64,000 bases of DNA from a bacterium (GCA_021845685.1 JAJZVN010000004.1:62001-126000), one strand, 5' to 3'; numbered from the stretch's first letter, positions 1 through 64,000 are shown. The notes: a model not told the origin generated them from the letters alone. Program-made: numbers and translations.

Positions 1-230
1 ATATAATATGAAATATCTATAAGGGTATTATAATCGATTGATATAATTGCAAACATTATAAAAAAAGAAATCCCAAACCATATAATCTGTTTTATAACAT
101 AAGAGTCAAGCAATTCAGAATGATTAAAGCTTAAAGAACCCAACAAATTAATTATGCCCAGAAAAGAAATTATTATTACCGTAAAAAATAAAATAAAATC
201 AAAATTTTTAATATGATCCGATAATTTCAT
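1..230 (-). CDS. rodA: RodA/FtsW/SpoVE-family protein, N-terminal fragment (runs off left edge)
   Basis: Partial gene; only the first ~76 residues are inside the window, reading from an ATG at 230 with no in-frame stop to the left edge. Visible are a short cytoplasmic start (MKLSDHIKNFD), a first hydrophobic segment rich in I/F/L, and the pattern KQIIWFGISFFIM followed by IDY, which resembles the second helix and the following acidic turn of SEDS peptidoglycan polymerases. It follows mrdA (PBP2) on the same strand, the usual PBP2-RodA pairing for lateral wall synthesis, which is the main support for choosing RodA over FtsW. Only the N-terminus can be judged, so catalytic residues cannot be checked. 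Confidence 0.75.
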   Translation of the reverse strand, partial: MKLSDHIKNFDFILFFTVIIISFLGIINLLGSLSFNHSELLDSYVIKQIIWFGISFFIMFAIISIDYNTLIDISYY

Positions 231-383
231 TTGTATTTTATATTATTAATTTATTAATTTTTATTTATTATAGTATTTTTTATTATATTTTTATAAAAGG
301 GACATATTTAAATCTGTCCCCTTTATATTATTACTATATTCTATTATATTTTATTTTTATTAAATTTTATAAATTATTTAAAA

Positions 384-2282
384 TTAAAAACTTGTATAAA
401 TAAAACTTGGAAGTTTTTTATTATTATTCTTCTTTATTTTTTTAAGAGATGGTTTCCAGAGACCTTTTTGCTCAAGATATTTTTCTACTATTTTTTTTGC
501 TATAATTGCCGCATGCGCCCCAAGAAATTTTGCATGCATATCAAGAATAACAACCGCAATTTTTGGATTATTCATAGGGGCAAACCCGACAAACCATGCA
601 TTATCTCTGTCTCGTCTCGGAATATTTTTTGCATCGTAAATAGAATAGGTTTTCGATATTATTTGCGCAGTTCCGGTTTTACCGCAAAATGAAATACCGC
701 GAATCTGTCCGTTAACGGCGGTCCCGTTTTTTCCGTTTACCACTTCGTAAAGACCTTTTTTTATAGCTTCTATATAACTTTTTTTTAACTTAATCCGCCT
801 TATTAATCTGCTTTTAATTTGCCTTATTATTTTGCCGGAACTTGATACAATTTTACTGACTATATACGGTTTATACAGATAACCTCCATTTGCTATAGCG
901 CTATAAGCTTCAATAAGCTGTATAGGCGTAATAGAAACATAACTTTGTCCGATTATAGAAGACAATGTTGAACCCTTATACCATTTTCTATGATAAACTT
1001 TATAAACAAGTTTCCTTGTAGGTATAAACCCAGGATTTTCCGCAGGCAAATCAATTCCTGTTTTCTTGCCGAACCCTAATAAATGCGCATAGTGAGCTAT
1101 CTGGGAAATATGAAGCCTTGTCGCGAGAGAATAAAAATAAGTATCTACGGATTCTTCTAATGCGGTATATAGATTTATTTTTGAGTTTTGATTAGGATTC
1201 CAATTATAAAATACGGCATTTCCAAGTTTAAAAGTAGGTCCTGCAAAAATTTTTTTATCAGGAGTAATCAGATGAGCTTCAAGACCTGCCAATGCACCGA
1301 CAACCTTAAACGTAGAACCCGGCGCCATCGAATTTTGTATAGCTTTGTTCTGAAGCGGATGTTCATTGTTATTTATGATTTTTTTCCATTCTTTTGCCGA
1401 AATACCTTTAGAAAAATAAACCGGGTTAAAAGAAGGAGTAGATACCATGGCAAGAATTTTCCCGTTCCGGGGATTCATTGCAATAACGGCACCTTCTTTA
1501 TCTTTCATAAGTTTATAGGCAAGTTTTTCTAAAGCAAGATTAATTGTCGTGTAAATATAATCACCCATTCTCGGTTTTTTAACTACAACTTTTCCGACTG
1601 TTTTGCCGGACGAATTTACTACAACCCTTTTCTCTCCGTCTTCTCCATGCAAATATTTCTGATAATAATATTCTATACCCGTTTCTCCAACTATATCTGA
1701 AGGATTAGCATACGAATACTTTTTCTCTTTTAATTGCGCCGAAGAAATTAATCCGACATATCCGAATATTTGCGCACCCATATTTCCATACGGATAATGT
1801 CTTATAGGTATTTTTTCTATAGAAAAACCGGGGAGATACAGCTTATTTACTTCAAAAACCGATAAATCTTTTATAGATAAATTTCTTATTAAAACTATTG
1901 ATTCATAATTAGGAATAAATTCTTCTTTTTCAACTATGCTATATAATTTAGAATATTTTTTATGAAATATCGCAGCAATTAAACGAATCTCTTTTTTTAA
2001 TGATTTAACATGAGCAAGAGTAATAGCAATATTAAAAGATGATTCATTATCTACAATAATCTTGCCGTTATCTGATAATATATATCCCCTCGGCGCAGGC
2101 AGATAAATTACCCTTGTGGCATTATTTTTAGCAAGATAGTAATAATGATTCCCTTTAATAATCTGCAAAAAAAATATTCTTGCAAGAATTAAGAAAAATA
2201 TTATCGAAAAAATTATTGCAATAAAATTTAATCTTTTTTTTTGGATATTAAATATTTCGTTTTCGTTAAATGAGGATGACAT
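384..2282 (-). CDS. mrdA: Penicillin-binding protein 2 (peptidoglycan D,D-transpeptidase)
   Basis: Cross-links lateral-wall peptidoglycan at the outer face of the inner membrane, working with RodA and the MreBCD scaffold. The 632-residue protein has one N-terminal membrane anchor (about residues 18-42), a dimerisation domain opening with PRGYILSDNG (64-73), and a transpeptidase domain with the three expected motifs: STFK with nucleophile Ser323 and Lys326, SVD at 378-380 (other PBP2s often have SCD), and KTGTAQ at 535-540. Length is normal for PBP2. It lies about 200 bp downstream of larE and directly precedes rodA on the same strand. Start is the ATG at 2282. Confidence 0.95.
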   Translation of the reverse strand: MSSSFNENEIFNIQKKRLNFIAIIFSIIFFLILARIFFLQIIKGNHYYYLAKNNATRVIYLPAPRGYILSDNGKIIVDNESSFNIAITLAHVKSLKKEIRLIAAIFHKKYSKLYSIVEKEEFIPNYESIVLIRNLSIKDLSVFEVNKLYLPGFSIEKIPIRHYPYGNMGAQIFGYVGLISSAQLKEKKYSYANPSDIVGETGIEYYYQKYLHGEDGEKRVVVNSSGKTVGKVVVKKPRMGDYIYTTINLALEKLAYKLMKDKEGAVIAMNPRNGKILAMVSTPSFNPVYFSKGISAKEWKKIINNNEHPLQNKAIQNSMAPGSTFKVVGALAGLEAHLITPDKKIFAGPTFKLGNAVFYNWNPNQNSKINLYTALEESVDTYFYSLATRLHISQIAHYAHLLGFGKKTGIDLPAENPGFIPTRKLVYKVYHRKWYKGSTLSSIIGQSYVSITPIQLIEAYSAIANGGYLYKPYIVSKIVSSSGKIIRQIKSRLIRRIKLKKSYIEAIKKGLYEVVNGKNGTAVNGQIRGISFCGKTGTAQIISKTYSIYDAKNIPRRDRDNAWFVGFAPMNNPKIAVVILDMHAKFLGAHAAIIAKKIVEKYLEQKGLWKPSLKKIKKNNNKKLPSFIYTSF

Positions 2283-2364
2283 AAGACATATAATAATATA
2301 TATTTATACTATAATTAAAAAAATAAAATTTTAAAAAAATAGGAAGAAAACCGCCTTTCATCAC

Positions 2365-2385
2365 ATAAAACCTGGCAGGTTTTAT
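2365..2385. repeat. Perfect hairpin between larE and mrdA
   Basis: A 21-bp inverted repeat with arms ATAAAACCTG and CAGGTTTTAT around one base, in the gap between larE and mrdA. No T-tract follows on the minus strand, so it is not a standard terminator. The stem ATAAAACC/GGTTTTAT recurs in a hairpin at 33394-33414, suggesting a small repeat family. Confidence 0.45.
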
Positions 2386-2487
2386 ACATTGCGAAAAGGA
2401 ACTTCTATGCGGAAGAGTTAAAATTTTTAATTTATATACTACAGAAATAATATATTTATAATTTTTATTTAATAAAATAAATAAAAT

Positions 2488-3306
2488 TTATAAATTCAAT
2501 CCGCTGTGATTAATTCCTTCAATATCTACAGCAACGGTTTTAAATCCTATTTCTTTTATTTTTAATATAATATCAGATAATGACTTATATTGCATTAAAT
2601 TATTGATTTGCTCTATAGGAACTTCAATTTTTGCAAGTTTCCCGTAATGTCTTACCCTTATCTCGCCAAATCCATTTTGCCTTAGTAAATCTTCGGCTCT
2701 TTCAACCATCTTGATTTTTTCTTCAGTTACAATATTTCCGAACGGTATTCTTGATGCTAAACAAGCCATTTGAGGTTTGTCCCATGTATCAAGCCCAAAA
2801 AATTTAGAAGCATTTCTTATGTCATTTTTAAAAAACCCTGCTTCTTTTAAAGGAGATAAAACATTAAATTCTTTTTCGGCTTTCATTCCAGGTCTGTCTT
2901 TAAAGTTAGCCTCGTCTTCCGCGTTAGTCCCGACCGACAATTTATAACCGTCAGGAATATAAGGTCTTATTGTCTTAAACAATGCGATCTTACAAAAATA
3001 ACATCTTAAATAATCATTTTTCAAATATGATTCGTCTAAATACTCTTTAGTTCTAACTATAATATGTTTTATTCCAAATTCAGACGTCTTTTTTTTGCAG
3101 AATTCAATTTCTCTGCCCGGTATAGTGAAAGAATTGCCTGTAACAGCCATTACATTTTCAGCGCCGAGCGTTTTTCCAGCAATAAATAATAAAAAAGTTG
3201 AATCTACTCCGCCGCTGTATGCAACGGCAATTTTTTTTTCATTGCCTAAAATTGATTCAATTTTTTCTATTTTTTGCGATAAATCCTTATTTATATTCTT
3301 ATCCAT
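2488..3306 (-). CDS. larE: LarE, ATP-dependent sulfur transferase for nickel-pincer nucleotide (NPN) synthesis
   Basis: LarE adenylylates the carboxylates of pyridinium-3,5-biscarboxylic acid mononucleotide and inserts sulfur, giving the thiolated precursor of the NPN cofactor of lactate racemase-type enzymes. The 272-residue protein has the PP-loop SGGVDS at residues 31-36 and the conserved ACLASRIPFG block at 181-190. Cys182 in that block is at the position of the sacrificial cysteine of Lactobacillus LarE. Two further cysteines, Cys102 and Cys105 (RCYFC), make this a three-cysteine LarE, the subclass known to carry a [4Fe-4S] cluster instead of sacrificing its cysteine. It lies between a PpiD-like gene and mrdA; larB and larC are on the opposite strand nearby. 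Confidence 0.92.
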   Translation of the reverse strand: MDKNINKDLSQKIEKIESILGNEKKIAVAYSGGVDSTFLLFIAGKTLGAENVMAVTGNSFTIPGREIEFCKKKTSEFGIKHIIVRTKEYLDESYLKNDYLRCYFCKIALFKTIRPYIPDGYKLSVGTNAEDEANFKDRPGMKAEKEFNVLSPLKEAGFFKNDIRNASKFFGLDTWDKPQMACLASRIPFGNIVTEEKIKMVERAEDLLRQNGFGEIRVRHYGKLAKIEVPIEQINNLMQYKSLSDIILKIKEIGFKTVAVDIEGINHSGLNL

Positions 3307-3346
3307 ATTGATTATATTTATTTATACTATATTTATTTGACTAAAC

Positions 3347-4372
3347 CTAAACACGCTGCATTATTTTATTTATCAATTGATTATTCAATTTTATTTGAGA
3401 TTTAGACTCAAGATATTTTACATAATCGTCTAAAAATTCAGTCTGTTTCTCAAACATATAATTTCTATATACGGAAAATCTCTTACTGGCTGCAAGTTTA
3501 AATGCGGGGAAATGAACCGATTTTATTTTCAATACTGCAAATCCCGATTTTATAGAAATAGGAACTAATGAAACTTTTCCATTAATTCCAGACGACACCG
3601 CTTTTAGCACGGCTGCATTAAAATTATATTTTTTAAATTTATTCGAAGAAATTAATTGCGCATTGGTTTGTAAAGAAAAATCAACTATTTTAGCTTTGAA
3701 TTGCATTCCTAATTTTTTAAACCCTGTATTAGAAAGAACAATTTTTTTGATAAATTTATAGGCATTATTTTTGGTTTTAAAAATAGCTGCTTCAAAAGCT
3801 ACAGATTTATTCCGCAATCTGTAATTATCTATAATTTGCTGTTTATTAAAACTAAAAGAACTTTGAATAATTGTGCGCATAAAACGTCTATTTATATCAT
3901 TCTCATAATGTTTTTCAAAAATAGCCGGGGTCATATGATTCTGTGCAAGAACTGAGGTAAAAACCGCATTGCTGAAATTTCCGTTTTTTTGAAATGTATT
4001 AATACCTGCTATTTTATTTGCAAGATAATGCTTGGAAACACTAACTCCAAAATCGTTTATTCTGTTTTCTAAAACTTTATCCGCTATAAGTGAAGATAAA
4101 GTTTTTTCCGCTATATATTTTTTTATTGTATTATTTAAAACTTTACCGTATGATTCTCTGTAATAATTTTCAAGATTACCGTAATATCTGTAAAATGCGG
4201 ATACAGTAATAGGTTTTCCATCAACCGTGGCTACATTTTGCGAAGATATAGCACCGCCGCCGCCCATAATATAGGGCAAAAAGCTAAAACCTACTATAAA
4301 TAAGAATCCTACTATAATTGTCACGATTTTTCCAAATAAAGAACCGTAAAATCTTCTTAAAAACTCAAGCAT
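3347..4372 (-). CDS. PpiD/SurA N-terminal-domain periplasmic chaperone-like protein
   Basis: The 341-residue protein begins with a short cytoplasmic stretch (MLEFLRRFYGSLFGK), one membrane helix (about 17-37) and then the SurA_N signature VATVDGKPITVSAFYRYYGN, as in membrane-anchored PpiD-type foldases. It probably helps fold exported proteins at the periplasmic face of the inner membrane. It is much shorter than typical PpiD (about 600 residues) and I see no convincing parvulin domain with its conserved histidines, so isomerase activity is doubtful. AGAGGA precedes the ATG by a suitable distance. It is divergent from larB and upstream of larE on the same strand. Confidence 0.7.
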   Translation of the reverse strand: MLEFLRRFYGSLFGKIVTIIVGFLFIVGFSFLPYIMGGGGAISSQNVATVDGKPITVSAFYRYYGNLENYYRESYGKVLNNTIKKYIAEKTLSSLIADKVLENRINDFGVSVSKHYLANKIAGINTFQKNGNFSNAVFTSVLAQNHMTPAIFEKHYENDINRRFMRTIIQSSFSFNKQQIIDNYRLRNKSVAFEAAIFKTKNNAYKFIKKIVLSNTGFKKLGMQFKAKIVDFSLQTNAQLISSNKFKKYNFNAAVLKAVSSGINGKVSLVPISIKSGFAVLKIKSVHFPAFKLAASKRFSVYRNYMFEKQTEFLDDYVKYLESKSQIKLNNQLINKIMQRV

Positions 4373-4509
4373 AAATAAATCCTCTTTTAATTTTTTAAAT
4401 TTAAATATAATATATAATTACAATTTTATACGCCTTACATTTTTAATGCAAATAAAAAATAATATTAAAGAATTATAACTAAGTAAATCTATTAATTTAA
4501 CTTTTAATT

Positions 4510-5211
4510 ATGGAACCGTTCAACGATAGTTTCGCAGGCTGCAATTATATAGATTTGAATTTTGCAAAATTGGATATTCACCGTCTAAAAAGAGCCGGTA
4601 AGCCTGAAGCTGTTTTATGCGATGGAAAAACTGCGGAAGAAATTTTTAAAATAGCAAAAAAATTAGAAAATATTGCAAATAATGTCATTTTCACAAGAGT
4701 AAATTATGAAATTAAAAAACTTCTTCTTTCAAAATGCAAAAAAACAATATATTATGACAAAGCAAAAATAATTATACTAAATCCGCAGCAAACGGAGGAA
4801 AACAAACTTCACGGCAATATTCTTATCGTTACCGCAGGCACTGCGGATATATCCGTTGCGGAAGAAGCTGCCGTAACTGCCTCAATTTTAGGAAATAAAG
4901 TATCTAAACTTTATGATATCGGTGTTGCGGGATCTCACAGACTTTTTGACAATATAGACAAGATTAAATCGGCTAACGTAATCATAGCAGTTGCAGGAAT
5001 GGACGGGGTGCTTCCGACTCTTATTTCAAGTTTAGTTGATTCAACCGTTATAGCAGTTCCTTCATCTAACGGATACGGGACCGGATTCAAAGGAATATCA
5101 GCGCTTCTTTCTATGCTGAACAGCTGCTCCGGCGGTTTACTGACAGTAAACATAGACAACGGATTCGGCGCCGGATTAGCCGCAAGTATTATTAATAAAA
5201 AAATTAAATAA
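4510..5211 (+). CDS. larB: LarB, NaAD carboxylase/hydrolase of nickel-pincer cofactor synthesis
   Basis: LarB is related to AIR carboxylase PurE. It carboxylates the pyridinium ring of nicotinic acid adenine dinucleotide and releases AMP, the first step to NPN. The 233 residues show the LarB N-terminal block (AKLDIHRLKRAGKPEAVLCDGKT shape, about 20-42) and the PurE-like core: DIGVAGSHRLFD, IIAVAGMDGVLPTLISSL, PSSNGYGTGFKGISALLSML and a C-terminal NIDNGFGAGLAAS. Its stop codon ends at 5211 and mreD, on the opposite strand, ends at 5212, so the two genes meet tail to tail with no spacer. It is isolated from larE and larC by strand and by mre genes. Confidence 0.93.
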   Translation: MEPFNDSFAGCNYIDLNFAKLDIHRLKRAGKPEAVLCDGKTAEEIFKIAKKLENIANNVIFTRVNYEIKKLLLSKCKKTIYYDKAKIIILNPQQTEENKLHGNILIVTAGTADISVAEEAAVTASILGNKVSKLYDIGVAGSHRLFDNIDKIKSANVIIAVAGMDGVLPTLISSLVDSTVIAVPSSNGYGTGFKGISALLSMLNSCSGGLLTVNIDNGFGAGLAASIINKKIK

Positions 5212-5748
5212 TTAAACTTTCAGACCAGTTTTTTGACGTTTGTATCTAAAATAATCTATTTTTCTAAAAAAATAAAAGACTACGGGAGACATTGCGGAAG
5301 TAATAATGCTGACAGGCAATAGATACAATAAAATATAATAAAACAAGTTATATTTAAATTTAAAATAAATGACACTTATAACAAATATTAAAAAATAATA
5401 GAATATTGACGACATGAATGTTATAAAAATTTCATAAATTATATTATCCGCTAAAAACTTTTTCCATAAATAAAAAGCGGCAGTAAAAATAATAACGCCT
5501 GCCATAGCATAAGCGTAAGGGTTTAAGGCAGTAAAACATCCGTATACGTAAAAAAATAAATAAGACGCTATAAACCCGTTAAAAATATTAAAATAAAGAG
5601 CAAAATAGATTATAGCAATAAGTGCAAAATTAGGTAAAATTAAAGGATTTTCAAAATAATTTGAAAAAATAAGAGTAAGAATAAGTAAAAAAATAGAAAA
5701 GAGAGTTATATAAGTATTTCTTATTATGTTATCTCTCAATGAGAACAT
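5212..5748 (-). CDS. mreD: MreD, rod-shape determining membrane protein
   Basis: A 178-residue, very hydrophobic protein with about five or six predicted membrane segments, typical of MreD, which links MreC to the wall-synthesis complex in the inner membrane. Sequence conservation in this family is weak; the call rests on size, topology and position directly after mreC, overlapping its end by 20 bp. The tail is basic (FRKIDYFRYKRQK). Its stop abuts the stop of larB on the other strand. Confidence 0.88.
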   Translation of the reverse strand: MFSLRDNIIRNTYITLFSIFLLILTLIFSNYFENPLILPNFALIAIIYFALYFNIFNGFIASYLFFYVYGCFTALNPYAYAMAGVIIFTAAFYLWKKFLADNIIYEIFITFMSSIFYYFLIFVISVIYFKFKYNLFYYILLYLLPVSIITSAMSPVVFYFFRKIDYFRYKRQKTGLKV

Positions 5749-6553
5749 TTTTTGAATTAAATAAATTTTTATGCGGTGCCACTATTATTTTTTTAAATAT
5801 ATCATAAGGCTTGCTCGTAACTTTAATTATATGACCGACGGACAATCCTGCGGTGAATACTCCGCCTAATCCTGAAGTTAAAATTCTATCGCCTATATTA
5901 GCCTTTTGGGTAGAAAAAACAAATTTAATTTTTAAATATCCGTTTCCGATACCTTTGGCTATTCCTACAACGCCTGTTTTCGCATCAACTACCGAAAATG
6001 CGCATTTTGGATTGGTAATTGCAATTGCTTTTGAATAATAATGCCCTGTTTCAATAATCCTTCCTATAACCCCGCTATCCGATACAACCCCTTCACCTAC
6101 ATTAATTCCGTTGTTTTGTCCTTTATTTATATAAAAGCTTTTAAACCATGATTGTATACCATGAATTGTAATAACGGCAGATATAGTTTTTTTTGAAATA
6201 ACATTTTTTTTTAAATTAAGAAGTTTTCTAAGTTGACCGTTTTCAATTTTATATATATTTAATTTATAAAGTTTTTCATTAAGAATATTATTTTGTTTTA
6301 AAAGTATCTTATTATCTTTTTTGACTGATATTAAGTCAATATAATTTGAAAAAATATTTGACGATAATTTTACGGGATAATCTGCAATTTTATAAATAAA
6401 AAATATACTTGTATAAATAGGCCCGGATAAAAAACCGCTATATTTTTTACTGTTTAAATGCGCTAAAAATATAACAAGGGTCACTAATATAATTAATATC
6501 AGTAAAAAAAAATCTTTATTTTTTCTAAAAAATTTTCTAAATCCTCTTTGCAT
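5729..6553 (-). CDS. mreC: MreC, rod-shape determining periplasmic scaffold protein
   Basis: A 274-residue bitopic protein: basic N-terminus (MQRGFRKFFRKNKDF), one membrane helix (about 14-32), a coiled-coil stretch around 75-105 and then the two-lobed beta domain with the family block VVSDSGVIGRIIETGHYYSKAIAITNPKCAFSV split around 165-200 and GLGGVFTAGLSVGHI near 230. It organises PBP2 and RodA outside the membrane along MreB filaments. Located between mreB and mreD, overlapping mreD by 20 bp, which supports translation from one mRNA. Confidence 0.95.
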   Translation of the reverse strand: MQRGFRKFFRKNKDFFLLILIILVTLVIFLAHLNSKKYSGFLSGPIYTSIFFIYKIADYPVKLSSNIFSNYIDLISVKKDNKILLKQNNILNEKLYKLNIYKIENGQLRKLLNLKKNVISKKTISAVITIHGIQSWFKSFYINKGQNNGINVGEGVVSDSGVIGRIIETGHYYSKAIAITNPKCAFSVVDAKTGVVGIAKGIGNGYLKIKFVFSTQKANIGDRILTSGLGGVFTAGLSVGHIIKVTSKPYDIFKKIIVAPHKNLFNSKNVLIER

Positions 6554-6682
6554 GAAAATTTTCTGCCATAAAATACGGCAAACTATTTTTTTAAATAATA
6601 AATAATAATTTAATTAATTTTCAATAATTAATAACTTTTGATTAGACATTATAATATATATTTATTAATATTAATATTAATA

Positions 6683-8046
<1,364 letters not shown>

Positions 8047-9093
8047 ATGGATAAATTATTTATATCAGATTTAAAAGAAAATGAAAAAGCGGATTCAATT
8101 TTTTTAGTAAAAAATAAATCATTGCTAAAAGGAAAAACAGGGAAAGATTATATATCTCTTAAATTATCGGATAAAACAGGCGATATAAAGGCAAATATTT
8201 GGGACAACACTCAAAAATTTGCAAATATTTTTGAGCCGGGCGATTTTATAAAAATCAAATCAAGAACAAGCGTTTTTCAGAATGAATTGCAATTAAATAT
8301 TACGGATGCCGAAAAAATTGACATTACGGGTAGTGACCTATGCCTTTTTCTAAAGTCTTCAAAATTTAATATAGATGATATGTTTTCGGAGTTATGCGCT
8401 ATATTAAGAGAAAATATAAACGATAAATATATCGGCGAACTTATAGAATTATTTCTAAACGATGAAAAATATACCGACAAATTAAAATCTCTGCCTGCAG
8501 CCAAATCTATTCATCATGCATATATAGGCGGTCTCCTTGAACATACTCTCAGTATCGTAAAAGCAGGTCTTTTAATGTCTATACATTATAAAGACTCGGT
8601 AAACAAAGATATAATGCTGGCAGGCTGTTTTCTGCATGATGCGGGTAAAATACAAGAATTAAAATTTAATAAAAATATTACGGAATATTCCGATGAAGGC
8701 AGACTTATGGGGCATATCGTGCTCGGCGTCAATTCTATAAGCAATAAAATAGATTCCATCAGCGGCTTTCCCGAAAATATGAAAATTCTTATTCTGCATT
8801 CAGTTATTGCTCATCACGGCGAATTAGAATTCGGCTCTCCGAAAAGGCCTAAAACCATTGAAGCCGTTATATTGCACTTTATAGACAACATGGATGCAAA
8901 AGTAAATCAATTTGAAGGGTTAGCGGAAGAAACCGCAAAACTTTCTTCCTGGAGTAATTATTCAAAGCATTTAGACAGATATATTCTCAATTCTAAATCA
9001 TATTTAAAAAATTACGACGATAATAATAATTCAGATAAATTATCAGATAAATTAAATACAGGGATAAATTTTAATGAGGATTTATCATGCTAA
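8047..9093 (+). CDS. YhaM-like 3'-5' exonuclease (OB-fold plus HD domain)
   Basis: The 348-residue protein combines an N-terminal OB-fold nucleic-acid-binding domain (about 1-95) with an HD phosphohydrolase-type domain. HD ligands visible are H in HHAYIGGLLEHT (about 157-168), the HD pair of CFLHDAGKIQEL (about 198-209) and HSVIAHHGELEFGSP (about 256-270). This arrangement is that of YhaM, a metal-dependent 3'-5' exoribonuclease/DNase. The last 25 residues are Asn/Asp-rich and look disordered. It is on the same strand as larC, 160 bp upstream, with a REP-like repeat in between, so an operon is uncertain. Confidence 0.85.
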   Translation: MDKLFISDLKENEKADSIFLVKNKSLLKGKTGKDYISLKLSDKTGDIKANIWDNTQKFANIFEPGDFIKIKSRTSVFQNELQLNITDAEKIDITGSDLCLFLKSSKFNIDDMFSELCAILRENINDKYIGELIELFLNDEKYTDKLKSLPAAKSIHHAYIGGLLEHTLSIVKAGLLMSIHYKDSVNKDIMLAGCFLHDAGKIQELKFNKNITEYSDEGRLMGHIVLGVNSISNKIDSISGFPENMKILILHSVIAHHGELEFGSPKRPKTIEAVILHFIDNMDAKVNQFEGLAEETAKLSSWSNYSKHLDRYILNSKSYLKNYDDNNNSDKLSDKLNTGINFNEDLSC

Positions 9094-9102
9094 CCCTTAA
9101 GA

Positions 9103-9185
9103 TGTCATTCCCGCACAGGCGGTAATCCAGTGTTTACTGACTTTGAAATATTTCAATATTTTCTATTGCAGGATTAATGAATAAA
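9103..9185. repeat. REP-like dispersed repeat, copy 1
   Basis: Contains the element CATTCCCGC...GTAATCCAGTGTTT followed by a less conserved tail ending TTGCAGGATTAATGAA. The same head and tail occur at 27486-27575, and the head palindrome alone occurs at 10645-10734. It lies between the YhaM-like gene and larC. Confidence 0.65.
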
Positions 9186-9254
9186 AATTAAATTTGAATT
9201 AATAATATTTACCGCATCAAAAAAGAAAATATTTTAAATTTTTTATGAATTTTT

Positions 9255-10535
9255 ATGAATCAGAATATTATTTATATAGATTGTTTCAGCGGCATATCCG
9301 GAGATAAATTTTTAAGCGCTTTATATAATTTAGATTTAATTAAAGAAAAACAATTTTACGACGCAGTAAACAATTTAAATATAAAGGATTTTTCTTCAAA
9401 AGATATTTTCTTTGAAAAAACGCAAAAAAAAGGTTTTAACGGATTATCGCTTAAAATAAATCTCGATAAAGCATCAGTAAAATTTAAAACAATCCATGAA
9501 GTAAATAAACAAATTGATTTAATTAATTTTAAAAATGAAATTAAAAACGACATACGTTTCATTTATAATATTTTATTTGAAGCAGAAAGCTGCGTTCACG
9601 GTAAATCTTTAAAAGATTTACACCTGCATGAAATTGCAAGTATAGACACTCTTATAGATATATCATTATCCGCTTTTATTATAAACGAACTTAACCTAAA
9701 AAATAAACATCAAAATAATGATAATTCACACAATTTTGCTTACGGAAATTATAATATAATTTGTTCAAAAATTAACTTAGGTTCCGGCATAATTGATATT
9801 GCACACGGTACTTTATCGGTACCGCCTCCTGCCGTTTCTTACATATTAAAAGAAATACCCGTTTACGGTTTTGGCGACGACACGGAATTAACCACGCCGA
9901 CAGGAGCCGCTCTAATTAAATATTATGCAAGCGGATACAGCGAAAAAATACCCTCAATGGAAATAATTTCAGAAGGTTACGGATGCGGCTCAAAGGACTT
10001 GGATAGATTAGTAAATATTTTGAGAATTTTTTACGGAAAATTAAATAAACATTCTTTTATCTATAATGACGGCGATGAAGATTTACATAATTCATATATA
10101 AATTATGGCGAAATTGCTGAGATACAGTGCAATATTGACGATATGAATCCTGAAATATATGATTTTGTGATTGAAAAATTATTTAAAAACGGAGCATTAG
10201 ATGTTTTTTTAACTCCGATAATGATGAAAAAAAACAGACCGGGTATCATTTTGAATGTTTTATGCGATATTCCGCTAACAAAAAAATTATCTAAGGTAAT
10301 AATGGAAGAAACTACTTCTATAGGGCTCAGAATAGCAAGAAAAGATAAAATTTATATAGACAGATTTATAGAAGAAATAGAAACACCTTTCGGAACAATC
10401 AAAATTAAAGTATCTAAAGCCGGAAATAAAATTTTAAATAAAAAACCTGAATATGAAAGCTTAAAAAAAATAGCGTTAAATAATAATATTTCTTTAAAAG
10501 AAGTTTATAATGCAGTTAATAAGTTAATAAAATAG
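9255..10535 (+). CDS. larC: LarC, nickel insertase for nickel-pincer cofactor (undivided form)
   Basis: LarC uses CTP to insert Ni into the thiolated pyridinium precursor, completing NPN. The 426-residue protein covers both halves of the family: an N-terminal domain starting IIYIDCFSGISGDKFLSALYN, with the metal-binding-like HLHE in LKDLHLHEIASIDTLID (about 118-134), and a C-terminal domain with IQCNIDDMNPEIYDFV and ALDVFLTPIMMKKNRPG. In Lactobacillus plantarum the two halves need a -1 ribosomal frameshift; here they are one open frame. No clear ribosome site precedes the ATG at 9255. Together with LarB and LarE the window encodes the full NPN pathway, while the racemase LarA is absent. Confidence 0.94.
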   Translation: MNQNIIYIDCFSGISGDKFLSALYNLDLIKEKQFYDAVNNLNIKDFSSKDIFFEKTQKKGFNGLSLKINLDKASVKFKTIHEVNKQIDLINFKNEIKNDIRFIYNILFEAESCVHGKSLKDLHLHEIASIDTLIDISLSAFIINELNLKNKHQNNDNSHNFAYGNYNIICSKINLGSGIIDIAHGTLSVPPPAVSYILKEIPVYGFGDDTELTTPTGAALIKYYASGYSEKIPSMEIISEGYGCGSKDLDRLVNILRIFYGKLNKHSFIYNDGDEDLHNSYINYGEIAEIQCNIDDMNPEIYDFVIEKLFKNGALDVFLTPIMMKKNRPGIILNVLCDIPLTKKLSKVIMEETTSIGLRIARKDKIYIDRFIEEIETPFGTIKIKVSKAGNKILNKKPEYESLKKIALNNNISLKEVYNAVNKLIK

Positions 10536-10644
10536 TTAAATAGTTAAATAGTTTTGAAATTCCTAAGTTATATAACGCAAAATACTATATCTTTATCTTT
10601 AATGCTGCAATAGAAACTATTTAGTTCTAATACTAAATAACTCT

Positions 10645-10734
10645 CTCTGGATTCCCGCTTTCGCCGGAATGACTTTGCGATGTTCTCTCGTTTAGCCTTT
10701 TAGGCGTCATTCCTGCGCAGGCAGGAATCCAGAG
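10645..10734. repeat. BIME-like pair of inverted REP units
   Basis: A 90-bp element bounded by perfect 11-bp inverted ends CTCTGGATTCC and GGAATCCAGAG. Each half contains its own palindrome: ATTCCCGC-TTTC-GCCGGAAT on the left and ATTCCTGC-GCAG-GCAGGAAT on the right. It sits between convergent larC and the TatD fusion gene. This is the architecture of bacterial interspersed mosaic elements. Confidence 0.75.
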
Positions 10735-10757
10735 TATAAAAGTATAAAAGGTATCAA

Positions 10758-10844
10758 GAAAAAGGTATCCGATTTATTTTCCGCAAGAAAATAATAATTA
10801 TAAGATATCAAGCTGCTGAGGAAAACTAATCGGATACCTTTTTC
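10758..10844. repeat. Long inverted repeat at a convergent gene junction
   Basis: Two perfect 16-bp arms, GAAAAAGGTATCCGAT (10758-10773) and ATCGGATACCTTTTTC (10829-10844), enclose 55 bp. The right arm ends five bases before the stop of the TatD fusion gene. It may act as a transcription stop for both converging genes or may be a small mobile hairpin; no U-tract is present. Confidence 0.6.
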
Positions 10845-10848
10845 CTAT

Positions 10849-12282
10849 CTATCCTACGTCATTATACTTGCGTAATTTGAATTTTACTCCTTTTTCTTCC
10901 GCTATTTTTTTAACTTTTTCTATATCTAAATCTTTTAATCCGACTGCGGACACGATGACTTCATTTATATATTTTTTTGATTCGTCTATAAATTCTAAAA
11001 TTGATTTAAAAGGCTCTATAATTGAACCTATATCTCTTTTTATCTGCGGTCTGCAAATTGCATTATAATAATCGCTATCAGCCGCATTAAGACTTATGCT
11101 TATACCGTCTATATATTCTCCGAGTTCTTTTGCTATATTGCGACCGTAAACAGCATTTGCAAGCCCGTCCGTATCAAGTCTTACATATATTCCTTTGTTT
11201 TTGAGATGCAGCGCAGCTTTTTTAAGAACGTCAAGACGCAAAGTCGGCTCTCCCAATCCGCAAAATACGACTTCCTTAAAGTTGTAATAATGAAAAATAG
11301 ATGATAAAACTTCGGTTTCCGAAGGTTCTTTTTTAAGCTCCAGATTATATCCCTTTACATTAAAATTAACTGCGCCGTGTTGATATTTAGGACAAAAAAT
11401 ACACTGATTCGTACATTTATTAGTAAGATTTACATAAACCGAATCTCTAATTTTATAGGCGACGGCAGGATAAAAGCCTTCAACTCCGTTTAATGAAAAA
11501 AGATTTACGGTATTTTGCACCGTTAATTCTTTAAATTTTTCTATGTCAATATTTTTTTCGTCTGCGATTGTTTCGGCTATAAATCTTACATAAGACGGTT
11601 CGTTCCTTTTACCGCGATATTTTTGAGGAGCAAGGAACGGACTGTCTGTTTCTATTAAAATTTTTTCATCGGGAACACCTTTAATAATATCCCTTAAATG
11701 TTGATTTTTTCTATACGTTATCTTTCCTGCTATTGAAATGAAATATCCAAGATCTAAAAATTTATTTGCATCTTCCGTATTTTTACCGGAAAAACAATGA
11801 ATAACCCCGCCGTAAAATAAATAATTAGAGTTATAATAGCTTTTTAAAATTTCATATGCTTCGTCGTAGGCATCTCTTATGTGAACGGCAATAGGAAGTT
11901 TATTGGCAAATGCAAGTTCTATTTGAAATCTGAATAATTCTTCCTGCTTTTTTTTGTCTATAACTTTTTCACCGTCTTCAAAATAGTCAAGTCCTATTTC
12001 TCCAATCGCTACAACTTTTTCTTTCAAATTTAAAAAATTTATTTCAAATAAATTTTTTAAATCATTAAGGCTTTTATAATTGCTTTTAGGATGAACTCCG
12101 AGAGTAGTAAATACATTTTTATGTTCATTAATAATCTGGATTGTTTTTTCTAATCTTTCGTTTTCGGCTAAAGAACCGATGGATATAGCATGAGTTATGC
12201 CAAATTCTTCCATTTTTTCAAATACTGACGAACGATCGGCGTCAAAATCTTTCATTTCTAAATGGCAATGGGAATCTATCAT
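10849..12282 (-). CDS. TatD-family metal hydrolase fused to a radical SAM domain
   Basis: The 477-residue protein has two parts. Residues 1-260 are a TatD-like DNase: HCH metal ligands at 5-7, GEIGLDY with the bridging Glu at about 95, AVHIRDA at 132-138, HCFSG at 162-166 and ETDSPFLAP at 211-219. Residues 275-477 are a radical SAM domain with the cluster motif Cys290-x3-Cys294-x2-Cys297 and a GLGEPTLR SAM-contact block near 345. Radical SAM proteins of this type are known as a TatD-associated family, usually as separate or fused genes; the reaction is not established. Fusion implies a joint function, perhaps on nucleic acid or a nucleotide. It is followed downstream by a repeat-rich convergent junction with larC. 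Confidence 0.88.
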   Translation of the reverse strand: MIDSHCHLEMKDFDADRSSVFEKMEEFGITHAISIGSLAENERLEKTIQIINEHKNVFTTLGVHPKSNYKSLNDLKNLFEINFLNLKEKVVAIGEIGLDYFEDGEKVIDKKKQEELFRFQIELAFANKLPIAVHIRDAYDEAYEILKSYYNSNYLFYGGVIHCFSGKNTEDANKFLDLGYFISIAGKITYRKNQHLRDIIKGVPDEKILIETDSPFLAPQKYRGKRNEPSYVRFIAETIADEKNIDIEKFKELTVQNTVNLFSLNGVEGFYPAVAYKIRDSVYVNLTNKCTNQCIFCPKYQHGAVNFNVKGYNLELKKEPSETEVLSSIFHYYNFKEVVFCGLGEPTLRLDVLKKAALHLKNKGIYVRLDTDGLANAVYGRNIAKELGEYIDGISISLNAADSDYYNAICRPQIKRDIGSIIEPFKSILEFIDESKKYINEVIVSAVGLKDLDIEKVKKIAEEKGVKFKLRKYNDVG

Positions 12283-12390
12283 AGTAATATCAAGGTAATA
12301 ATATATTGTAATATTTATTTTAAAATATTAAATTAATTTCAACGCTCGCTTCAGTTTATTGCATTACGCTAATCTAATTTTTTTCACCCG

Positions 12391-14016
12391 TTAAATTTTA
12401 TCCGTTAATCTTGGAAAAAGCATAATATTTTCGTCCGATATTTTAAAACCTTCTTTAAATATATCTTCTACAGGAACAAATTCATTGCATAGCAAAAAAG
12501 ATTTAATATTTAGCAGAGTATTTATTTTATCCGATGTTTTAGGCATAAACGGATAAATAAAATAAGAAATATAATATATTGAAACAATGGAACTCCTCAA
12601 TATAGAATCTAAAAGTCTGATTCCTGCTTCATCATTAAGGTCAATTTTCCAGGGAGCGCTGTCATTTATATATTTGTTGACTTTATTTATAAATAAAAAT
12701 ATATCTTCTAAAATTTTAGAAAATTCAAAATTTTCATATCTTTCATTTAACGAGCTATTTAAATATTCCGCATAATTTATTAAATCAATATTTATTTCTG
12801 CAGAAAAAGGCACTACTCCATTTTTATATTTCTTAATCATTGCCGTAAGTCTTGAAACTAAATTGCCTAAATCATTGGCAAGTTCCGAATTGTATCTTGT
12901 CATAAAATTTTTAACCGTAAAATCTCCGTCTAATCCGAAAGTAACTTCCCTCATTAAATAATAGCGCAGCGGATCTTCTCCGTATTTATTAATTATTTCA
13001 ATGGGATTTACGACATTGCCGAGCGACTTGGACATTTTTTTACCGTCCATAAGCCACCATCCGTGAGCAAAAACAGTTTTAGGCAGAGGAATACCTAAAG
13101 CTAAAAGCATAATGGGCCAGTATACCGTGTGAAATTTAAGTATATCTTTTCCGACAATGTGATGAGCGGTGTTAAAATAATTTATAAAATTATTTTCTCT
13201 GCTTATGCTCAATTTGTCTAATTCATCTGATTCGTCTAATTTATTTAGTTCGTTTATTGACTTATCTTGATTTAAATTTAATTTATAATTTAGATAACCT
13301 GCTCCGGTCAAATAATTAATTAAAGCGTCAAACCAAACATATATAACATGTTCAGGATTTTCCGCCGCTTGAATTCCCCATTTAAATGATGTTCTTGATA
13401 CGCTTAAATCATTTAATCCTTCTTTAATAAAACTTATTACTTCATTTTTTCTAAAAAACGGCTTAATAAAATCAGGATTGTCTTCAATATGCTTTAATAG
13501 TCTGTCTTCATATTTTTTTAATTTCAAAAAATAACTTTTTTCTTTTATCTTTTCGACCTGTCTTCCGCATTCAGGACAATTCCCGTTAACAAGAGATTTT
13601 TCTGTTAAAAAAGTTTCGCAAGGAGTGCAGTACCAGCCTTCATAATCAGAAAGATATATATCCCCTTTAGCCAAAAGTTCAGAAAAAACTTTTTGAACAG
13701 TTTCAATATGGTCTTCATCGGTAGTTCTGATAAATCTGTCATAAGAAATATCTAAAGAATTAAAAAGTTCTTTAAATTTTATATGGACGTTGTCTGCAAG
13801 TTCCTTGGGGGTTATGCCTCTTGATAAAGCTTCTTTCTCTATTTTTAACCCATGCTCGTCCGTGCCGGTCAAAAAAAAGACCTTGCATCCTGAAAGCCTT
13901 TTGAATCTTGCAAGTATATCGGCCGATACCGTAGAGTAAGCATGCCCTATATGAGGTATGTCATTCACATAATATATAGGTGTAGTTACATAAAAAAACT
14001 TTTTATTAATTTCCAT
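12391..14016 (-). CDS. metG: Methionyl-tRNA synthetase
   Basis: Charges tRNA-Met with methionine. The 541-residue protein has HIGH in [21 protein letters not shown] split around residue 20, the zinc-knuckle cysteines CTPC and CPEC (about 127-150), and the second signature [10 protein letters not shown] near 325. It lacks the C-terminal EMAP-like tRNA-binding domain, as in many short MetRS. A charged low-complexity insert (Asn/Asp/Lys/Leu-rich, about 245-275) is absent from typical homologues. It is on the same strand as, and 271 bp downstream of, ricT. Confidence 0.96.
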
Positions 14017-14036
14017 TTTTAATTATAAAATTATTA

Positions 14037-14280
14037 ATTATTTATATAAATTTATATAATATTTAATATTTGTTATATATATAATAGCAGCAGTCTTTTA
14101 TTTTTATTTTATTATTCAATAGTTAATTTATTATACTGTCGTCTTATATTATGTTATTTATTATTTATATAATATGTAATATTTGTTATATATAATAGCA
14201 ATAGCCTTTTATTTTATTATTCAATAATTAATAATTAATAATTAATTTATTATACCGTCTTATATATTATGTTATTCATT
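14037..14280. repeat. Tandem duplication of an AT-rich intergenic segment
   Basis: Two neighbouring copies of about 115-120 bp between ricT and metG share the series ATATAATATTTAATATTTGTTATATA, AATAGCA, CCTTTTATT, TTATTATTCAAT and TTATACCGTC with small indels (first copy about 14037-14156, second about 14157-14275). No coding potential is visible. Confidence 0.7.
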
Positions 14281-14287
14281 ATTTATT

Positions 14288-15034
14288 TTATTGTTTATTA
14301 TTTTGTTCTTCTGCGGCGGACTCAGGAACGGCAGCGACAATCTCCGAAATTTCTTCTTTAAGCTCTTGACTGCCGCATCCGCAGCTATCATCATCTGAAG
14401 AACAGAACATAAAACAGCATAAAAGCCTGCCGCATGATCCTATCATTCTTCCTGAATTCTGTTTTTGAAATTTAGCGCTTGCAGCTTTCAGAGTAATAGG
14501 CGCAAGTTCTTTTATGACAGAATTACAGCAATACATTCTGCCGCATAAACCTATTCCCCCAAGCAGTTTACATTCATCGCGTATATTAATTTGGCGCATT
14601 TCTATTCTTAAATGAAATTTTGCCGCCAGTATCTTAACCAATTCTCTAAAATCAACTCTTTCTTCAGCGCTATAATAAAAAATCATCTTATTTTCCGAAG
14701 AAAGATATTTAACTTTAAGAAGCTTCATCGTCAAACCTAATTCCTTAACTTTTTGATCGCAAAAAATAACTCCTTCGTCTTCTTTAGGATGATATTGAAA
14801 CTGGCTTACATCTTCAGTGTTATTTACTTTTCTTAACACTAAAGGCATTTGAGCTGCGACACTTGACAGTTCCTGTATAATATTTTTAATTTCGGGCATT
14901 TCAGACGCAATGCCTAGAAAAATTTTACCGTTTTTTTTAACTAAAACTTTATCGTTAATTGTAATATTTAAAGCACAGGCATTAAATTCTTCGGATTCAG
15001 CGCCTTCGTATAATTTTATTTTTACTGTTCTCAT
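14288..15034 (-). CDS. ricT: RicT/YaaT-like PSP1 domain protein
   Basis: The 248-residue protein carries the PSP1 C-terminal domain with its cysteine-rich signature: CKLLGGIGLCGRMYCC (about 154-169) and GRMIGSCGRLLCCFMF (about 195-210). In Bacillus, RicT forms a complex with RicA and RicF that binds Fe-S clusters and stimulates RNase Y-dependent RNA maturation; in Gram-negatives the role is less clear. The neighbours holB and tmk match the conserved tmk-holB-ricT order seen in many bacteria, supporting the call. The tail adds another CGCG motif and is acidic. A conserved ~160-bp repeat lies 50 bp upstream, in the leader region. Confidence 0.88.
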   Translation of the reverse strand: MRTVKIKLYEGAESEEFNACALNITINDKVLVKKNGKIFLGIASEMPEIKNIIQELSSVAAQMPLVLRKVNNTEDVSQFQYHPKEDEGVIFCDQKVKELGLTMKLLKVKYLSSENKMIFYYSAEERVDFRELVKILAAKFHLRIEMRQINIRDECKLLGGIGLCGRMYCCNSVIKELAPITLKAASAKFQKQNSGRMIGSCGRLLCCFMFCSSDDDSCGCGSQELKEEISEIVAAVPESAAEEQNNKQ

Positions 15035-15083
15035 ATTTTTTATATTTTGTTTCCATTTTATTATTATTTAATTTTAAGTTAAT

Positions 15084-15249
15084 TTAACTCAACTTCATCG
15101 TTTTTATTATTATAAAATTATAACTTATTGATATTGTGGCATTTTATTTTTTATTTTGCAGTCCTCATAGACATTTTTATTGCCCCCATAACCCCCATAA
15201 ATATAGTAATATCAATATGCTGCCGTTAATTATGGTGAAGTCGGGTTAA
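15084..15249 (-). repeat. ~160-bp dispersed repeat, copy A (leader of ricT)
   Basis: Read on the minus strand, this 166-bp segment begins TTAACCCGACTTCACCATAA and ends GATGAAGTTGAGTTAA. It is nearly identical to 32721-32879 on the plus strand apart from a 9-bp tandem duplication of GGGGGTTAT here and a few substitutions. The ends form an imperfect 16-bp inverted repeat (12 matches). The copy ends 50 bp before the ricT start and is oriented with it. Confidence 0.8.
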
Positions 15250-15350
15250 AGTAAGTTAATTTTATGTTCTTATTGTTATTCTTGCTCTTATCTCTTATAT
15301 TGTTATTAAAATAATTTTAAAATTGCTTGCTAAAACAATTATTTTGATTG

Positions 15351-16745
15351 CTATATTTCTGAAAAATACCTGTCTAACGAAATATGCTTATTTAGATTGT
15401 AATTTAGATTATTGATATGGTTTAATGTAATTTCAACCATTTCTGATAATTTTTTTTTATCTAAATTATTAAGCTGAGATATTTTTTTTATTTCTTCGTA
15501 AATATCTACATTATATATTAATTTTATATTTTTTGTAACCAAATAAACTAAAATGTCTCTCAATATAAGAAGCATGACTTCAAAAATATAGCCCTCATCT
15601 ATTATTATATTTGTATTTATATTATTATCCGAATATATATTGTTATTAATATTAATATTCAAAGAATTATTTTTAATAAAAGTTTCGGATGAATCTGATT
15701 GAATTATAGCTTGCTTTTTACTTTTACTGTTTATTTTATTATCAATTTTATTATTTTTACTGCCGTTTTCTCTATAATTTTTTAAAATATTATTAAATTT
15801 GTCAGCCATATTGTAATTATAAAAAGACAATTTTTTATTAAACGATTCGCTAATAAAAATATCAAAAATATCATTGCGAAGTTTTATATAATTACCTGAA
15901 ATAAGATTCACCAAATTTGATATACTGCCTCTTGCGAGTCTTGCATAAGCCCGCAATGTATTATCATCATATCCGCTGCTTTCATTGAAACAGCTTTCGG
16001 CATACTCAAACAGTATTTCTTCCTGTATCGGCTTAAAATTGACAAACATACATCTTGAAATTATAGTAGGCAAAATATTATTTAAATTTGCTGCTATTAA
16101 AATAAACACTGTTTTTTCGGGAGGTTCTTCTAAAATTTTTAAAATTGAATTCATTGCGCTGACATTCATTCTTGAAATATCATCGACAATGACAAATCTA
16201 TGCATATTGTTTGGGGGCAAGAGAGAAAGGGACTTGGCTAAACTATTAATTTTTTCTATATTTATCAGTCCTTTTTCATGTTCTACATAAATTATATTAG
16301 AACTTGTTTTGTTAAGTATGCCTGCACACGAAAGACACTCTCCGCAAGGATAGGATAAATTGCGATAAGCAGAATCATCAAAATTATTATTATTATTATC
16401 ATCATTATTATTTATATTTAAACAATCTTCGTCTCTACCTTCGTCTTTAATTGATAAATTGTTGAAATTATTTACATAATCTGCGTCTTTAACTAATTTA
16501 TTGCTTAATTTATTACTATTAAAATCTAAACATAATACCGAAGAGGCAAATGAAAAAGCCGTAAATTTTTTTCCTATGGATTCTTGCCCGTAAAATATTA
16601 GACCTGAAGGAATCCTGTCTTTTAAAATTAAATTGTTTAAAAAAGTTAATTCGCTTTTATGTCCTGATACCTTTGAAAATCCGTAAGGATAATTATTCAT
16701 AATGCCGTATATATTATTATATTTTGCAATAATAGGTAATTCCAT
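15351..16745 (-). CDS. holB: DNA polymerase III delta' subunit
   Basis: Clamp-loader subunit. The 464-residue protein has a P-loop region FYGQESIGKKFTAF (about 51-64), zinc-binding cysteines Cys72, Cys134, Cys137 and Cys140, ILKILEEPPEKTVFILIA and the SRC motif ISRCMFVNF, all typical of delta'. Two long low-complexity inserts are unusual: an Asn/Asp run between the first and second zinc cysteines (about 76-126) and an Asn/Lys/Ser-rich linker (about 330-385). The annotated ATG at 16745 lacks a ribosome site; Met16 (start at 16700) is nearer to where homologues begin. It lies between tmk and ricT in the common tmk-holB-ricT order. Confidence 0.88.
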   Translation of the reverse strand: MELPIIAKYNNIYGIMNNYPYGFSKVSGHKSELTFLNNLILKDRIPSGLIFYGQESIGKKFTAFSFASSVLCLDFNSNKLSNKLVKDADYVNNFNNLSIKDEGRDEDCLNINNNDDNNNNNFDDSAYRNLSYPCGECLSCAGILNKTSSNIIYVEHEKGLINIEKINSLAKSLSLLPPNNMHRFVIVDDISRMNVSAMNSILKILEEPPEKTVFILIAANLNNILPTIISRCMFVNFKPIQEEILFEYAESCFNESSGYDDNTLRAYARLARGSISNLVNLISGNYIKLRNDIFDIFISESFNKKLSFYNYNMADKFNNILKNYRENGSKNNKIDNKINSKSKKQAIIQSDSSETFIKNNSLNININNNIYSDNNINTNIIIDEGYIFEVMLLILRDILVYLVTKNIKLIYNVDIYEEIKKISQLNNLDKKKLSEMVEITLNHINNLNYNLNKHISLDRYFSEI

Positions 16746-16780
16746 TATTATACAATAAGCACATATTATATAATATAATA

Positions 16781-16812
16781 AATAAGCACATATTATATAA
16801 TATGTGCTTATT
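16781..16812. repeat. Perfect 32-bp palindrome between tmk and holB
   Basis: AATAAGCACATATTA-TA-TAATATGTGCTTATT is a perfect palindrome. A second copy of its left arm (AATAAGCACATATTATATAA) sits just beside it at 16754-16773. Placed between the end of tmk and the start of holB, it could attenuate transcription or bind a dimeric protein; it has no terminator-like U-tract. Confidence 0.6.
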
Positions 16813-16833
16813 AAAATAAATCACCAAATCGTC

Positions 16834-17532
16834 TTAAAAATTTATATTTAAAAAATAATCTAAATCGGATAAAATTTCAAGTACTATTTCGTCGGAAGTC
16901 CGGGAAGCATTTATTAATTTGATTCTATTTTGATACTTTTTGTAAAGTACTTTATAATTGTCTCTGACTTTAGAAAAGAAATCAATTGATTTAACATCAA
17001 ACAAACTCTTTTCATTTTTTTTTGATATTCTTTTGCTCGCTGCTTCGGGGTCTAAATCAAGTAAGTAGGTTCTATCTATTTTTATATCATTTATTTCAAG
17101 AATAAAATCATTTATTTTTATGATAAATTCTTTTGCTTTTTTAATTTTAGATTTATCCGCTGTTTTTTCAAAACTTTGATAAGCAAACGTAGAGTCTATA
17201 AATCTGTCGCATATAACAATATCATAATCTTTAATTTTATGTTTAATACTGCTCAAATGAGCCGTCCTATCAGATGAAAATAAAAACAGGCAAATTAATT
17301 TATAGGATATTTCATCTAAATTATTAATATATTTATACAATAAATTATTTCTTTCACCGCTATTTTTTAAAATATATTCTTTAATAAAAGCACCTAAAGG
17401 TTCATCGGTAGGCTCGGCGGTATAAAAAACTTTCAAGCCTTTCGCCTGAAGTCTATTTTTTATTTCATATCCTGCCGTAGTTTTTCCGCTTCCGTCAATT
17501 CCTTCAAGAGTGATAAATAAATTATTGCGCAT
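16834..17532 (-). CDS. tmk: Thymidylate kinase
   Basis: Phosphorylates dTMP to dTDP. The 232-residue protein starts with the P-loop FITLEGIDGSGKTTAG (about 5-20), has FYTAEPTDEPLGAFI (about 36-50), VICDRFIDSTFAYQSF (about 125-140) with the DRF/Y motif, and a LDLDPEAASKRISKKN lid region (about 178-193). Slightly longer than usual because of a charged insert around 60-75 and near 150. It is first in the tmk-holB-ricT-metG direction of transcription. Confidence 0.95.
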   Translation of the reverse strand: MRNNLFITLEGIDGSGKTTAGYEIKNRLQAKGLKVFYTAEPTDEPLGAFIKEYILKNSGERNNLLYKYINNLDEISYKLICLFLFSSDRTAHLSSIKHKIKDYDIVICDRFIDSTFAYQSFEKTADKSKIKKAKEFIIKINDFILEINDIKIDRTYLLDLDPEAASKRISKKNEKSLFDVKSIDFFSKVRDNYKVLYKKYQNRIKLINASRTSDEIVLEILSDLDYFLNINF

Positions 17533-17751
17533 TATTAGTTACCTTTATCCCGCATAAAAACAATATTCCCGCCATTTTGGTTTATTATATAACAGTTTAT
17601 TGCATGATATAAAATACGAACTAATAAGCAAAATAAACAATAACCAAAAAGTGATTTATGGATAAAAGAATATCATTAAAAATGGAAAGAAGCAATTCAA
17701 AAATTACCGCTTTTAAAAGGAACAATCAATAAACAATAAAGATTAAAGCAG

Positions 17752-17790
17752 AAATAAAAAACCCCGAAGCGGTTAGCTTCGGGGTTAAAT
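17752..17790 (-). terminator. Rho-independent terminator of the porin gene
   Basis: On the minus strand AACCCCGAAGC-TAACC-GCTTCGGGGTT forms an 11-bp GC-rich stem followed by TTTTTT. It is placed about 35 bp after the stop of the porin gene at 17824. Confidence 0.9.
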
Positions 17791-17823
17791 TATATTGACC
17801 AACTAAGTTGGGCTAATACAGAT

Positions 17824-19521
17824 TTAGAAATTCCAGATAACGGCAGAACCTAATGCTACTACATTTTTATGTGCAGCTGTACTTGGAATACCACCTGTAG
17901 AAGTAGCAGTAAAACTATCTACGCCGTTTCCAGTCCATACATACGCTCCCCATGCCTGAAATGCCAAAGTTTTTGTAAAGTGATGGGTATAGTTCAGATC
18001 AAATTCCGTTCCGATATTATGACCTGCAAACATACTGGTTGAGTGTGATTCGCCTGGAACAGTCAAATTAGTTCTGAGCCACCTGGCATAAACTACAGAT
18101 TCTTGTAAAGCGTTAGCTCCAGGAAGATGTTCAGTTGCGTCTACCATAGCAACCCATTTATTTGAAAGATTAGATCCTAATGCAAATATTCCCGTAGGTC
18201 CTGCATACATATAGCCAATACCCGGGGAAGCCATTTGAATCGGCTGCCAGTTTGAACCGATTACATCTCCAAAAAATGTTCTTGTATTTTGAATCTGAGA
18301 ATAATATGTAAAGTTGTAATGTCCTGCTGAAATTGGAGCACCGATACCAAATTTAGCGCCGACAGAAACCGGTAGTGAAGTGCTAAGATTCGTTAAACCG
18401 CTTAAATAGAGATCATAAGAATCTACGGAATCATACTGGTTATTTCCTGATGGCGTAACAGGCAGAGCTAAAGGATATCCAGCAGCAGCAGCAGTAATAC
18501 TTTGGTTAGAAGCAATTATACGCCCTCTAAAAAGGTCAAATTCACCAGCTAAAGTAGTCCCCGCATATGAGTATTTTGCCGAAAGACCACCAAAGGTAAT
18601 ATTTGCGGTAGGATTCATTGAATCAATAGTCACTGGAGTAAAAGTCGTTGAAGGTGCTCCAGTAGCAATAACCTCTGTTGGAGTAGTTCCAAATTGATTT
18701 AAATGAGCCTCTGTCAGCCAGAAACCAAGTGAAGTATGATAAATCGGCTTAAGCGTCATAAGTTCAAGTGTTGGAATCGTTCCCATTTGAATGTGCGTAT
18801 AATAAGGATCTCCTGCAGCACCGGGTATAGGTTGTCCTGAATATTGACTGCCTGGATAAATAGTTTGGAAATTTGCATAATTATTAGTATTGCCAACAGG
18901 ATTAGAAGATCCTGTAACTACTGAACCTATGAGAGTTCCTGCAAATATTCCTAAATCAGCTGACTTAAGCGGTATAAAATCGCCAATGCCATCTGCATTA
19001 GTATTAACTGCAATACCAAGACCGAACTTAACGGGCATACGTCCAAACATAATAGCACCGATCGGGGTTATCAATCTGATGTATGCCTGTCTTAATCCGA
19101 ATGTATTAAAATCATGATTAAATCCTGTAGGTGCAGGTGTTTGTCCAAGCGCATACCAGCCGTTTATTCCATAACCGTTTGAAGTGCCGTTATAGCCGTT
19201 AGTTAAATCGAATTGAACGAATAAAGCAGCAAGGGGCATACCGTTAGCCAACGTATCATATTTGATGCTTGAATTCAATCTAAGTCTTTGAGTAAGCATA
19301 TCATAGGTGTTTTGAGTTGGAAAACCAGATGCGTTATAAAAATCCTCATATTGATTCTGAGACCAAAACGCCCTTGCAATGTATTGCCCGCTCAAACTAA
19401 AGGTAACACCGTTAGCGCTCGCCTGTGAAGCGGCAAAAGACGGTGTTGAGAACATTGTTAATGCCAAAAAGCCGGCTATTGCAACTGTAAGCATTGCCAG
19501 CATTGAAAATTTTTTCTTCAT
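17824..19521 (-). CDS. Outer-membrane beta-barrel porin with signal peptide
   Basis: About 565 residues with a signal peptide (MKKKFSMLAMLTVAIAGFLA..., cleavage near PSFA-ASQ). The remainder alternates hydrophobic and polar residues with many aromatic girdle residues and ends in a C-terminal aromatic (SAVIWNF), the outer-membrane insertion signal. The first possible ATG (19533) gives MEVK, but its codons themselves form the ribosome site GGAGGTAAAG for the next ATG at 19521, so the latter is taken as the start. Slightly less AT-rich than the surroundings, as expected of a highly expressed porin. Substrate is unknown; it is monocistronic with its own terminator. Confidence 0.88.
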   Translation of the reverse strand: MKKKFSMLAMLTVAIAGFLALTMFSTPSFAASQASANGVTFSLSGQYIARAFWSQNQYEDFYNASGFPTQNTYDMLTQRLRLNSSIKYDTLANGMPLAALFVQFDLTNGYNGTSNGYGINGWYALGQTPAPTGFNHDFNTFGLRQAYIRLITPIGAIMFGRMPVKFGLGIAVNTNADGIGDFIPLKSADLGIFAGTLIGSVVTGSSNPVGNTNNYANFQTIYPGSQYSGQPIPGAAGDPYYTHIQMGTIPTLELMTLKPIYHTSLGFWLTEAHLNQFGTTPTEVIATGAPSTTFTPVTIDSMNPTANITFGGLSAKYSYAGTTLAGEFDLFRGRIIASNQSITAAAAGYPLALPVTPSGNNQYDSVDSYDLYLSGLTNLSTSLPVSVGAKFGIGAPISAGHYNFTYYSQIQNTRTFFGDVIGSNWQPIQMASPGIGYMYAGPTGIFALGSNLSNKWVAMVDATEHLPGANALQESVVYARWLRTNLTVPGESHSTSMFAGHNIGTEFDLNYTHHFTKTLAFQAWGAYVWTGNGVDSFTATSTGGIPSTAAHKNVVALGSAVIWNF

Positions 19522-19533
19522 CTTTACCTCCAT

Positions 19534-20428
19534 TATTAAATTTAATTTAAACTTTTAAAAGTTAAAAACTTGAAACACACCCCTATATGTATTATAAATT
19601 TTTTATCATATATTCAAAAGCATTGTCAAGAAAAATAATTATTTTTTTAAATTATTATCTTATTGTAAAACATTCATTTATTATAATATACGAATATTCT
19701 TAATATACCTCTTCAACAGTTTACTTATTCAAATTAAGTAGCTTAAGTATCTTCTGTATTTATTTTAAACATTGACAAATCATAATTTTCCATCTTTACT
19801 ATGTCTTTTTTGATTTAAGATCTAATATAATTTTATATATTTAATATAAAATTAACATTATAAAATAAATTAAATTTTAGCTGTTTATTACATATATAAC
19901 ATATATAAATTATAAATAGAATTATCAATTATTTATTGCAAATTAAATTTTAGGTCACAATATAATAATTAATAATGAATGCAAAGAATATGCCATTTAT
20001 AATTAATAAAGATATGAATAAATAAAAAAATAACAAAATTAGGTGATTATTGCATAGCTATGTAATAGCTACAAACGAAATCTATCTTTATATGTTATAT
20101 AAATTATTGCATAAATTATGAATTTTTATTCGCACATCTTCATGATATGGTGAATTAAAATTCACATGCTATAAGAGTTTTATGAAAGTTTTACGCTTCT
20201 ATGCGCTATTACGCTTACAAACCCATTTTGTATTTTGCAATAAAATAATGGGGAATTTCATTTTACAATAAACGTGCATGCGGTTTTGTATCAAATATTC
20301 TAAATTATGTATGACATTTTATTCTAATTTTTTTACAAAATGAATAAAATATGAAGGGACATTAAAGAAAAGAAAGAAAAGACATTAAAAAAATACAATA
20401 AAATAAGGGATTATTGAAGGTTTTTAAC
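19534..20428. other. Long AT-rich intergenic region
   Basis: Nearly 900 bp upstream of the porin gene with no credible reading frame, tRNA or clear hairpin. It must contain the porin promoter, but the composition gives many TATAAT-like sequences and none stands out. Confidence 0.5.
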
Positions 20429-20505
20429 TGGCGGGGCCGACGGGGATCGAACCCGCGACCTCCGGCGTGACAGGCCGGCGTTCTAACCGTCTGAACTACA
20501 GCCCC
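20429..20505 (-). tRNA. tRNA-Asp (GTC)
   Basis: On the minus strand the 77-nt gene folds as a full cloverleaf: acceptor GGGGCTG/CGGCCCC, D-arm with GTTCAGACGGTTAGAAC, anticodon stem CCGGC/GCCGG around CTGTCAC (anticodon GTC), T-arm GCGGG-TTCGATC-CCCGT, discriminator G and encoded CCA. The GC-rich gene stands out sharply from the flanking DNA. Confidence 0.97.
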
Positions 20506-20807
20506 GCATAAAATATAAATATAAATGACAAAAACTACCGCAGTAACTTTAGAACGGCAATAATAATTCCGATTGCAACACCTACTTGAGCTGCAAATAA
20601 TCCGGCAAACCACTTTTAACAATACTTAACTTAATTATAATGATTTATAGGATAAAGTCAAGAAATTAATTGACAATCGGTAGTCTTAATATAATATGAA
20701 CATTTTTTATCTATAATAATAAATAATTAATATAAATATAATAAAAAAAATAAAATAGCAATAAAATAATTAAATTAAATGCGGCTCTAAAAAAGGTTTA
20801 ATAAAAT

Positions 20808-20862
20808 TGGAAGGCGGAGTATGGCTCGAACCTGCGAACTCGGCTTGTAAAGCCTAATACCA
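20808..20862 (-). pseudogene. tRNA-like 3' remnant (possibly tRNA-Val)
   Basis: On the minus strand there is a short stem around TTTACAA (anticodon-like TAC), a GGTTCGAGCC T-loop-like segment and a final CCGCCTTCCA with CCA, but no D-arm or 5' acceptor strand, and the T stem does not pair. This looks like the 3' part of a decayed tRNA or a former attachment site, about 300 bp from tRNA-Asp. It is unlikely to be functional. Confidence 0.4.
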
Positions 20863-20942
20863 TAAAACTTAACTTATTGATATTGTTTAACTTTTAACAT
20901 TCATTATTAAAAATTTTATGTGACGGATTTGTGCCAAAAGGG

Positions 20943-21446
20943 CTATTTTGGGCGGTTATTTTCTTTGCCGGTAGAATGAAAAATAATATCGAATAATCTT
21001 TCGTTAGTCTTGTTCATATAATCCACTTTCTCGGAAAGGGCGTCTATCTTGGTATCCAATTTATCGTCAAGGGCGTCTATCTTACCGTCGAGACGGGCTA
21101 TATTTGTATTAATCTTTTCGTCAAGATGTGCTATATCGGATTTAAGTTCATTTTTAAGAGAGTCTATCTTGTTGTCAAGGGCGGTAATCTTATCGTCAAG
21201 ACGGGCTATATTTGTATTAATCTTTTCGTCAAGATGTGCTATATCGGATTTAAGCTCGTTTTTAATAGCGTCTATCTTAATATCCATAGCGTCTATTCTG
21301 GTATTAGTCCCGTCTATTCTTGTATTGGTAGAATTTATCTTTTCATCGAGAATATCTATTTTGCCTATAAGTTTTTGAAGGTCGGGGACTATTAATTCCT
21401 GAATGACTTTTCTTATCGCATTTTCCTTAATACTTTCCGCAGACAT
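20943..21446 (-). CDS. Coiled-coil repeat protein of unknown function
   Basis: A 167-residue, charged protein that is almost entirely heptad coiled coil. It contains an internal tandem repeat of 36 residues (KNELKSDIAHLDEKINTNIA...KIDSL, about 62-97, repeated 98-133), matching a 108-bp repeat in the DNA (21091 and 21199), plus shorter NTRID repeats near residue 40. There is no signal peptide or membrane segment. Similar proteins are common hypothetical proteins next to mobile DNA, and repeat number may vary. No function can be assigned. Confidence 0.7.
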   Translation of the reverse strand: MSAESIKENAIRKVIQELIVPDLQKLIGKIDILDEKINSTNTRIDGTNTRIDAMDIKIDAIKNELKSDIAHLDEKINTNIARLDDKITALDNKIDSLKNELKSDIAHLDEKINTNIARLDGKIDALDDKLDTKIDALSEKVDYMNKTNERLFDIIFHSTGKENNRPK

Positions 21447-21528
21447 TTTAAACTCCCGTTTACTATTAAATTAATCCTTTTCTTAAATTATACCGCTGGC
21501 CGTTAAAATAGTAAAGATTTTTTTTAGC

Positions 21529-21562
21529 GGGGGACGGCTTTCATCCGCGGTGCCGTCCCCCC
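21529..21562. terminator. GC-rich hairpin downstream of the RND operon
   Basis: GGGGGACGGC ... GCCGTCCCCC forms a 10-bp stem with a 13-base loop, 15 bp after the end of the RND permease gene. There is no U-tract on the minus strand, so it may protect the 3' end or act as a weak stop. Confidence 0.5.
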
Positions 21563-21576
21563 TTATTTACCCATTA

Positions 21577-24500
21577 TTAATCCTTATCTTTAGCTTTACT
21601 CTTATTTATATCCTTTCCTATAAACATATATACGGTCGGAACGATAAATATAGTCAAAAAAGTACCTATACCCAAACCGCTCGCTATTACTAATCCTATA
21701 TCAAATCTGCTTACCGCTCCTGCTCCTGTAGCTATTAAAAGAGGCACGACTCCAAAAACCATTGCTGCGGTAGTCATTAATATAGGTCTCAGTCTAGTTG
21801 CTGAAGCCTGTTCTATGGCACTGCGTTTATCCAATCCTTCATTTTTCTGTAAATCGTTTGCAAATCTTGTGATAAGAATACCGTGTTTACTGACAAGTCC
21901 TATCAGCGTAACAAGTCCAACCTCGGTATATATGTTAATAGTGGCAAAACCGAGACTTAAAAATATCAATGCTCCGGTTAACGACATAGGAACGCTCACA
22001 AGTATAATAAGAGGATCTAGAAAACTATCAAATAGCGCCGAAAGAACTAAGAAAATAATTATAAGAGCGAAAAAAAAAGTTATAACCATGGTAGAACCTT
22101 CTTCCACATACTGCCGGGACTGTCCTGCAAAATTATATGAAAATCCCTTAGGAAATATAGTTTTAGATATACTTTTAAGATAATTAAGCGCCTGACCTAT
22201 AGTTACGCCAGGTTTAGTCGTAGCGGATAGCGTAACGGAATTTAGCTGGTTAAACTGGTTTAAAGATTCAGGCACCACGGACGTCTTAATTTTTATAAAA
22301 CTCGAAAGCGGCACCATATTCCCGTTAGAAGCAGCTACATAATAATTTTTTAACATGCTTGCATTAAATCTGTATTTCTGTATAACCTGAGGTATAACTT
22401 TATAGCTATAACCCTGCATCTCAAACCAGTTTACATAGTTTTCGCTCAACATCGTGGAAAGAGTATCGCCTATCTCTTGCATATTTACACCCATACTTTG
22501 AGCCTTGCTCCTGTCAATGGAAACATTCAAAAGAGGTTCGTCATATTTAAGATCGCTATCCATATATAAAAATAAACCGCTCTTCATAGCTCTTTCTTCA
22601 AAGCTATCGGAAACACTTCTTAATTCGCTGTAATTTGCGGTGGAAGTTATAACAAATTCAATGGGTAAACCCTGAGAACCGGGAAGACTCGGCAAAGGAA
22701 ATGCGACTAATTTTAAACCGGTTACCGTATTTAATTTACCCTGTAGTTCAGGCGTTAACTGCATCTGCGTTTTTTTTCTCTGACTCCACGGCTTAAGCAA
22801 AAAACCGGACATAAGAGAATCATTGCTTGAAGCTCCTAGTGCCATAAAATAATGACTGAGCTCAGGAAATGTTCTATAAATGCCGCCTATCTGTTTTGCA
22901 TATAAATTAAGATTTTTAAATGTGGATGTTGGAGCGGCTGTTCCCTGAACAAATATAACCCCCTGGTCTTCGGTAGGCGCAAGTTCCGTTTTAGTTGTTA
23001 TAAATAAAAAATATGCGCTGACTAAAACAACAATTATCACGAATGCGACTACAGGTTTGTAATCTAATACGCTATGTAATATTTTGGAATAAATTAATTT
23101 GATTTTATTAAACATAACATCTAAAAAATGCGGAAAACCTTTTTTGCCCATATCGGGTTTAAGAAACTTTGACGACATCATAGGAGATAAAGTCAGGGCA
23201 ATAATACCCGATATTATCACCGTGCCTGCAAGAGTAAAAGCAAATTCGGTAAATAAAGCGCCCGTAAGACCTGACATAAAACCTATAGGCAAAAACACCG
23301 CAACAAGCGTAATGGACATTGCTATAACCGGAATACCCAGTTCTCTTGCACCGATGAGCGCCGCCTCTACAGGCTTTTTTCCTTCTTCAATATGCCTGCT
23401 GACATTTTCCACTACTACTATGGCGTCATCGACGACAAGACCTATAGCCAGAACCATTGCAAGCAGCGTTAACAGGTTTATAGAGTAATGCAAATAATAC
23501 ATAATAAAAAGGTTTCCGATAATGGACAACGGTATAGCAATTATCGGTATTATTACGCTCCTGACAGAACCTAGAAACAAGAATATAATGATAACTACTA
23601 TCAATATCGTTTCTACTACCGCTTTAATAACTTCGCTTAAAGAACTTCTTATAAAAGTCGTCCTGTCGAATGCCACTCTAAGTCTGAGATGCGCGGGCAA
23701 TTGCGCTCTCAGAGACGGCAGGATTTTCCTTATATTATTTACAACCGTCAGAGGATTGGCGGTAGGAGTAATAAATATACCCATAACAACGGCTTTTTCT
23801 CCGTTCATAATATTTCCGGCGTCATAACTTTGAGAACCAAGTTCTACTGTACCGATATTCTTGATTCTAACTAAAGTACCGTTGTCGTTTGCTACAACTA
23901 AATTTTTAAATTGCTTAACATTGTGCAGATACGTGCCTGCAGAAACATTGACCTGCAGGTACTCGCTTTTTGTATATCCGTTTGCGGCAATATAGTTATT
24001 ATTCGCAAGAGCCTGCGAAACCTGTACCGGCGTAACATTAAATTCTGCCATTTTTTCAGGGTTAAGCCAAATTCGCATTGCAAATGACTTATTGCCGTAT
24101 ATCATTACCTGCCCGACGCCGTTTATTGACTGTATTTTTGGCTGCACCGCCCTGCTTATATAATCGGTTATTTGAGAACCGCTCATTGACTTAGATGTAA
24201 AAGCCAAGTAAAGATATGCCAAATTAGTTACGCTTGTTTTAGTAATAAGCGGAAGCTGTGATTGTTTAGGCAATTGATTTAGAACTGCATTTGTCTCTGA
24301 AAGAACCTCGGCAAGAGCGGCATTAGAATTATAATTAAGCTTCATAAAAACGCTTATAGTGCTCATACCCTCTTTACTAGACGATTCCATATAATCTATG
24401 CCGTCAGCGGAAGCGATTGCCCTTTCAAGCGGCATTGTTATAAAACCCTGAACAACATTTGCATCGGCGCCAGGATATGCTGTTTGCACGGTGACTAAGG

Positions 24501-24654
24501 TGTCTTCAACTTTTGGATATTCTCTCAAACTAAGTTCCGATAAAGACCTTGCACCCAAAATAAGTATAACTAGACTCAAAACAATAGCAAGTACTGGTCT
24601 TTTTATAAAAATATCGGTAAAATTGCTCGCTTCGCCACGTGTTGAACCGTTCAT
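21577..24654 (-). CDS. RND-family multidrug efflux permease (HAE1/AcrB type)
   Basis: Proton-driven inner-membrane pump of a tripartite efflux system. The 1025-residue protein begins FTDIFIKRPVLAIVLSLVILILG, has the two large periplasmic loops, twelve membrane helices, and the helix-4 motif AIGLVVDDAIVVVENVSRHIEEG with the paired Asp residues of the proton relay (near residue 398). PV-EA--GARELGIPVIAMS and the C-terminal GLVTLIGLVSKHGILI block are also typical. AAGGGG precedes the ATG. The gene follows the adaptor gene by 20 bp and both are divergent from the outer-membrane factor gene. Confidence 0.95.
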   Translation of the reverse strand: MNGSTRGEASNFTDIFIKRPVLAIVLSLVILILGARSLSELSLREYPKVEDTLVTVQTAYPGADANVVQGFITMPLERAIASADGIDYMESSSKEGMSTISVFMKLNYNSNAALAEVLSETNAVLNQLPKQSQLPLITKTSVTNLAYLYLAFTSKSMSGSQITDYISRAVQPKIQSINGVGQVMIYGNKSFAMRIWLNPEKMAEFNVTPVQVSQALANNNYIAANGYTKSEYLQVNVSAGTYLHNVKQFKNLVVANDNGTLVRIKNIGTVELGSQSYDAGNIMNGEKAVVMGIFITPTANPLTVVNNIRKILPSLRAQLPAHLRLRVAFDRTTFIRSSLSEVIKAVVETILIVVIIIFLFLGSVRSVIIPIIAIPLSIIGNLFIMYYLHYSINLLTLLAMVLAIGLVVDDAIVVVENVSRHIEEGKKPVEAALIGARELGIPVIAMSITLVAVFLPIGFMSGLTGALFTEFAFTLAGTVIISGIIALTLSPMMSSKFLKPDMGKKGFPHFLDVMFNKIKLIYSKILHSVLDYKPVVAFVIIVVLVSAYFLFITTKTELAPTEDQGVIFVQGTAAPTSTFKNLNLYAKQIGGIYRTFPELSHYFMALGASSNDSLMSGFLLKPWSQRKKTQMQLTPELQGKLNTVTGLKLVAFPLPSLPGSQGLPIEFVITSTANYSELRSVSDSFEERAMKSGLFLYMDSDLKYDEPLLNVSIDRSKAQSMGVNMQEIGDTLSTMLSENYVNWFEMQGYSYKVIPQVIQKYRFNASMLKNYYVAASNGNMVPLSSFIKIKTSVVPESLNQFNQLNSVTLSATTKPGVTIGQALNYLKSISKTIFPKGFSYNFAGQSRQYVEEGSTMVITFFFALIIIFLVLSALFDSFLDPLIILVSVPMSLTGALIFLSLGFATINIYTEVGLVTLIGLVSKHGILITRFANDLQKNEGLDKRSAIEQASATRLRPILMTTAAMVFGVVPLLIATGAGAVSRFDIGLVIASGLGIGTFLTIFIVPTVYMFIGKDINKSKAKDKD

Positions 24655-24674
24655 TTATGAATTCCCCTTACCGT

Positions 24675-25778
24675 TTATTTTACTGTTAATGCTTTTTTAT
24701 TGTTGTTTTCTATTACAACCTCAACACCGTTTCTCAGTTTAACCTGTCCTGCGGTAACAACCGTCTCGCCTGCTTTTAAGCCTTTTAATACAACTACTCT
24801 GCCGTTTCTAGAATCTCCAGCCGTTATATATTGCGTATTCGCCACATATTCGTTATTCTTTTTTGTAACGACATAAACAAAATCTCCGTAAGGATTATAT
24901 GTTATCGCAGTTGCAGGTACTGTAATTACATTGTGTATTACGGGCAATAAAACGCTGCCCGTCACAAACATTCCAGGTCTTAAAATAATATCTTTATTGT
25001 TCACCGCCGCCCTGACGGTTATATTGCGGGAAACGTTGTTTACATCTATGCTTATTGTTTTTATTATTCCCGTGAATATTTTACCTATATGCGAATCTAC
25101 GCTTATATCTATTTTTTGATTAATTTTTAGCCTGCTTAAATCATTCTGAGGCATAGTAAAATCTACATATATAGGATTAACAGAATACAGAGAAATAATA
25201 TCGGCACCCGTATTTATGTATTGGCCTAAGTTTACCGAGGTCTGTCCTCTTATCCCCACTATCCCGGTAAAGGGCGCTCTTATAGTCATATTTTGTATAG
25301 TTACTTCGGTTTGCTTAATCATAGCTTCATTCTGTTTAAATGTGGATAGCATCTGAATATAAGACGCTTTAGATACGGCATTTTTTTGATATGCCTTTTT
25401 ATATTGTTCGTAGTTAAATTTGTTTACTATTAATTGTGATTTATATTGCTGCAGCTGGGCAAGCTGAAAGGAATCGTCCAATTTAACTAAAATTTTATTT
25501 TTTTTAACAAACTCGCCTGAACTGAAATATATGCCTGCAACTTGTCCTGCAACCTGTGTAGTTACGTTTACGGAATTTACAGATACTACATTGCCTATTG
25601 TCCTTATATACGGCTGCCAGTCGCCGATCTTAGACAAGGCAACCGACACATACACTGGAGGATATTTCCGCTTCATTGCAGCCATATGCATTTCATATCC
25701 CTTATAAGCCTTATATCCAAACAACCCGCCAAATATAACCAATAAGACGACAAATGTCAGTAAAAAACGTTTTAACAT
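24675..25778 (-). CDS. Periplasmic adaptor (membrane fusion protein) of the RND pump
   Basis: A 367-residue HlyD/MexE-type protein with an N-terminal membrane anchor (about 5-22), lipoyl-domain halves around VAGIYFSSGEFVKKNKILVKLD (split near 85-105) and ITIRAPFTGIVGIRGQTSVNLGQYI, a short alpha-hairpin between them, and a beta-barrel/membrane-proximal region ending in GLKAGETVVTAGQVKLRNGVEV. It links the permease to the outer-membrane channel. AGAAGG lies before the ATG; the promoter is in the region shared with the divergent channel gene. Confidence 0.94.
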   Translation of the reverse strand: MLKRFLLTFVVLLVIFGGLFGYKAYKGYEMHMAAMKRKYPPVYVSVALSKIGDWQPYIRTIGNVVSVNSVNVTTQVAGQVAGIYFSSGEFVKKNKILVKLDDSFQLAQLQQYKSQLIVNKFNYEQYKKAYQKNAVSKASYIQMLSTFKQNEAMIKQTEVTIQNMTIRAPFTGIVGIRGQTSVNLGQYINTGADIISLYSVNPIYVDFTMPQNDLSRLKINQKIDISVDSHIGKIFTGIIKTISIDVNNVSRNITVRAAVNNKDIILRPGMFVTGSVLLPVIHNVITVPATAITYNPYGDFVYVVTKKNNEYVANTQYITAGDSRNGRVVVLKGLKAGETVVTAGQVKLRNGVEVVIENNNKKALTVK

Positions 25779-25825
25779 AAAATTGCCTTCTGCTTAATAA
25801 TTAATTTTATAAAATAAAAAAGTAA

Positions 25826-25886
25826 TTGACAATATGACTTTATAGTCAGTATAATTAGAATATATTAAATTTAATTGACAGTCAAT
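25826..25886. promoter_or_regulatory. Shared efflux promoter region with two palindromes
   Basis: On the plus strand TTGACA (25826-25831) and TATAAT (25850-25855) are 18 bp apart. The spacer holds the inverted repeat TGACTTTATAGTCA (25835-25848), and a second perfect palindrome ATTGACAGTCAAT is at 25874-25886, just after the expected start of transcription. Both share the half site TGAC/GTCA. This is the layout of a repressor operator, for example of a TetR-type regulator, serving the divergent efflux genes; no regulator gene is nearby. Confidence 0.7.
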
Positions 25887-25901
25887 AAATTTTATTATAA
25901 A

Positions 25902-27341
25902 ATGAAAAAGAAAATTATAGTTTTAATTTACATGAATTTAGCATTTTTTCTCAGCGGGTGCGCCTTATATACCGCACCAAAAGAAGTTGCGGTAAAAATA
26001 CCGAATAAATTTAAATATTCGGTTAAAACTCAGAGATATTTCATAAAAAATGACTGGTGGAAAAACTTTAAAGATAAAGAACTGAATATTTTGGTCGGCA
26101 AAGCTCTTAAAGATAATTTAAATTATCTTATTGCAGTAAAAAATATTCAAGTTGCAAGAACTTATGTATCTCAAAACGAATCTAACTTATTTCCTATTAT
26201 TAATTTTAGCTACAACGGTTCAAGAAATAAACTACCTGCTTATGGAACTGGCACTGTTCAGAAAGGGGCGTCTTCATCTTCAACTTCTATTTACAATTTA
26301 AATCAAGCCGGCTTTAGCGCATCTTATGAACTTGATGTTTGGCATCAAATTAGTAACACGATAAATCAGGCAAAATCTAACGTTGCTGTTTCTAAAGAAG
26401 ACGCAGATGTTATAAAATTAACGCTTATCAGCAATGTAGCGCAATCATATTTTCAAATAATTGCGCTTAATGCGGAAACTAAAAATTTAAGAAAACAATA
26501 CCTCGCCGAAAAAGAAATTTTGAAACTTAATTTAGTCCAATATAAAGACGGACTTGTTAGCGCAGAACCCGTGGAAAATGCAAAAATTTCACTTGAGGCT
26601 TTAAAAACCTATTTAAATAACTCTATAAAACTAAAAGATATTACGCAAAATACGCTCGCGTATTATCTTGGAAAATTCCCAGAAAAATTTAAAATAGAAA
26701 CAAAAAAAAACCATCTTTATAATAATTTTCAAGATATAAATTATATCAATTTAATACCGCCGAACATCCCTTCGGACATATTAACCCAAAGACCCGATGT
26801 TAAAGAAGCCGGATACAATGTTTTATCATATGCTTATGCTAAAAAAATAAGCCTTGCCAATTTTTTCCCTACATTCAGCCTAACAGGCGAATATGGCTAT
26901 GCAAGTCCGAGCCTCGGTAATTTTATAACCGATGCAAACAGCGTATGGAATTTCGGTTTAAATATATTAGCTCCTATTTTTAATTACAAAGAGAACATAA
27001 GCATTTATAAAAGATCACAGCTTCAATACAAACAGGCTGTTCTTAATTATAGAAACACCATAATAAATGCGTTCAGCGAAACGGACAGCGCTCTTGCTTC
27101 TTATAAAAGAGATTTTAAAACTTTAAACAGTTATAAAAGCAATGTGATTTACTCCTCAAAACTATTTCATATTTACAGTGTGCAGTATATGGCAGGCATT
27201 ACAAACAGGATAACATATTTAACTTATAAATTAAACCTGCTCAATGCTAAATATAATCTTATAAATCAAAACCTGCTTTTGCAAGAAGATGTTATAAATA
27301 TATATAACACGCTCGGCATGGGGCTTAAGCAAAATGCTTAA
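25902..27341 (+). CDS. Outer-membrane factor lipoprotein (NodT/OprM type) of the RND pump
   Basis: The channel of the tripartite pump. It has a lipoprotein signal peptide with lipobox LSGC (lipidated Cys near residue 20 from the chosen start), followed by two OEP repeats rich in long helices, including WWKNFKDKELNILVGKAL, ASYELDVWHQISNTINQAK, the family motif IPSDILTQRPDVKEAGYNVL and LAPIFN. A TTG at 25875 would add nine residues (MTVNKFYYK), but that codon lies inside the ATTGACAGTCAAT palindrome, so the ATG at 25902 that opens a typical MKKK signal is preferred. Confidence 0.92.
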   Translation: MKKKIIVLIYMNLAFFLSGCALYTAPKEVAVKIPNKFKYSVKTQRYFIKNDWWKNFKDKELNILVGKALKDNLNYLIAVKNIQVARTYVSQNESNLFPIINFSYNGSRNKLPAYGTGTVQKGASSSSTSIYNLNQAGFSASYELDVWHQISNTINQAKSNVAVSKEDADVIKLTLISNVAQSYFQIIALNAETKNLRKQYLAEKEILKLNLVQYKDGLVSAEPVENAKISLEALKTYLNNSIKLKDITQNTLAYYLGKFPEKFKIETKKNHLYNNFQDINYINLIPPNIPSDILTQRPDVKEAGYNVLSYAYAKKISLANFFPTFSLTGEYGYASPSLGNFITDANSVWNFGLNILAPIFNYKENISIYKRSQLQYKQAVLNYRNTIINAFSETDSALASYKRDFKTLNSYKSNVIYSSKLFHIYSVQYMAGITNRITYLTYKLNLLNAKYNLINQNLLLQEDVINIYNTLGMGLKQNA

Positions 27342-27430
27342 TATTATTTATTAAACGACGTAAAATTGCCGATTAAAATGTACATCATGATTAAAGTTCC
27401 TAATCCTGCGATAGAAAATTTATTTTATAT

Positions 27431-27575
27431 ATTTATTCCTGCTTTCGCAGAAATGACTTTGCCTGTATTTAGTTTCTAATCCAATAGGCATCATTCCCGC
27501 GCATGCTGGAATCCAGTGTTTGTCTAACATTAGAAAGTTTTGGATAGTTTCTAATGCAGGATTGAAGAAAACGTT
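27431..27575. repeat. BIME/REP-like dispersed repeat, copy 3
   Basis: Contains a left unit ATTCCTGCTTTCGCAGAAATGAC and a right unit CATTCCCGCGCATGCTGGAATCCAG in inverted arrangement, followed by a tail GTGTTTGTCTAACATTAG...GCAGGATTGAAGAA that matches the tail of copy 1 at 9103-9185. It lies after the outer-membrane factor gene. Confidence 0.65.
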
Positions 27576-27584
27576 CATTGTTGT

Positions 27585-27704
27585 CAACTTTTAATTTGTC
27601 TATTGAATTTAACTTTTAATTTGTCATAATATCCCGTTTATTATTATTTTTAGTTAAGGAATAGACAAATTAAAAGTTATTTTGTTATAGACATTTTAAA
27701 AGTT
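27585..27704. mobile_element. MITE-like element with doubled terminal repeats (IS21-like ends)
   Basis: The left side has two direct copies of AACTTTTAATTTGTC (27586-27600 and 27611-27625); the right side has the reverse complements at 27664-27678 and 27690-27704. Repeat spacing (25-26 bp) is the same on both sides, so the whole is an inverted pair of double repeats with about 40 bp in between. IS21-family elements typically have multiple repeats at their ends, so this may be a deletion derivative of one; no transposase remains. Confidence 0.6.
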
Positions 27705-27881
27705 ATTAACAGAAAAAGACGTTCATTTGACATTTATTATAATTTAAGATAGTATATAAAAAATTAATCTAATAAGCACAATATTACTGAATACAAATAA
27801 TAAGTATAAATTAATATAATTAATATAGGTATAATTTAAAAATAATATTAATAATGTAAATATAAAGGGAGGTAATCAATT

Positions 27882-28262
27882 ATGAATCCAACGGTTCTAA
27901 GATTGAAAAATATTATTGCAATTTCTTGTTTAATAATATTTTCGGCTGTAGCTCTTAATCTGTTTATACAATCCAATGCGTTTGCTATGAAAACTAATGT
28001 AAATAATGCTGCTTTTCAATACAAAAAAGGCATAGGTGCAATGCATGGCGGATATAATATGACAGCAATCCAGCATTTTCAAAAAGCTATAATTTTAAAA
28101 CCTCATTTTGCAAAAGCATGGGGTAAAATGGGAATCGCGCTTCATAGGCTCGGTTTTCCTTCATTAAGCATTGTTTCGCTAAAAAAAGCTTTGCAATATA
28201 ATCCGAAACTCATCTGGGCAAAAAAATTTCTTAAAAAATACGAAATGGAACCTGGCCGCTAA
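27882..28262 (+). CDS. Small exported TPR protein
   Basis: A 126-residue protein with an N-terminal hydrophobic segment (about 11-33, probably a signal peptide ending near AFA) and then one to two tetratricopeptide repeats: MTAIQHFQKAIILKPHFAKAWGKMGIALHRLG and SIVSLKKALQYNPKLIWAKKFL. GGGAGGT lies at good spacing before the ATG. It stands alone between repeat-rich gaps. TPRs bind proteins; the partner is unknown. Confidence 0.75.
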   Translation: MNPTVLRLKNIIAISCLIIFSAVALNLFIQSNAFAMKTNVNNAAFQYKKGIGAMHGGYNMTAIQHFQKAIILKPHFAKAWGKMGIALHRLGFPSLSIVSLKKALQYNPKLIWAKKFLKKYEMEPGR

Positions 28263-28457
28263 TTGCCGTTAATTTTTTTATTTATACAAATAATGCCTTA
28301 ATTACTTATTTTTTTGTATCAAATTTATAACTTTGCGATCACGTTCTTGCTTGTTTACTATTATTGTAAGGTGAGAGGACGGGGATTGCAAAGTTATTCT
28401 CGTCCAATAGCTATTATATATTATATAAGATACAGGCGTCGAAAGCCGCTTATTAAT

Positions 28458-28541
28458 CTACAAGATAAAACCTACAAGATAAAACCTACAAGATAAAATC
28501 TACAAGATAAAATCTACAAGATAAAATCTACAAGATAAATA
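28458..28541. repeat. 14-bp tandem repeat, six copies
   Basis: Six head-to-tail copies of CTACAAGATAAAA(C/T), with a last unit ending AATA. It sits in the gap between the TPR gene and the convergent membrane protein gene. There are no spacers, so it is not a CRISPR. Confidence 0.9.
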
Positions 28542-28548
28542 AGATAAA

Positions 28549-29820
28549 TCAAGAACTTTTTTCCATAATAAATAAATTTATCAAAAATATTACGGAAGCG
28601 GCTATTAATAATGCCGATGATATTTTTATGAGATTTATGTCTAAAATAAGTAAAGAAAATGATGCAGCGGGAACAGCCGCTGCAAATAATATTAAATCTA
28701 TATATTGCATATATTTTTTTTGCATATTTCCTATTAATCCTTTATAAGCGCCTTTTTTTACTTTTTCAAATTTTCTTAAACTTATTAAAAACGGAAATAT
28801 TTTATGCAAAAAACCGATTATGACCATTCCTGCATAACCAAATAAACCGATAAATCCGAAAGCATAATAAATACCCGGATTTTCAGCTATTGCTCTTTCG
28901 GGCAAAAATAATATTAAATTCCCCATAAAAACTGCAGCCAATAAAAAAATAATACCCAAATACAGATAAAAAATTGTAATATCCCATTTTTTCTTAATCC
29001 TGCCGTTCATTAAATTAAAAAATTCAAAACAAAATACAATTATTCCGGCAGATAATAAAATGCTGCCTGCATAAAACAAACCTAATCCGAATAAATTATA
29101 AAACCCGTCTATAATTGAAGAAATTACAAGTAAAATAATTCCTGCATTTAATAGTATGAAATCCGCTAACCATATAAAATTTTTAGGCGTTTTTGTCATA
29201 TAAAACATTGGAAGTAAACGATAAGATATTGCAATAAACAGCATAATGACAAAACCTGCGAACATCAAATAAATATGGCTCATCAAAGAATCAAAAATAT
29301 ATTTTCCTCCTATATTAAAATAAAATGAGAGTGCCATATATGTGCCTATTGAAAGTCCGATAAAAAGATAAATATAGGCAAACAAGATTCCAAAACTTGT
29401 GTAGTCCCATTTTCTTATCTTTTTCAGGCTTATCATCATATTTATATTGTAAATAATAACCGAGGCAAATAATAAACAGCCGCCTAATGCAATGAAGACA
29501 GGGCTAAAATAATGCATTCCCGCAATAAAAACTATAAGCGCAATAATATAAACATAATAAACATAGTAAAATGTTTTTTCAAAAGCTATTTTAACCCCGA
29601 GAGCAACAGGCAATAGCATATAAGATGCTCCCATAATTACCATTAAAAGAAAACCTAAAGTAAAAATATGTGTTAAGGATATTATTTTCGTGTTCATAAA
29701 AAAATAAGTCAAAAAATTATTTGAATCAATAAACATATAATAAAAAAACAATATTAAAAAAATAGACCCCGTTTTAATATGTCTTAAAGCTATATTTACG
29801 GAACTATCGCCGGAATTCAT
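28549..29820 (-). CDS. Polytopic membrane protein resembling haem-copper oxidase subunit I/NnrS-like proteins
   Basis: About 423 residues with roughly twelve membrane helices. Histidines occur at helix starts in contexts reminiscent of haem ligands: LTHIFTLGFLLMVIMGASYMLLP, SHIYLMFAGFVIMLFIAISYRLLP and GFLHKIFPFL. The repeated H-x(n)-Y-LLP pattern recalls subunit I-like proteins of unknown function found with respiratory genes, not a true oxidase. The longer start at 29847 adds MICCRRRKT, but GGAG of that stretch is a good ribosome site for the ATG at 29820, which is chosen. It is followed upstream by a MIP18-family gene on the same strand, 19 bp from the longer start. Confidence 0.6.
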   Translation of the reverse strand: MNSGDSSVNIALRHIKTGSIFLILFFYYMFIDSNNFLTYFFMNTKIISLTHIFTLGFLLMVIMGASYMLLPVALGVKIAFEKTFYYVYYVYIIALIVFIAGMHYFSPVFIALGGCLLFASVIIYNINMMISLKKIRKWDYTSFGILFAYIYLFIGLSIGTYMALSFYFNIGGKYIFDSLMSHIYLMFAGFVIMLFIAISYRLLPMFYMTKTPKNFIWLADFILLNAGIILLVISSIIDGFYNLFGLGLFYAGSILLSAGIIVFCFEFFNLMNGRIKKKWDITIFYLYLGIIFLLAAVFMGNLILFLPERAIAENPGIYYAFGFIGLFGYAGMVIIGFLHKIFPFLISLRKFEKVKKGAYKGLIGNMQKKYMQYIDLILFAAAVPAASFSLLILDINLIKISSALLIAASVIFLINLFIMEKSS

Positions 29821-29866
29821 AGTTTTTCTCCTTCTGCAACATATCATATAATGTAATTTTTAATTT

Positions 29867-30172
29867 TTAATGCTTATGCAATTTCTCTAAAATTTCAGGT
29901 TTTATCATAGAATAATTCCATTCGGGTTCCCAAACTATATTCACCTCTGCGTTTTCTATTCCTTCAAGTTTTTTTAGCGATTCTTCAACTTCAAATTTTA
30001 TTACATTGCTTAGCGGACAGCCTTTTGAGGTTAAAGTCATAAAAACAGCCGCTTTTTTATTTTGTTCATCAATTTTTATATCGTAAATCAATCCTAAATC
30101 AACTATATTTACTTCAAGCTCCGGGTCTATTATCTGTTTTAAATTTTCTAAAATATCGTTTTTTGTTATCAT
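29867..30172 (-). CDS. MIP18/SufT-family (DUF59) Fe-S assembly-type protein
   Basis: A 101-residue protein with the full DUF59 pattern: IIDPELEVNIVDLGLIYDIKID (about 13-34) and MTLTSKGCPLSNVIKFEVEESL (about 45-66), containing the conserved cysteine of the T-x-K-G-C-P motif. Members help metal-sulfur cluster assembly or transfer. Typical members end with a WxP segment, seen here as VNIVWEPEWNYSMI. It is just upstream of the haem-copper-like membrane protein and probably co-transcribed with it. Confidence 0.88.
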   Translation of the reverse strand: MITKNDILENLKQIIDPELEVNIVDLGLIYDIKIDEQNKKAAVFMTLTSKGCPLSNVIKFEVEESLKKLEGIENAEVNIVWEPEWNYSMIKPEILEKLHKH

Positions 30173-30227
30173 AATGTATTACCGCCCATTAATTAATTTT
30201 TTTCATTTTATTTTATTCAAATATTAT

Positions 30228-30278
30228 TATTATATTCTATTATTATATTCTATTATTATATTCTATTATTATATTTTT
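30228..30278. repeat. 13-bp tandem repeat
   Basis: About 3.9 copies of TATTATATTCTAT in the divergent promoter region between the MIP18-family gene and the DUF5752 gene. Confidence 0.85.
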
Positions 30279-30342
30279 ATATTATCACAATAAAATTAAA
30301 AAAAATTTGATTATTATCACAATTTGTATTAAAATAAAAAAC

Positions 30343-30999
30343 ATGAATAATAAAACTGCGCAATATCCTTTTAAGTTCTTTGTTAAATTAAGCCTCCCTG
30401 AATTAACAGGGATATATGCTTTAAATCTTGCAGAACTCCTTAAAGGTATTAAGATATCTGACGATGCCATATTATACTATCATACGCATCATTTTTTGCT
30501 TCAATTTCATAGTACTGCGCCTGCAGCTCCTAATGATTTTGCTTATTGGATTACAAGCATACTTGGAGAAAACTTTCTAGGTGAAGAAATAGCGGGCATT
30601 GATTTATTCAGTTTTAATTCAATGGAAAAATTTAAATTAAAACTTATTGCAATTATTGAAAATTTTATTTCCAAAAATAAAAAGACAAGGCAGGTTGAAA
30701 TGTCTTCAAGATTTAATTTTATGAAGTCAATAACATATATTATGGATACTAAAAAATATGCCTACTCTCTTGAAGATTTCGTAAATATTTTACAAAATAT
30801 GTCTGTTTATTCTCTTTATTATCATTTTTTTGAATCTTCTTTCAGATTAAAAGAAAGAAAAAATGATTTTTCAATGTGGATAGATAGCGAATTTAAATTA
30901 ACTAAACTTGCTTCTGACATAAACAATCTTGACTTATATACCCATACTATGAATGAATTAAAAGTTGTAATAATAAATTTAGTTAAACAATATTTATAA
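30343..30999 (+). CDS. DUF5752-family protein linked to trehalose synthase
   Basis: About 218 residues matching the DUF5752 pattern as I remember it: PFKFFVKLSLPELTGIYALNLAELLKGI near the start, YYHTHHFLLQFHSTAPAAPNDFAYWITSILGE, and later FMKS, YSLYYHFFESSFRLK, NDFSMWI and LDLYTHTM. The function is not known, but the family is commonly encoded directly before a GT4 glycosyltransferase of the TreT type, as here (34 bp). The TTG at 30307 would add twelve residues of low-complexity sequence; the ATG at 30343 is preferred. Confidence 0.75.
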   Translation: MNNKTAQYPFKFFVKLSLPELTGIYALNLAELLKGIKISDDAILYYHTHHFLLQFHSTAPAAPNDFAYWITSILGENFLGEEIAGIDLFSFNSMEKFKLKLIAIIENFISKNKKTRQVEMSSRFNFMKSITYIMDTKKYAYSLEDFVNILQNMSVYSLYYHFFESSFRLKERKNDFSMWIDSEFKLTKLASDINNLDLYTHTMNELKVVIINLVKQYL

Positions 31000-31033
31000 T
31001 TAATTATCAATATATTTTTACCAAATTCTTAAA

Positions 31034-32266
31034 ATGAATCCAATAAATAATTATGCGGAAATTGTCGGCAGCGAAATAATTGACGAGCTTAAAGAAATAG
31101 CGTCGCATTTAGAAGGAAAGATTGTACAAAATATTAATTCAACAGCGGTGGGTGGCGGCGTCGCTGAAATATTAAACAGAATGATACCTCTGCTTAAACA
31201 GCTAAATGTTGATGCAAGATGGGATTTTATTAAGGGAGGAGAAAAATTTTTTGAAATTACAAAAAAAATTCATAACTCTCTTCACGGAATAAACATTGAT
31301 ATAACAAAAGAAGAATTTGACCATTTTGATCAAATTACAAAAGATAACTTAGCTAATATGACTCTAAACGGGGATATAATATTTATACATGATCCTCAGC
31401 CTATCGGACTTATAAGAGCAAAAAAACAGGCAGAGTTTAAAGAAAAAAAATTTATATGGAGATGCCATATAGACATCAGTTCGGCTAATCCTAATACTTT
31501 TAATTTTTTAAAAAAATATATAGAACTTTATGATGCTTCTGTATTTTCTTCTCCTTTATTTTCAAAAAAACTTAAAATCCCCCAGATGTTAATTGCTCCC
31601 TCAATAGACCCTTTATCCGATAAAAATAAAGAACTTGATAAAAAACAAATAATCGAAGTCGCAGACAGATTTAATATTGATTTAAATAAAAAAATAATAA
31701 CTCAGGTATCAAGATTTGACAGATTAAAAGACCCTCTCGGAGTAATTGATGTTTATAGATTAGTTAAAAAATATATAGACTGCCAGCTTATTTTGGCGGG
31801 CGGATCCGCCGACGACGATCCCGAAAGCGTTGAAGTATATAAAGAAGTTCTTGAAAAAGCTAACGGAGATAAAGATATTTTTATTTTAAACCTCCCGCCT
31901 ACCAGCAATATTGAAATCAACGCAATTCAAAGAATGTCTACGGTAATATTGCAAAAATCAATAAAAGAAGGTTTCGGGCTTACCGTTTCTGAAAGTTTAT
32001 GGAAGAAAAAACCGACCATCGCCTCGGCAGTAGGCGGTATCCCACTACAAATAACACATAAATATTCAGGATTGCTTTCAAGAACCATTGAAGGAACCGC
32101 GCTTTATACAAAACAGCTTCTTCAAAACTCTGAATATGCAAATAAGTTAGGTCTCAATGGACACGAACATGTTAAAAATAATTTTCTTATAACGAGACAT
32201 ATAAGAGATTATTTATTATTATTTATAAAAGTGCAGCATAATAAAGAAAACATAATTTATTTATAA
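31034..32266 (+). CDS. treT: Trehalose glycosyltransferring synthase (TreT-like GT4)
   Basis: TreT makes trehalose from NDP-glucose and glucose. The 410-residue GT-B protein shows the TreT-type N-terminus INSTAVGGGVAEILNRMIPLLKQLNVDARWDFIKGG (in parts, 36-70), FIHDPQPIGLI, RCHIDIS, a QVSRFDRLKDPLGVIDVYR donor-domain block, LAGGSADDDPES and the C-terminal EX7E-like KEGFGLTVSESLWKKKPTIAS. Its partner gene DUF5752 lies immediately upstream. Trehalose is a compatible solute, fitting the potassium and MscS genes elsewhere in the window. A trehalose phosphorylase of the same family cannot be excluded. Confidence 0.85.
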   Translation: MNPINNYAEIVGSEIIDELKEIASHLEGKIVQNINSTAVGGGVAEILNRMIPLLKQLNVDARWDFIKGGEKFFEITKKIHNSLHGINIDITKEEFDHFDQITKDNLANMTLNGDIIFIHDPQPIGLIRAKKQAEFKEKKFIWRCHIDISSANPNTFNFLKKYIELYDASVFSSPLFSKKLKIPQMLIAPSIDPLSDKNKELDKKQIIEVADRFNIDLNKKIITQVSRFDRLKDPLGVIDVYRLVKKYIDCQLILAGGSADDDPESVEVYKEVLEKANGDKDIFILNLPPTSNIEINAIQRMSTVILQKSIKEGFGLTVSESLWKKKPTIASAVGGIPLQITHKYSGLLSRTIEGTALYTKQLLQNSEYANKLGLNGHEHVKNNFLITRHIRDYLLLFIKVQHNKENIIYL

Positions 32267-32363
32267 AAATTTATTTGATTGCAAAACTTAATTTGCAAAT
32301 TAAATTAATATTTGATATTATAAATAAATTATTTTTAATCATAGTTTAATCATTTTGGATTTT

Positions 32364-32459
32364 GGAGAGATGGCCGAGCTGGTCGAAGGCGTTCGCCTGC
32401 TAAGCGAATGTATGTTTATAAAGAACGTACCGAGGGTTCGAATCCCTCTCTCTCCGCCA
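32364..32459 (+). tRNA. tRNA-Ser (GCT)
   Basis: A 96-nt class II tRNA: acceptor GGAGAGA/TCTCTCC, anticodon stem-loop TCGCCTGCTAAGCGA with GCT, a long variable arm (TGTATGTTTATAAAGAACGTACC region), T-arm GAGGG-TTCGAAT-CCCTC, discriminator G and encoded CCA. Confidence 0.97.
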
Positions 32460-32720
32460 TTACAAAATAATTTAAATTTTTTATTCTTGTATATTTATAA
32501 CATAATTTATTTAATAATATATTTATAACATATCAATAATAAATATATAAAAATTTTAAATTAAACCAATAAAATTAAACAATTATCATATATTTGCTTC
32601 AAATTAAACAAAACAACAATCCAAATAACAATCTTTCTTTCATTGCCTAATTAAAAAAATACGGTAGAATTTTAAATATTAAGTTTAATTAAAATAATTA
32701 AAAAATAAAATAGAATATTC

Positions 32721-32879
32721 TTAACCTGACTTCACCATAATTAACAGCAGCATATTGATATTACTATATTTATGGGGGCAATAAAAATGTCTATGGAGAC
32801 TACAAAATAAAAAAATAAAATGCTAACAATATCAATAAGTTATAATTTTATAATAATAAAAACGATGAAGTTGAGTTAA
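32721..32879 (+). repeat. ~160-bp dispersed repeat, copy B
   Basis: Near-identical to copy A at 15084-15249 (opposite strand). It begins TTAACCTGACTTCACCATAA and ends GATGAAGTTGAGTTAA, with nested inner inverted segments around TATTGATATT. Copy B lies about 205 bp upstream of the acidic-protein gene and in its orientation. Confidence 0.8.
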
Positions 32880-33084
32880 TTTTTTTAAATAATTTTAATT
32901 AGAATTAGATAGTAAATAATATAAAGTCATAAATAATTACAGCAATTATGCCGCAAAATAATTAATAAACAGATTTACAAACTAATAAGCAATACTATAC
33001 TATATATAAAATAATTAAAAAATAAATTAAAGAAATATAAAAATAATATCCAGCAAACTTAAACTTAATTGGGGGTGAATACTT

Positions 33085-33351
33085 ATGGAATACAGTATGC
33101 CGCTTGGCAATTTATTAGATGTTATTAATGATTTTATCGAATCAACCGACGAATTTTCATATGAAGAAATTATTGAATTATTAAATAATCATACTATAGA
33201 ACTAAATTGCGTAGAAGATGACGACGATTTTTTATGTTCGCTTTTAGAAGAAATTTCTGAAAATTCTGACGAAGACGAAGAAAGCGATGAAGAAGAGGAA
33301 GAGGAAGAAGAAGAAGAGGAAGAAAGCGATGACGATGAAGACAAATTTTAA
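33085..33351 (+). CDS. Small highly acidic protein
   Basis: An 88-residue protein. The first ~58 residues (MEYSMPLGNLLDVINDFIES...) could form two short helices; the last ~30 are almost only Glu, Asp and Ser. GGGGGTGAA is a good ribosome site eight bases before the ATG, which favours a real gene. Acidic tails of this type bind basic proteins or metals in other proteins, but no family is recognised. A repeat of the ricT-leader type lies upstream. Confidence 0.65.
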   Translation: MEYSMPLGNLLDVINDFIESTDEFSYEEIIELLNNHTIELNCVEDDDDFLCSLLEEISENSDEDEESDEEEEEEEEEEEESDDDEDKF

Positions 33352-33393
33352 ATAATTTAACTCTAATCGCCGAGAATTCCATTTCCGTAAGGT

Positions 33394-33414
33394 ATAAAAC
33401 CAAATAGGTTTTAT
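33394..33414. repeat. Hairpin with ATAAAACC/GGTTTTAT stem
   Basis: ATAAAACC-AAATA-GGTTTTAT, nested in a longer inverted repeat (ATTCCAT ... ATGGAAT, about 33376-33430), 40 bp after the acidic-protein gene. The same stem occurs at 2365-2385. It could serve as a weak 3' end structure. Confidence 0.45.
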
Positions 33415-33484
33415 GGGGTGTTTATGGAATGATAGGCAATATAATATTATTCGTTTTTGACTTAACATTATAATATATTTTAGC

Positions 33485-33732
33485 CCAAAATTGCCGATAG
33501 AAAATTTTATTCAGGATGACCGCTTCGCTTTCAGTTTATAGGCTCGTGAACAGAAACGGCGTGCGTTTATACATTGGAATTTTTTCCTTATTGGCGGGAA
33601 CTACTCTGATGGATTTTAATGGTTAACCCGCTTATATGCAGTCATTCAGAAGAAAGCAGGAATAGGAATATAATATTCATTGATACATTACGTTCATTGA
33701 GTATGTTAAATAATATCTATCGGCAATTTTGG
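33485..33732. mobile_element. MITE-like element with 16-bp perfect terminal inverted repeats, copy 1
   Basis: 248 bp bounded by CCAAAATTGCCGATAG (33485-33500) and its exact complement CTATCGGCAATTTTGG (33717-33732). The inside has no reading frame, but carries degenerate REP-like segments (GTCATTCAGAAGAAAGCAGGAATA). A second complete copy is at 52371-52534 and a truncated left end at 39642. It ends about 20 bp from the pyruvate kinase stop. Confidence 0.8.
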
Positions 33733-33754
33733 TTTTTTAGTTATTATACGCTTT

Positions 33755-35341
33755 TCAATTTTTGCGTAAATCAATTATTCTTACAAAATCGGTAGAACCG
33801 GGCTCCCCGATTGGCAGCCCGCCGGTAATGATTGCATATTTAAATTCACTAAAATTGCTCGTAAATCTAAATTGATTATTTTTTTTGTTATTTTTTATTT
33901 TATAGCTATTATCATCTTTAATAAATTTTACAATATCTTCAATTTGAACATTTTTTTCTGCTATTTTTTCCATTACAAGAGAAATCACGCCGAAATTAAG
34001 CGCCAATCTTCTTTTAACCGATAAATCAGGAACTATAGCTATTATCGGCACAATAGGTCTGAACGATGAAATTAAATTTGCCGTATAGCCTGTTCTTGTA
34101 ATTGCCGCAATAAAAGAATCTTCAATTGTAAATGAAGATAAAACGGCCATTTTTGCAGCAGCATATGATATATTATCAATTCTTTGTCTAACTTTACTGT
34201 TAAAAACTATGTCAGATTCTTTTTTTTCATTATTTTTATATTTTTTATAGCTATTTTCCAATTTATTTACATTGAAATTACTTATAATATTATTAACTTC
34301 GCCTTTGCTTAAAAGCAAATTCTTAAAAAAAGAACTTCCTTCGGTAGTTTCTATTATTTTTTCCATGTAGCTCACCGAAAGCTGCGGATATAGCCCGATA
34401 GCCGTTTCTTCGGAAAGCATAACCGCATCCGTCCCGTCTAACAAAGCATTTGTAATATCCGTAACTTCCGCTCTTGTAGGCGATTCATTACCGACCATAG
34501 ACTCAAGCATCTGAGTTGCGGTAATTACAGGCTTATTTAAGCTATTGGCAACAGATATTATCATTTTTTGTTTTAAAGCAATTGTTTCTATCGGGGTTTC
34601 AACTCCAAGATCTCCTCTTGCCACCATAATTCCGTCGGATATTTCTGTTATCTTATAAATATTTTCAATAGCTTCCGATTTTTCAATTTTTGAAATAATA
34701 AAAAATTTTTTAGAAGGATAATTTTTCTCTAAAAAATTTTTGACTGCTTCTATATCGTCCGATTTTCTGACAAATGACACCGCAAACATATCTGCATTAT
34801 GTTCTGCTCCAAATTTTAAAGCTTTAAAATCATTGTCGGTAACAGAGGGAACGCTTAAATTAACATTAGGAAAATTAACACCCTTTTCAGTTTTAAGTAT
34901 CCCTTCTTTAATTATTTTACATAACAACTCATTTTGATTTAAAGCATATAAAACTTTTAGTTTTATTTTGCCGTCATTGATAAATATCAAATTATTTCTT
35001 TCAACATCTTTTATTAAATATTTATAATCTATGGCTATATTTTTTTCATCGGAAAATTCTTTTATATTTGACAATATAATATCTGAATTTTTTTTTAATA
35101 CAATTTCCTTTTGCAGTTGTTTGCCTGTTCTAATTTTAGGACCTGGCAAATCAATAAGAATTGCAATATCATTTGACAACTCTCTTATCGTCAGCATAAG
35201 ACTTTTAAATGTATCTTCGTCGCCATGCGAAAAATTTAGTCTTGCAACATTCATTCCTGATTCTATAAGACTTTTAATTACTTTTTTATCGGAACTTGCA
35301 GGACCTAACGTACATATAATCTTAGTTTTTCTTAAATACAT
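33755..35341 (-). CDS. pyk: Pyruvate kinase
   Basis: Converts phosphoenolpyruvate and ADP to pyruvate and ATP. The 528-residue protein shows KTKIICTLGPASSDKKVIKSLIESGMNVARLNFSHG in parts at 5-40, DLPGPKIRTG (about 64-73), FIISKIEKSEAIENI with the catalytic Lys, DGIMVARGDLGVE (about 238-250) and KPVITATQMLESM with LSEETAIGLYP. The C-terminal domain contains a low-complexity Asn/Lys insert (about 345-370 and near 490). It forms its own transcription unit. Confidence 0.97.
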   Translation of the reverse strand: MYLRKTKIICTLGPASSDKKVIKSLIESGMNVARLNFSHGDEDTFKSLMLTIRELSNDIAILIDLPGPKIRTGKQLQKEIVLKKNSDIILSNIKEFSDEKNIAIDYKYLIKDVERNNLIFINDGKIKLKVLYALNQNELLCKIIKEGILKTEKGVNFPNVNLSVPSVTDNDFKALKFGAEHNADMFAVSFVRKSDDIEAVKNFLEKNYPSKKFFIISKIEKSEAIENIYKITEISDGIMVARGDLGVETPIETIALKQKMIISVANSLNKPVITATQMLESMVGNESPTRAEVTDITNALLDGTDAVMLSEETAIGLYPQLSVSYMEKIIETTEGSSFFKNLLLSKGEVNNIISNFNVNKLENSYKKYKNNEKKESDIVFNSKVRQRIDNISYAAAKMAVLSSFTIEDSFIAAITRTGYTANLISSFRPIVPIIAIVPDLSVKRRLALNFGVISLVMEKIAEKNVQIEDIVKFIKDDNSYKIKNNKKNNQFRFTSNFSEFKYAIITGGLPIGEPGSTDFVRIIDLRKN

Positions 35342-35476
35342 AAACTAAACTAACCCTCCTCCAGTTGCGGATATTGAATTAATACATTGGGTTATTAATA
35401 ACGATTAATTTGACTGATTCATTAAGAATTAAATTATTTATTTAACTGTTTGATTAATTTTATATAGACTTAATTA

Positions 35477-38104
35477 TTAATTTGCTGAAAATATTTCTTT
35501 TAGTCTGTCTTTTAGACCGGAGTTTCTTTCTTCAATCTTTGAATGCATTGCAATAGAAAAAGCCTTGAATGTGCCGAATATCACCACATTCTTTTTTCCT
35601 CTCGTTATAGCGGTATATAAAAGATTTTTCTTCAGCATCATATAATGAGATTGATGAAATATTATTATTACATTGTCAAATTCGCTTCCCTGCGATTTAT
35701 GTATAGACAAAGCATAGGCAAGCGATAAATTGCTGTAAACATCCAGAAAATCATAAATGACCGGCTTGGAGAAATTCACCGTCAATGTTTTGCCGATATG
35801 GTCAATACTTGTTATAGCCCCCGTATCTCCGTTAAAAACATCAAGGTCATAATTATTTTTAATCTGTATTACTCTGTCGTTTACCCTGAATTGAACACCG
35901 TTGCATATAAAGGTATCTTCAATGCTATTAATATTCTCTATGGGATTAAAAATTTCCTGAAGTATTATATTTAATTTAAAATAACCCAACTCGCCCTTAC
36001 GCATCGGCGTTAAAATCTGTATATCACTGAAATCGATATGGCTAACGCCGTCTTTATTTATTATTTGTTTTGCTGTTCTTTTATTTTTAACTTTTTTTAT
36101 AAAATCAATAAAATCTTCAAGAACATAGACTTTTCCGGTTTCTTTTTCATCATATATTTTTTTATATTTAATCATAAATTCGTTATTTTTTTTAGTTTTT
36201 TTGTCATCAGGATTATAATTATTAGAGCAATAATATGTAACAAATTTTTTATTGTTAAGAAGATTATGCGCATTAAGATTAATAAGACCGCCCTCATTCT
36301 GTCTAAAAACTTTGGTAAGAAAAGTAGAAGGGATAATATTTTCATTAAAATTTATTAAATCTCTGAGCAAATCCCCAGGGTTTACAGATGGCAACTGATT
36401 AACATCTCCCACAAGCACTAGTTTTGCTTCGTTTTTCAAAGCCTTCAGAAGTTGCGAAAATATAACTGCGTCCACCATGCTCATTTCATCAATTACTACT
36501 AAATCAAAAGGAAGCTTGTTGTTTTCATTATATGTGAAATAAGACTCGTTTGTTTCTCTGTTAATAGTCGCTTTTAACAATCTGTGAATTGTTGAAATGC
36601 TATAAGTTGTGCCGTCCGCAGCATCAGGATTATTACGTTTTTCATCTGCAGAAAAAATTATGTCTTCCAATCTTTGGGCTGCTTTTCCTGAAAGAGATGT
36701 CAAAGCGATATTCTTTTCTTTGTGAATTTTACAAATTTCTTTAATAATTGTAGATTTGCCTGTCCCGGGTCCGCCGGAAATAATCGAAATTTTATATTTT
36801 AAAGCATTAATTATCGCATTTTTCTGCTCTTCCGTAAAAAATTCAGAAAAATTATGGACTGTTGCAGCTTTATCTTTATTTGCGTCGTAATAATCGCCAC
36901 TTACATTGCGGCCGTTAGATACCCCTTGTAAAAGCAACCTTTGCAATTCTTTTGCGATTCTTAATTCAGAATAATAATAAACTGGAAGATAAATTTTTCG
37001 TTTATTGAAATCTAACGAATAGATATCGGCATTAACATCGGCATTAGCGCAGGTATTGGCATCGGTTCTAACATCTACATTAGCATCTTCGTTTTTAAAA
37101 TCAGAAAACAAAAAAGGTGGATCTATTATTATCTGTTTTGCTATATAAAGCTCAATTATAAATTTTTTTAAATCTGTAAAATTAAAATTAACTTGTTCAT
37201 GCAGGACATCGGCGTTTGGATTAATTTCTCCGTTTATAACGGTTTCATCGTTATTTCCGAAATCTTCTATCATTTCAGAAATATTATTTTTAATATCAGA
37301 AAAATAAACAAAAGTATTACCGTTATTCATACATAATTCGTTTATCAGATATTTTACTGCTTCTTTAATTCTGTTTGGGTCATGTTTAGAAATACCTAAT
37401 TTGCTAGCCATGATATCTGCTTTTCTAAAACCTATACCCTTTATTTCTGTGAAAATATACGGATTTTCTTTTGCTAATTGAATTGATTTTTCTTTAAATT
37501 TATTATAAATAGCTTTAATCTCATAATCACTGAACTGATAAGGTTTAAAAAACATTATGGCACGTCGCAGCCCTGCGCTTGATTTTATCCCTTCAATTAC
37601 AAAATTTATTTTAACTTCGCCTATGCCCTTGACCTCTCTGATTCTTTCGGGTTCATTATCAATTATATTTAAAGTTTCTTCTTTAAATTTATTATATATC
37701 TCTTCAGCTAAAAATTTGCCTATGCCTTTAAATATATTGGAAGACAGATAGTTAACTACTGATGTTTTTGTAGTGGCAAGAAATAATTCATATTCGTCAA
37801 AATTAAACTGATAGCCGTATTTTTTATGATAAATATACCTGCCTTTAAGTTTAATTTTTGAATCTACAACGGGCATATCAAAAAAATTGCCTGAAGCTAT
37901 TAAGGTTCTGTCCTTAGAAAAAAGCCTCAAAATAATAAAACCGTTGGTTTGATTATAAAAAATAATGCTTTTAATTACACCATGGATAATTTGTGGTTGG
38001 GAATCATTGCGAGTGTCAGAACCGTCGTCTTTTGCAGAATTTATTTCAGCTTCCTGTGGCTTTGCTTCAGTACTTGACTCTATCTGCAATGATTTATCGT
38101 TCAT
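35477..38104 (-). CDS. recD2: RecD2-type ATP-dependent 5'-3' DNA helicase
   Basis: The 875-residue protein fits RecD2, the RecBC-independent RecD: N-terminal OB/helix-hairpin region with KGIGKFLAEEIYNKF and VKGIGEVKINFVIEGI, then helicase motif I ISGGPGTGKSTIIKEI, motif II LVVIDEMSMVDAVIFSQLL, LVGDVNQLPSVNPGDLLRDL, and C-terminal YALSIHKSQGSEFDNVIIIF and TAITRGKKNVVIFG. An acidic low-complexity insert (Asn/Ala/Asp/Val repeats, about 340-365) interrupts the N-terminal half. It unwinds DNA in repair. No recB or recC nearby. Confidence 0.95.
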   Translation of the reverse strand: MNDKSLQIESSTEAKPQEAEINSAKDDGSDTRNDSQPQIIHGVIKSIIFYNQTNGFIILRLFSKDRTLIASGNFFDMPVVDSKIKLKGRYIYHKKYGYQFNFDEYELFLATTKTSVVNYLSSNIFKGIGKFLAEEIYNKFKEETLNIIDNEPERIREVKGIGEVKINFVIEGIKSSAGLRRAIMFFKPYQFSDYEIKAIYNKFKEKSIQLAKENPYIFTEIKGIGFRKADIMASKLGISKHDPNRIKEAVKYLINELCMNNGNTFVYFSDIKNNISEMIEDFGNNDETVINGEINPNADVLHEQVNFNFTDLKKFIIELYIAKQIIIDPPFLFSDFKNEDANVDVRTDANTCANADVNADIYSLDFNKRKIYLPVYYYSELRIAKELQRLLLQGVSNGRNVSGDYYDANKDKAATVHNFSEFFTEEQKNAIINALKYKISIISGGPGTGKSTIIKEICKIHKEKNIALTSLSGKAAQRLEDIIFSADEKRNNPDAADGTTYSISTIHRLLKATINRETNESYFTYNENNKLPFDLVVIDEMSMVDAVIFSQLLKALKNEAKLVLVGDVNQLPSVNPGDLLRDLINFNENIIPSTFLTKVFRQNEGGLINLNAHNLLNNKKFVTYYCSNNYNPDDKKTKKNNEFMIKYKKIYDEKETGKVYVLEDFIDFIKKVKNKRTAKQIINKDGVSHIDFSDIQILTPMRKGELGYFKLNIILQEIFNPIENINSIEDTFICNGVQFRVNDRVIQIKNNYDLDVFNGDTGAITSIDHIGKTLTVNFSKPVIYDFLDVYSNLSLAYALSIHKSQGSEFDNVIIIFHQSHYMMLKKNLLYTAITRGKKNVVIFGTFKAFSIAMHSKIEERNSGLKDRLKEIFSAN

Positions 38105-38336
38105 TTTTTTCTATTTAGAAATTATTGTGAACTGCCTATCTATGAATTGATATGCTTTCTGTTTCATAATATGACAGAGATTATTTGATATTATGAATAC
38201 CCGCCGGTATTTTTAAGTTTTATTATATTATATTATTAACTTATTTTAAATGATTATTACATTTATATTATTTATTATAAATTTTGTAGTGTCTTGCGGC
38301 TAATTGAATAATTTGTAATAATTTTGATTTAAAATT

Positions 38337-39518
38337 TTATTTTAATTTGTTAGAAGTGAATTTTTTAGAAGTTGTCGGAACAACATGAAAAGAAACATCG
38401 GGAAGAGCGTCTATAAGTTTATTAACGATGCTTCTGTAAAAAAATTTCAATATTTTTCCTTTTTTTACGTTGGTGGCGCCGATAACAACATGCGATATAT
38501 TATTATTTTTAACAAAGTCTATAACACCTTCTACAACATCGTCTGCCTGAAAACTAAATACCGCTGCGCCAATGTTTTCGGCAATTGATATATTTTTAGC
38601 AAGAGATTCATCGTAATCTTTATTGATAATTCCTATTTTATGTCTATTTCTTAAATTTATATGAAGCGCGTAAAAATTAGAACTAAGTTTACCCGCTAAT
38701 TTTGAACCTATTCTTAATAACCTTGCAGAATCTGGGTTTGAACTTATTAAAACTAATATTTTCTCATTTGATTTCAATTCTAACTTATCTTTTGAATTTC
38801 CGATATCAGCGGACTGTTCGCTTAATTCATCTGCTACCGTTCTTAAAGATAATTCTCTTAAAGTAATAAGATTTTCAAGTTTGAAAAAATTTTCAAGGGC
38901 AATAACTATTTTGTCTTGAGAATAAATTTTTCCTTCTTTTAACCTTTTTATTAATTCATTGGCAGGAATATCTATATTAATAATTTCCGTAACATAATTT
39001 AAAATATAATCGGGCACCCTTTCCGTCACTTTAATCCCCAATTCAGATTCAACCTTTTCGGCTATTGAATTTAAATGAAAAATATTCAATGTCGTAAAAA
39101 CGCTTATTCCAGATTGGAATATATCAATAACATCTAGATATCTTTTTATATTTTTTGAACCCTGAATATTATTGTGAGCCAGTTCATCTATTAAAACAAT
39201 ATTCGGTTTTCTTGCAATAATCGCTTCAGCATCTAATTCGTCAAATACGGAATTTTTATACTCTATTTTTTTTCTTGCAATCATCGGTATTTTGCCGATT
39301 ACTTTTTCAGTTTCCTTTCTTCCATGTGTTTCAATGATACCTATTACAACATCTATGCCGTTTTCAAGCAAATAATTACCGTCTTCAAGCATTGCGTAAG
39401 TTTTTCCTGTTCCTGGAACCGCCCCTAAATATATTCTGAAAACATTAGCGTCGCTTGAAGAATATTTAATTTTATTTAATACTGAATCTGCGGAAGGTCT
39501 GTTGTATTCAATTTTCAA
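38337..39518 (-). CDS. Short KdpD-like protein (KdpD sensor domain plus USP domain, no kinase)
   Basis: The 393-residue protein matches only the N-terminal cytoplasmic part of KdpD: sensor domain with the P-loop LGAVPGTGKT (31-40), GIIETHGRKETEKVIGKIPMI, VLIDELAHNN (Walker B), SVFTTLNIFHLNSI and RVPDYILNYVTEII, followed by a universal stress protein-type domain from about residue 247 (ILVLISSNPDSARLLRIGSKLAGKL). The four membrane helices and the histidine kinase domain of full KdpD are missing and no KdpE is nearby, so it cannot be a classical two-component sensor. Such short KdpD forms exist in cyanobacteria and others. Neighbouring kdp genes suggest a role in potassium response, possibly by ligand binding in the USP domain. 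Confidence 0.88.
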   Translation of the reverse strand: MKIEYNRPSADSVLNKIKYSSSDANVFRIYLGAVPGTGKTYAMLEDGNYLLENGIDVVIGIIETHGRKETEKVIGKIPMIARKKIEYKNSVFDELDAEAIIARKPNIVLIDELAHNNIQGSKNIKRYLDVIDIFQSGISVFTTLNIFHLNSIAEKVESELGIKVTERVPDYILNYVTEIINIDIPANELIKRLKEGKIYSQDKIVIALENFFKLENLITLRELSLRTVADELSEQSADIGNSKDKLELKSNEKILVLISSNPDSARLLRIGSKLAGKLSSNFYALHINLRNRHKIGIINKDYDESLAKNISIAENIGAAVFSFQADDVVEGVIDFVKNNNISHVVIGATNVKKGKILKFFYRSIVNKLIDALPDVSFHVVPTTSKKFTSNKLK

Positions 39519-39641
39519 AGGTTATACCTGCTTTACTTTTAAAAATTTAAAATTATTTATCACAAAGTTGCCATAAATTTGCCGTAAATCCCACAAACTT
39601 ATAATTATAATAATAAAGAGTGCATCAATAATATATCGTAT

Positions 39642-39680
39642 CCCAAAATTGCCTATAGAAAATTTTATTCTGGATGAGCG
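39642..39680. repeat. Truncated left end of the CCAAAATTGCC MITE
   Basis: CCCAAAATTGCCTATAGAAAATTTTATTC followed by TGGATGAGCGCT matches the left end of the element at 33484 with few changes. No right end is found, so this is a partial copy. Confidence 0.6.
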
Positions 39681-39746
39681 CTGTAATAACCCTGCGTATT
39701 ATTTATTTTATTATACTGCCATAATATTTTATAATATATTTCATCT

Positions 39747-39786
39747 AAAAAAAAGCAAAACCCCGCCTGCTATAAGCGGGGCTTTT
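39747..39786 (-). terminator. Rho-independent terminator of the beta-barrel gene
   Basis: Read on the minus strand, CCCCGC-TTATAGCAG-GCGGGG is followed by TTTTGCTTTTTTTT, 100 bp after the end of the porin-like gene at 39888. Confidence 0.85.
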
Positions 39787-39887
39787 GAAATTTTAAGACT
39801 TAAAAGGCTTTTAAACTTAAAATGTATATAGCGCTGCAATAATCTACATAGTATATTTTCAATAATTATACTTAAAAAGCCTTAGCC

Positions 39888-41321
39888 TTAAAATGTGTAT
39901 AGCACCGTAAGATTAAATGTATTTTGCGACCTTTTCAGGCTATCTAATCCAGCCGGATATATAGAGTGATTTGCCCTTTGATTTTCAAATTCCAATCTGA
40001 ATTGCATATTTTTAAACATCTTATTTGACGGAGAATAAGCCAGTGTTAAAGTAGAATCGACAAAGGTGTACGAATTTCCGGGTGTTACGCTCGGTTCAAA
40101 TAAACCGTTAGAATCAACCGCAAAAGCCTCCCTTAATGTCTCGGCAATCTGACCGATTGAATAATCATGCTGATGGTGAATATAAAAAGATGTTCCGTTG
40201 AAATATCCTTTGTCGTAAGTTGAACTATTGGATAGCACAAGTGAAGGATATACAACCTGACCCGGCGTTATCCCGTTAGAATTTAATATGCTTTGATTTA
40301 ATCCGCCGGCAAGACCCGCATCGCGCTCCAAAACAAACGACCAGTCGGCAGTTGGGCTGTAAACTGCATTAGCATAACCGTAAAAACTTTTATTTATATT
40401 ATCCTGATATACAGTATTATTGTTGGCGACAAGGTAGCTGTTTGCCCCGTAAACAAAGCCTCCGTTAAACGTGATAACGCTGAGCGGAGTATATGCCGCA
40501 TTAAACTCTATCGTCGGTAGATTGTTTATCGGCACGACGGTATTTTGCGAATTTGCTATGCCTAATGTCGTCTGTAAACTTGGGATAAAATTATATGTAA
40601 AAAATATTCCCGTATATGTCGATGGCTCAGCATTATCTAATAAAGAATATGTGTTGTTCCAGTTTCTTGTCATGTTGAAATCTTCCCAGCCCAAGAGTTC
40701 CTTTTCTTTACCTATATGAATATCTAACCCGCTTCCGATAGGTAAATTTATATTTATATAAGCCTGTCTGATGTCAAAAGGTCTTCTTTGTTGTAACGGC
40801 TGGGTAAAATAAGACGGGTTGCCGTAATACGCCTCATAAAACTGAATATTTTGACCGAAATCAAAAGATATATGAAAACCTACGCCGTAAGGATCAGATG
40901 CGTTTCCGGGCGATCTTCTTATAGTAATATCGGCTTGATTGACCGCAAAACCGTCAGACTGCCAGTTATCGCCATAATTCGCATTATAACCGTTCGGTTT
41001 TGCAAAATTATATGTATAAGACGCTGCCAATGTGCCGAGTAACTGTATATTTGAAAAATAAGAATTATTTTGATTGTTTTTTTGATTTTGCTTCAAAGCT
41101 TTTAGTTCTTTAGAAAGATTGTTTAATTTTAATTCAAGACTTCTCATAGTTTTATTGGTATTAGTATTATTACTACCGCCCGCGCCTATAGCATTTTTAG
41201 CCGTGCCGTTAAAGCTGTCAGCTAAAGAACTTTTGATAAAAACATAAGGGAGCAATATAAATGTTAAAAATATAAAACTTATAAGAACTGCTTTTAAATG
41301 ATGTTTTAATTTAATTCGCAT
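39888..41321 (-). CDS. Outer-membrane beta-barrel protein (porin-2 like)
   Basis: A 477-residue exported protein: long signal peptide (hydrophobic core about 10-30, cleavage near SLA-DSF), a Ser/Gly/Asn linker, a coiled-coil segment MRSLELKLNNLSKELKALKQNQ (about 60-81), then a beta-barrel with blocks such as DIHIGKEKELLGWEDFNMTRNW and a C-terminal TVLYTF with terminal Phe. N-terminal coiled coil plus barrel resembles bbp2/OprO-like porins. AGAGGAG lies before the ATG. Position between the short kdpD and kdpB suggests but does not prove a link with potassium uptake. Confidence 0.8.
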   Translation of the reverse strand: MRIKLKHHLKAVLISFIFLTFILLPYVFIKSSLADSFNGTAKNAIGAGGSNNTNTNKTMRSLELKLNNLSKELKALKQNQKNNQNNSYFSNIQLLGTLAASYTYNFAKPNGYNANYGDNWQSDGFAVNQADITIRRSPGNASDPYGVGFHISFDFGQNIQFYEAYYGNPSYFTQPLQQRRPFDIRQAYININLPIGSGLDIHIGKEKELLGWEDFNMTRNWNNTYSLLDNAEPSTYTGIFFTYNFIPSLQTTLGIANSQNTVVPINNLPTIEFNAAYTPLSVITFNGGFVYGANSYLVANNNTVYQDNINKSFYGYANAVYSPTADWSFVLERDAGLAGGLNQSILNSNGITPGQVVYPSLVLSNSSTYDKGYFNGTSFYIHHQHDYSIGQIAETLREAFAVDSNGLFEPSVTPGNSYTFVDSTLTLAYSPSNKMFKNMQFRLEFENQRANHSIYPAGLDSLKRSQNTFNLTVLYTF

Positions 41322-41608
41322 AATTGTTAATGTCTCCTCTTTAATTGTTAAATTTTTATTAATTAATAATTTTACTAAGCGAAAATTTACAAGAATTCAA
41401 ATTCAATTATGTTAATGCAATAAAAATGCCAAAATAACATCCATGTAATTTATAAGGCTTTTTAAATTTAGCAAAAAAATTTCTTCTTAAAAATGCCTCA
41501 AAATTAATCAATAATAAAATTTAAAAAATATATGACTAATTTTTAGACAATATCTTAATTAATTATCATCGTTATATTCTAAAACATTAACAAATTGCTT
41601 TTAGTATT

Positions 41609-43657
41609 TTAGATAATATGGAGATAAGTTATAAGCATATCAATAAGCTTTATTCCTATAAACGGAGCTATTACTCCTCCAAGTCCGTAAATCAATAGGT
41701 TTCTCGTTAAAATATCCGACGCCTTTGCAGGTCTGTATTTAACGCCCCTTAAAGCAAGCGGGATAAGAATAATTATTATAATAGCATTAAATATAACTGC
41801 TGATAGTATAGCCGACTGCGGCGAAGAAAGTCCCATTATGTTTAACGGTGCAAGCCATGGCATAATAGGCGCAAACATAGCAGGTATTATTGCAAAGTAT
41901 TTTGCCAAATCATTTGCAATAGAAAATGTAGTAAGCGACCCTCTTGTTATAAGAAGCTGTTTTCCCGTTTCAACTATTTCAATTAATTTTGTAGGGTTTG
42001 AATCTAAATCAATCATATTGCCTGCTTCTTTAGCCGCCATTGTTCCTGTATTCATAGCAACTCCGACATCTGCCTGAGCTAAAGCTGGAGCATCGTTTGT
42101 GCCGTCTCCGGTCATAGCAATTAATTTGCCTAAAGATTGTTCTTTTTTAATAATAGCCATTTTTGTTTCAGGTGTAGCTTCTGCTACAAACTCGTCAACC
42201 CCCGCTTCATCGGCTATAGCTTTTGCTGTTAGAGGATTATCTCCCGTAATCATAATTGTCTTAATACCTATTTTTCTTAAACTGTTTATTCTTTCTTTAA
42301 TGCCGCCTTTTACAACATCTTTTAAATGAATAATGCCGAGCATACGGCTATTAACGGCAACAGCTAAAGGAGTTCCTCCCTGTTTTGAAATATTAGCGGC
42401 GGCTTCTATAAGCTTTTTATCTACAGCTCCGTTATTCTGGACGACATAATTTGAAATTGCTTCAACTGCTCCTTTTCTAATATTTTCTTTTTTATCTAAA
42501 ATATCAACGCCGCTCATTCTTGTCATAGCGGAAAAAGGAATAAATTTTATATTATTTTCGTCTAAATGTCTGCCTCTTAAACCATATTTTTTTGCAAGCG
42601 CAACTATAGAACGTCCTTCAGGAGTTTCGTCGCTAATTGAAGAAAGCTGTGCATAATCGGCTAATTCATTAATATTCACTTCTTCTGCAGGAATAAAACT
42701 TACAGCCATTCTATTTCCAAACGTTATTGTTCCTGTTTTATCAAGCAAAAGCGTATTTACATCTCCTGCAGCTTCTACCGCTTTACCCGACATAGCTATT
42801 ACATTATGCTTAACAAGCCTATCCATTCCTGAAATACCTATTGCGGAAAGCAGCGCTCCTATAGTAGTAGGAATTAAACATACTAAAAGAGCAACGTATA
42901 TAACCGGAGAAATATATCCGTGAAAATACGCAACCATCGGTTCAATAGTGACAACCACTACGAGAAAAAGAGCGGTAAACATAACAAGCAGAATATTTAA
43001 AGCTATTTCGTTAGGAGTTTTTTGTCTTGACGCTCCTTCAACTAAACTTATCATTTTATCAATAAATCCTTCGCCCGGGTTTGAAGTAATTTTTATGGTA
43101 ATCTTATCGGAAAGGACTTTTGTTCCGCCTGTAACAGCGCTTCTATCTCCGCCGCTTTCCCTTATAACCGGAGCAGATTCTCCCGTTATAGCAGATTCAT
43201 CGACTGATGCAATACCTTCTATGATTTCACCGTCCCCTGGTATAATATCGTTCGATTCGCAAATTACGATATCCCCTTTTCTTAACATTGAAGCTTTAAT
43301 TTTTTCTTCTTTTCCGTCGGCTTTTAATAAACGCGCTATAACTTCGGTTTTACTTTTTCTAAGGCTTTCAGCCTGAGCTTTGCCTCTGCCTTCGGAAATA
43401 CTTTCGGCAAAATTTGCAAAAATAACCGTAAACCACAGCCATAAAGTTATCTGAACTATAAAAAGCATATATTTAAAATCATGTAAAAATAAATTTTTAA
43501 AAAGAATTGCCGTAGTAATTACAGAACCTATTTCAACTACGAACATAACAGGATTTTTAATCATTACCTTAGGATTTAATTTCCTGAACGATTCTATAAT
43601 CGCCGTTTTCAATATTTTTTTATTAAATGCCGATACGTAATACGCTTTGTTTGACAT
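41609..43657 (-). CDS. kdpB: KdpB, ATPase subunit of the high-affinity potassium transporter
   Basis: P-type ATPase subunit that powers KdpA. The 682-residue protein has TGES (about 160-163), the phosphorylation motif [13 protein letters not shown] with the aspartate near residue 306, nucleotide-domain residues, and [24 protein letters not shown] near 515-540. Length is standard. GGAGTG precedes the ATG. It is last in the cluster and separated from kdpC by 306 bp without a gene, unlike the compact kdpABC order in most genomes, so it may have its own promoter. Confidence 0.97.
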
Positions 43658-43963
43658 TGTAATTTCACTCCGATATTTATTTTGTTTAAATTTAAAATCA
43701 AAAGTTATTAATTTTAATAATTTTAAAATATATTGTAATTGCGTTTATTTAACATATATTTAATCGAACAGAACAGACTAAACAGACTAAATATTTTTTA
43801 ATCTACCGTTTAACCCTAATCCCTATTTAGAACTCCATAATATACAAAAAAAATAATAAAAAACCCTTATGTTTTCTATAATCGGGATTATGGTTTAATA
43901 CAATATTATACAAATCAAATCTTTAAATGTTATAATTTATCTTTATAATCATACTGATAAAAA
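43658..43963. other. Intergenic gap between kdpC and kdpB
   Basis: 306 bp, AT-rich, no reading frame. Contains CAGACTAAACAGACTAAA direct repeats (about 43775-43790). May carry a separate kdpB promoter. Confidence 0.4.
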
Positions 43964-44587
43964 TCAGCCTGCAAGACCCGAAAAAACCTTTTTAAATAAT
44001 TTTTTATTTTTCACTTTTAAAATTTCGGCAAGCATAAGATTAAGTTTATCCGTGTTTAATCCGGGCGTGCCGAAAATCCCGAACTGCCTTCCGGAAATAT
44101 GGTCTATAACAAGCTTGCGCAGTGTTTTTTCTTTGATTCCTGTTAATTTTGAAATTCTCGGCACCTGATCAAGGGCGGCGGCTATAGAAATATAAGGTCC
44201 TAGACCCGAACCTGAACCCGTTACTATATCAACAGGAACATTGCCTTTATTAACGGTCGGATTTTCTATTAAAAACTTATCTATAAGTTTCTTTTCAATA
44301 GCTATATATTTACCGTTTGTAGGAGCATAATTAGAACCGCTTGATTCTGTGCCGTTATAGCCGTTTCCCGCATAAGACGGTCTTCCATTAAATATATATG
44401 GAGAGGTAAATTTTTCGCCTATAAGCATTGACCCTATCGGCTTAGAGTTTTTATAGATAATGCTGCCCCCGGCTTGAAAAGGGAAAAATACTTTTCCTAC
44501 ACCCCATATAAAAAATGTATATGCGATAGAGCATATAACATATAATAAAAGCGTTATTTTTATCATTCTTATTAATTCTTTTGCCAT
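43964..44587 (-). CDS. kdpC: KdpC, accessory subunit of the potassium transporter
   Basis: A 207-residue protein with one N-terminal membrane helix (about 10-32) and the KdpC periplasmic domain: GSMLIGEKFTSPYIFNGRPSYAGNGYN (in parts), SGSNYAPTN, GSGLGPYISIAAALDQVPRISKLTGI and FGIFGTPGLNTDKLNLML. KdpC stabilises the KdpAB complex. AGAGGTG precedes the ATG. It lies before kdpB in the direction of transcription, the reverse of the usual B-C order. Confidence 0.96.
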   Translation of the reverse strand: MAKELIRMIKITLLLYVICSIAYTFFIWGVGKVFFPFQAGGSIIYKNSKPIGSMLIGEKFTSPYIFNGRPSYAGNGYNGTESSGSNYAPTNGKYIAIEKKLIDKFLIENPTVNKGNVPVDIVTGSGSGLGPYISIAAALDQVPRISKLTGIKEKTLRKLVIDHISGRQFGIFGTPGLNTDKLNLMLAEILKVKNKKLFKKVFSGLAG

Positions 44588-44689
44588 AAAACACCTCTAT
44601 GCTTCATTTTTTTATTATTAAATTGTTTTTGCAAAAATAAAATAAAATTAACCATCATTTATTGCAGAATGAATTAAATTAAAATCTGC

Positions 44690-44920
44690 TTAATGACTTA
44701 ATTTTCTTAACTTATACCATTTATAAAAAGCTACTCCGCCCCAAATAGTTTCCGCAATCCCAAATGGCCATGTACCGGCCAGCCAGCCATAAACTGCGGA
44801 TGCAATACACGCCATTGCAAAAAGAAACGTAAACAGGCGCGAACGCGATTCTAAAGCGTAGAATATAATCATTAGAAAAACAGCAGCTGCGCCATATATA
44901 GTTAGAATATAACTATTCAT
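44690..44920 (-). CDS. Small membrane protein within the kdp cluster
   Basis: A 76-residue protein with two hydrophobic segments and the pattern FYALESRSRLFTFLFAMACI...YGWLAGTWPFGIAETIWGGVAFYKWY. Similar short two-helix proteins with a W-P-F-G--E--W motif are widespread and unassigned. A longer frame from 45007 overlaps kdpA, but AGAGGT lies before the ATG at 44920, which is chosen. Position between kdpA and kdpC suggests co-expression with the transporter. Confidence 0.7.
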   Translation of the reverse strand: MNSYILTIYGAAAVFLMIIFYALESRSRLFTFLFAMACIASAVYGWLAGTWPFGIAETIWGGVAFYKWYKLRKLSH

Positions 44921-44963
44921 AATTAACCTCTGATAATTAATCATCTTGTTACGGTTAATAAAG

Positions 44964-46688
44964 TTAGTAAAATAAATGTCCTTTAACCATTGCAAAATGT
45001 TCGGCAATCGGTCCTAATGCAAGCGCAGGGAAAAATGTCAATGCGCCGATTAATATTATTGTTCCCAAAACAACGGAGTAAAATAAAAAACCGTGTTCAG
45101 GGAAAGTTCCCGCAGATTCGGGAATCCTCTTCTTTTTTATAAGAGCGCCTGCTATTGCTACTTGGCATATAATAGGGATATATCTTCCAAAAAATAGAGT
45201 AAATCCAAGTATTACATTGTAAAATACGGTATTTCCGTCTAATCCTGCGAATGCAGATCCATTATTTGCAACACTTGAGGTAAATGCATACAGTACTTCA
45301 GAAAGTCCGTGTGGACCAGGGTTAAATATTCCTGCTAGACCTCCTGCGGTAGAAAGTGCTATACCAAACGGCACAAGTATTATGAACGCATGTGCAAACA
45401 TAGCCAGTGTAGCAAGCGTTACCTCTTTTGCCCCTATCTTTTTACCAAGAAACTCCGGGGTTCGTCCTACCATAAGACCTGCTATGAAAACCCCGATTAT
45501 CACCATGGTCAACATATTTAAAAGACCGACTCCTTTACCGCCAAATATAAGATTAAGCATCATTTCAGCCAGAAGTATCATGCCTGAAAGCGGCATAAAA
45601 CTATCATGAGCGCTGTCAACATTTCCTGTAGTAAAAGCAGTAGTAGCCGCGGCAAAAAACGAAGTCTGAGCGATACCTATGTGTTCCTGCTTACCTTCCA
45701 TATTGCCGCCAGGATTATATTTAGTAGCCGTAACATTTGCGCCTAAATGCGCAAGAAAAGGATTACCGTGCGCCTCCTGTGAATAAATTACGGCAATGCA
45801 TATAACTAAAAGAGTAGAAGCAACCCAGAATAATGTCCATGCGTGTTTTTTATCGTCTATCATTATTCCGTACATAAAAAAAAGAGCAATGGGAATGGTA
45901 CCCATCATAAATATTGTAAGCGCATTAGTGAACGGATTTGGATTTTCATACGGCTGCGCGGCATTTGCGTCATAAAACCCGCCTCCGTTTGTACCGAAAT
46001 TTTCGATTGACACCATTGACGCAACAGGTCCAACCGATAACGTTTGTTTTGTTCCCGTCATATTCACGACTTTTTTTTGCATAGTAAATGTTTGCGGAAC
46101 GCCTTGAGAAAGCATTATAATTGCAAAAATAACCGATAACGGAATAAAAATTCTATATATTGCTTTAATAAAATCGGTATAGAAATTTCCTACATATTTA
46201 GCTTCATGCCTGACAATTCCTCTTATAAAAGCAACAGCAAAAACAAGACCCGTTGCGGCAGAAGTAAATTGCAAAAAAACAAGCGCCATCTGCGAAAAAT
46301 TTGACATAACTTCTTCGCCGCCGTAATTCTGCCAGTTAGTATTTGTTATAAAACTTATTGCCGTGTTAAAATCGAGCGCCCACGGAATGCCTGGATAATG
46401 CATCTGATTAAACGGAAGATAATTTTGAAATCTTAAAATCAGAAACACAACGGCAAGCATTAGAAAATTAATAACAAGCCCTATTTTTAAATAGGTTGTC
46501 CATGTCATTTCTTCTTCTTTTTTTATATTTAAAAACCTGAATGTTAAATTTTCAAACGGATTAATCAGTTTATCCAAAAAAGTAGGTTCATATTTAAAGA
46601 TATGCGCAAGATACTTACTTAAAGGAACAGCTGCCAGAACCATAATTAAAAGTACTGCGATTATTTGTAAAACCCCTGTAAAAGTCAT
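44964..46688 (-). CDS. kdpA: KdpA, potassium-translocating subunit
   Basis: Channel-like subunit of KdpFABC. About 574 residues with ten helices and the four degenerate filter loops, e.g. GTNGGGFYDANAAQPYENPN (about 227-246) and TSSVANNGSAFAGLDGNT. The TTG at 46697 would give MIKM; AAGGA just upstream is at good distance from the ATG at 46688, taken as start. Upstream on the same strand are two 28-residue membrane peptides and a c-di-AMP riboswitch. Confidence 0.97.
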   Translation of the reverse strand: MTFTGVLQIIAVLLIMVLAAVPLSKYLAHIFKYEPTFLDKLINPFENLTFRFLNIKKEEEMTWTTYLKIGLVINFLMLAVVFLILRFQNYLPFNQMHYPGIPWALDFNTAISFITNTNWQNYGGEEVMSNFSQMALVFLQFTSAATGLVFAVAFIRGIVRHEAKYVGNFYTDFIKAIYRIFIPLSVIFAIIMLSQGVPQTFTMQKKVVNMTGTKQTLSVGPVASMVSIENFGTNGGGFYDANAAQPYENPNPFTNALTIFMMGTIPIALFFMYGIMIDDKKHAWTLFWVASTLLVICIAVIYSQEAHGNPFLAHLGANVTATKYNPGGNMEGKQEHIGIAQTSFFAAATTAFTTGNVDSAHDSFMPLSGMILLAEMMLNLIFGGKGVGLLNMLTMVIIGVFIAGLMVGRTPEFLGKKIGAKEVTLATLAMFAHAFIILVPFGIALSTAGGLAGIFNPGPHGLSEVLYAFTSSVANNGSAFAGLDGNTVFYNVILGFTLFFGRYIPIICQVAIAGALIKKKRIPESAGTFPEHGFLFYSVVLGTIILIGALTFFPALALGPIAEHFAMVKGHLFY

Positions 46689-46769
46689 TTTAATCAATCC
46701 TTATTTAATTTTATTTTTTAATTTTAATTTTAATCTTCTATAAATATAAATTATAAATTTTGTTTATCC

Positions 46770-46856
46770 TTATATCTTGTCAAGAAAATCTATTAATAAA
46801 AATAAACTTGCATACATAATTGCTATTGCGACTAAAGCTAATAAAAAAGTTAACAT
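46770..46856 (-). CDS. 28-residue single-helix membrane peptide before kdpA
   Basis: Encodes MLTFLLALVAIAIMYASLFL followed by LIDFLDKI, one membrane helix with an acidic-basic end. AGGAG is eight bases before the ATG. Short peptides ending in a charged D/E-x-L tail often sit next to kdpF in other genomes, and this one lies between kdpF and kdpA. It may be a second KdpF-like subunit or a regulator of the complex. Below the size used by most gene finders. Confidence 0.7.
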   Translation of the reverse strand: MLTFLLALVAIAIMYASLFLLIDFLDKI

Positions 46857-47075
46857 TTTAAAATCTCCTATAAAATTAATTTAAATAAATCAATTTAAAT
46901 TTTAATAAACTTTTAATAATACTTTTAATAATAAATAAATGTATGTCAACTTATATACTATTTTATACCGAGGATAATAAATTGTTTATTGCAAACTAAA
47001 ATTTCATATTATCGTAAAATAAATTTAATGTAGTTTTAATGTTGACAATAATTAATTTTAAATTTTTTATAAACT

Positions 47076-47162
47076 CTAAAATTTATCCGGATATATCAAT
47101 ACATAAAACAAATATATTAAAACTATAATTGAAACTATCAAAAGAATAGTATTTTCTATCAT
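47076..47162 (-). CDS. kdpF: KdpF, small stabilising subunit
   Basis: A 28-residue peptide (MIENTILLIVSIIVLIYLFY, then VLIYPDKF) with one membrane helix and the classic KdpF ending Y-V-L-I-x-P-D-K-F. GGAGGATAAC is an excellent ribosome site. In Escherichia coli KdpF stabilises the KdpABC complex. It is the first gene after the riboswitch and terminator. Confidence 0.9.
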   Translation of the reverse strand: MIENTILLIVSIIVLIYLFYVLIYPDKF

Positions 47163-47271
47163 AATTTTTGTTATCCTCCATTTTTATTTTCATTACAATA
47201 TTTTCATTTATGATTTGTTTTGATAAATAATTTTTTATATTATTTATCAAAACAAAATTGATTTAGGCAAA

Positions 47272-47304
47272 AAAATAGCCGAAGGATATAGAACCTTCGG
47301 CTAT
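47272..47304 (-). terminator. Terminator hairpin in the kdp leader
   Basis: On the minus strand ATAGCCGAAGG-TTCTATAT-CCTTCGGCTAT forms an 11-bp stem followed by TTTTTTT. It lies 110 bp before kdpF and 340 nt after the aptamer, with no gene in between, so it is the likely expression platform for riboswitch-controlled termination. Confidence 0.8.
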
Positions 47305-47640
47305 TAAAGAAATTTTTAATATTTATTTATCACCTGATTAAAATCAGAGATAATTAATAAATAAGTATATAAATTAAATAATCAGTAAGTAGTTTAATTA
47401 GTTTAAATTATAAATATAATTCAATCGGCAATCAGCTATATACCTATAATAAATATAAAATAATAATTGGAATTAAAAATATTAAATTTAATCTATTTTT
47501 TTATAAATATTAACTAAAAAATCAATATTAAATAAAAATGGCAATAGCAATAAAGATTATTTTATAAACTAATATTATAAATATCAAATTTTTAAATTCA
47601 AATTTTAAATTAAAACTACTTAAAACTACGTCTTGGTCTT

Positions 47641-47918
47641 AACTCTCTTTAATAGCTTACGAAGTTAGCTGACGGGCTAGGAGTAAAGAGTAATCCCTTA
47701 TTTTCTCATTATGTTATCAATTGCAATACATAAAATAATAATAAAAAGCAATAAAAATAAAGAACAAATATAATAAATTTTTATCTATTTATTTTATATT
47801 TATTTTATATCTTGCTATTTTATCAAATTGTCATTATTGATTTAATAAATAAGAAAATATTAGCCCCAAAATTTCTGGTTCCTCCGTTTCCATTGGATAA
47901 TTAATGGAATTAAGCTTT
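47641..47918 (-). ncRNA. c-di-AMP (ydaO/yuaA) riboswitch upstream of kdp
   Basis: On the minus strand all conserved aptamer blocks occur in order: P1 strand AAAGCTTA, a hairpin TTCCATT/AATGGAA, ACGGAGGAACC, TTTTGGGGCTAATA, then AGGGATTACTC, AGCCCGTCAGCTAAC and TTCGTAAGCTATTAAAGAG, where TAAGCT closes P1 with AGCTTA. These match the ydaO consensus (GGAGGAACC, GGGGUUAAU, CCGACAGCUAAC). Between GGGGCTAATA and AGGGATTAC lies an AT-rich insert of about 155 nt, much longer than usual peripheral loops. In Bacillus this riboswitch turns genes off when c-di-AMP is bound, including kdp operons. Confidence 0.92.
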
Positions 47919-47954
47919 AATTTTCAAAGAACGATTATATTTAATTTAAATAAT

Positions 47955-47983
47955 ATAATATATTTAACAAAAAACATTGTCAA
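47955..47983 (-). promoter_or_regulatory. Promoter of the kdp leader
   Basis: On the minus strand TTGACA (47983-47978), a 17-bp spacer and TATTAT (47960-47955). Transcription would start near 47948, about 30 nt before the riboswitch aptamer and just beyond the stop of the upstream peroxidase gene. Confidence 0.75.
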
Positions 47984-48007
47984 GAAAAATCGGATTATTT
48001 TTAAAAA

Positions 48008-49465
48008 TCATTTTAATCCCGATAAGTATTTTGCAATTGCATTAAGTTGAGATTTTGGCATACCATGATGATTTGGCATAATAGCCATAAAAGATTTACC
48101 GTTAATAGTCACCGTACTTCCTGAAGCAAAATGTGCCGACGGACTAACTATTTGGGTCTTTATCCATGCAATGGTTCTCTGCGAGCCGATATGAGAAAGA
48201 TCTGGACCAATGGAGCCGCCTTTACCGTTTATTGTATGACAGGTAATACACCCGTCAGATGCAAAAAGCTGCCGACCTGCAGCCATAGACGCAGTTGCGG
48301 TTGATGCGTTGGTTGTAGTCATAGCCGTAGAAACAACTTTAGGTTTATTAATAAAATGCGGTTCTTTTGGCGCAGTTATATTAAATTTTGGTCCATCTAA
48401 GGCTTTTAAAAAGGCAACTATTTCATATTCTTGTTTTAAAGTAAGATGCAGCGGTTTAATTAATTTAGATTTATTAGGTATATTTCCGCCGCCTTTGTTA
48501 AAAAATTTTACTACATTCAAAAGACCTTTTATGCTTCCGTTATGCATATAATACGGTCCTATTTCTCCAACATCTATAAGACTGGGCGTAAGAAATTTAT
48601 ATAAATCTGATTTTTTATGCGTTATTAAATATCTGCCGAGATCTCTTTTGACTTTATTTGAATTTTTCAGGTGTGTAAAGGAGTAAGTAAAATAATGCCT
48701 TGTTACAGCAACAAGTTTTGCGGTTTTACCTTTAAGATGCAGCGGCGGCACCCCCAAAGCATGAAATTTATTATCGGTAAACACCGGACCGTAATGACAT
48801 CTTATACATGAAGCTTTTCCGATAAATAATTTAAATCCTGCTATAGCCTTTTTTGACATTGCATGTTTATTGCCTTTTATATAACTGTAAAATGGGGTTT
48901 TAGTGACGACTATTGTCCTCTCAAAAGATGCTATCGCTTCAGCCACCATTTTCGGTGTAATAATATTATTTGCGTGAAATACCTGTCTAAACATTTTTCT
49001 ATAAACAGGAATTTCGAAAAGTTCCGCCGTCAAGTAATGAATATGTTTGTTCATTTCAAACGGAGCAGTTATCGGTCCTAACGCTTGCTGCTCCAAAGAT
49101 GTCGCTCTGCCGTCCCAGAATAAAAACTTAAGATATCCTGAATCTATGACTGAGGGAGTGTGCCGCCAGTGCATTGTAGTAGGATATGACAAAGAGAGCC
49201 TTGTAGGAGTCGTAAAACCGTCTGCTGGAACATGACAGGATGCGCAAGATAAACTGCCGTCGCCGGACAATCTATTGTCGAAAAATAGCATCTTGCCTAA
49301 TTTTATTTTTTCTTTAGTCTGCAGGTTATTTTTAGGAATTGGAACAGGTTTTAAAATAAAACTTTTTAAATTAACGGCGTAAACATTTTTAGCTATGATT
49401 ATTGGACAGGAAAGTATAAAAAGCATCATAGCAACAGATAATAAGAATCTTTTTGGAAAAACCAT
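48008..49465 (-). CDS. Tri-haem cytochrome c peroxidase-like protein (MauG/CcpA family plus cytochrome c domain)
   Basis: A 485-residue periplasmic protein with a signal peptide (about 1-30). It has the two haem sites of bacterial di-haem peroxidases, CASCH at 74-78 and CIRCH near 217, with RLSGDGSLSC and LSLSYPTTMHWRHTPSVIDSGYLKFLFWDGRA in parts. An extra C-terminal cytochrome c domain has CITCH (about 408) and GPDLSHIG, giving a third haem. It could reduce hydrogen peroxide or pass electrons in the periplasm. AAGGAGG precedes the ATG. It stands alone upstream of the kdp promoter. Confidence 0.9.
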   Translation of the reverse strand: MVFPKRFLLSVAMMLFILSCPIIIAKNVYAVNLKSFILKPVPIPKNNLQTKEKIKLGKMLFFDNRLSGDGSLSCASCHVPADGFTTPTRLSLSYPTTMHWRHTPSVIDSGYLKFLFWDGRATSLEQQALGPITAPFEMNKHIHYLTAELFEIPVYRKMFRQVFHANNIITPKMVAEAIASFERTIVVTKTPFYSYIKGNKHAMSKKAIAGFKLFIGKASCIRCHYGPVFTDNKFHALGVPPLHLKGKTAKLVAVTRHYFTYSFTHLKNSNKVKRDLGRYLITHKKSDLYKFLTPSLIDVGEIGPYYMHNGSIKGLLNVVKFFNKGGGNIPNKSKLIKPLHLTLKQEYEIVAFLKALDGPKFNITAPKEPHFINKPKVVSTAMTTTNASTATASMAAGRQLFASDGCITCHTINGKGGSIGPDLSHIGSQRTIAWIKTQIVSPSAHFASGSTVTINGKSFMAIMPNHHGMPKSQLNAIAKYLSGLK

Positions 49466-49940
49466 GACTATTCCTCCTTTTTAAGAATAAATTAAATTAT
49501 AAAATTACTTTGATTCTGCAATGACAGCTGCAATATTAGCTTTTAATCAATTTTATAATTTAATTATTATAGTTTAAACACTGATATTAATTATATAATA
49601 TAAAATAATATTAAAAAAAATCTACAAATTGCAGAGCAGCAGGTTTATAACAGCTTTTATAACCTGAAAATATTTAATGAACAGTATAGCAGGCAACTAA
49701 ACTATATGATTGAAGAATTATAAATAAATAATAACTGTTAAATATTTATCTTATATTAAGATATCTTATATTTGTTAAAAATCAAGGGCGGTTATAAAAA
49801 AAATTAATTGCATTATATTAAAATTAAAACAGGCTGCAATTTTTACAAAATTGCAAATTAGGCGTCCTCTACAATAAGCCCGATTGTGTAACATGCCACT
49901 TATTTATACTTATAGAAGTTATTACATACAAAATTGCAAA
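49466..49940. other. Intergenic region with direct repeat of the GGDEF gene end
   Basis: 475 bp without a gene. ACAAAATTGCAAATTAGGCGT occurs at 49845-49865 and again at 49928-49948, 83 bp apart. The second copy contains the stop of the GGDEF gene; the first copies its last few codons (GAGGACGCC then TAA), so a short 3' duplication or recombination event is visible. Confidence 0.65.
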
Positions 49941-52214
49941 TTAGGCGTTTTCTACTCTGTTTCTTCCGTTTTCTTTTGCCTTATAAAGCGCAAGATCAAC
50001 TCTATATTCAAGACTTTCTTCGGTATCGTTTTTGTTAAAACTTACTACTCCAAAGCTGCAAGTAATATTATTTCCTGTTGAAAAATTATGATTTTCAATT
50101 TTTAATCTAAGTCTTTCCGCTAATTCTTTCGCTTTGTCTATATTTGTTTCAGGGGAAATTATCATAAACTCTTCTCCGCCGATTCTGGCAAAATAATCGG
50201 CTGTTCTCAGGTTTTCTTTAACGGCAGTGGATATTTCCTTAAGAATAATATCTCCTGCTTGATGACCTAAATTATCGTTGATATCCTTAAATTTATCTAT
50301 ATCAAACATTATGAGGGACAAAGGTCTGCCGTATCTCATTGCCGTATTGAAAGCTTCGTGAAATTTAGCCTTATAAGCTCTTCTATTATAAATTCCGGTT
50401 AAATCGTCAAATTCTGATAACAATTTATAATTTTCTTTTTCTTTTAAAATCTTTTGCTCTTCCAACATTTCATTTGTTATATCTGTTAATACGACTATAA
50501 CGACCCATTCGCTATTATAAAATATAGTGCCGCCTAATACTTTAACCCACAATTCAGTTTCACTTTTATTTTTAAGTTTAAAGATAAATTCGCTTATAAA
50601 TTTTTCCCCATTCAGTCTTCTTTTAATATTTGATTTAATTTCTTCTTTTTGTTTATTATTTACATAGAATATATCCCATATATTCATATTATATAGTTCT
50701 TCTTTGGAATATCCGGTTAAATTTTCCATTTCAGAATTGACATATATTATTTTTTCTTTATTCAGACTTATAGGTACGCCTATATTTTCAATTAATATTT
50801 TAAAAAACTCTTTCTCGCGTTCAAGTTCATTTCTTAGATTTATCATTTCGGTTATATCTATAAAGCTTGCAAGGGCGGTTAATTTATCTTTATATTTTAC
50901 GGTTGTAGATGATATTAAAAGCCAAATTTCTTTATTTTGTTTTGTCAAAGCTTTAAATGTGTAATGGGATTGACCCATATTTTCTCCGCTTAATCTTTTT
51001 TCTATAGCTTTTTTTATTATTTTTTTGTCAAATTCATCGGAAAACACATCCCAAACATATTTTTGATAAAATTCATCTTGCGTATAACCTAATATGCTTT
51101 CAGCCGTCGGATTTGCATAAATGTATTTTTCTCTGTAAAGTATTATCCCCGTAATTAAATTCTCCGTTAATATTCTAAATAGCTCTTCCGATTCTTTAAG
51201 CTTATCTTCTAATAATTTTCTTTCAGTTATATCTAAAATTATGACCTGTAAATATGTTTTATTATTTAATAGAGCAGCGACTACATAAACTTCAACTATT
51301 TTTATTTTCCCGTTTTTAAGTTTATGTTTAAAAGTAACGGTGCTGCTCCCTTTTTCTGCTGCCGACTTCCTAAAATTTATCAGCTCCTGAATAGTATTAG
51401 ATACATTTATGGATTCTACTCCCATATTTAAAAACTCATTTTTTGAATACCCGTAAAACTTAATGGCTTCGTTGTTGACATCTATAAATTTACCTGTTTT
51501 AACATCTACGATAAAAGAAACAAGCGGCAGATTATAAAACAAAGATTTAAATCTTTGTTCGCTCTTCAATAAAATTTCATTAAATTTATTAAAATAATAA
51601 AAAAATAAAATTAGCATGATTATAATTACAACGGTTGCTATTATAAATATATAAACGGCAATATTTATAGTCTTTAAAAAATATATCCTTGTTGCTTTTA
51701 TAATGTTTATCGTAGACAAATGGGATAAATACAGAGTATCTCTTAAAAAAATCTTATAGGATATTTTAGACGATATATATTCAGGATATTTTATAATTGC
51801 TGCAAGAATAGGTTTGCTAATATTTTTCCATTTAAAATATGATTTGTTAAAATATATTATAATTTGACGATTATTTTTTAAAAATACGCTATTTTTTTTA
51901 ATAAATATATTAAGATTTTTATACTGCCTGTCGGTTTTTTGAAACCTGAGGTTTAGTGTATTTAACGCTTTTTTAAACCCTTCTTTTTGAATCGGCGAAG
52001 GTTTTAAAGTGCTGTAATATATAACTTTATCCAAGCTGCTTTTAATGTTTCGTATATCGTTATTTAATTTTATTGTTTTTAATAAAAGATTTGAATTAAA
52101 TGAAGAAATATTTTTTATGGGAATCGGGCCTGTAAAAAATAAAACACCTGCAATTAATACAACAATAATTATAAATAGAGCACCTGCAAGATATATATTT
52201 TGATTTTTTATCAT
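49941..52214 (-). CDS. Membrane PAS-PAS-PAS-GGDEF protein (diguanylate cyclase)
   Basis: Makes the second messenger c-di-GMP. The 757-residue protein has two membrane helices (about 8-29 and 185-210) flanking a periplasmic sensor region, three PAS domains (about 225-340, 345-465, 470-590) and a C-terminal GGDEF domain with an intact active site GGEEF at 679-683. The inhibitory site RTAD at 670-673, five residues upstream, indicates product feedback. No EAL domain. A 15-base G:C run lies about 30 bp before the start codon and there is no clear ribosome site, which may bear on expression. Confidence 0.93.
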   Translation of the reverse strand: MIKNQNIYLAGALFIIIVVLIAGVLFFTGPIPIKNISSFNSNLLLKTIKLNNDIRNIKSSLDKVIYYSTLKPSPIQKEGFKKALNTLNLRFQKTDRQYKNLNIFIKKNSVFLKNNRQIIIYFNKSYFKWKNISKPILAAIIKYPEYISSKISYKIFLRDTLYLSHLSTINIIKATRIYFLKTINIAVYIFIIATVVIIIMLILFFYYFNKFNEILLKSEQRFKSLFYNLPLVSFIVDVKTGKFIDVNNEAIKFYGYSKNEFLNMGVESINVSNTIQELINFRKSAAEKGSSTVTFKHKLKNGKIKIVEVYVVAALLNNKTYLQVIILDITERKLLEDKLKESEELFRILTENLITGIILYREKYIYANPTAESILGYTQDEFYQKYVWDVFSDEFDKKIIKKAIEKRLSGENMGQSHYTFKALTKQNKEIWLLISSTTVKYKDKLTALASFIDITEMINLRNELEREKEFFKILIENIGVPISLNKEKIIYVNSEMENLTGYSKEELYNMNIWDIFYVNNKQKEEIKSNIKRRLNGEKFISEFIFKLKNKSETELWVKVLGGTIFYNSEWVVIVVLTDITNEMLEEQKILKEKENYKLLSEFDDLTGIYNRRAYKAKFHEAFNTAMRYGRPLSLIMFDIDKFKDINDNLGHQAGDIILKEISTAVKENLRTADYFARIGGEEFMIISPETNIDKAKELAERLRLKIENHNFSTGNNITCSFGVVSFNKNDTEESLEYRVDLALYKAKENGRNRVENA

Positions 52215-52244
52215 TGATATAATTTTATTGCGTTTTCCGTTTTC

Positions 52245-52259
52245 GGGGGGGGGGGGGGG
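52245..52259. repeat. Homopolymer of 15 G before the GGDEF gene
   Basis: A run of G (52245-52259) in otherwise very AT-rich DNA, 31 bp upstream of the GGDEF start codon (C-run on its coding strand). Such tracts vary in length by slippage; this could alter expression or be an assembly or sequencing artefact. Confidence 0.85.
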
Positions 52260-52370
52260 TAGAATGCGTAAATAACGCCAACTTTAATTTTCCTTATTTA
52301 TTATATTATCTTCTAAATTTAAAGATTTATTATAATATAATAAAATTTCACCGTCAATCAAAATATTTAT

Positions 52371-52534
52371 CCCAAAATTGCCGATAGAAATTATTGAGAA
52401 TACCGCAATATTTCAACAATAATGGATGCCTGCCTTCGCAGGAATGATACCCGACAGGTGAATTTTTAAAATCCATCAAAATCATTTCGCGTGGGCTGAA
52501 ATCCAGTCTATAAATTTCTATCGGCAATTTTAGG
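52371..52534. mobile_element. MITE-like element with CCAAAATTGCC ends, copy 2
   Basis: 164 bp bounded by CCCAAAATTGCCGATAGAAA and TTTCTATCGGCAATTTTAGG, complementary except for one base. The inside holds a REP-like inverted pair (GGATGCCTGCCTTCGCAGG ... TTTCGCGTGGGCTGAAATCC). It shares its ends, but little of its interior, with the 248-bp copy at 33485. Confidence 0.8.
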
Positions 52535-52544
52535 TTTATAATAT

Positions 52545-53861
52545 TTATAACAAAAATAGTCTCAAATACAATCCCAGCAATGTAAAAAATAAAACAGGAA
52601 CGGTTAAAATTATTCCGACTTTAAAGTAATAACCCCAGCCTATTTTAATACCTTTTCTTTCTAAAACGTTTAGCCAGAGTAAAGTTGCCAAAGACCCTAT
52701 AGGTGTAATCTTAGGACCTAAATCGCACCCTATAACATTAGCATAAACGGCAGGTTTAAGCATTATATTTTTTAAATTTGCAGAATGAATTGCAAGAGAG
52801 TTTATCATAACCGTAGGCATATTATTCATTATAGAAGATGTGAACGCCGCTAAATATCCCGTCAACATTATAAGAGCAAAACCGCCATAATGGGAAAAAT
52901 AAGCAATAAACTTTCCTAACATATATGTCAATCCGGCATTTTTCAGACCAAATACTACAAGATACATGCCGATTGAGAATACGACAATGCTCCAAGGAGC
53001 ATTTTTAAACACGGTTTTTAAATTAACGGCTGGACTTTTTAATCCTAAAAACACAAATATCAAAGCAAACGCAATGGCAAATAATGAAACGGGGAGATTA
53101 AGAAATTCGCTTGCAAAATAACCTCCTAAGAGTAAAAGCAAAATTAAAAAAGAATACTTAAAAAGTTTTTCATCTTTAATAGCTTCTTTCGGCATCTTTA
53201 ACGATTTTACATCATAGGTTAACGGTATGTCTTTTCTAAAAAACAAATAAAGCGCAAATGTTGAAATTATAATAGAAAAAATATCCGGAGCAAACATATT
53301 TATAAAGTAAGTAAAAAACCCTATATTAAAATAATCAGTAGAAACAATATTTACTAAGTTTGAAATTTTAAAGGGGAGGGAAGCCGTATCGGCAATAAAA
53401 CCACCTGCCATAATAAACGGAAGCATATTCTTTCTTTGAAATTTAAGAGCCTTCATTTTTTCGTAAACAATCGGAGTTATAATAAGAGCCGCTCCGTCAT
53501 TTGCAAAAAAAGCCGCGACTAAAGCGCCGAGAAGTATGACGTATATAAACATTTTTCTGCCGCTTCCTCCTGCAAATCTGGCAACATGCAAAGCAGCCCA
53601 TTCAAAAAAACCGACCTCATCAAGAATCAAAGAAATAATAATTATAGCTACAAAAGTAAAAGTTGCGTCCCAGACAATATCCACAACTTTAAAAATATCG
53701 CTGTATTTTATAATTCCGAAAATAAAAGCTAAAACAGCGCCTATTATTGCGCTATAACCGATTCCTATATTATAAGGTTTTTTAATAATCAGAAAAAGCG
53801 TCAAAAGGAAAATAGCGACGGAAAATATAATATCGTATTCTTGAAGTGTAAGGATAATCAT
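52545..53861 (-). CDS. arsB: ArsB-type arsenite efflux permease
   Basis: A 438-residue membrane protein with about 12 helices, matching ArsB: IVWDATFTFVAIIIISLILDEVGFFEWAALH (about 63-93), GALVAAFFANDGAALIITPIVYEKM, MAGGFIADTASLPFKISNLVNI, SSIMNNMPTVMINSLAI and GCDLGPKITPIGSLATLLWL. It expels arsenite/antimonite using the proton gradient. No arsR, arsC or arsA lies next to it. Downstream is a MITE copy; upstream is a possible 42-residue peptide on the same strand. Confidence 0.93.
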   Translation of the reverse strand: MIILTLQEYDIIFSVAIFLLTLFLIIKKPYNIGIGYSAIIGAVLAFIFGIIKYSDIFKVVDIVWDATFTFVAIIIISLILDEVGFFEWAALHVARFAGGSGRKMFIYVILLGALVAAFFANDGAALIITPIVYEKMKALKFQRKNMLPFIMAGGFIADTASLPFKISNLVNIVSTDYFNIGFFTYFINMFAPDIFSIIISTFALYLFFRKDIPLTYDVKSLKMPKEAIKDEKLFKYSFLILLLLLGGYFASEFLNLPVSLFAIAFALIFVFLGLKSPAVNLKTVFKNAPWSIVVFSIGMYLVVFGLKNAGLTYMLGKFIAYFSHYGGFALIMLTGYLAAFTSSIMNNMPTVMINSLAIHSANLKNIMLKPAVYANVIGCDLGPKITPIGSLATLLWLNVLERKGIKIGWGYYFKVGIILTVPVLFFTLLGLYLRLFLL

Positions 53862-53910
53862 AGATTAACAATAAACAAACAAATTAAAATAATGAAAATT
53901 AATAAGCTAA

Positions 53911-54039
53911 TTATATTTCAATGTAGGGATTATCTACGTATTCTTTTGTAATATTTATCGGACCTGCTGTTATAGTTTTATTAGCTTTATTATCTGTATT
54001 GCTATTTGTATTATGATTATTTTGATTTTTATTTTGCAT
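53911..54039 (-). CDS. Possible 42-residue Asn-rich peptide upstream of arsB
   Basis: Starts MQNKNQNNHNTNSNTDNKAN and ends TKEYVDNPYIEI, with stop at 53911, 50 bp before arsB and on the same strand. Composition is Asn-rich and no family is recognised. The ribosome site is weak. It may be a real small gene or a chance frame. Confidence 0.3.
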   Translation of the reverse strand: MQNKNQNNHNTNSNTDNKANKTITAGPINITKEYVDNPYIEI

Positions 54040-54229
54040 TTTGATTCTTAATTTTTTTGATTATTAAATTCAAATTATAACTATTTTAAATAATTATTGT
54101 TTAATAATCAAATAAATTAATAGTTGACAACAACAAATTAATTTTAAATTTTTATAGATAATTAAATATAAAACTTAATTATCTATAAAAATATTCTATT
54201 TTTTTGATTGCTATTTTTTATATTTATAT

Positions 54230-55111
54230 TTAATCATAAGTGAATAATTCTAATTCTTCATTAGATTTTCTAATCATATCTTTTTTCTTTCCGTATTTTC
54301 CCGTAAATTCACCGTTTGCTTTTCTTTCTTTAAATGTTTTCTTAACGATATGTCTATTTATTTCTTCATAGGCATATTTCTCCTCATCTTTGTAATTTTT
54401 TAGTCTTTGATTCGCAAGATTAATATATTCTTTAGAAATTTCTATTCCAATAAAATTATGATTTAAAATTTTAGCGGCAATTAAAGTTGTTCCGCTGCCG
54501 CAATAAGGATCAATTATTAAACCTCTTTTCTCATCCATAATCGAATAAATTGACCTGACAGGCAATGCTAATGGAAAAGGAGCCGGATGAGAATTATTTT
54601 GTTCAGGAGAAAATCTCCAGATAGACGATAACAAAGCATGTTTAGACTTTAATTCCTCCCCGATAAAATTTTCATTATACGGTTTATAAAGCCAGTATAT
54701 TCTTTCTTCTACTTGCCAAAATCTCCAGCCTCTTATATTGCCGGCAATCATTCTATCCCATATTATTTCCTGCCTGACGCTCCATTTTGTTTGCCTTATC
54801 CAATCCATTGGATGCAGCATAGTTCCTCTTTCCCATCTTAATTTATGATTATAAAAAAAAGAGCCTCCCGGTTTTATAATTCTAAACAATTCATTTAAAA
54901 CAGATATTTGATTATTTTGATATATTTTTTCATCTATCTTATCAGTTCCGTTTGAATATTTTACATTTGCAACTAACCACCCTTTTTTGTTTTCTCCTTT
55001 ATTATAAGGCGGCGAAGTTACACCCATATCAACAAAATCATCGGGTAACTTTTGCAAAACATTTAATATATCGCCTTCAATAATTTTGTTTGAATATTCT
55101 TTCTGGCTCAT
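54230..55111 (-). CDS. DNA methyltransferase of a type II restriction-modification system
   Basis: A 293-residue amino-methyltransferase with motif order IV then I (beta class): catalytic TSPPYN at about 33-38, and SAM-binding DPYCGSGTTLIAAKIL near 200-215, followed by FIGIEISKEYINLA. The TSPPY form is usual for N4-cytosine enzymes but also occurs in N6-adenine enzymes, so the modified base is not settled. Its start overlaps the end of the endonuclease gene by 4 bp, so both are translated from one mRNA. Recognition site is unknown. Confidence 0.9.
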   Translation of the reverse strand: MSQKEYSNKIIEGDILNVLQKLPDDFVDMGVTSPPYNKGENKKGWLVANVKYSNGTDKIDEKIYQNNQISVLNELFRIIKPGGSFFYNHKLRWERGTMLHPMDWIRQTKWSVRQEIIWDRMIAGNIRGWRFWQVEERIYWLYKPYNENFIGEELKSKHALLSSIWRFSPEQNNSHPAPFPLALPVRSIYSIMDEKRGLIIDPYCGSGTTLIAAKILNHNFIGIEISKEYINLANQRLKNYKDEEKYAYEEINRHIVKKTFKERKANGEFTGKYGKKKDMIRKSNEELELFTYD

Positions 55112-55818
55112 TTTGCTTTATCCTCCAAAAAATTATAAAAATCTTTAGATATATATGATTTATATTCTTCTAATTCTTTTTTGCTTAAAATATATGAAAT
55201 TTTTAAATTCTTGCACTCAAAAAAGTCCTTATAAGTGAAATCAGCACTTCTTAAAAATTGTCCTTTTCTTGTTTTGCTGCCTTCTAATTTTGATAACCAT
55301 TTATTTAGTTTATTTTTTAAATTATTTATAAAATTTTCACAAACAAATGGAAATTCAATAATATAAATAAGTTTACCGTCAACAAACCCGCTTACAAGCA
55401 TATTTAAATCTTTTTCGTTTAAATTTTTAATTAATCGTTCAGGGGTATAATCGCTAAAATTTCCGCTTCCATTTAATTTAGCCGGTGATGTAGACCTTTC
55501 TTTTCTTTTGTATTTATTAAACTCTTCTGTATTAAAATTTTTAGGTTTAGCTTCGCAATTAATAGTTTGCCCTGAAATAAATACATCTTGCTTAAATCCA
55601 TTATAGCCTATTTTGCTTTCTTTATGCATATAACCCGCTAACGTAACTGTTATAAACTCTCTAATCGTTGATGAATTTTTATCATTGATATACATCGTCA
55701 GTAAATCAATAAGCATTTGAACCATGTTATCACTTGGCTTATTTATAAGATAATCATTTAATTCTTTATGGGTTTTCGTAGTATATATTTTTATCGTTTC
55801 TACTAATTCTTTATTCAT
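55108..55818 (-). CDS. Probable PD-(D/E)XK restriction endonuclease partner of the methyltransferase
   Basis: A 236-residue protein with a plausible nuclease core KQDVFISGQTINCEAKPKNF (about 80-99): Asp, then E-A-K as the ExK element. It has no membrane segment. Family could not be named from sequence alone; the call depends on that motif and on direct 4-bp overlap with the methyltransferase gene. It is first in the operon, so the nuclease is made before the methylase, which is unusual without a controller protein. Confidence 0.7.
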   Translation of the reverse strand: MNKELVETIKIYTTKTHKELNDYLINKPSDNMVQMLIDLLTMYINDKNSSTIREFITVTLAGYMHKESKIGYNGFKQDVFISGQTINCEAKPKNFNTEEFNKYKRKERSTSPAKLNGSGNFSDYTPERLIKNLNEKDLNMLVSGFVDGKLIYIIEFPFVCENFINNLKNKLNKWLSKLEGSKTRKGQFLRSADFTYKDFFECKNLKISYILSKKELEEYKSYISKDFYNFLEDKAK

Positions 55819-55893
55819 ATTTTAATTTTTCCTTTATTTATCTATTTATCTTATCGTCTTATTATTATCATTGGTTATCAGGCATGTATAGCT

Positions 55894-55922
55894 TATTCTT
55901 AATTTATTTTGGAGTTTGTCAA
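55894..55922 (-). promoter_or_regulatory. Possible promoter of the restriction-modification operon
   Basis: On the minus strand TTGACA (55922-55917), 17 bp, then AGAATA (55899-55894), about 75 bp before the endonuclease start. The -35 is perfect; the -10 is poor. Confidence 0.4.
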
Positions 55923-56052
55923 TAGTTTTTTGCTGTTTATTATAAAAAATATTGCCTTTATAGCTATATTGCTTAAAACTATATCATTGAGACGGGTAAT
56001 TATTTATAAAAATTAATAATTTTCAAAAATATATAAATATATTTAATTTGAT

Positions 56053-56847
56053 TTAAAACCCATACTTGCGTATGAGCCCTTTTAACTCGCCGATTATTTT
56101 AACTTTGGATTTACTGATTATAATAGGTTTATATGCCGGATTAGAAGGCATAAGTTTTACCATACCGTTTTCTAAAGCATAATATCTTTTAAGCGTGGCT
56201 TCGTAATCGTTTACTATTGCCGCTACAATTTTTCCATTAGGGGGGACTTCATAGCATTCTTTTAATATAATTATGTCTCCGTCTAAAATCATATCTTCTA
56301 TCATAGAATCGCCTCTCACTTTCAAAGCAAATAATTTTTTGCCGCTATTTTCCGCCAAAATTTCAGGCAATTCTATCATTTCATCAGTTTGAATAGCTTC
56401 TATAGGATAACCTGCGGCAATATATCCGTATAAGTGGATAAAGCTGCGCTGCGTATTAATAATATCATCATTAGAGTTATAATTTACTATATTATTATTA
56501 TTGACTATATCGCCGGCGTTACCAATATTATCCATTGCAATAACCGTATTATTAATACCTGTATTATTATTGCTGTTTATAATGCCGTTCCTTGTATGGC
56601 TGCTTTTTGTATCTTTTATTAAACGGATCAAATTTTCTCTATCGCCGATAACCTGTAATGTTCTCTTTTTACCCGGAATATTTTTAATGAAACCTCTTTC
56701 AGTTAGTGATTGTATATGTTTAAACACGGTAGATTTTGAAGATAAACCAAGGGCTTCGGCTATTTCGCTATAAGAAGGCGAATAACCCCTGCCGTTAATA
56801 TAATTTGTTATAAAATCAAGAACATCTTTTTGTTTTCTACTTAACAT
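56053..56847 (-). CDS. lexA: LexA, SOS repressor
   Basis: Represses DNA-damage genes and self-cleaves when RecA is activated. The 264-residue protein has an N-terminal winged helix (1-65) with GYSPSYSEIAEALGLSSKSTVFKHIQ, and a C-terminal S24 peptidase domain with cleavage site Ala145-Gly146 (YIAAGYPIE), Ser181 in VRGDSMIEDMI and Lys220 in EATLKRYY. The linker (about 85-133) is an Asn-rich insert that makes the protein about 60 residues longer than usual. Its promoter carries an overlapping GTTC-N7-GTTC repeat (see 56999-57027), consistent with autoregulation. Confidence 0.96.
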   Translation of the reverse strand: MLSRKQKDVLDFITNYINGRGYSPSYSEIAEALGLSSKSTVFKHIQSLTERGFIKNIPGKKRTLQVIGDRENLIRLIKDTKSSHTRNGIINSNNNTGINNTVIAMDNIGNAGDIVNNNNIVNYNSNDDIINTQRSFIHLYGYIAAGYPIEAIQTDEMIELPEILAENSGKKLFALKVRGDSMIEDMILDGDIIILKECYEVPPNGKIVAAIVNDYEATLKRYYALENGMVKLMPSNPAYKPIIISKSKVKIIGELKGLIRKYGF

Positions 56848-56998
56848 ATTTTAATAAAATTTATTTAATTTTCTAATATAATATATTTTCTTAATAATAT
56901 TAAATATTTTTATTATTATTGCTATTGCTGTTATTATTATTTATGACGTTGCTGTTTATAATGCAAAAATTTCAATATATATTTTTATTATATATTGA

Positions 56999-57027
56999 AT
57001 TATAATACGAACAAAAGGCGAACGCAA
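56999..57027 (-). promoter_or_regulatory. lexA promoter with SOS-type direct repeat
   Basis: On the minus strand TTGCGT (57027-57022), 17 bp, TATAAT (57004-56999). The spacer and -35 edge contain GTTCGCCTTTTGTTC (57023-57009), a GTTC-N7-GTTC direct repeat identical in form to the alphaproteobacterial LexA box. The start codon lies about 145 bp downstream. Confidence 0.7.
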
Positions 57028-57159
57028 GTATTTTTTTATTAATTTTAAAATATTGAAAAATTTTCTATTTTTTAGTTCTAAAATTATTTAGAAAATTATA
57101 TATTATAATTATATATTATATTATGAATTATAATAAATTATAAAATTAAAATATAAAAA

Positions 57160-57259
57160 TGGCCACATTTAAACCTGAATAGTTAAAATATTTAATACAA
57201 TCTAACTATTAAATATTTTATTGCTTATAATTAAGCATTAAAAAGGTCTAAAGTGGCCA
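57160..57259. repeat. 100-bp imperfect inverted repeat after hsp20
   Basis: The ends TGGCCACATTTAAACCT and AGGTCTAAAGTGGCCA are inverted, as are inner segments TAGTTAAAATATTTAA and CTATTAAATATTTTA. The whole can fold into one long hairpin 55 bp after the hsp20 stop. It may be a small mobile hairpin or a 3' end structure. Confidence 0.65.
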
Positions 57260-57313
57260 AGATTTTAATTTGATTAATTAATATGATAATTAAATAATTA
57301 ATATGAATACGAT

Positions 57314-57754
57314 TTATTTTATTTCAATTTTAATAGGTTTTGGAACAGCAACTTTTTTCAAAGTTACTTCCAATATACCGTCTTTTAATACAGCATCGGC
57401 AGACTCGCTCTCAACATCCGACGGCAATTCTACACTTCTATAAAATGATCCGCACTGAATTTCTTTTCTGTAATAATCTTCCTTCTTTTCTTCTTTTTCT
57501 ACCTTATGCTCTCCTTTAATAATTAATACATTTTTATGCACTTCAAGTTTAATGTCTTCTTTATTTACACCTGGAATAGATGCTTTTACTATTATTAAAT
57601 CATCTTTTTCAATGACATCTACCGCAGGCTCACCTATTCCGGGAGTCAAACCCCAAAATCTTTTCATCGTCGAAGGCATAAATTCAGAAAAAATCTTTCC
57701 GACATCATTTCTAACATCATTATACACAGGATCCCACCATGAAATGTTTGCCAT
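57314..57754 (-). CDS. Small heat shock protein (Hsp20/alpha-crystallin)
   Basis: A 146-residue holding chaperone with the alpha-crystallin domain (about 42-140): PAVDVIEKDDLIIVKASIPGVNKEDIKLEV, VLIIKGEHKVEKEEKKEDYYRKE, CGSFYRSVELP and DAVLKDGILEVTLKK, then the IxI-type tail IKIEIK. GGGAGGTG precedes the ATG. The promoter region upstream contains a tandem duplication and two TATAAT boxes. Confidence 0.95.
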   Translation of the reverse strand: MANISWWDPVYNDVRNDVGKIFSEFMPSTMKRFWGLTPGIGEPAVDVIEKDDLIIVKASIPGVNKEDIKLEVHKNVLIIKGEHKVEKEEKKEDYYRKEIQCGSFYRSVELPSDVESESADAVLKDGILEVTLKKVAVPKPIKIEIK

Positions 57755-57822
57755 AATAAAACACCTCCCAATTAAATAATTTTAAATAATTAATATAAAT
57801 TCAACAGCATTAATTAATAAAT

Positions 57823-57960
57823 TTAATTAATAAATTTAACATTAATGCATTCAGTTGCTTTAGTTTTACACTCTCTTTACTCTTTATTTTAATTATACCA
57901 CAACATTAATTAATAAATTTAACATTAATACATTCAGTTGCTTTTGTTTTACATTCTCTT
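57823..57960. repeat. Tandem promoter-region duplication upstream of hsp20
   Basis: Two copies of a ~56-bp segment, 57823-57878 and 57905-57960, with the shared blocks TTAATTAATAAATTTAACA, ATTCAGTTGCTTT and GTTTTACA. Each copy is preceded, on the minus strand, by GGTATAAT (57899-57892 and 57975-57968), so duplication may have doubled the promoter. Confidence 0.8.
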
Positions 57961-57967
57961 ATTTTTT

Positions 57968-57995
57968 ATTATACCCCAGTTTTTGAAATTTTCAA
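57968..57995 (-). promoter_or_regulatory. hsp20 distal promoter
   Basis: On the minus strand CTTGAAA (-35 TTGAAA, 57995-57990), 16 bp, TATAAT (57973-57968). The CTTGAAA form resembles sigma-32 -35 sequences, although the -10 is of the vegetative type. The -35 lies in the palindrome CTTGAAAATTTCAA. Confidence 0.6.
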
Positions 57996-58166
57996 GAGCG
58001 GGCTCTAATTAATACAATCTTTGTTTAACTTGGTGAAACTGCAAATTCTTTTATTCCTATGCCCATGCTTTTTGAACTGTTATCAGTATATTAATCTTTG
58101 CTTAAGCTATTAAAACTTTAATTTTAAATTTATTTAATTTACGCTTTATTGCTTATTGCCGGTATG

Positions 58167-59195
58167 TTAATCTTTATTTATATTATTAAAACTGCCTCTG
58201 CCTATATTCTTTACATCCTGACTTTGAGGTTTAACCTGATTTGCACCTTGTTTTTGGCTTTCTGTATAACTGCTGTCTTGCCTTTGCCCTTGAATGTTAT
58301 TGCCGGTATTTAATATTTTATTTATATTATCAATATTGTTATTGTCACTATTAATATTCAGATCGTTTTTAAATAATAAATTTGTATAAGGATAGGTTAT
58401 ATCAATACCATTCTCCGCATATCTTTTTGCTATTTCAAAATTTATATCGCTTACTACATAATGCCTTAAAATAGCGGACTCAATCCATATAAGAAGGGTA
58501 AGATTAAATGTGGAATTTCCAAATGTCTCAAACCAGACGCTTGGTTTAGGATCTTTTAGAACTTTAGGATGCTCTGAAGCGATTTGAAGTAAAATATCTC
58601 TTGCCAAATCAAGTTTTGAAGCAGTTTCTTCAATACCGACTGGAATATGAATTCTAATTTTAGGGTCTTCACGCGACCAGTTAATAACATTTTCCGATAT
58701 AAAAGTAGAATTTGGTACTATAACTCTAATGTTATCTCTTGTTGTAACGGTAGTGCTTCTTGTTCTTATTTCAGTAACAACGCCGTCCAAACTGCCTACT
58801 GTGAGATAATCGCCTACCATTATAGGTTGTTCAAATAGTATTATTATTCCGGAAATAAAATTACTTAAAATATTTTGAATGCCAAAACCTATGCCTAAAC
58901 CTATAATGCCTGCAAATATTGCAAGAGAGCTTAAGTTAATGCCTAAAATTTGGAAACTGATAAAAAAACCGACTATAAAAATAAATATTTTAATAAACCT
59001 TTCAATTATAAGCTTAGTACCTTTATGTAACGAAGATTTTTTTAAATATTCTTTTTTTAAAAACTTTGTTGACAAACGAGACAATATATAAGAAAGTATA
59101 AGAACTAAAATTGCTACTATGATAGATAAAATTGATAATTTTAAATCGCCTAATGCTACAATTTTATCATTCAATAAATGGAATATTTTATTCAT
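58167..59195 (-). CDS. MscS-family mechanosensitive channel
   Basis: Opens under membrane tension to release solutes. The 342-residue protein has three membrane helices (about 20-42, 68-88, 92-125) with the pore helix LAIFAGIIGLGIGFGIQNILSNFISGIIILFEQ in parts, then the MscS beta domain GDYLTVGSLDGVVTEIRTRSTTVTTRDNIRVIVPNS and a vestibule domain. The last ~65 residues are Asn/Gln/Ser-rich and probably disordered. With TreT and Kdp it completes a set of osmotic-response genes in this window, though they are not one operon. Confidence 0.92.
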   Translation of the reverse strand: MNKIFHLLNDKIVALGDLKLSILSIIVAILVLILSYILSRLSTKFLKKEYLKKSSLHKGTKLIIERFIKIFIFIVGFFISFQILGINLSSLAIFAGIIGLGIGFGIQNILSNFISGIIILFEQPIMVGDYLTVGSLDGVVTEIRTRSTTVTTRDNIRVIVPNSTFISENVINWSREDPKIRIHIPVGIEETASKLDLARDILLQIASEHPKVLKDPKPSVWFETFGNSTFNLTLLIWIESAILRHYVVSDINFEIAKRYAENGIDITYPYTNLLFKNDLNINSDNNNIDNINKILNTGNNIQGQRQDSSYTESQKQGANQVKPQSQDVKNIGRGSFNNINKD

Positions 59196-59585
59196 AATTT
59201 ATTATTTTATTTTTTTATAATTTTTTACTAAATTTTTTACTATAGGTTGCAGCTAATTATTCAAATATATTTTTATTATTTATTATTTTAATTTATATTT
59301 ATTTTTCATTATTAATTATTTTTATTTTATTTTATTAATTCTATTTTATTTTATGTTTTAATGTTAAATATTATATAATTCATAATTATGATATATTATT
59401 TATCAATTGTTGACAATAAAATAATAAAATGATAATTTTATATATATTATAATATATTATTAATATTATTTTAAAAATTTGTTAAAAGCTATAAAATTAT
59501 AGAATAATACTACATTTCATAAGTTTATAAGTGAAAAACAAAAAATGCAAGCAAGCAAGATTTGCCTAATGTAATTTCAAATCAT
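59196..59585. other. AT-rich gap before tRNA-Pro
   Basis: 390 bp made almost only of A and T, with no reading frame or clear hairpin. Holds the divergent mscS and tRNA-Pro promoters. Confidence 0.5.
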
Positions 59586-59662
59586 CGGGACGTGGCGCAG
59601 CTTGGTAGCGCACCTGCATGGGGTGCAGGGGGTCGCAGGTTCAAATCCTGTCGTCCCGACCA
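59586..59662 (+). tRNA. tRNA-Pro (GGG)
   Basis: 77 nt: acceptor CGGGACG/CGTCCCG, anticodon stem CCTGC/GCAGG around ATGGGGT (anticodon GGG), T-arm GCAGG-TTCAAAT-CCTGT, discriminator A and encoded CCA. An integrase remnant follows it, as expected for a tRNA used as an integration site. Confidence 0.97.
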
Positions 59663-59766
59663 TTAAAAACCGCAGTAAATAAGCAGTTCACGGCAAGCCG
59701 TAAAAAAATCACATTGCTAAATTTTAGTCGATTTTATATAATTTTATACATAGTTTCGTCACCTAT

Positions 59767-60099
59767 TTGCCACCTTTACTCACTATTAAATTACGAAAGA
59801 CATTATGTATGACAAGTGTGTATAAAAAGAAAGACAGCAATGAATATGTTTTTAACAATAACGGTAAAAAACTAAACTATTTTAAGCGTTCCCTTTATAC
59901 CGCTTGCAAAAATGCAGGTTTTAAAGATATGCATATTCACGACCAGCGGCATGTTTTCGCAAGTAAAATGATAAAAAGCGGTACGCCGTTATTTACCGTC
60001 GGCAAGCTTTTAGGGCATAAAAAATCGTCAACTACCGAAAAATATGCCCACTTGGTGCCGGAGACATTGAAAAAACGGTTGACGACATATGGGGGGTAA
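59767..60099 (+). pseudogene. Tyrosine recombinase (integrase) C-terminal remnant
   Basis: Up to 110 residues carrying only the C-terminal catalytic part of a phage-type integrase: HDQRHVFASKMIKSG (the H-x-x-R box, with Arg) and LGHKKSSTTEKYAHL with the GH pair and the nucleophile Tyr. The N-terminal and core-binding domains and the first catalytic Arg are missing. The frame opens with TTG; an internal ATG is at 59809. It lies 100-150 bp after tRNA-Pro, so it is probably what is left of an island's integrase. Confidence 0.85.
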
Positions 60100-60175
60100 A
60101 AATAAAATATTTGCATTAGTAATACCTTAGTGTTATAATAATATAAAACATTTTAAAATAAAGAGGTAATAAATT

Positions 60176-60457
60176 ATGAAAACATTAGCCATAAAACCAA
60201 GCGAAAAAAGAATATCAACGAGCATAAAACTGAATAAAAAAAACAGGGATTTTGCGAAGGATTTCTTTAAAAAATATAATCTTACTTTAAGCGACGGGAT
60301 TAACATATTCCTTGCCAAAGTAGTCATGGATAAGAAGCTTCCTTTCGAGCTTGAAATACCTAATAAGGAAACCAGGAAGGCTATAAGGGAGGCGGAAAGA
60401 GGAGAAGTGACTTATAGTAACAGCGTAGAAGATCTTATGCGGGAACTAAGAAGTTGA
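60176..60457 (+). CDS. RelB/DinJ-family antitoxin
   Basis: A 93-residue protein with a ribbon-helix-helix start (STSIKLNKKNRDFAKDFFKKYNLTLSDGINIFLAKVV, in parts about 14-50), the LPFELEIPNKETRKAI stretch and an acidic C-terminus, as in DinJ. It neutralises the toxin encoded next and probably represses the pair. AGAGGT precedes the ATG. Its stop TGA overlaps the TTG start of the toxin. Confidence 0.9.
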   Translation: MKTLAIKPSEKRISTSIKLNKKNRDFAKDFFKKYNLTLSDGINIFLAKVVMDKKLPFELEIPNKETRKAIREAERGEVTYSNSVEDLMRELRS

Positions 60458-60726
60458 AACTTAAGCTCTCTAAATCAAATAAGTTTAAAAAGCATTATCC
60501 AAAAAGAGTTAAAAATCAAGAAGATGATGTAATTTTTATCTCCGTCATCGAAAACTTATTAAACCAAAAACCTCTGGAACCCAAATTTAAAGACCACAGA
60601 TTAACCGGTGATTTTAATCACTGCCGGGAATGCCACGTAAAAAATGACCTTCTTTTAATATATCAGGTTTTAGGGGATGAATTAAGACTCGTAGATATCG
60701 GAACCCATTCGCAGTTGTTCGGATAA
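60454..60726 (+). CDS. YafQ-family ribosome-dependent mRNA interferase toxin
   Basis: A 90-residue toxin. The residues used for catalysis in Escherichia coli YafQ are present at matching places: His48 in KDHRLTG, His61 and Asp65 in CRECHVKNDLLLIY, and His85 in TGTHS-like GTHSQLF. It starts with TTG four bases into the end of the antitoxin gene (TTGA overlap), ensuring coupled translation. It appears intact. Confidence 0.9.
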   Translation: MKLKLSKSNKFKKHYPKRVKNQEDDVIFISVIENLLNQKPLEPKFKDHRLTGDFNHCRECHVKNDLLLIYQVLGDELRLVDIGTHSQLFG

Positions 60727-60921
60727 ATCAAAAACGAACCAAACACTCTCCTTTTCAAAATTAAACCGGCAAAAATTTTTGCAATTCTTTTTGCGATGGT
60801 GGCGATGATGATGGTGCCCCCTTATATTTACTATAAAAATTCCTGTAAAAAAGAGACCGTTCAAAATTCTGTGTCAATCCTGTATAATTAAATTATAATT
60901 AATTAAAAGGAGATTGACGCA

Positions 60922-61008
60922 ATGAAACAGACAGAACAAGAAATCTCAAACTGTACACAAAAATTTGATTTTTATACTCCTTTAATTCGTTTCGCTCAGG
61001 ATTTTTAA
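60922..61008 (+). pseudogene. Possible N-terminal transposase fragment (28 residues)
   Basis: After the left inverted end and GGAGATTGACGCA comes an ATG reading MKQTEQEISNCTQKFDFYTP then LIRFAQDF and a stop. The strong ribosome site just inside an IS end suggests the beginning of a lost transposase gene; the right part merges with the tail of the HEPN gene on the opposite strand. Family not provable. Confidence 0.4.
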
Positions 61009-61060
61009 CGTAATTTTATTGATTGCTTCGATAAATTCTTTGGCTTTATTTAAATTATTT

Positions 61061-61399
61061 TCAACTTCCTCTTTTTGAAAAACCGACGAAATTCCCGTAA
61101 TCTCCGGTTTGTGTTGTTTCAAATAATTCCTTTAGGATCGATGAATATTTTTTATTTACTAATCCCGTATGAACAAATTCTTTATTAAAACTGCCTATCA
61201 AGCTTTTGTGGCTCGAAAACGACAACCCTTTAATAAGCAGCAAGGCTTCGGCGGAGTAATAACTTGCGTAATAAGTTCTTTGAACGGCGGTGAATAAATC
61301 GTTTTCCTTAAAATTTCTTTCAGCAGAATTAAGAGCATCTAACGAGCGCTCTATTTTATATTTTATAAGCGACTCCCTGTCTTTCGCGTTCAGAGTCAT
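61061..61399 (-). CDS. HEPN-domain protein, frameshifted at its end
   Basis: A 112-residue HEPN protein (COG1895-like) with R41-TYYASYY-SAEALL; the usual histidine of the RNase motif is replaced by Tyr/Ser. The reading frame ends GFSKRGS, but removing one base of the T5 run at 61072-61076 restores a normal HEPN tail (FSKEEVENNLNKAKEFIEAI...) that would stop at 60982. So either the gene is broken by a 1-bp insertion, or this is a sequencing error. It overlaps the MNT gene by 4 bp, forming a HEPN/MNT pair. Confidence 0.8.
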   Translation of the reverse strand: MTLNAKDRESLIKYKIERSLDALNSAERNFKENDLFTAVQRTYYASYYSAEALLLIKGLSFSSHKSLIGSFNKEFVHTGLVNKKYSSILKELFETTQTGDYGNFVGFSKRGS

Positions 61400-61797
61400 A
61401 TCGCGACGCCTTCTTTATTTAAGTTCTCGAATAGAGGCACTATGTTGGCAAGATTAGTTTGAAGATAACTTTTATTCTGAATATTTAAATCGAAAAAAAC
61501 GCCGTATTTTAATTCCACGTCAACCGCTTTACCTATTATATCGCTTTTTAATTTGTAATTTACCGGCAAAAAATATAGTTTTTTTAGCTCTTCGAACGTT
61601 ATATTTCTGTCTATCTTATAATTGTCCGGTAATGCGATAAGCACATCTATATCGGATTCCTTATTGTAATCCCCTCTTGCTTTTGAGCCGTAAATAATCA
61701 AATCGGCCCCGGGATAAGATTCCAGTATCCTGCTTTTTAATTCTTTTATGGCTTTTATTTCATTATCTTTAAGCTTTAAAGAATTTAATGTTTTCAT
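61396..61797 (-). CDS. MNT-type minimal nucleotidyltransferase (HEPN/MNT pair)
   Basis: A 133-residue protein with the active-site pattern IIYGSKARGDYNKESDIDVLI: Gly37-Ser38, Arg41, and Asp49 and Asp51 as metal ligands. Partner of the HEPN gene that follows. In studied HEPN/MNT systems the nucleotidyltransferase is the antitoxin that modifies the HEPN toxin. The motif is intact here, while the HEPN gene is altered. Confidence 0.88.
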   Translation of the reverse strand: MKTLNSLKLKDNEIKAIKELKSRILESYPGADLIIYGSKARGDYNKESDIDVLIALPDNYKIDRNITFEELKKLYFLPVNYKLKSDIIGKAVDVELKYGVFFDLNIQNKSYLQTNLANIVPLFENLNKEGVAI

Positions 61798-61826
61798 GTT
61801 TATATTTTACCACTTCTGGAATATTT

Positions 61827-62089
61827 TTAAAATACACATCCCTTTTTTATTTTGGCCGGCCGCCCAAGGGTGGAAATCTTAATATCCTCGGCATGGTTTT
61901 AAATTCTCGAAATAGCCGTTTTTTTGTTTTAAGCTTAACGGCAAGTTCTTCCTGGGTTAATCCTGCAGACTCGCGCATCTGTCGAAGCGTCGCTCCGATT
62001 TTAAACTGCTCGTAGCCCTCGTCGAATCCCTTTTCAAAAGACGGGTCTATTTTTTTTCTTTTGTCTATGTATTTTTTTAAATCGCTCAT
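61827..62089 (-). pseudogene. Broken HigA-like (XRE) antitoxin gene
   Basis: The open frame gives 80 residues: MSDLKKYIDKRKKIDPSFEK, GYEQFKIGATLRQMRESAGL and TQEELAVKLKTKK, a standard XRE/HigA start, followed by unrelated sequence. Dropping one A in the run near 61915-61923 recovers TAISRI then a stop in place of a Glu codon (TAA for GAA), followed by NHAEDIKISTLGRPAK. So there are at least two lesions. The HigB-like toxin expected before it is absent; IS3 DNA begins about 30 bp upstream. Confidence 0.8.
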
Positions 62090-62118
62090 TTGCGGCTCCT
62101 TTTTATAAAATATTGTAT

Positions 62119-63119
62119 TAGCCCCCTAATTGACTGGAATAAAATAAGACACTATAATGAAGTCAATCGGAAGGTAAAAAATGGGATTAAATTTAAGAAG
62201 AAAATTTTCGGATGACGACAAGATTAAAATACTGCAGGAAGGAACAATCAATGGAGTTCCCCAGACATTAAGAAAATACGGAATAGGCCAGAGCCTTTTT
62301 TACAAATGGAAAAGAGCTTTTATAAGAGACGGCGTGACCTCACTAAACGATAAATCCAAAGATCCTGAATTAATCCGCCTGCAATATGAAAACGAGAAGC
62401 TTAAAGCTCTTATAGGCGAAAAAGAGTTTGAGCTTAAAATAAAAGACGAGCTTTTAAAAAAAACTCTATTGAGAAATCAGACAAGATTGAATTAGCAGAT
62501 AAGTACAAAGACAAAATAGCAGACGTTCTTAAATACATTGGTCTTTCTCCGAGTTCTTACTATTACAGGAAGAAAACGGGTAATAAAGGAAGAAAACCTT
62601 CCTCCGTTACCGTTACGGCGGAATGGGCAGCAGATAACAAAGCGGTTATAGAAGAGATAATAAATCTTTTATCTTTGGAATTCGTAGATTACGGTTATAT
62701 TAAAGTCTCAGAATATTTAAAACAAAATAAATACAACATTAACAAGAAAAAAGTATACAGGCTTATGAAAGAAAATAAATTATTGCACAGACAGAGAATA
62801 AAACCGGTATTTGATAGAAAGTTCGTTCAATTCAGGAAAGTTGCGGCAGATAAACCGTTTTCTTTTTTAGAAATGGATATTAAATACGTTCATATCAAGG
62901 GTTTGCATATAAATGTATTTTTACTTACTATTTTAGACATATTCTTAAGAATGGCGTTGGGCTATATCGCAAAACCTTCTATCACTAAAAAAGATACGGT
63001 AAATTTATTAGATTCGGTTATTAACAAATATTATATAAAAAGCGCTACCGTAAGAAACGATAACGGTTCGCAGTTTATTGCCGGATATACCAGAGATTAC
63101 TTAAAAGAAAAAGGTGGTC
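62119..63119 (+). mobile_element. Truncated IS3-family insertion sequence
   Basis: Starts near TAGCCCCCTAATTGACTGG, contains orfA and orfB in the typical -1 frameshift arrangement, and is cut within orfB. The left end sequence reappears, similarly oriented, at 63120, so it seems interrupted by another related element. Confidence 0.8.
62181..62495 (+). CDS. IS3-family transposase OrfA
   Basis: A 104-residue protein with a helix-turn-helix (RRKFSDDDKIKILQEG ... TLRKYGIGQSLFYKWKRAF) and a leucine-zipper-like C-terminus (IRLQYENEKLKALIGEKEFELKI). It binds the ends and is part of the OrfAB fusion made by frameshifting. GGAAGG lies before the ATG. Intact. Confidence 0.92.
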   Translation: MGLNLRRKFSDDDKIKILQEGTINGVPQTLRKYGIGQSLFYKWKRAFIRDGVTSLNDKSKDPELIRLQYENEKLKALIGEKEFELKIKDELLKKTLLRNQTRLN

Positions 63120-63142
63120 TAACCCCCGTATTGTTGGAGTAA
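62462..63142 (+). pseudogene. IS3-family transposase OrfB, C-terminally truncated
   Basis: Reached from orfA by a -1 shift at A-AAA-AAC (62458-62464), then KKNSIEKSDKIELADKYKDK. It contains the HTH_21 region (YGYIKVSEYLKQNKYNINKKKVYRLMKE) and the first two catalytic aspartates of the rve domain, in LEMDIKYVHI and VRNDNGSQF. The final catalytic Glu and the rest are gone: the frame ends YLKEKGGLTPVLLE, so the enzyme is inactive. Confidence 0.85.
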
Positions 63143-63155
63143 TTTAAGACACTTT
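63120..63155 (+). mobile_element. Solitary end of a related IS3-like element
   Basis: TAACCCCCGTATTGTTGGAG followed by TAATTTAAGACACT resembles the left end of the IS3 element (TAGCCCCCTAATTGACTGGA, TAAAATAAGACACT) in the same orientation, at the point where orfB is broken. Confidence 0.5.
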
Positions 63156-63206
63156 TTGGTTTATCCTCCCTGAAATAATGAATTATTTTAGGGGTAAATA
63201 TACCAT

Positions 63207-63250
63207 TTTAGGTGGGTGAAAATAAACGCAATTTAGTGGGTGAATTTATA
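63207..63250. repeat. Direct repeats resembling IS21-type ends
   Basis: TTTAGGTGGGTGAAAATAAA and ATTTAGTGGGTGAATTTATA lie side by side. Double GGGTGA repeats of this kind are common at IS21-family ends; no gene of such an element is visible. Confidence 0.4.
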
Positions 63251-63406
63251 TTAGCATTAACATCAAGTAAATTTATTTACATATTTTCATAATAATATTT
63301 ATGCAATCTTGAATATTGCCACAATGTTAATTAATTATACAGGACTGACGCAAAAATTAAACGGCCTTTAACATTTTCCCCAATCTGCATAAAATATATT
63401 ATCATC

Positions 63407-64000
63407 CTATAAATAATAATTCTTTTGATAACCCATATATAGACTATCATTTGATTGAAAACGATTTATCAAGCTTTGTTGCTTAGCTTTATCAAGATTA
63501 TCCCACCATAAAGGAGAAATATAAATATTTTCGCAGGAAGAAAATAAAAACCTAATAATAGCGTTAGTTATTCTACAGGGCTTTATCTGGTTTAATGATT
63601 GAATAAAATTTTCGCAAATCATATTAGTTCCTATCCAAGAAAAAATAACATAACCCAAGCCTGCAGATGAAAAGGTGTTATGGTAAATATCAACAGGCGT
63701 AGTTTCTAAATATCTTAAATCCTGAATAAGGTTCCCGTTAAAATCATAAATTGGCTTTGTCATACCACTAGCCATAACGGTTGGAATCTTTTTAAACTTT
63801 AAAACCAATGAATTAAAATTATCGAAGTCTTTTGATATCAACATATTATCAAAATCTGATTTATATTTTTCTAAATACTTCATTCCAACATTTAATCCAG
63901 CCTTATGTTGGGCGTTATCTTCCTGCAAAAACATTTGTTCGGAGGGAGTTTTACCGGAATGAAGTTCCGTAATAATATTCAAATTTGAAAAGTCAATACT
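63407..64000 (-). CDS. Unrecognised protein, partial (continues past right edge)
   Basis: The C-terminal ~197 residues of a protein whose frame runs open to the window end (a TTG at 63982 is not needed as a start, since SIDFSN precedes it in frame). Visible are PTVMASGMTKPIYDFNGNLIQDLRYLE, GYVIFSWIGTNMICENFIQSLNQI and YISPLWWDNLDKAKQQSLINRF. No signal peptide or membrane helix is evident in this part and I cannot name a family. It lies at the edge of the mobile region, so it may be accessory cargo. Confidence 0.6.
   Translation of the reverse strand, partial: SIDFSNLNIITELHSGKTPSEQMFLQEDNAQHKAGLNVGMKYLEKYKSDFDNMLISKDFDNFNSLVLKFKKIPTVMASGMTKPIYDFNGNLIQDLRYLETTPVDIYHNTFSSAGLGYVIFSWIGTNMICENFIQSLNQIKPCRITNAIIRFLFSSCENIYISPLWWDNLDKAKQQSLINRFQSNDSLYMGYQKNYYL

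Follow-up and report, generated by a model that had tools for sequence, protein, structure and literature searches.

A TTAA-flanked MITE family of Candidatus Acidulodesulfobacterales and its probable origin from an IS1634-type insertion sequence

MITEs derived from insertion sequences (IS) of the IS1634 family have been described in Methanosarcina, where an ISMba11-type element of 247 bp is present in 23 copies and an ISMac10-type element of 249 bp in 15 copies (PMC3852290). The IS1634 family has the terminal consensus C-----YT and target duplications of 5-6 bp, while IS1549 and IS1634 have long variable repeats (PMC2266710). Bacterial MITEs that resemble the one presented here in size and have IS relatives form a familiar group (PMC2229807). 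Transposons are not mentioned in the main text of the paper describing the host order (PMC6776010), and among the papers returned by our literature search none joins IS1634 with TTAA.

Here we analysed a window, the whole stretch of 64,000 nucleotides of a bacterial genome (GCA_021845685.1, JAJZVN010000004.1:62001-126000), in which two near-identical elements had been noticed. The preliminary description left it between a regulatory RNA and a promoter-bearing MITE. We find that the element is a MITE, mobile DNA of a common type, which very probably was derived from an IS1634-type IS by internal deletion and transposed in trans into TTAA.

The window copies and their family

Both elements are present exactly where they had been reported. 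Copy 1 occupies 15084..15249 on the minus strand (166 bp including both TTAA). Its consensus orientation (TTAACCCGACTTCACC...) runs on the minus strand and points to its downstream neighbour ricT (14288..15034, minus strand; RicT/YaaT family with a PSP1 domain, NF041131 and PF04468), the start codon of which is 49 bp away. The two TTAA of the target-site duplication lie at 15084..15087 and 15246..15249. Inside them are the terminal inverted repeats (TIRs), namely CTCAACTTCATC at 15088..15099 on the plus strand, the counterpart of the left terminus of the parent IS described below, and GGTGAAGTCGGG at 15234..15245, which reads CCCGACTTCACC on the minus strand and corresponds to the right terminus.

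Copy 2 occupies 32721..32879 on the plus strand (159 bp including both TTAA), with the target-site duplication at 32721..32724 and 32876..32879. Its TIR CCTGACTTCACC at 32725..32736 on the plus strand is of the right-end type of the parent IS, and GATGAAGTTGAG at 32864..32875, read as CTCAACTTCATC on the minus strand, is of the left-end type. Downstream, at a distance of 205 bp to the start codon, lies an ORF for an acidic protein of 88 aa (33085..33351, plus strand), for which we found no Pfam match. Each copy is therefore upstream of a gene and co-oriented with it, as had been observed.

Within the window the copies are reverse complements of each other on opposite strands and give a near-gapless alignment. 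This alignment bears out the reported differences, a 9-bp tandem duplication of CCCCCATAA (15183..15200) in copy 1 that is absent from copy 2 and a few substitutions, to which 1-bp indels are added. The imperfect inverted ends (TTAACYCRACTTCAYC / GRTGAAGTYGRGTTAA) and the nested inner pairing, formed by the 10-bp pair TATTGATATT / AATATCAATA, were likewise seen.

The two copies are members of a family that numbers about 55 in the host genome (3.04 Mb in 199 contigs). A DNA search of this genome gave at least 40 copies at E<1e-41, and a profile HMM built from 41 full copies gave 52 places, fragments included. Since so many copies stand in the same genome, a chance resemblance of the two window stretches is excluded. 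A search of the host genome with the terminus added a few further isolated ends, which are MITE fragments or chance matches. The bodies measure 149-158 bp and have terminal inverted repeats with CYCRACTTCAYC ends. No copy contains a long ORF or a transposase ORF, and inspection of the truncated copies C85, C18, C29 and C43 showed no transposase either.

Two sister species (Candidatus Acididesulfobacter) have about 26 and 32-37 copies, and other genera of the host family have essentially none. The copies of the host genome show a median identity of 96.8% to their own consensus. At least eight insertions are common to sister species, so the family has been active across more than one speciation. 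With about 55 copies, many of them species-specific, it offers useful markers.

Target duplication and the parent insertion sequence

Nearly all alignments of the termini read TTAA-CYCRACTTCAYC ... GRTGAAGTYGRG-TTAA. The sister species Ca. Acididesulfobacter diazotrophicus AP1 (G002) has empty sites for both window copies. At the site of copy 1, where it is 94-95% identical, G002 reads AAGTTACT-TTAA-AGTGAATTAATTTT with one TTAA, and the occupied site in the host genome reads AAGTTAAT-TTAA-element-TTAA-AGTAAGTTAATTTT. At the site of copy 2, next to a gene that is 97% identical, G002 reads AATAGAATATTC-TTAA-TTTTTTTAAATAA, again with one TTAA. The target duplications and empty sites, which had been named as favouring a MITE, are thus found at both window copies.

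TTAA flanks both sides in 53 of the 87 copies for which both ends are available. Among the rest of the 87, identical non-TTAA tetramers on both sides (TTAG, CTAA, ATAA, TTAT, TTGA and TCAA) were observed 10 times where 1.1 were expected; a count of 10 never arose in 100,000 shuffles. Since the left and right flanks agree even when they differ from TTAA, the target duplication is exactly 4 bp, with a strong preference for TTAA. Outside the tetramer, a C precedes TTAA in 17 and a G follows it in 18 of the 53 copies, an enrichment over the background of 8%.

Other lengths of the duplication were considered as well. More than 4 bp is impossible on inspection, as abTTAA cannot equal TTAAcd, and a 2-bp TA duplication is ruled out by the joint variation of the outer T and A on both sides.

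Roughly every eighth copy has inserted such that a neighbouring gene stops on the TAA of the target TTAA, giving a neighbour distance of -4 and an unchanged protein (e.g. L011, L025, L022, L084 and L141). At other copies the neighbour distance is -20 (e.g. L019, L116, L127, L137 and L152). There the frame of the upstream gene extends some 20 bases into the element, as far as an internal TAA, so that the MITE supplies C-terminal codons and the stop.

The parent IS came to light in G002, in which MITE-like termini at several contig ends lead into non-MITE sequence. These termini mark both ends of a longer repeat that codes for an IS1634-like transposase, and G002 has many fragments of it at contig ends. 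A complete parent IS is present in G015 (JAKASB010000083.1, bacterium isolate YP1.bin11). It is 2,036 bp long (2044 bp with the TTAAs), flanked by the 4-bp TTAA, and carries TTAACCCAACTTCACCRCT at both ends; its ends TTAACCCAACTTCACC match the MITE termini exactly. The encoded transposase of 588 aa covers positions 2-482 of the 483 of NF033559 (IS1634) with 254.9 bits (cut-off 100) and matches PF01609 with 60.9 bits. Its terminus CCCAACTTCACC fits the family consensus with C1, T7 and T8.

The interior of the MITE corresponds to the IS ends as well. With the TIR removed and relative to shuffles, the 5' half of the MITE matches the right end of the IS (P 0.0025 in G002, 0.026 in G015) and the 3' half matches the left end (P 0.0045 and 0.0095, respectively). 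The crossed comparisons of the halves with the opposite IS ends, also with the TIR removed, were not significant (P 0.08-0.6). The first pairing aligns as TTGATATT.CTATAT...CTATGGGGACTACA and the second as GTAGTCCCCCATAGA. Because each half matches one IS end only, we take the MITE to be, most likely, an internal-deletion derivative of this IS. Two TATGGGG motifs stand in its centre, and they may be the trace of the deletion junction, one from each IS end.

These comparisons suggest the following course. An IS1634-family IS would have lost its interior, leaving a MITE of about 149 bp that retained some 75-85 bp from each IS end. An IS1634-type DDE transposase, probably acting in trans, would bind the CYCRACTTCAYC ends and insert the MITE at TTAA, which would be duplicated as 4 bp. 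Copies would then build up between genes and at stop codons, where insertion would be harmless, and the intergenic location probably reflects the purge of harmful insertions by selection.

Three points stand against this model: no complete IS of this type was found in the host genome, the duplication is 4 bp and not the reported 5-6 bp, and the copies show an orientation ratio of 43:20 (see below). Regarding the first, searches with the N-terminus of the transposase and with the TIR ends found no complete parent IS in the 199 contigs of the host genome. Hence the enzyme that moved the host copies may now be absent, may have been missed in this assembly or may have been supplied from elsewhere. 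Regarding the second, the transposase and the termini of the parent IS agree with the definition of IS1634 and its 4-bp TTAA duplication departs from it; on the strength of the former two we read this TTAA-using group as a variant within the IS1634 family, which widens the described range of the family. The strict 4-bp TTAA is the only unusual trait of the group.

We also considered whether a transposase of the IS1380 family or one resembling that of piggyBac could have mobilised the MITE. The TTAA duplication and the TTAACCC ends recall piggyBac, and the host genome has IS1380-family transposases (PF13701). However, the IS1380 elements here bear other TIRs, such as CCTTAACTCACCGTTAGAAACTT, with termini unlike those of the MITE, while the exact MITE termini are found on the IS1634 element. 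Searches with PF13843 (piggyBac) gave zero matches in 25 genomes, and likewise zero in 14 control genomes. We regard such a mover as highly improbable, and IS1380 was rejected as the parent, its transposases being present with the wrong ends. The IS1380-family ISs lie on contigs C161, C21 and C192 of G000 (L179, L183 and L185), have TIRs such as the one given above, and two of them contain an in-frame TGA.

Two further observations were made near IS1634-type sequences. About 500 bp past the end of an IS1634-type element in G003 (C1:599500-602500, L204), positions 1950-2962 hold 14 copies of a repeat of about 36 bp, GTCTCAATCCCCTCATTCGGGTCATTTATTCCTAT, with a spacing of 70-78 bp, an arrangement that resembles a CRISPR array. 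At a contig end of G002 (C7:3-1067, minus strand, L196) an ORF joins the first ~257 residues of an IS1634-type transposase to a DUF1844 protein. This frame is probably a chimeric contig and possibly a real gene fusion.

Folding, promoters and orientation

The position of the window copies, each ahead of a gene and in its direction, could be explained by a cis-regulatory leader RNA that spread upstream of genes and was kept for its function. Both strands do have a small folding advantage over shuffles (z -1.9 and -2.2), and the orientation bias between co-directional genes described below would agree with such a function. However, any element with TIRs would have such an advantage; the hairpin potential stems from the TIRs that the transposase needs. 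Compensatory mutations in the paired stems, proposed as a check, did not exceed the level of shuffles. When the hairpin was counted explicitly, neither paired cells nor covariation stood above shuffles: the covariation score was 0.099 compared to 0.102, and pairs changed on both sides numbered 3 compared to 3.5. RNAalifold, applied to 40 diverged copies from the three species, gave a consensus of -2.8 kcal/mol that left out the terminal stem. There was no Rfam match, and the RNA family search returned three tRNAs only.

The genomic context speaks against a leader as well. G002 retains ricT and the gene of the acidic protein without the element, and these empty sites largely refute the leader-RNA reading, to which we assign a very low probability. 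Annotation of the element as a leader RNA is unwarranted. Promoter-like matches near copy 2 were at shuffle level (8, compared to 5.0 with sd 2.3). Of the two possibilities raised at the outset, the MITE is upheld by the empty sites, while the regulatory RNA, and likewise a promoter on the MITE, found no support.

To describe orientation we pooled the three species and denoted as '++' a copy between co-directional genes in the orientation first reported. After deduplication, 90 copies had a known neighbour on either side. They comprise 43 '++', 20 '--', 19 between convergent and 8 between divergent genes, with genes called as ORFs of at least 60 aa, so that single contexts may be wrong. A leader would hardly be expected in the 19 convergent and the 20 backward-facing places. 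A gene start lies downstream in the '+' sense in only 51 of the 90; therefore the element is not a 5'-leader feature, and its orientation has no tie to gene starts.

A plain MITE is expected in a 1:1 ratio of orientations. Between co-directional genes, on the other hand, the copies of the three species depart from it (43:20, P=0.005), also when both neighbours have at least 100 aa (37:14, P=0.0018). Orientation between co-directional genes is non-random. The favoured orientation has the A-rich strand as sense strand.

The MITE could have been co-opted, or tolerated in one orientation, through an effect on transcription as a promoter, a terminator or a determinant of mRNA stability. Besides the two ratios and the strand preference, a precedent exists in ERIC, the effect of which on mRNA depends on orientation (PMC2229807). 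Against this, the bias is significant alone only in the host genome (22:9, compared to 11:7 and 12:7 in the others), and the promoter-like matches do not exceed chance. In G003 genes are strongly co-oriented with replication, as judged from sampled GC skew and gene strand, and the copies of G003 alone show little orientation bias. Since genes follow replication so closely, the direction of the gene and that of replication are inseparable there, and the 43:20 bias is moderate. We therefore consider co-option unlikely. Somewhat less likely still is that the bias is functional, the MITE influencing in one orientation the transcription or mRNA of its co-directional neighbours, with a TTAA-specific IS1634 MITE family turned into a dispersed regulatory element of these acidophiles whose copies are kept or purged by orientation. 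The bias poses a modest, testable question.

Comparison with known mobile elements

A MITE derived from an IS1634-type IS accounts for a conspicuous repeat of an uncultivated acid-mine-drainage lineage and links it to its parent. The Methanosarcina MITEs are among its closest known counterparts, being small, non-autonomous, IS1634-derived, present in tens of copies and equipped with TIRs of about 15-20 bp. In contrast to them, the present family resides in Candidatus Acidulodesulfobacterales, is about 149 bp long and has a strict 4-bp TTAA; the values tabulated for Methanosarcina, apparently in the direct-repeat column, are 6 and 0 (PMC3852290).

With the IS1634 ISs the MITE shares the termini (with C as the first base and YT at 7-8) and an interior that matches the IS ends with the right polarity, and the parent IS of YP1.bin11 and AP1 has the same TTAA flanks as the MITE. 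Unlike those ISs, the MITE has no transposase gene, and the group found here duplicates 4 bp.

RUP, Correia/NEMIS and ERIC resemble the element in size (~100-170 bp), AT-richness, intergenic location, imperfect palindromes and high copy number, and RUP, too, shares its termini with an IS (PMC2229807). They are, however, typically TA-terminated, and RUP is linked with IS630 and with TA, whereas here we find TTAA and an IS1634-type parent. Effects on transcription have been reported for ERIC and Correia/NEMIS.

The TTAA target duplication and the CCC terminus are shared with piggyBac, but this is a eukaryotic superfamily and the transposase here is of the IS1634 type (NF033559, PF01609). As far as tested, the resemblance looks like convergence. 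IS1634-derived MITEs are already known; what is new is their occurrence in this host and a target duplication of strictly 4 bp, TTAA.
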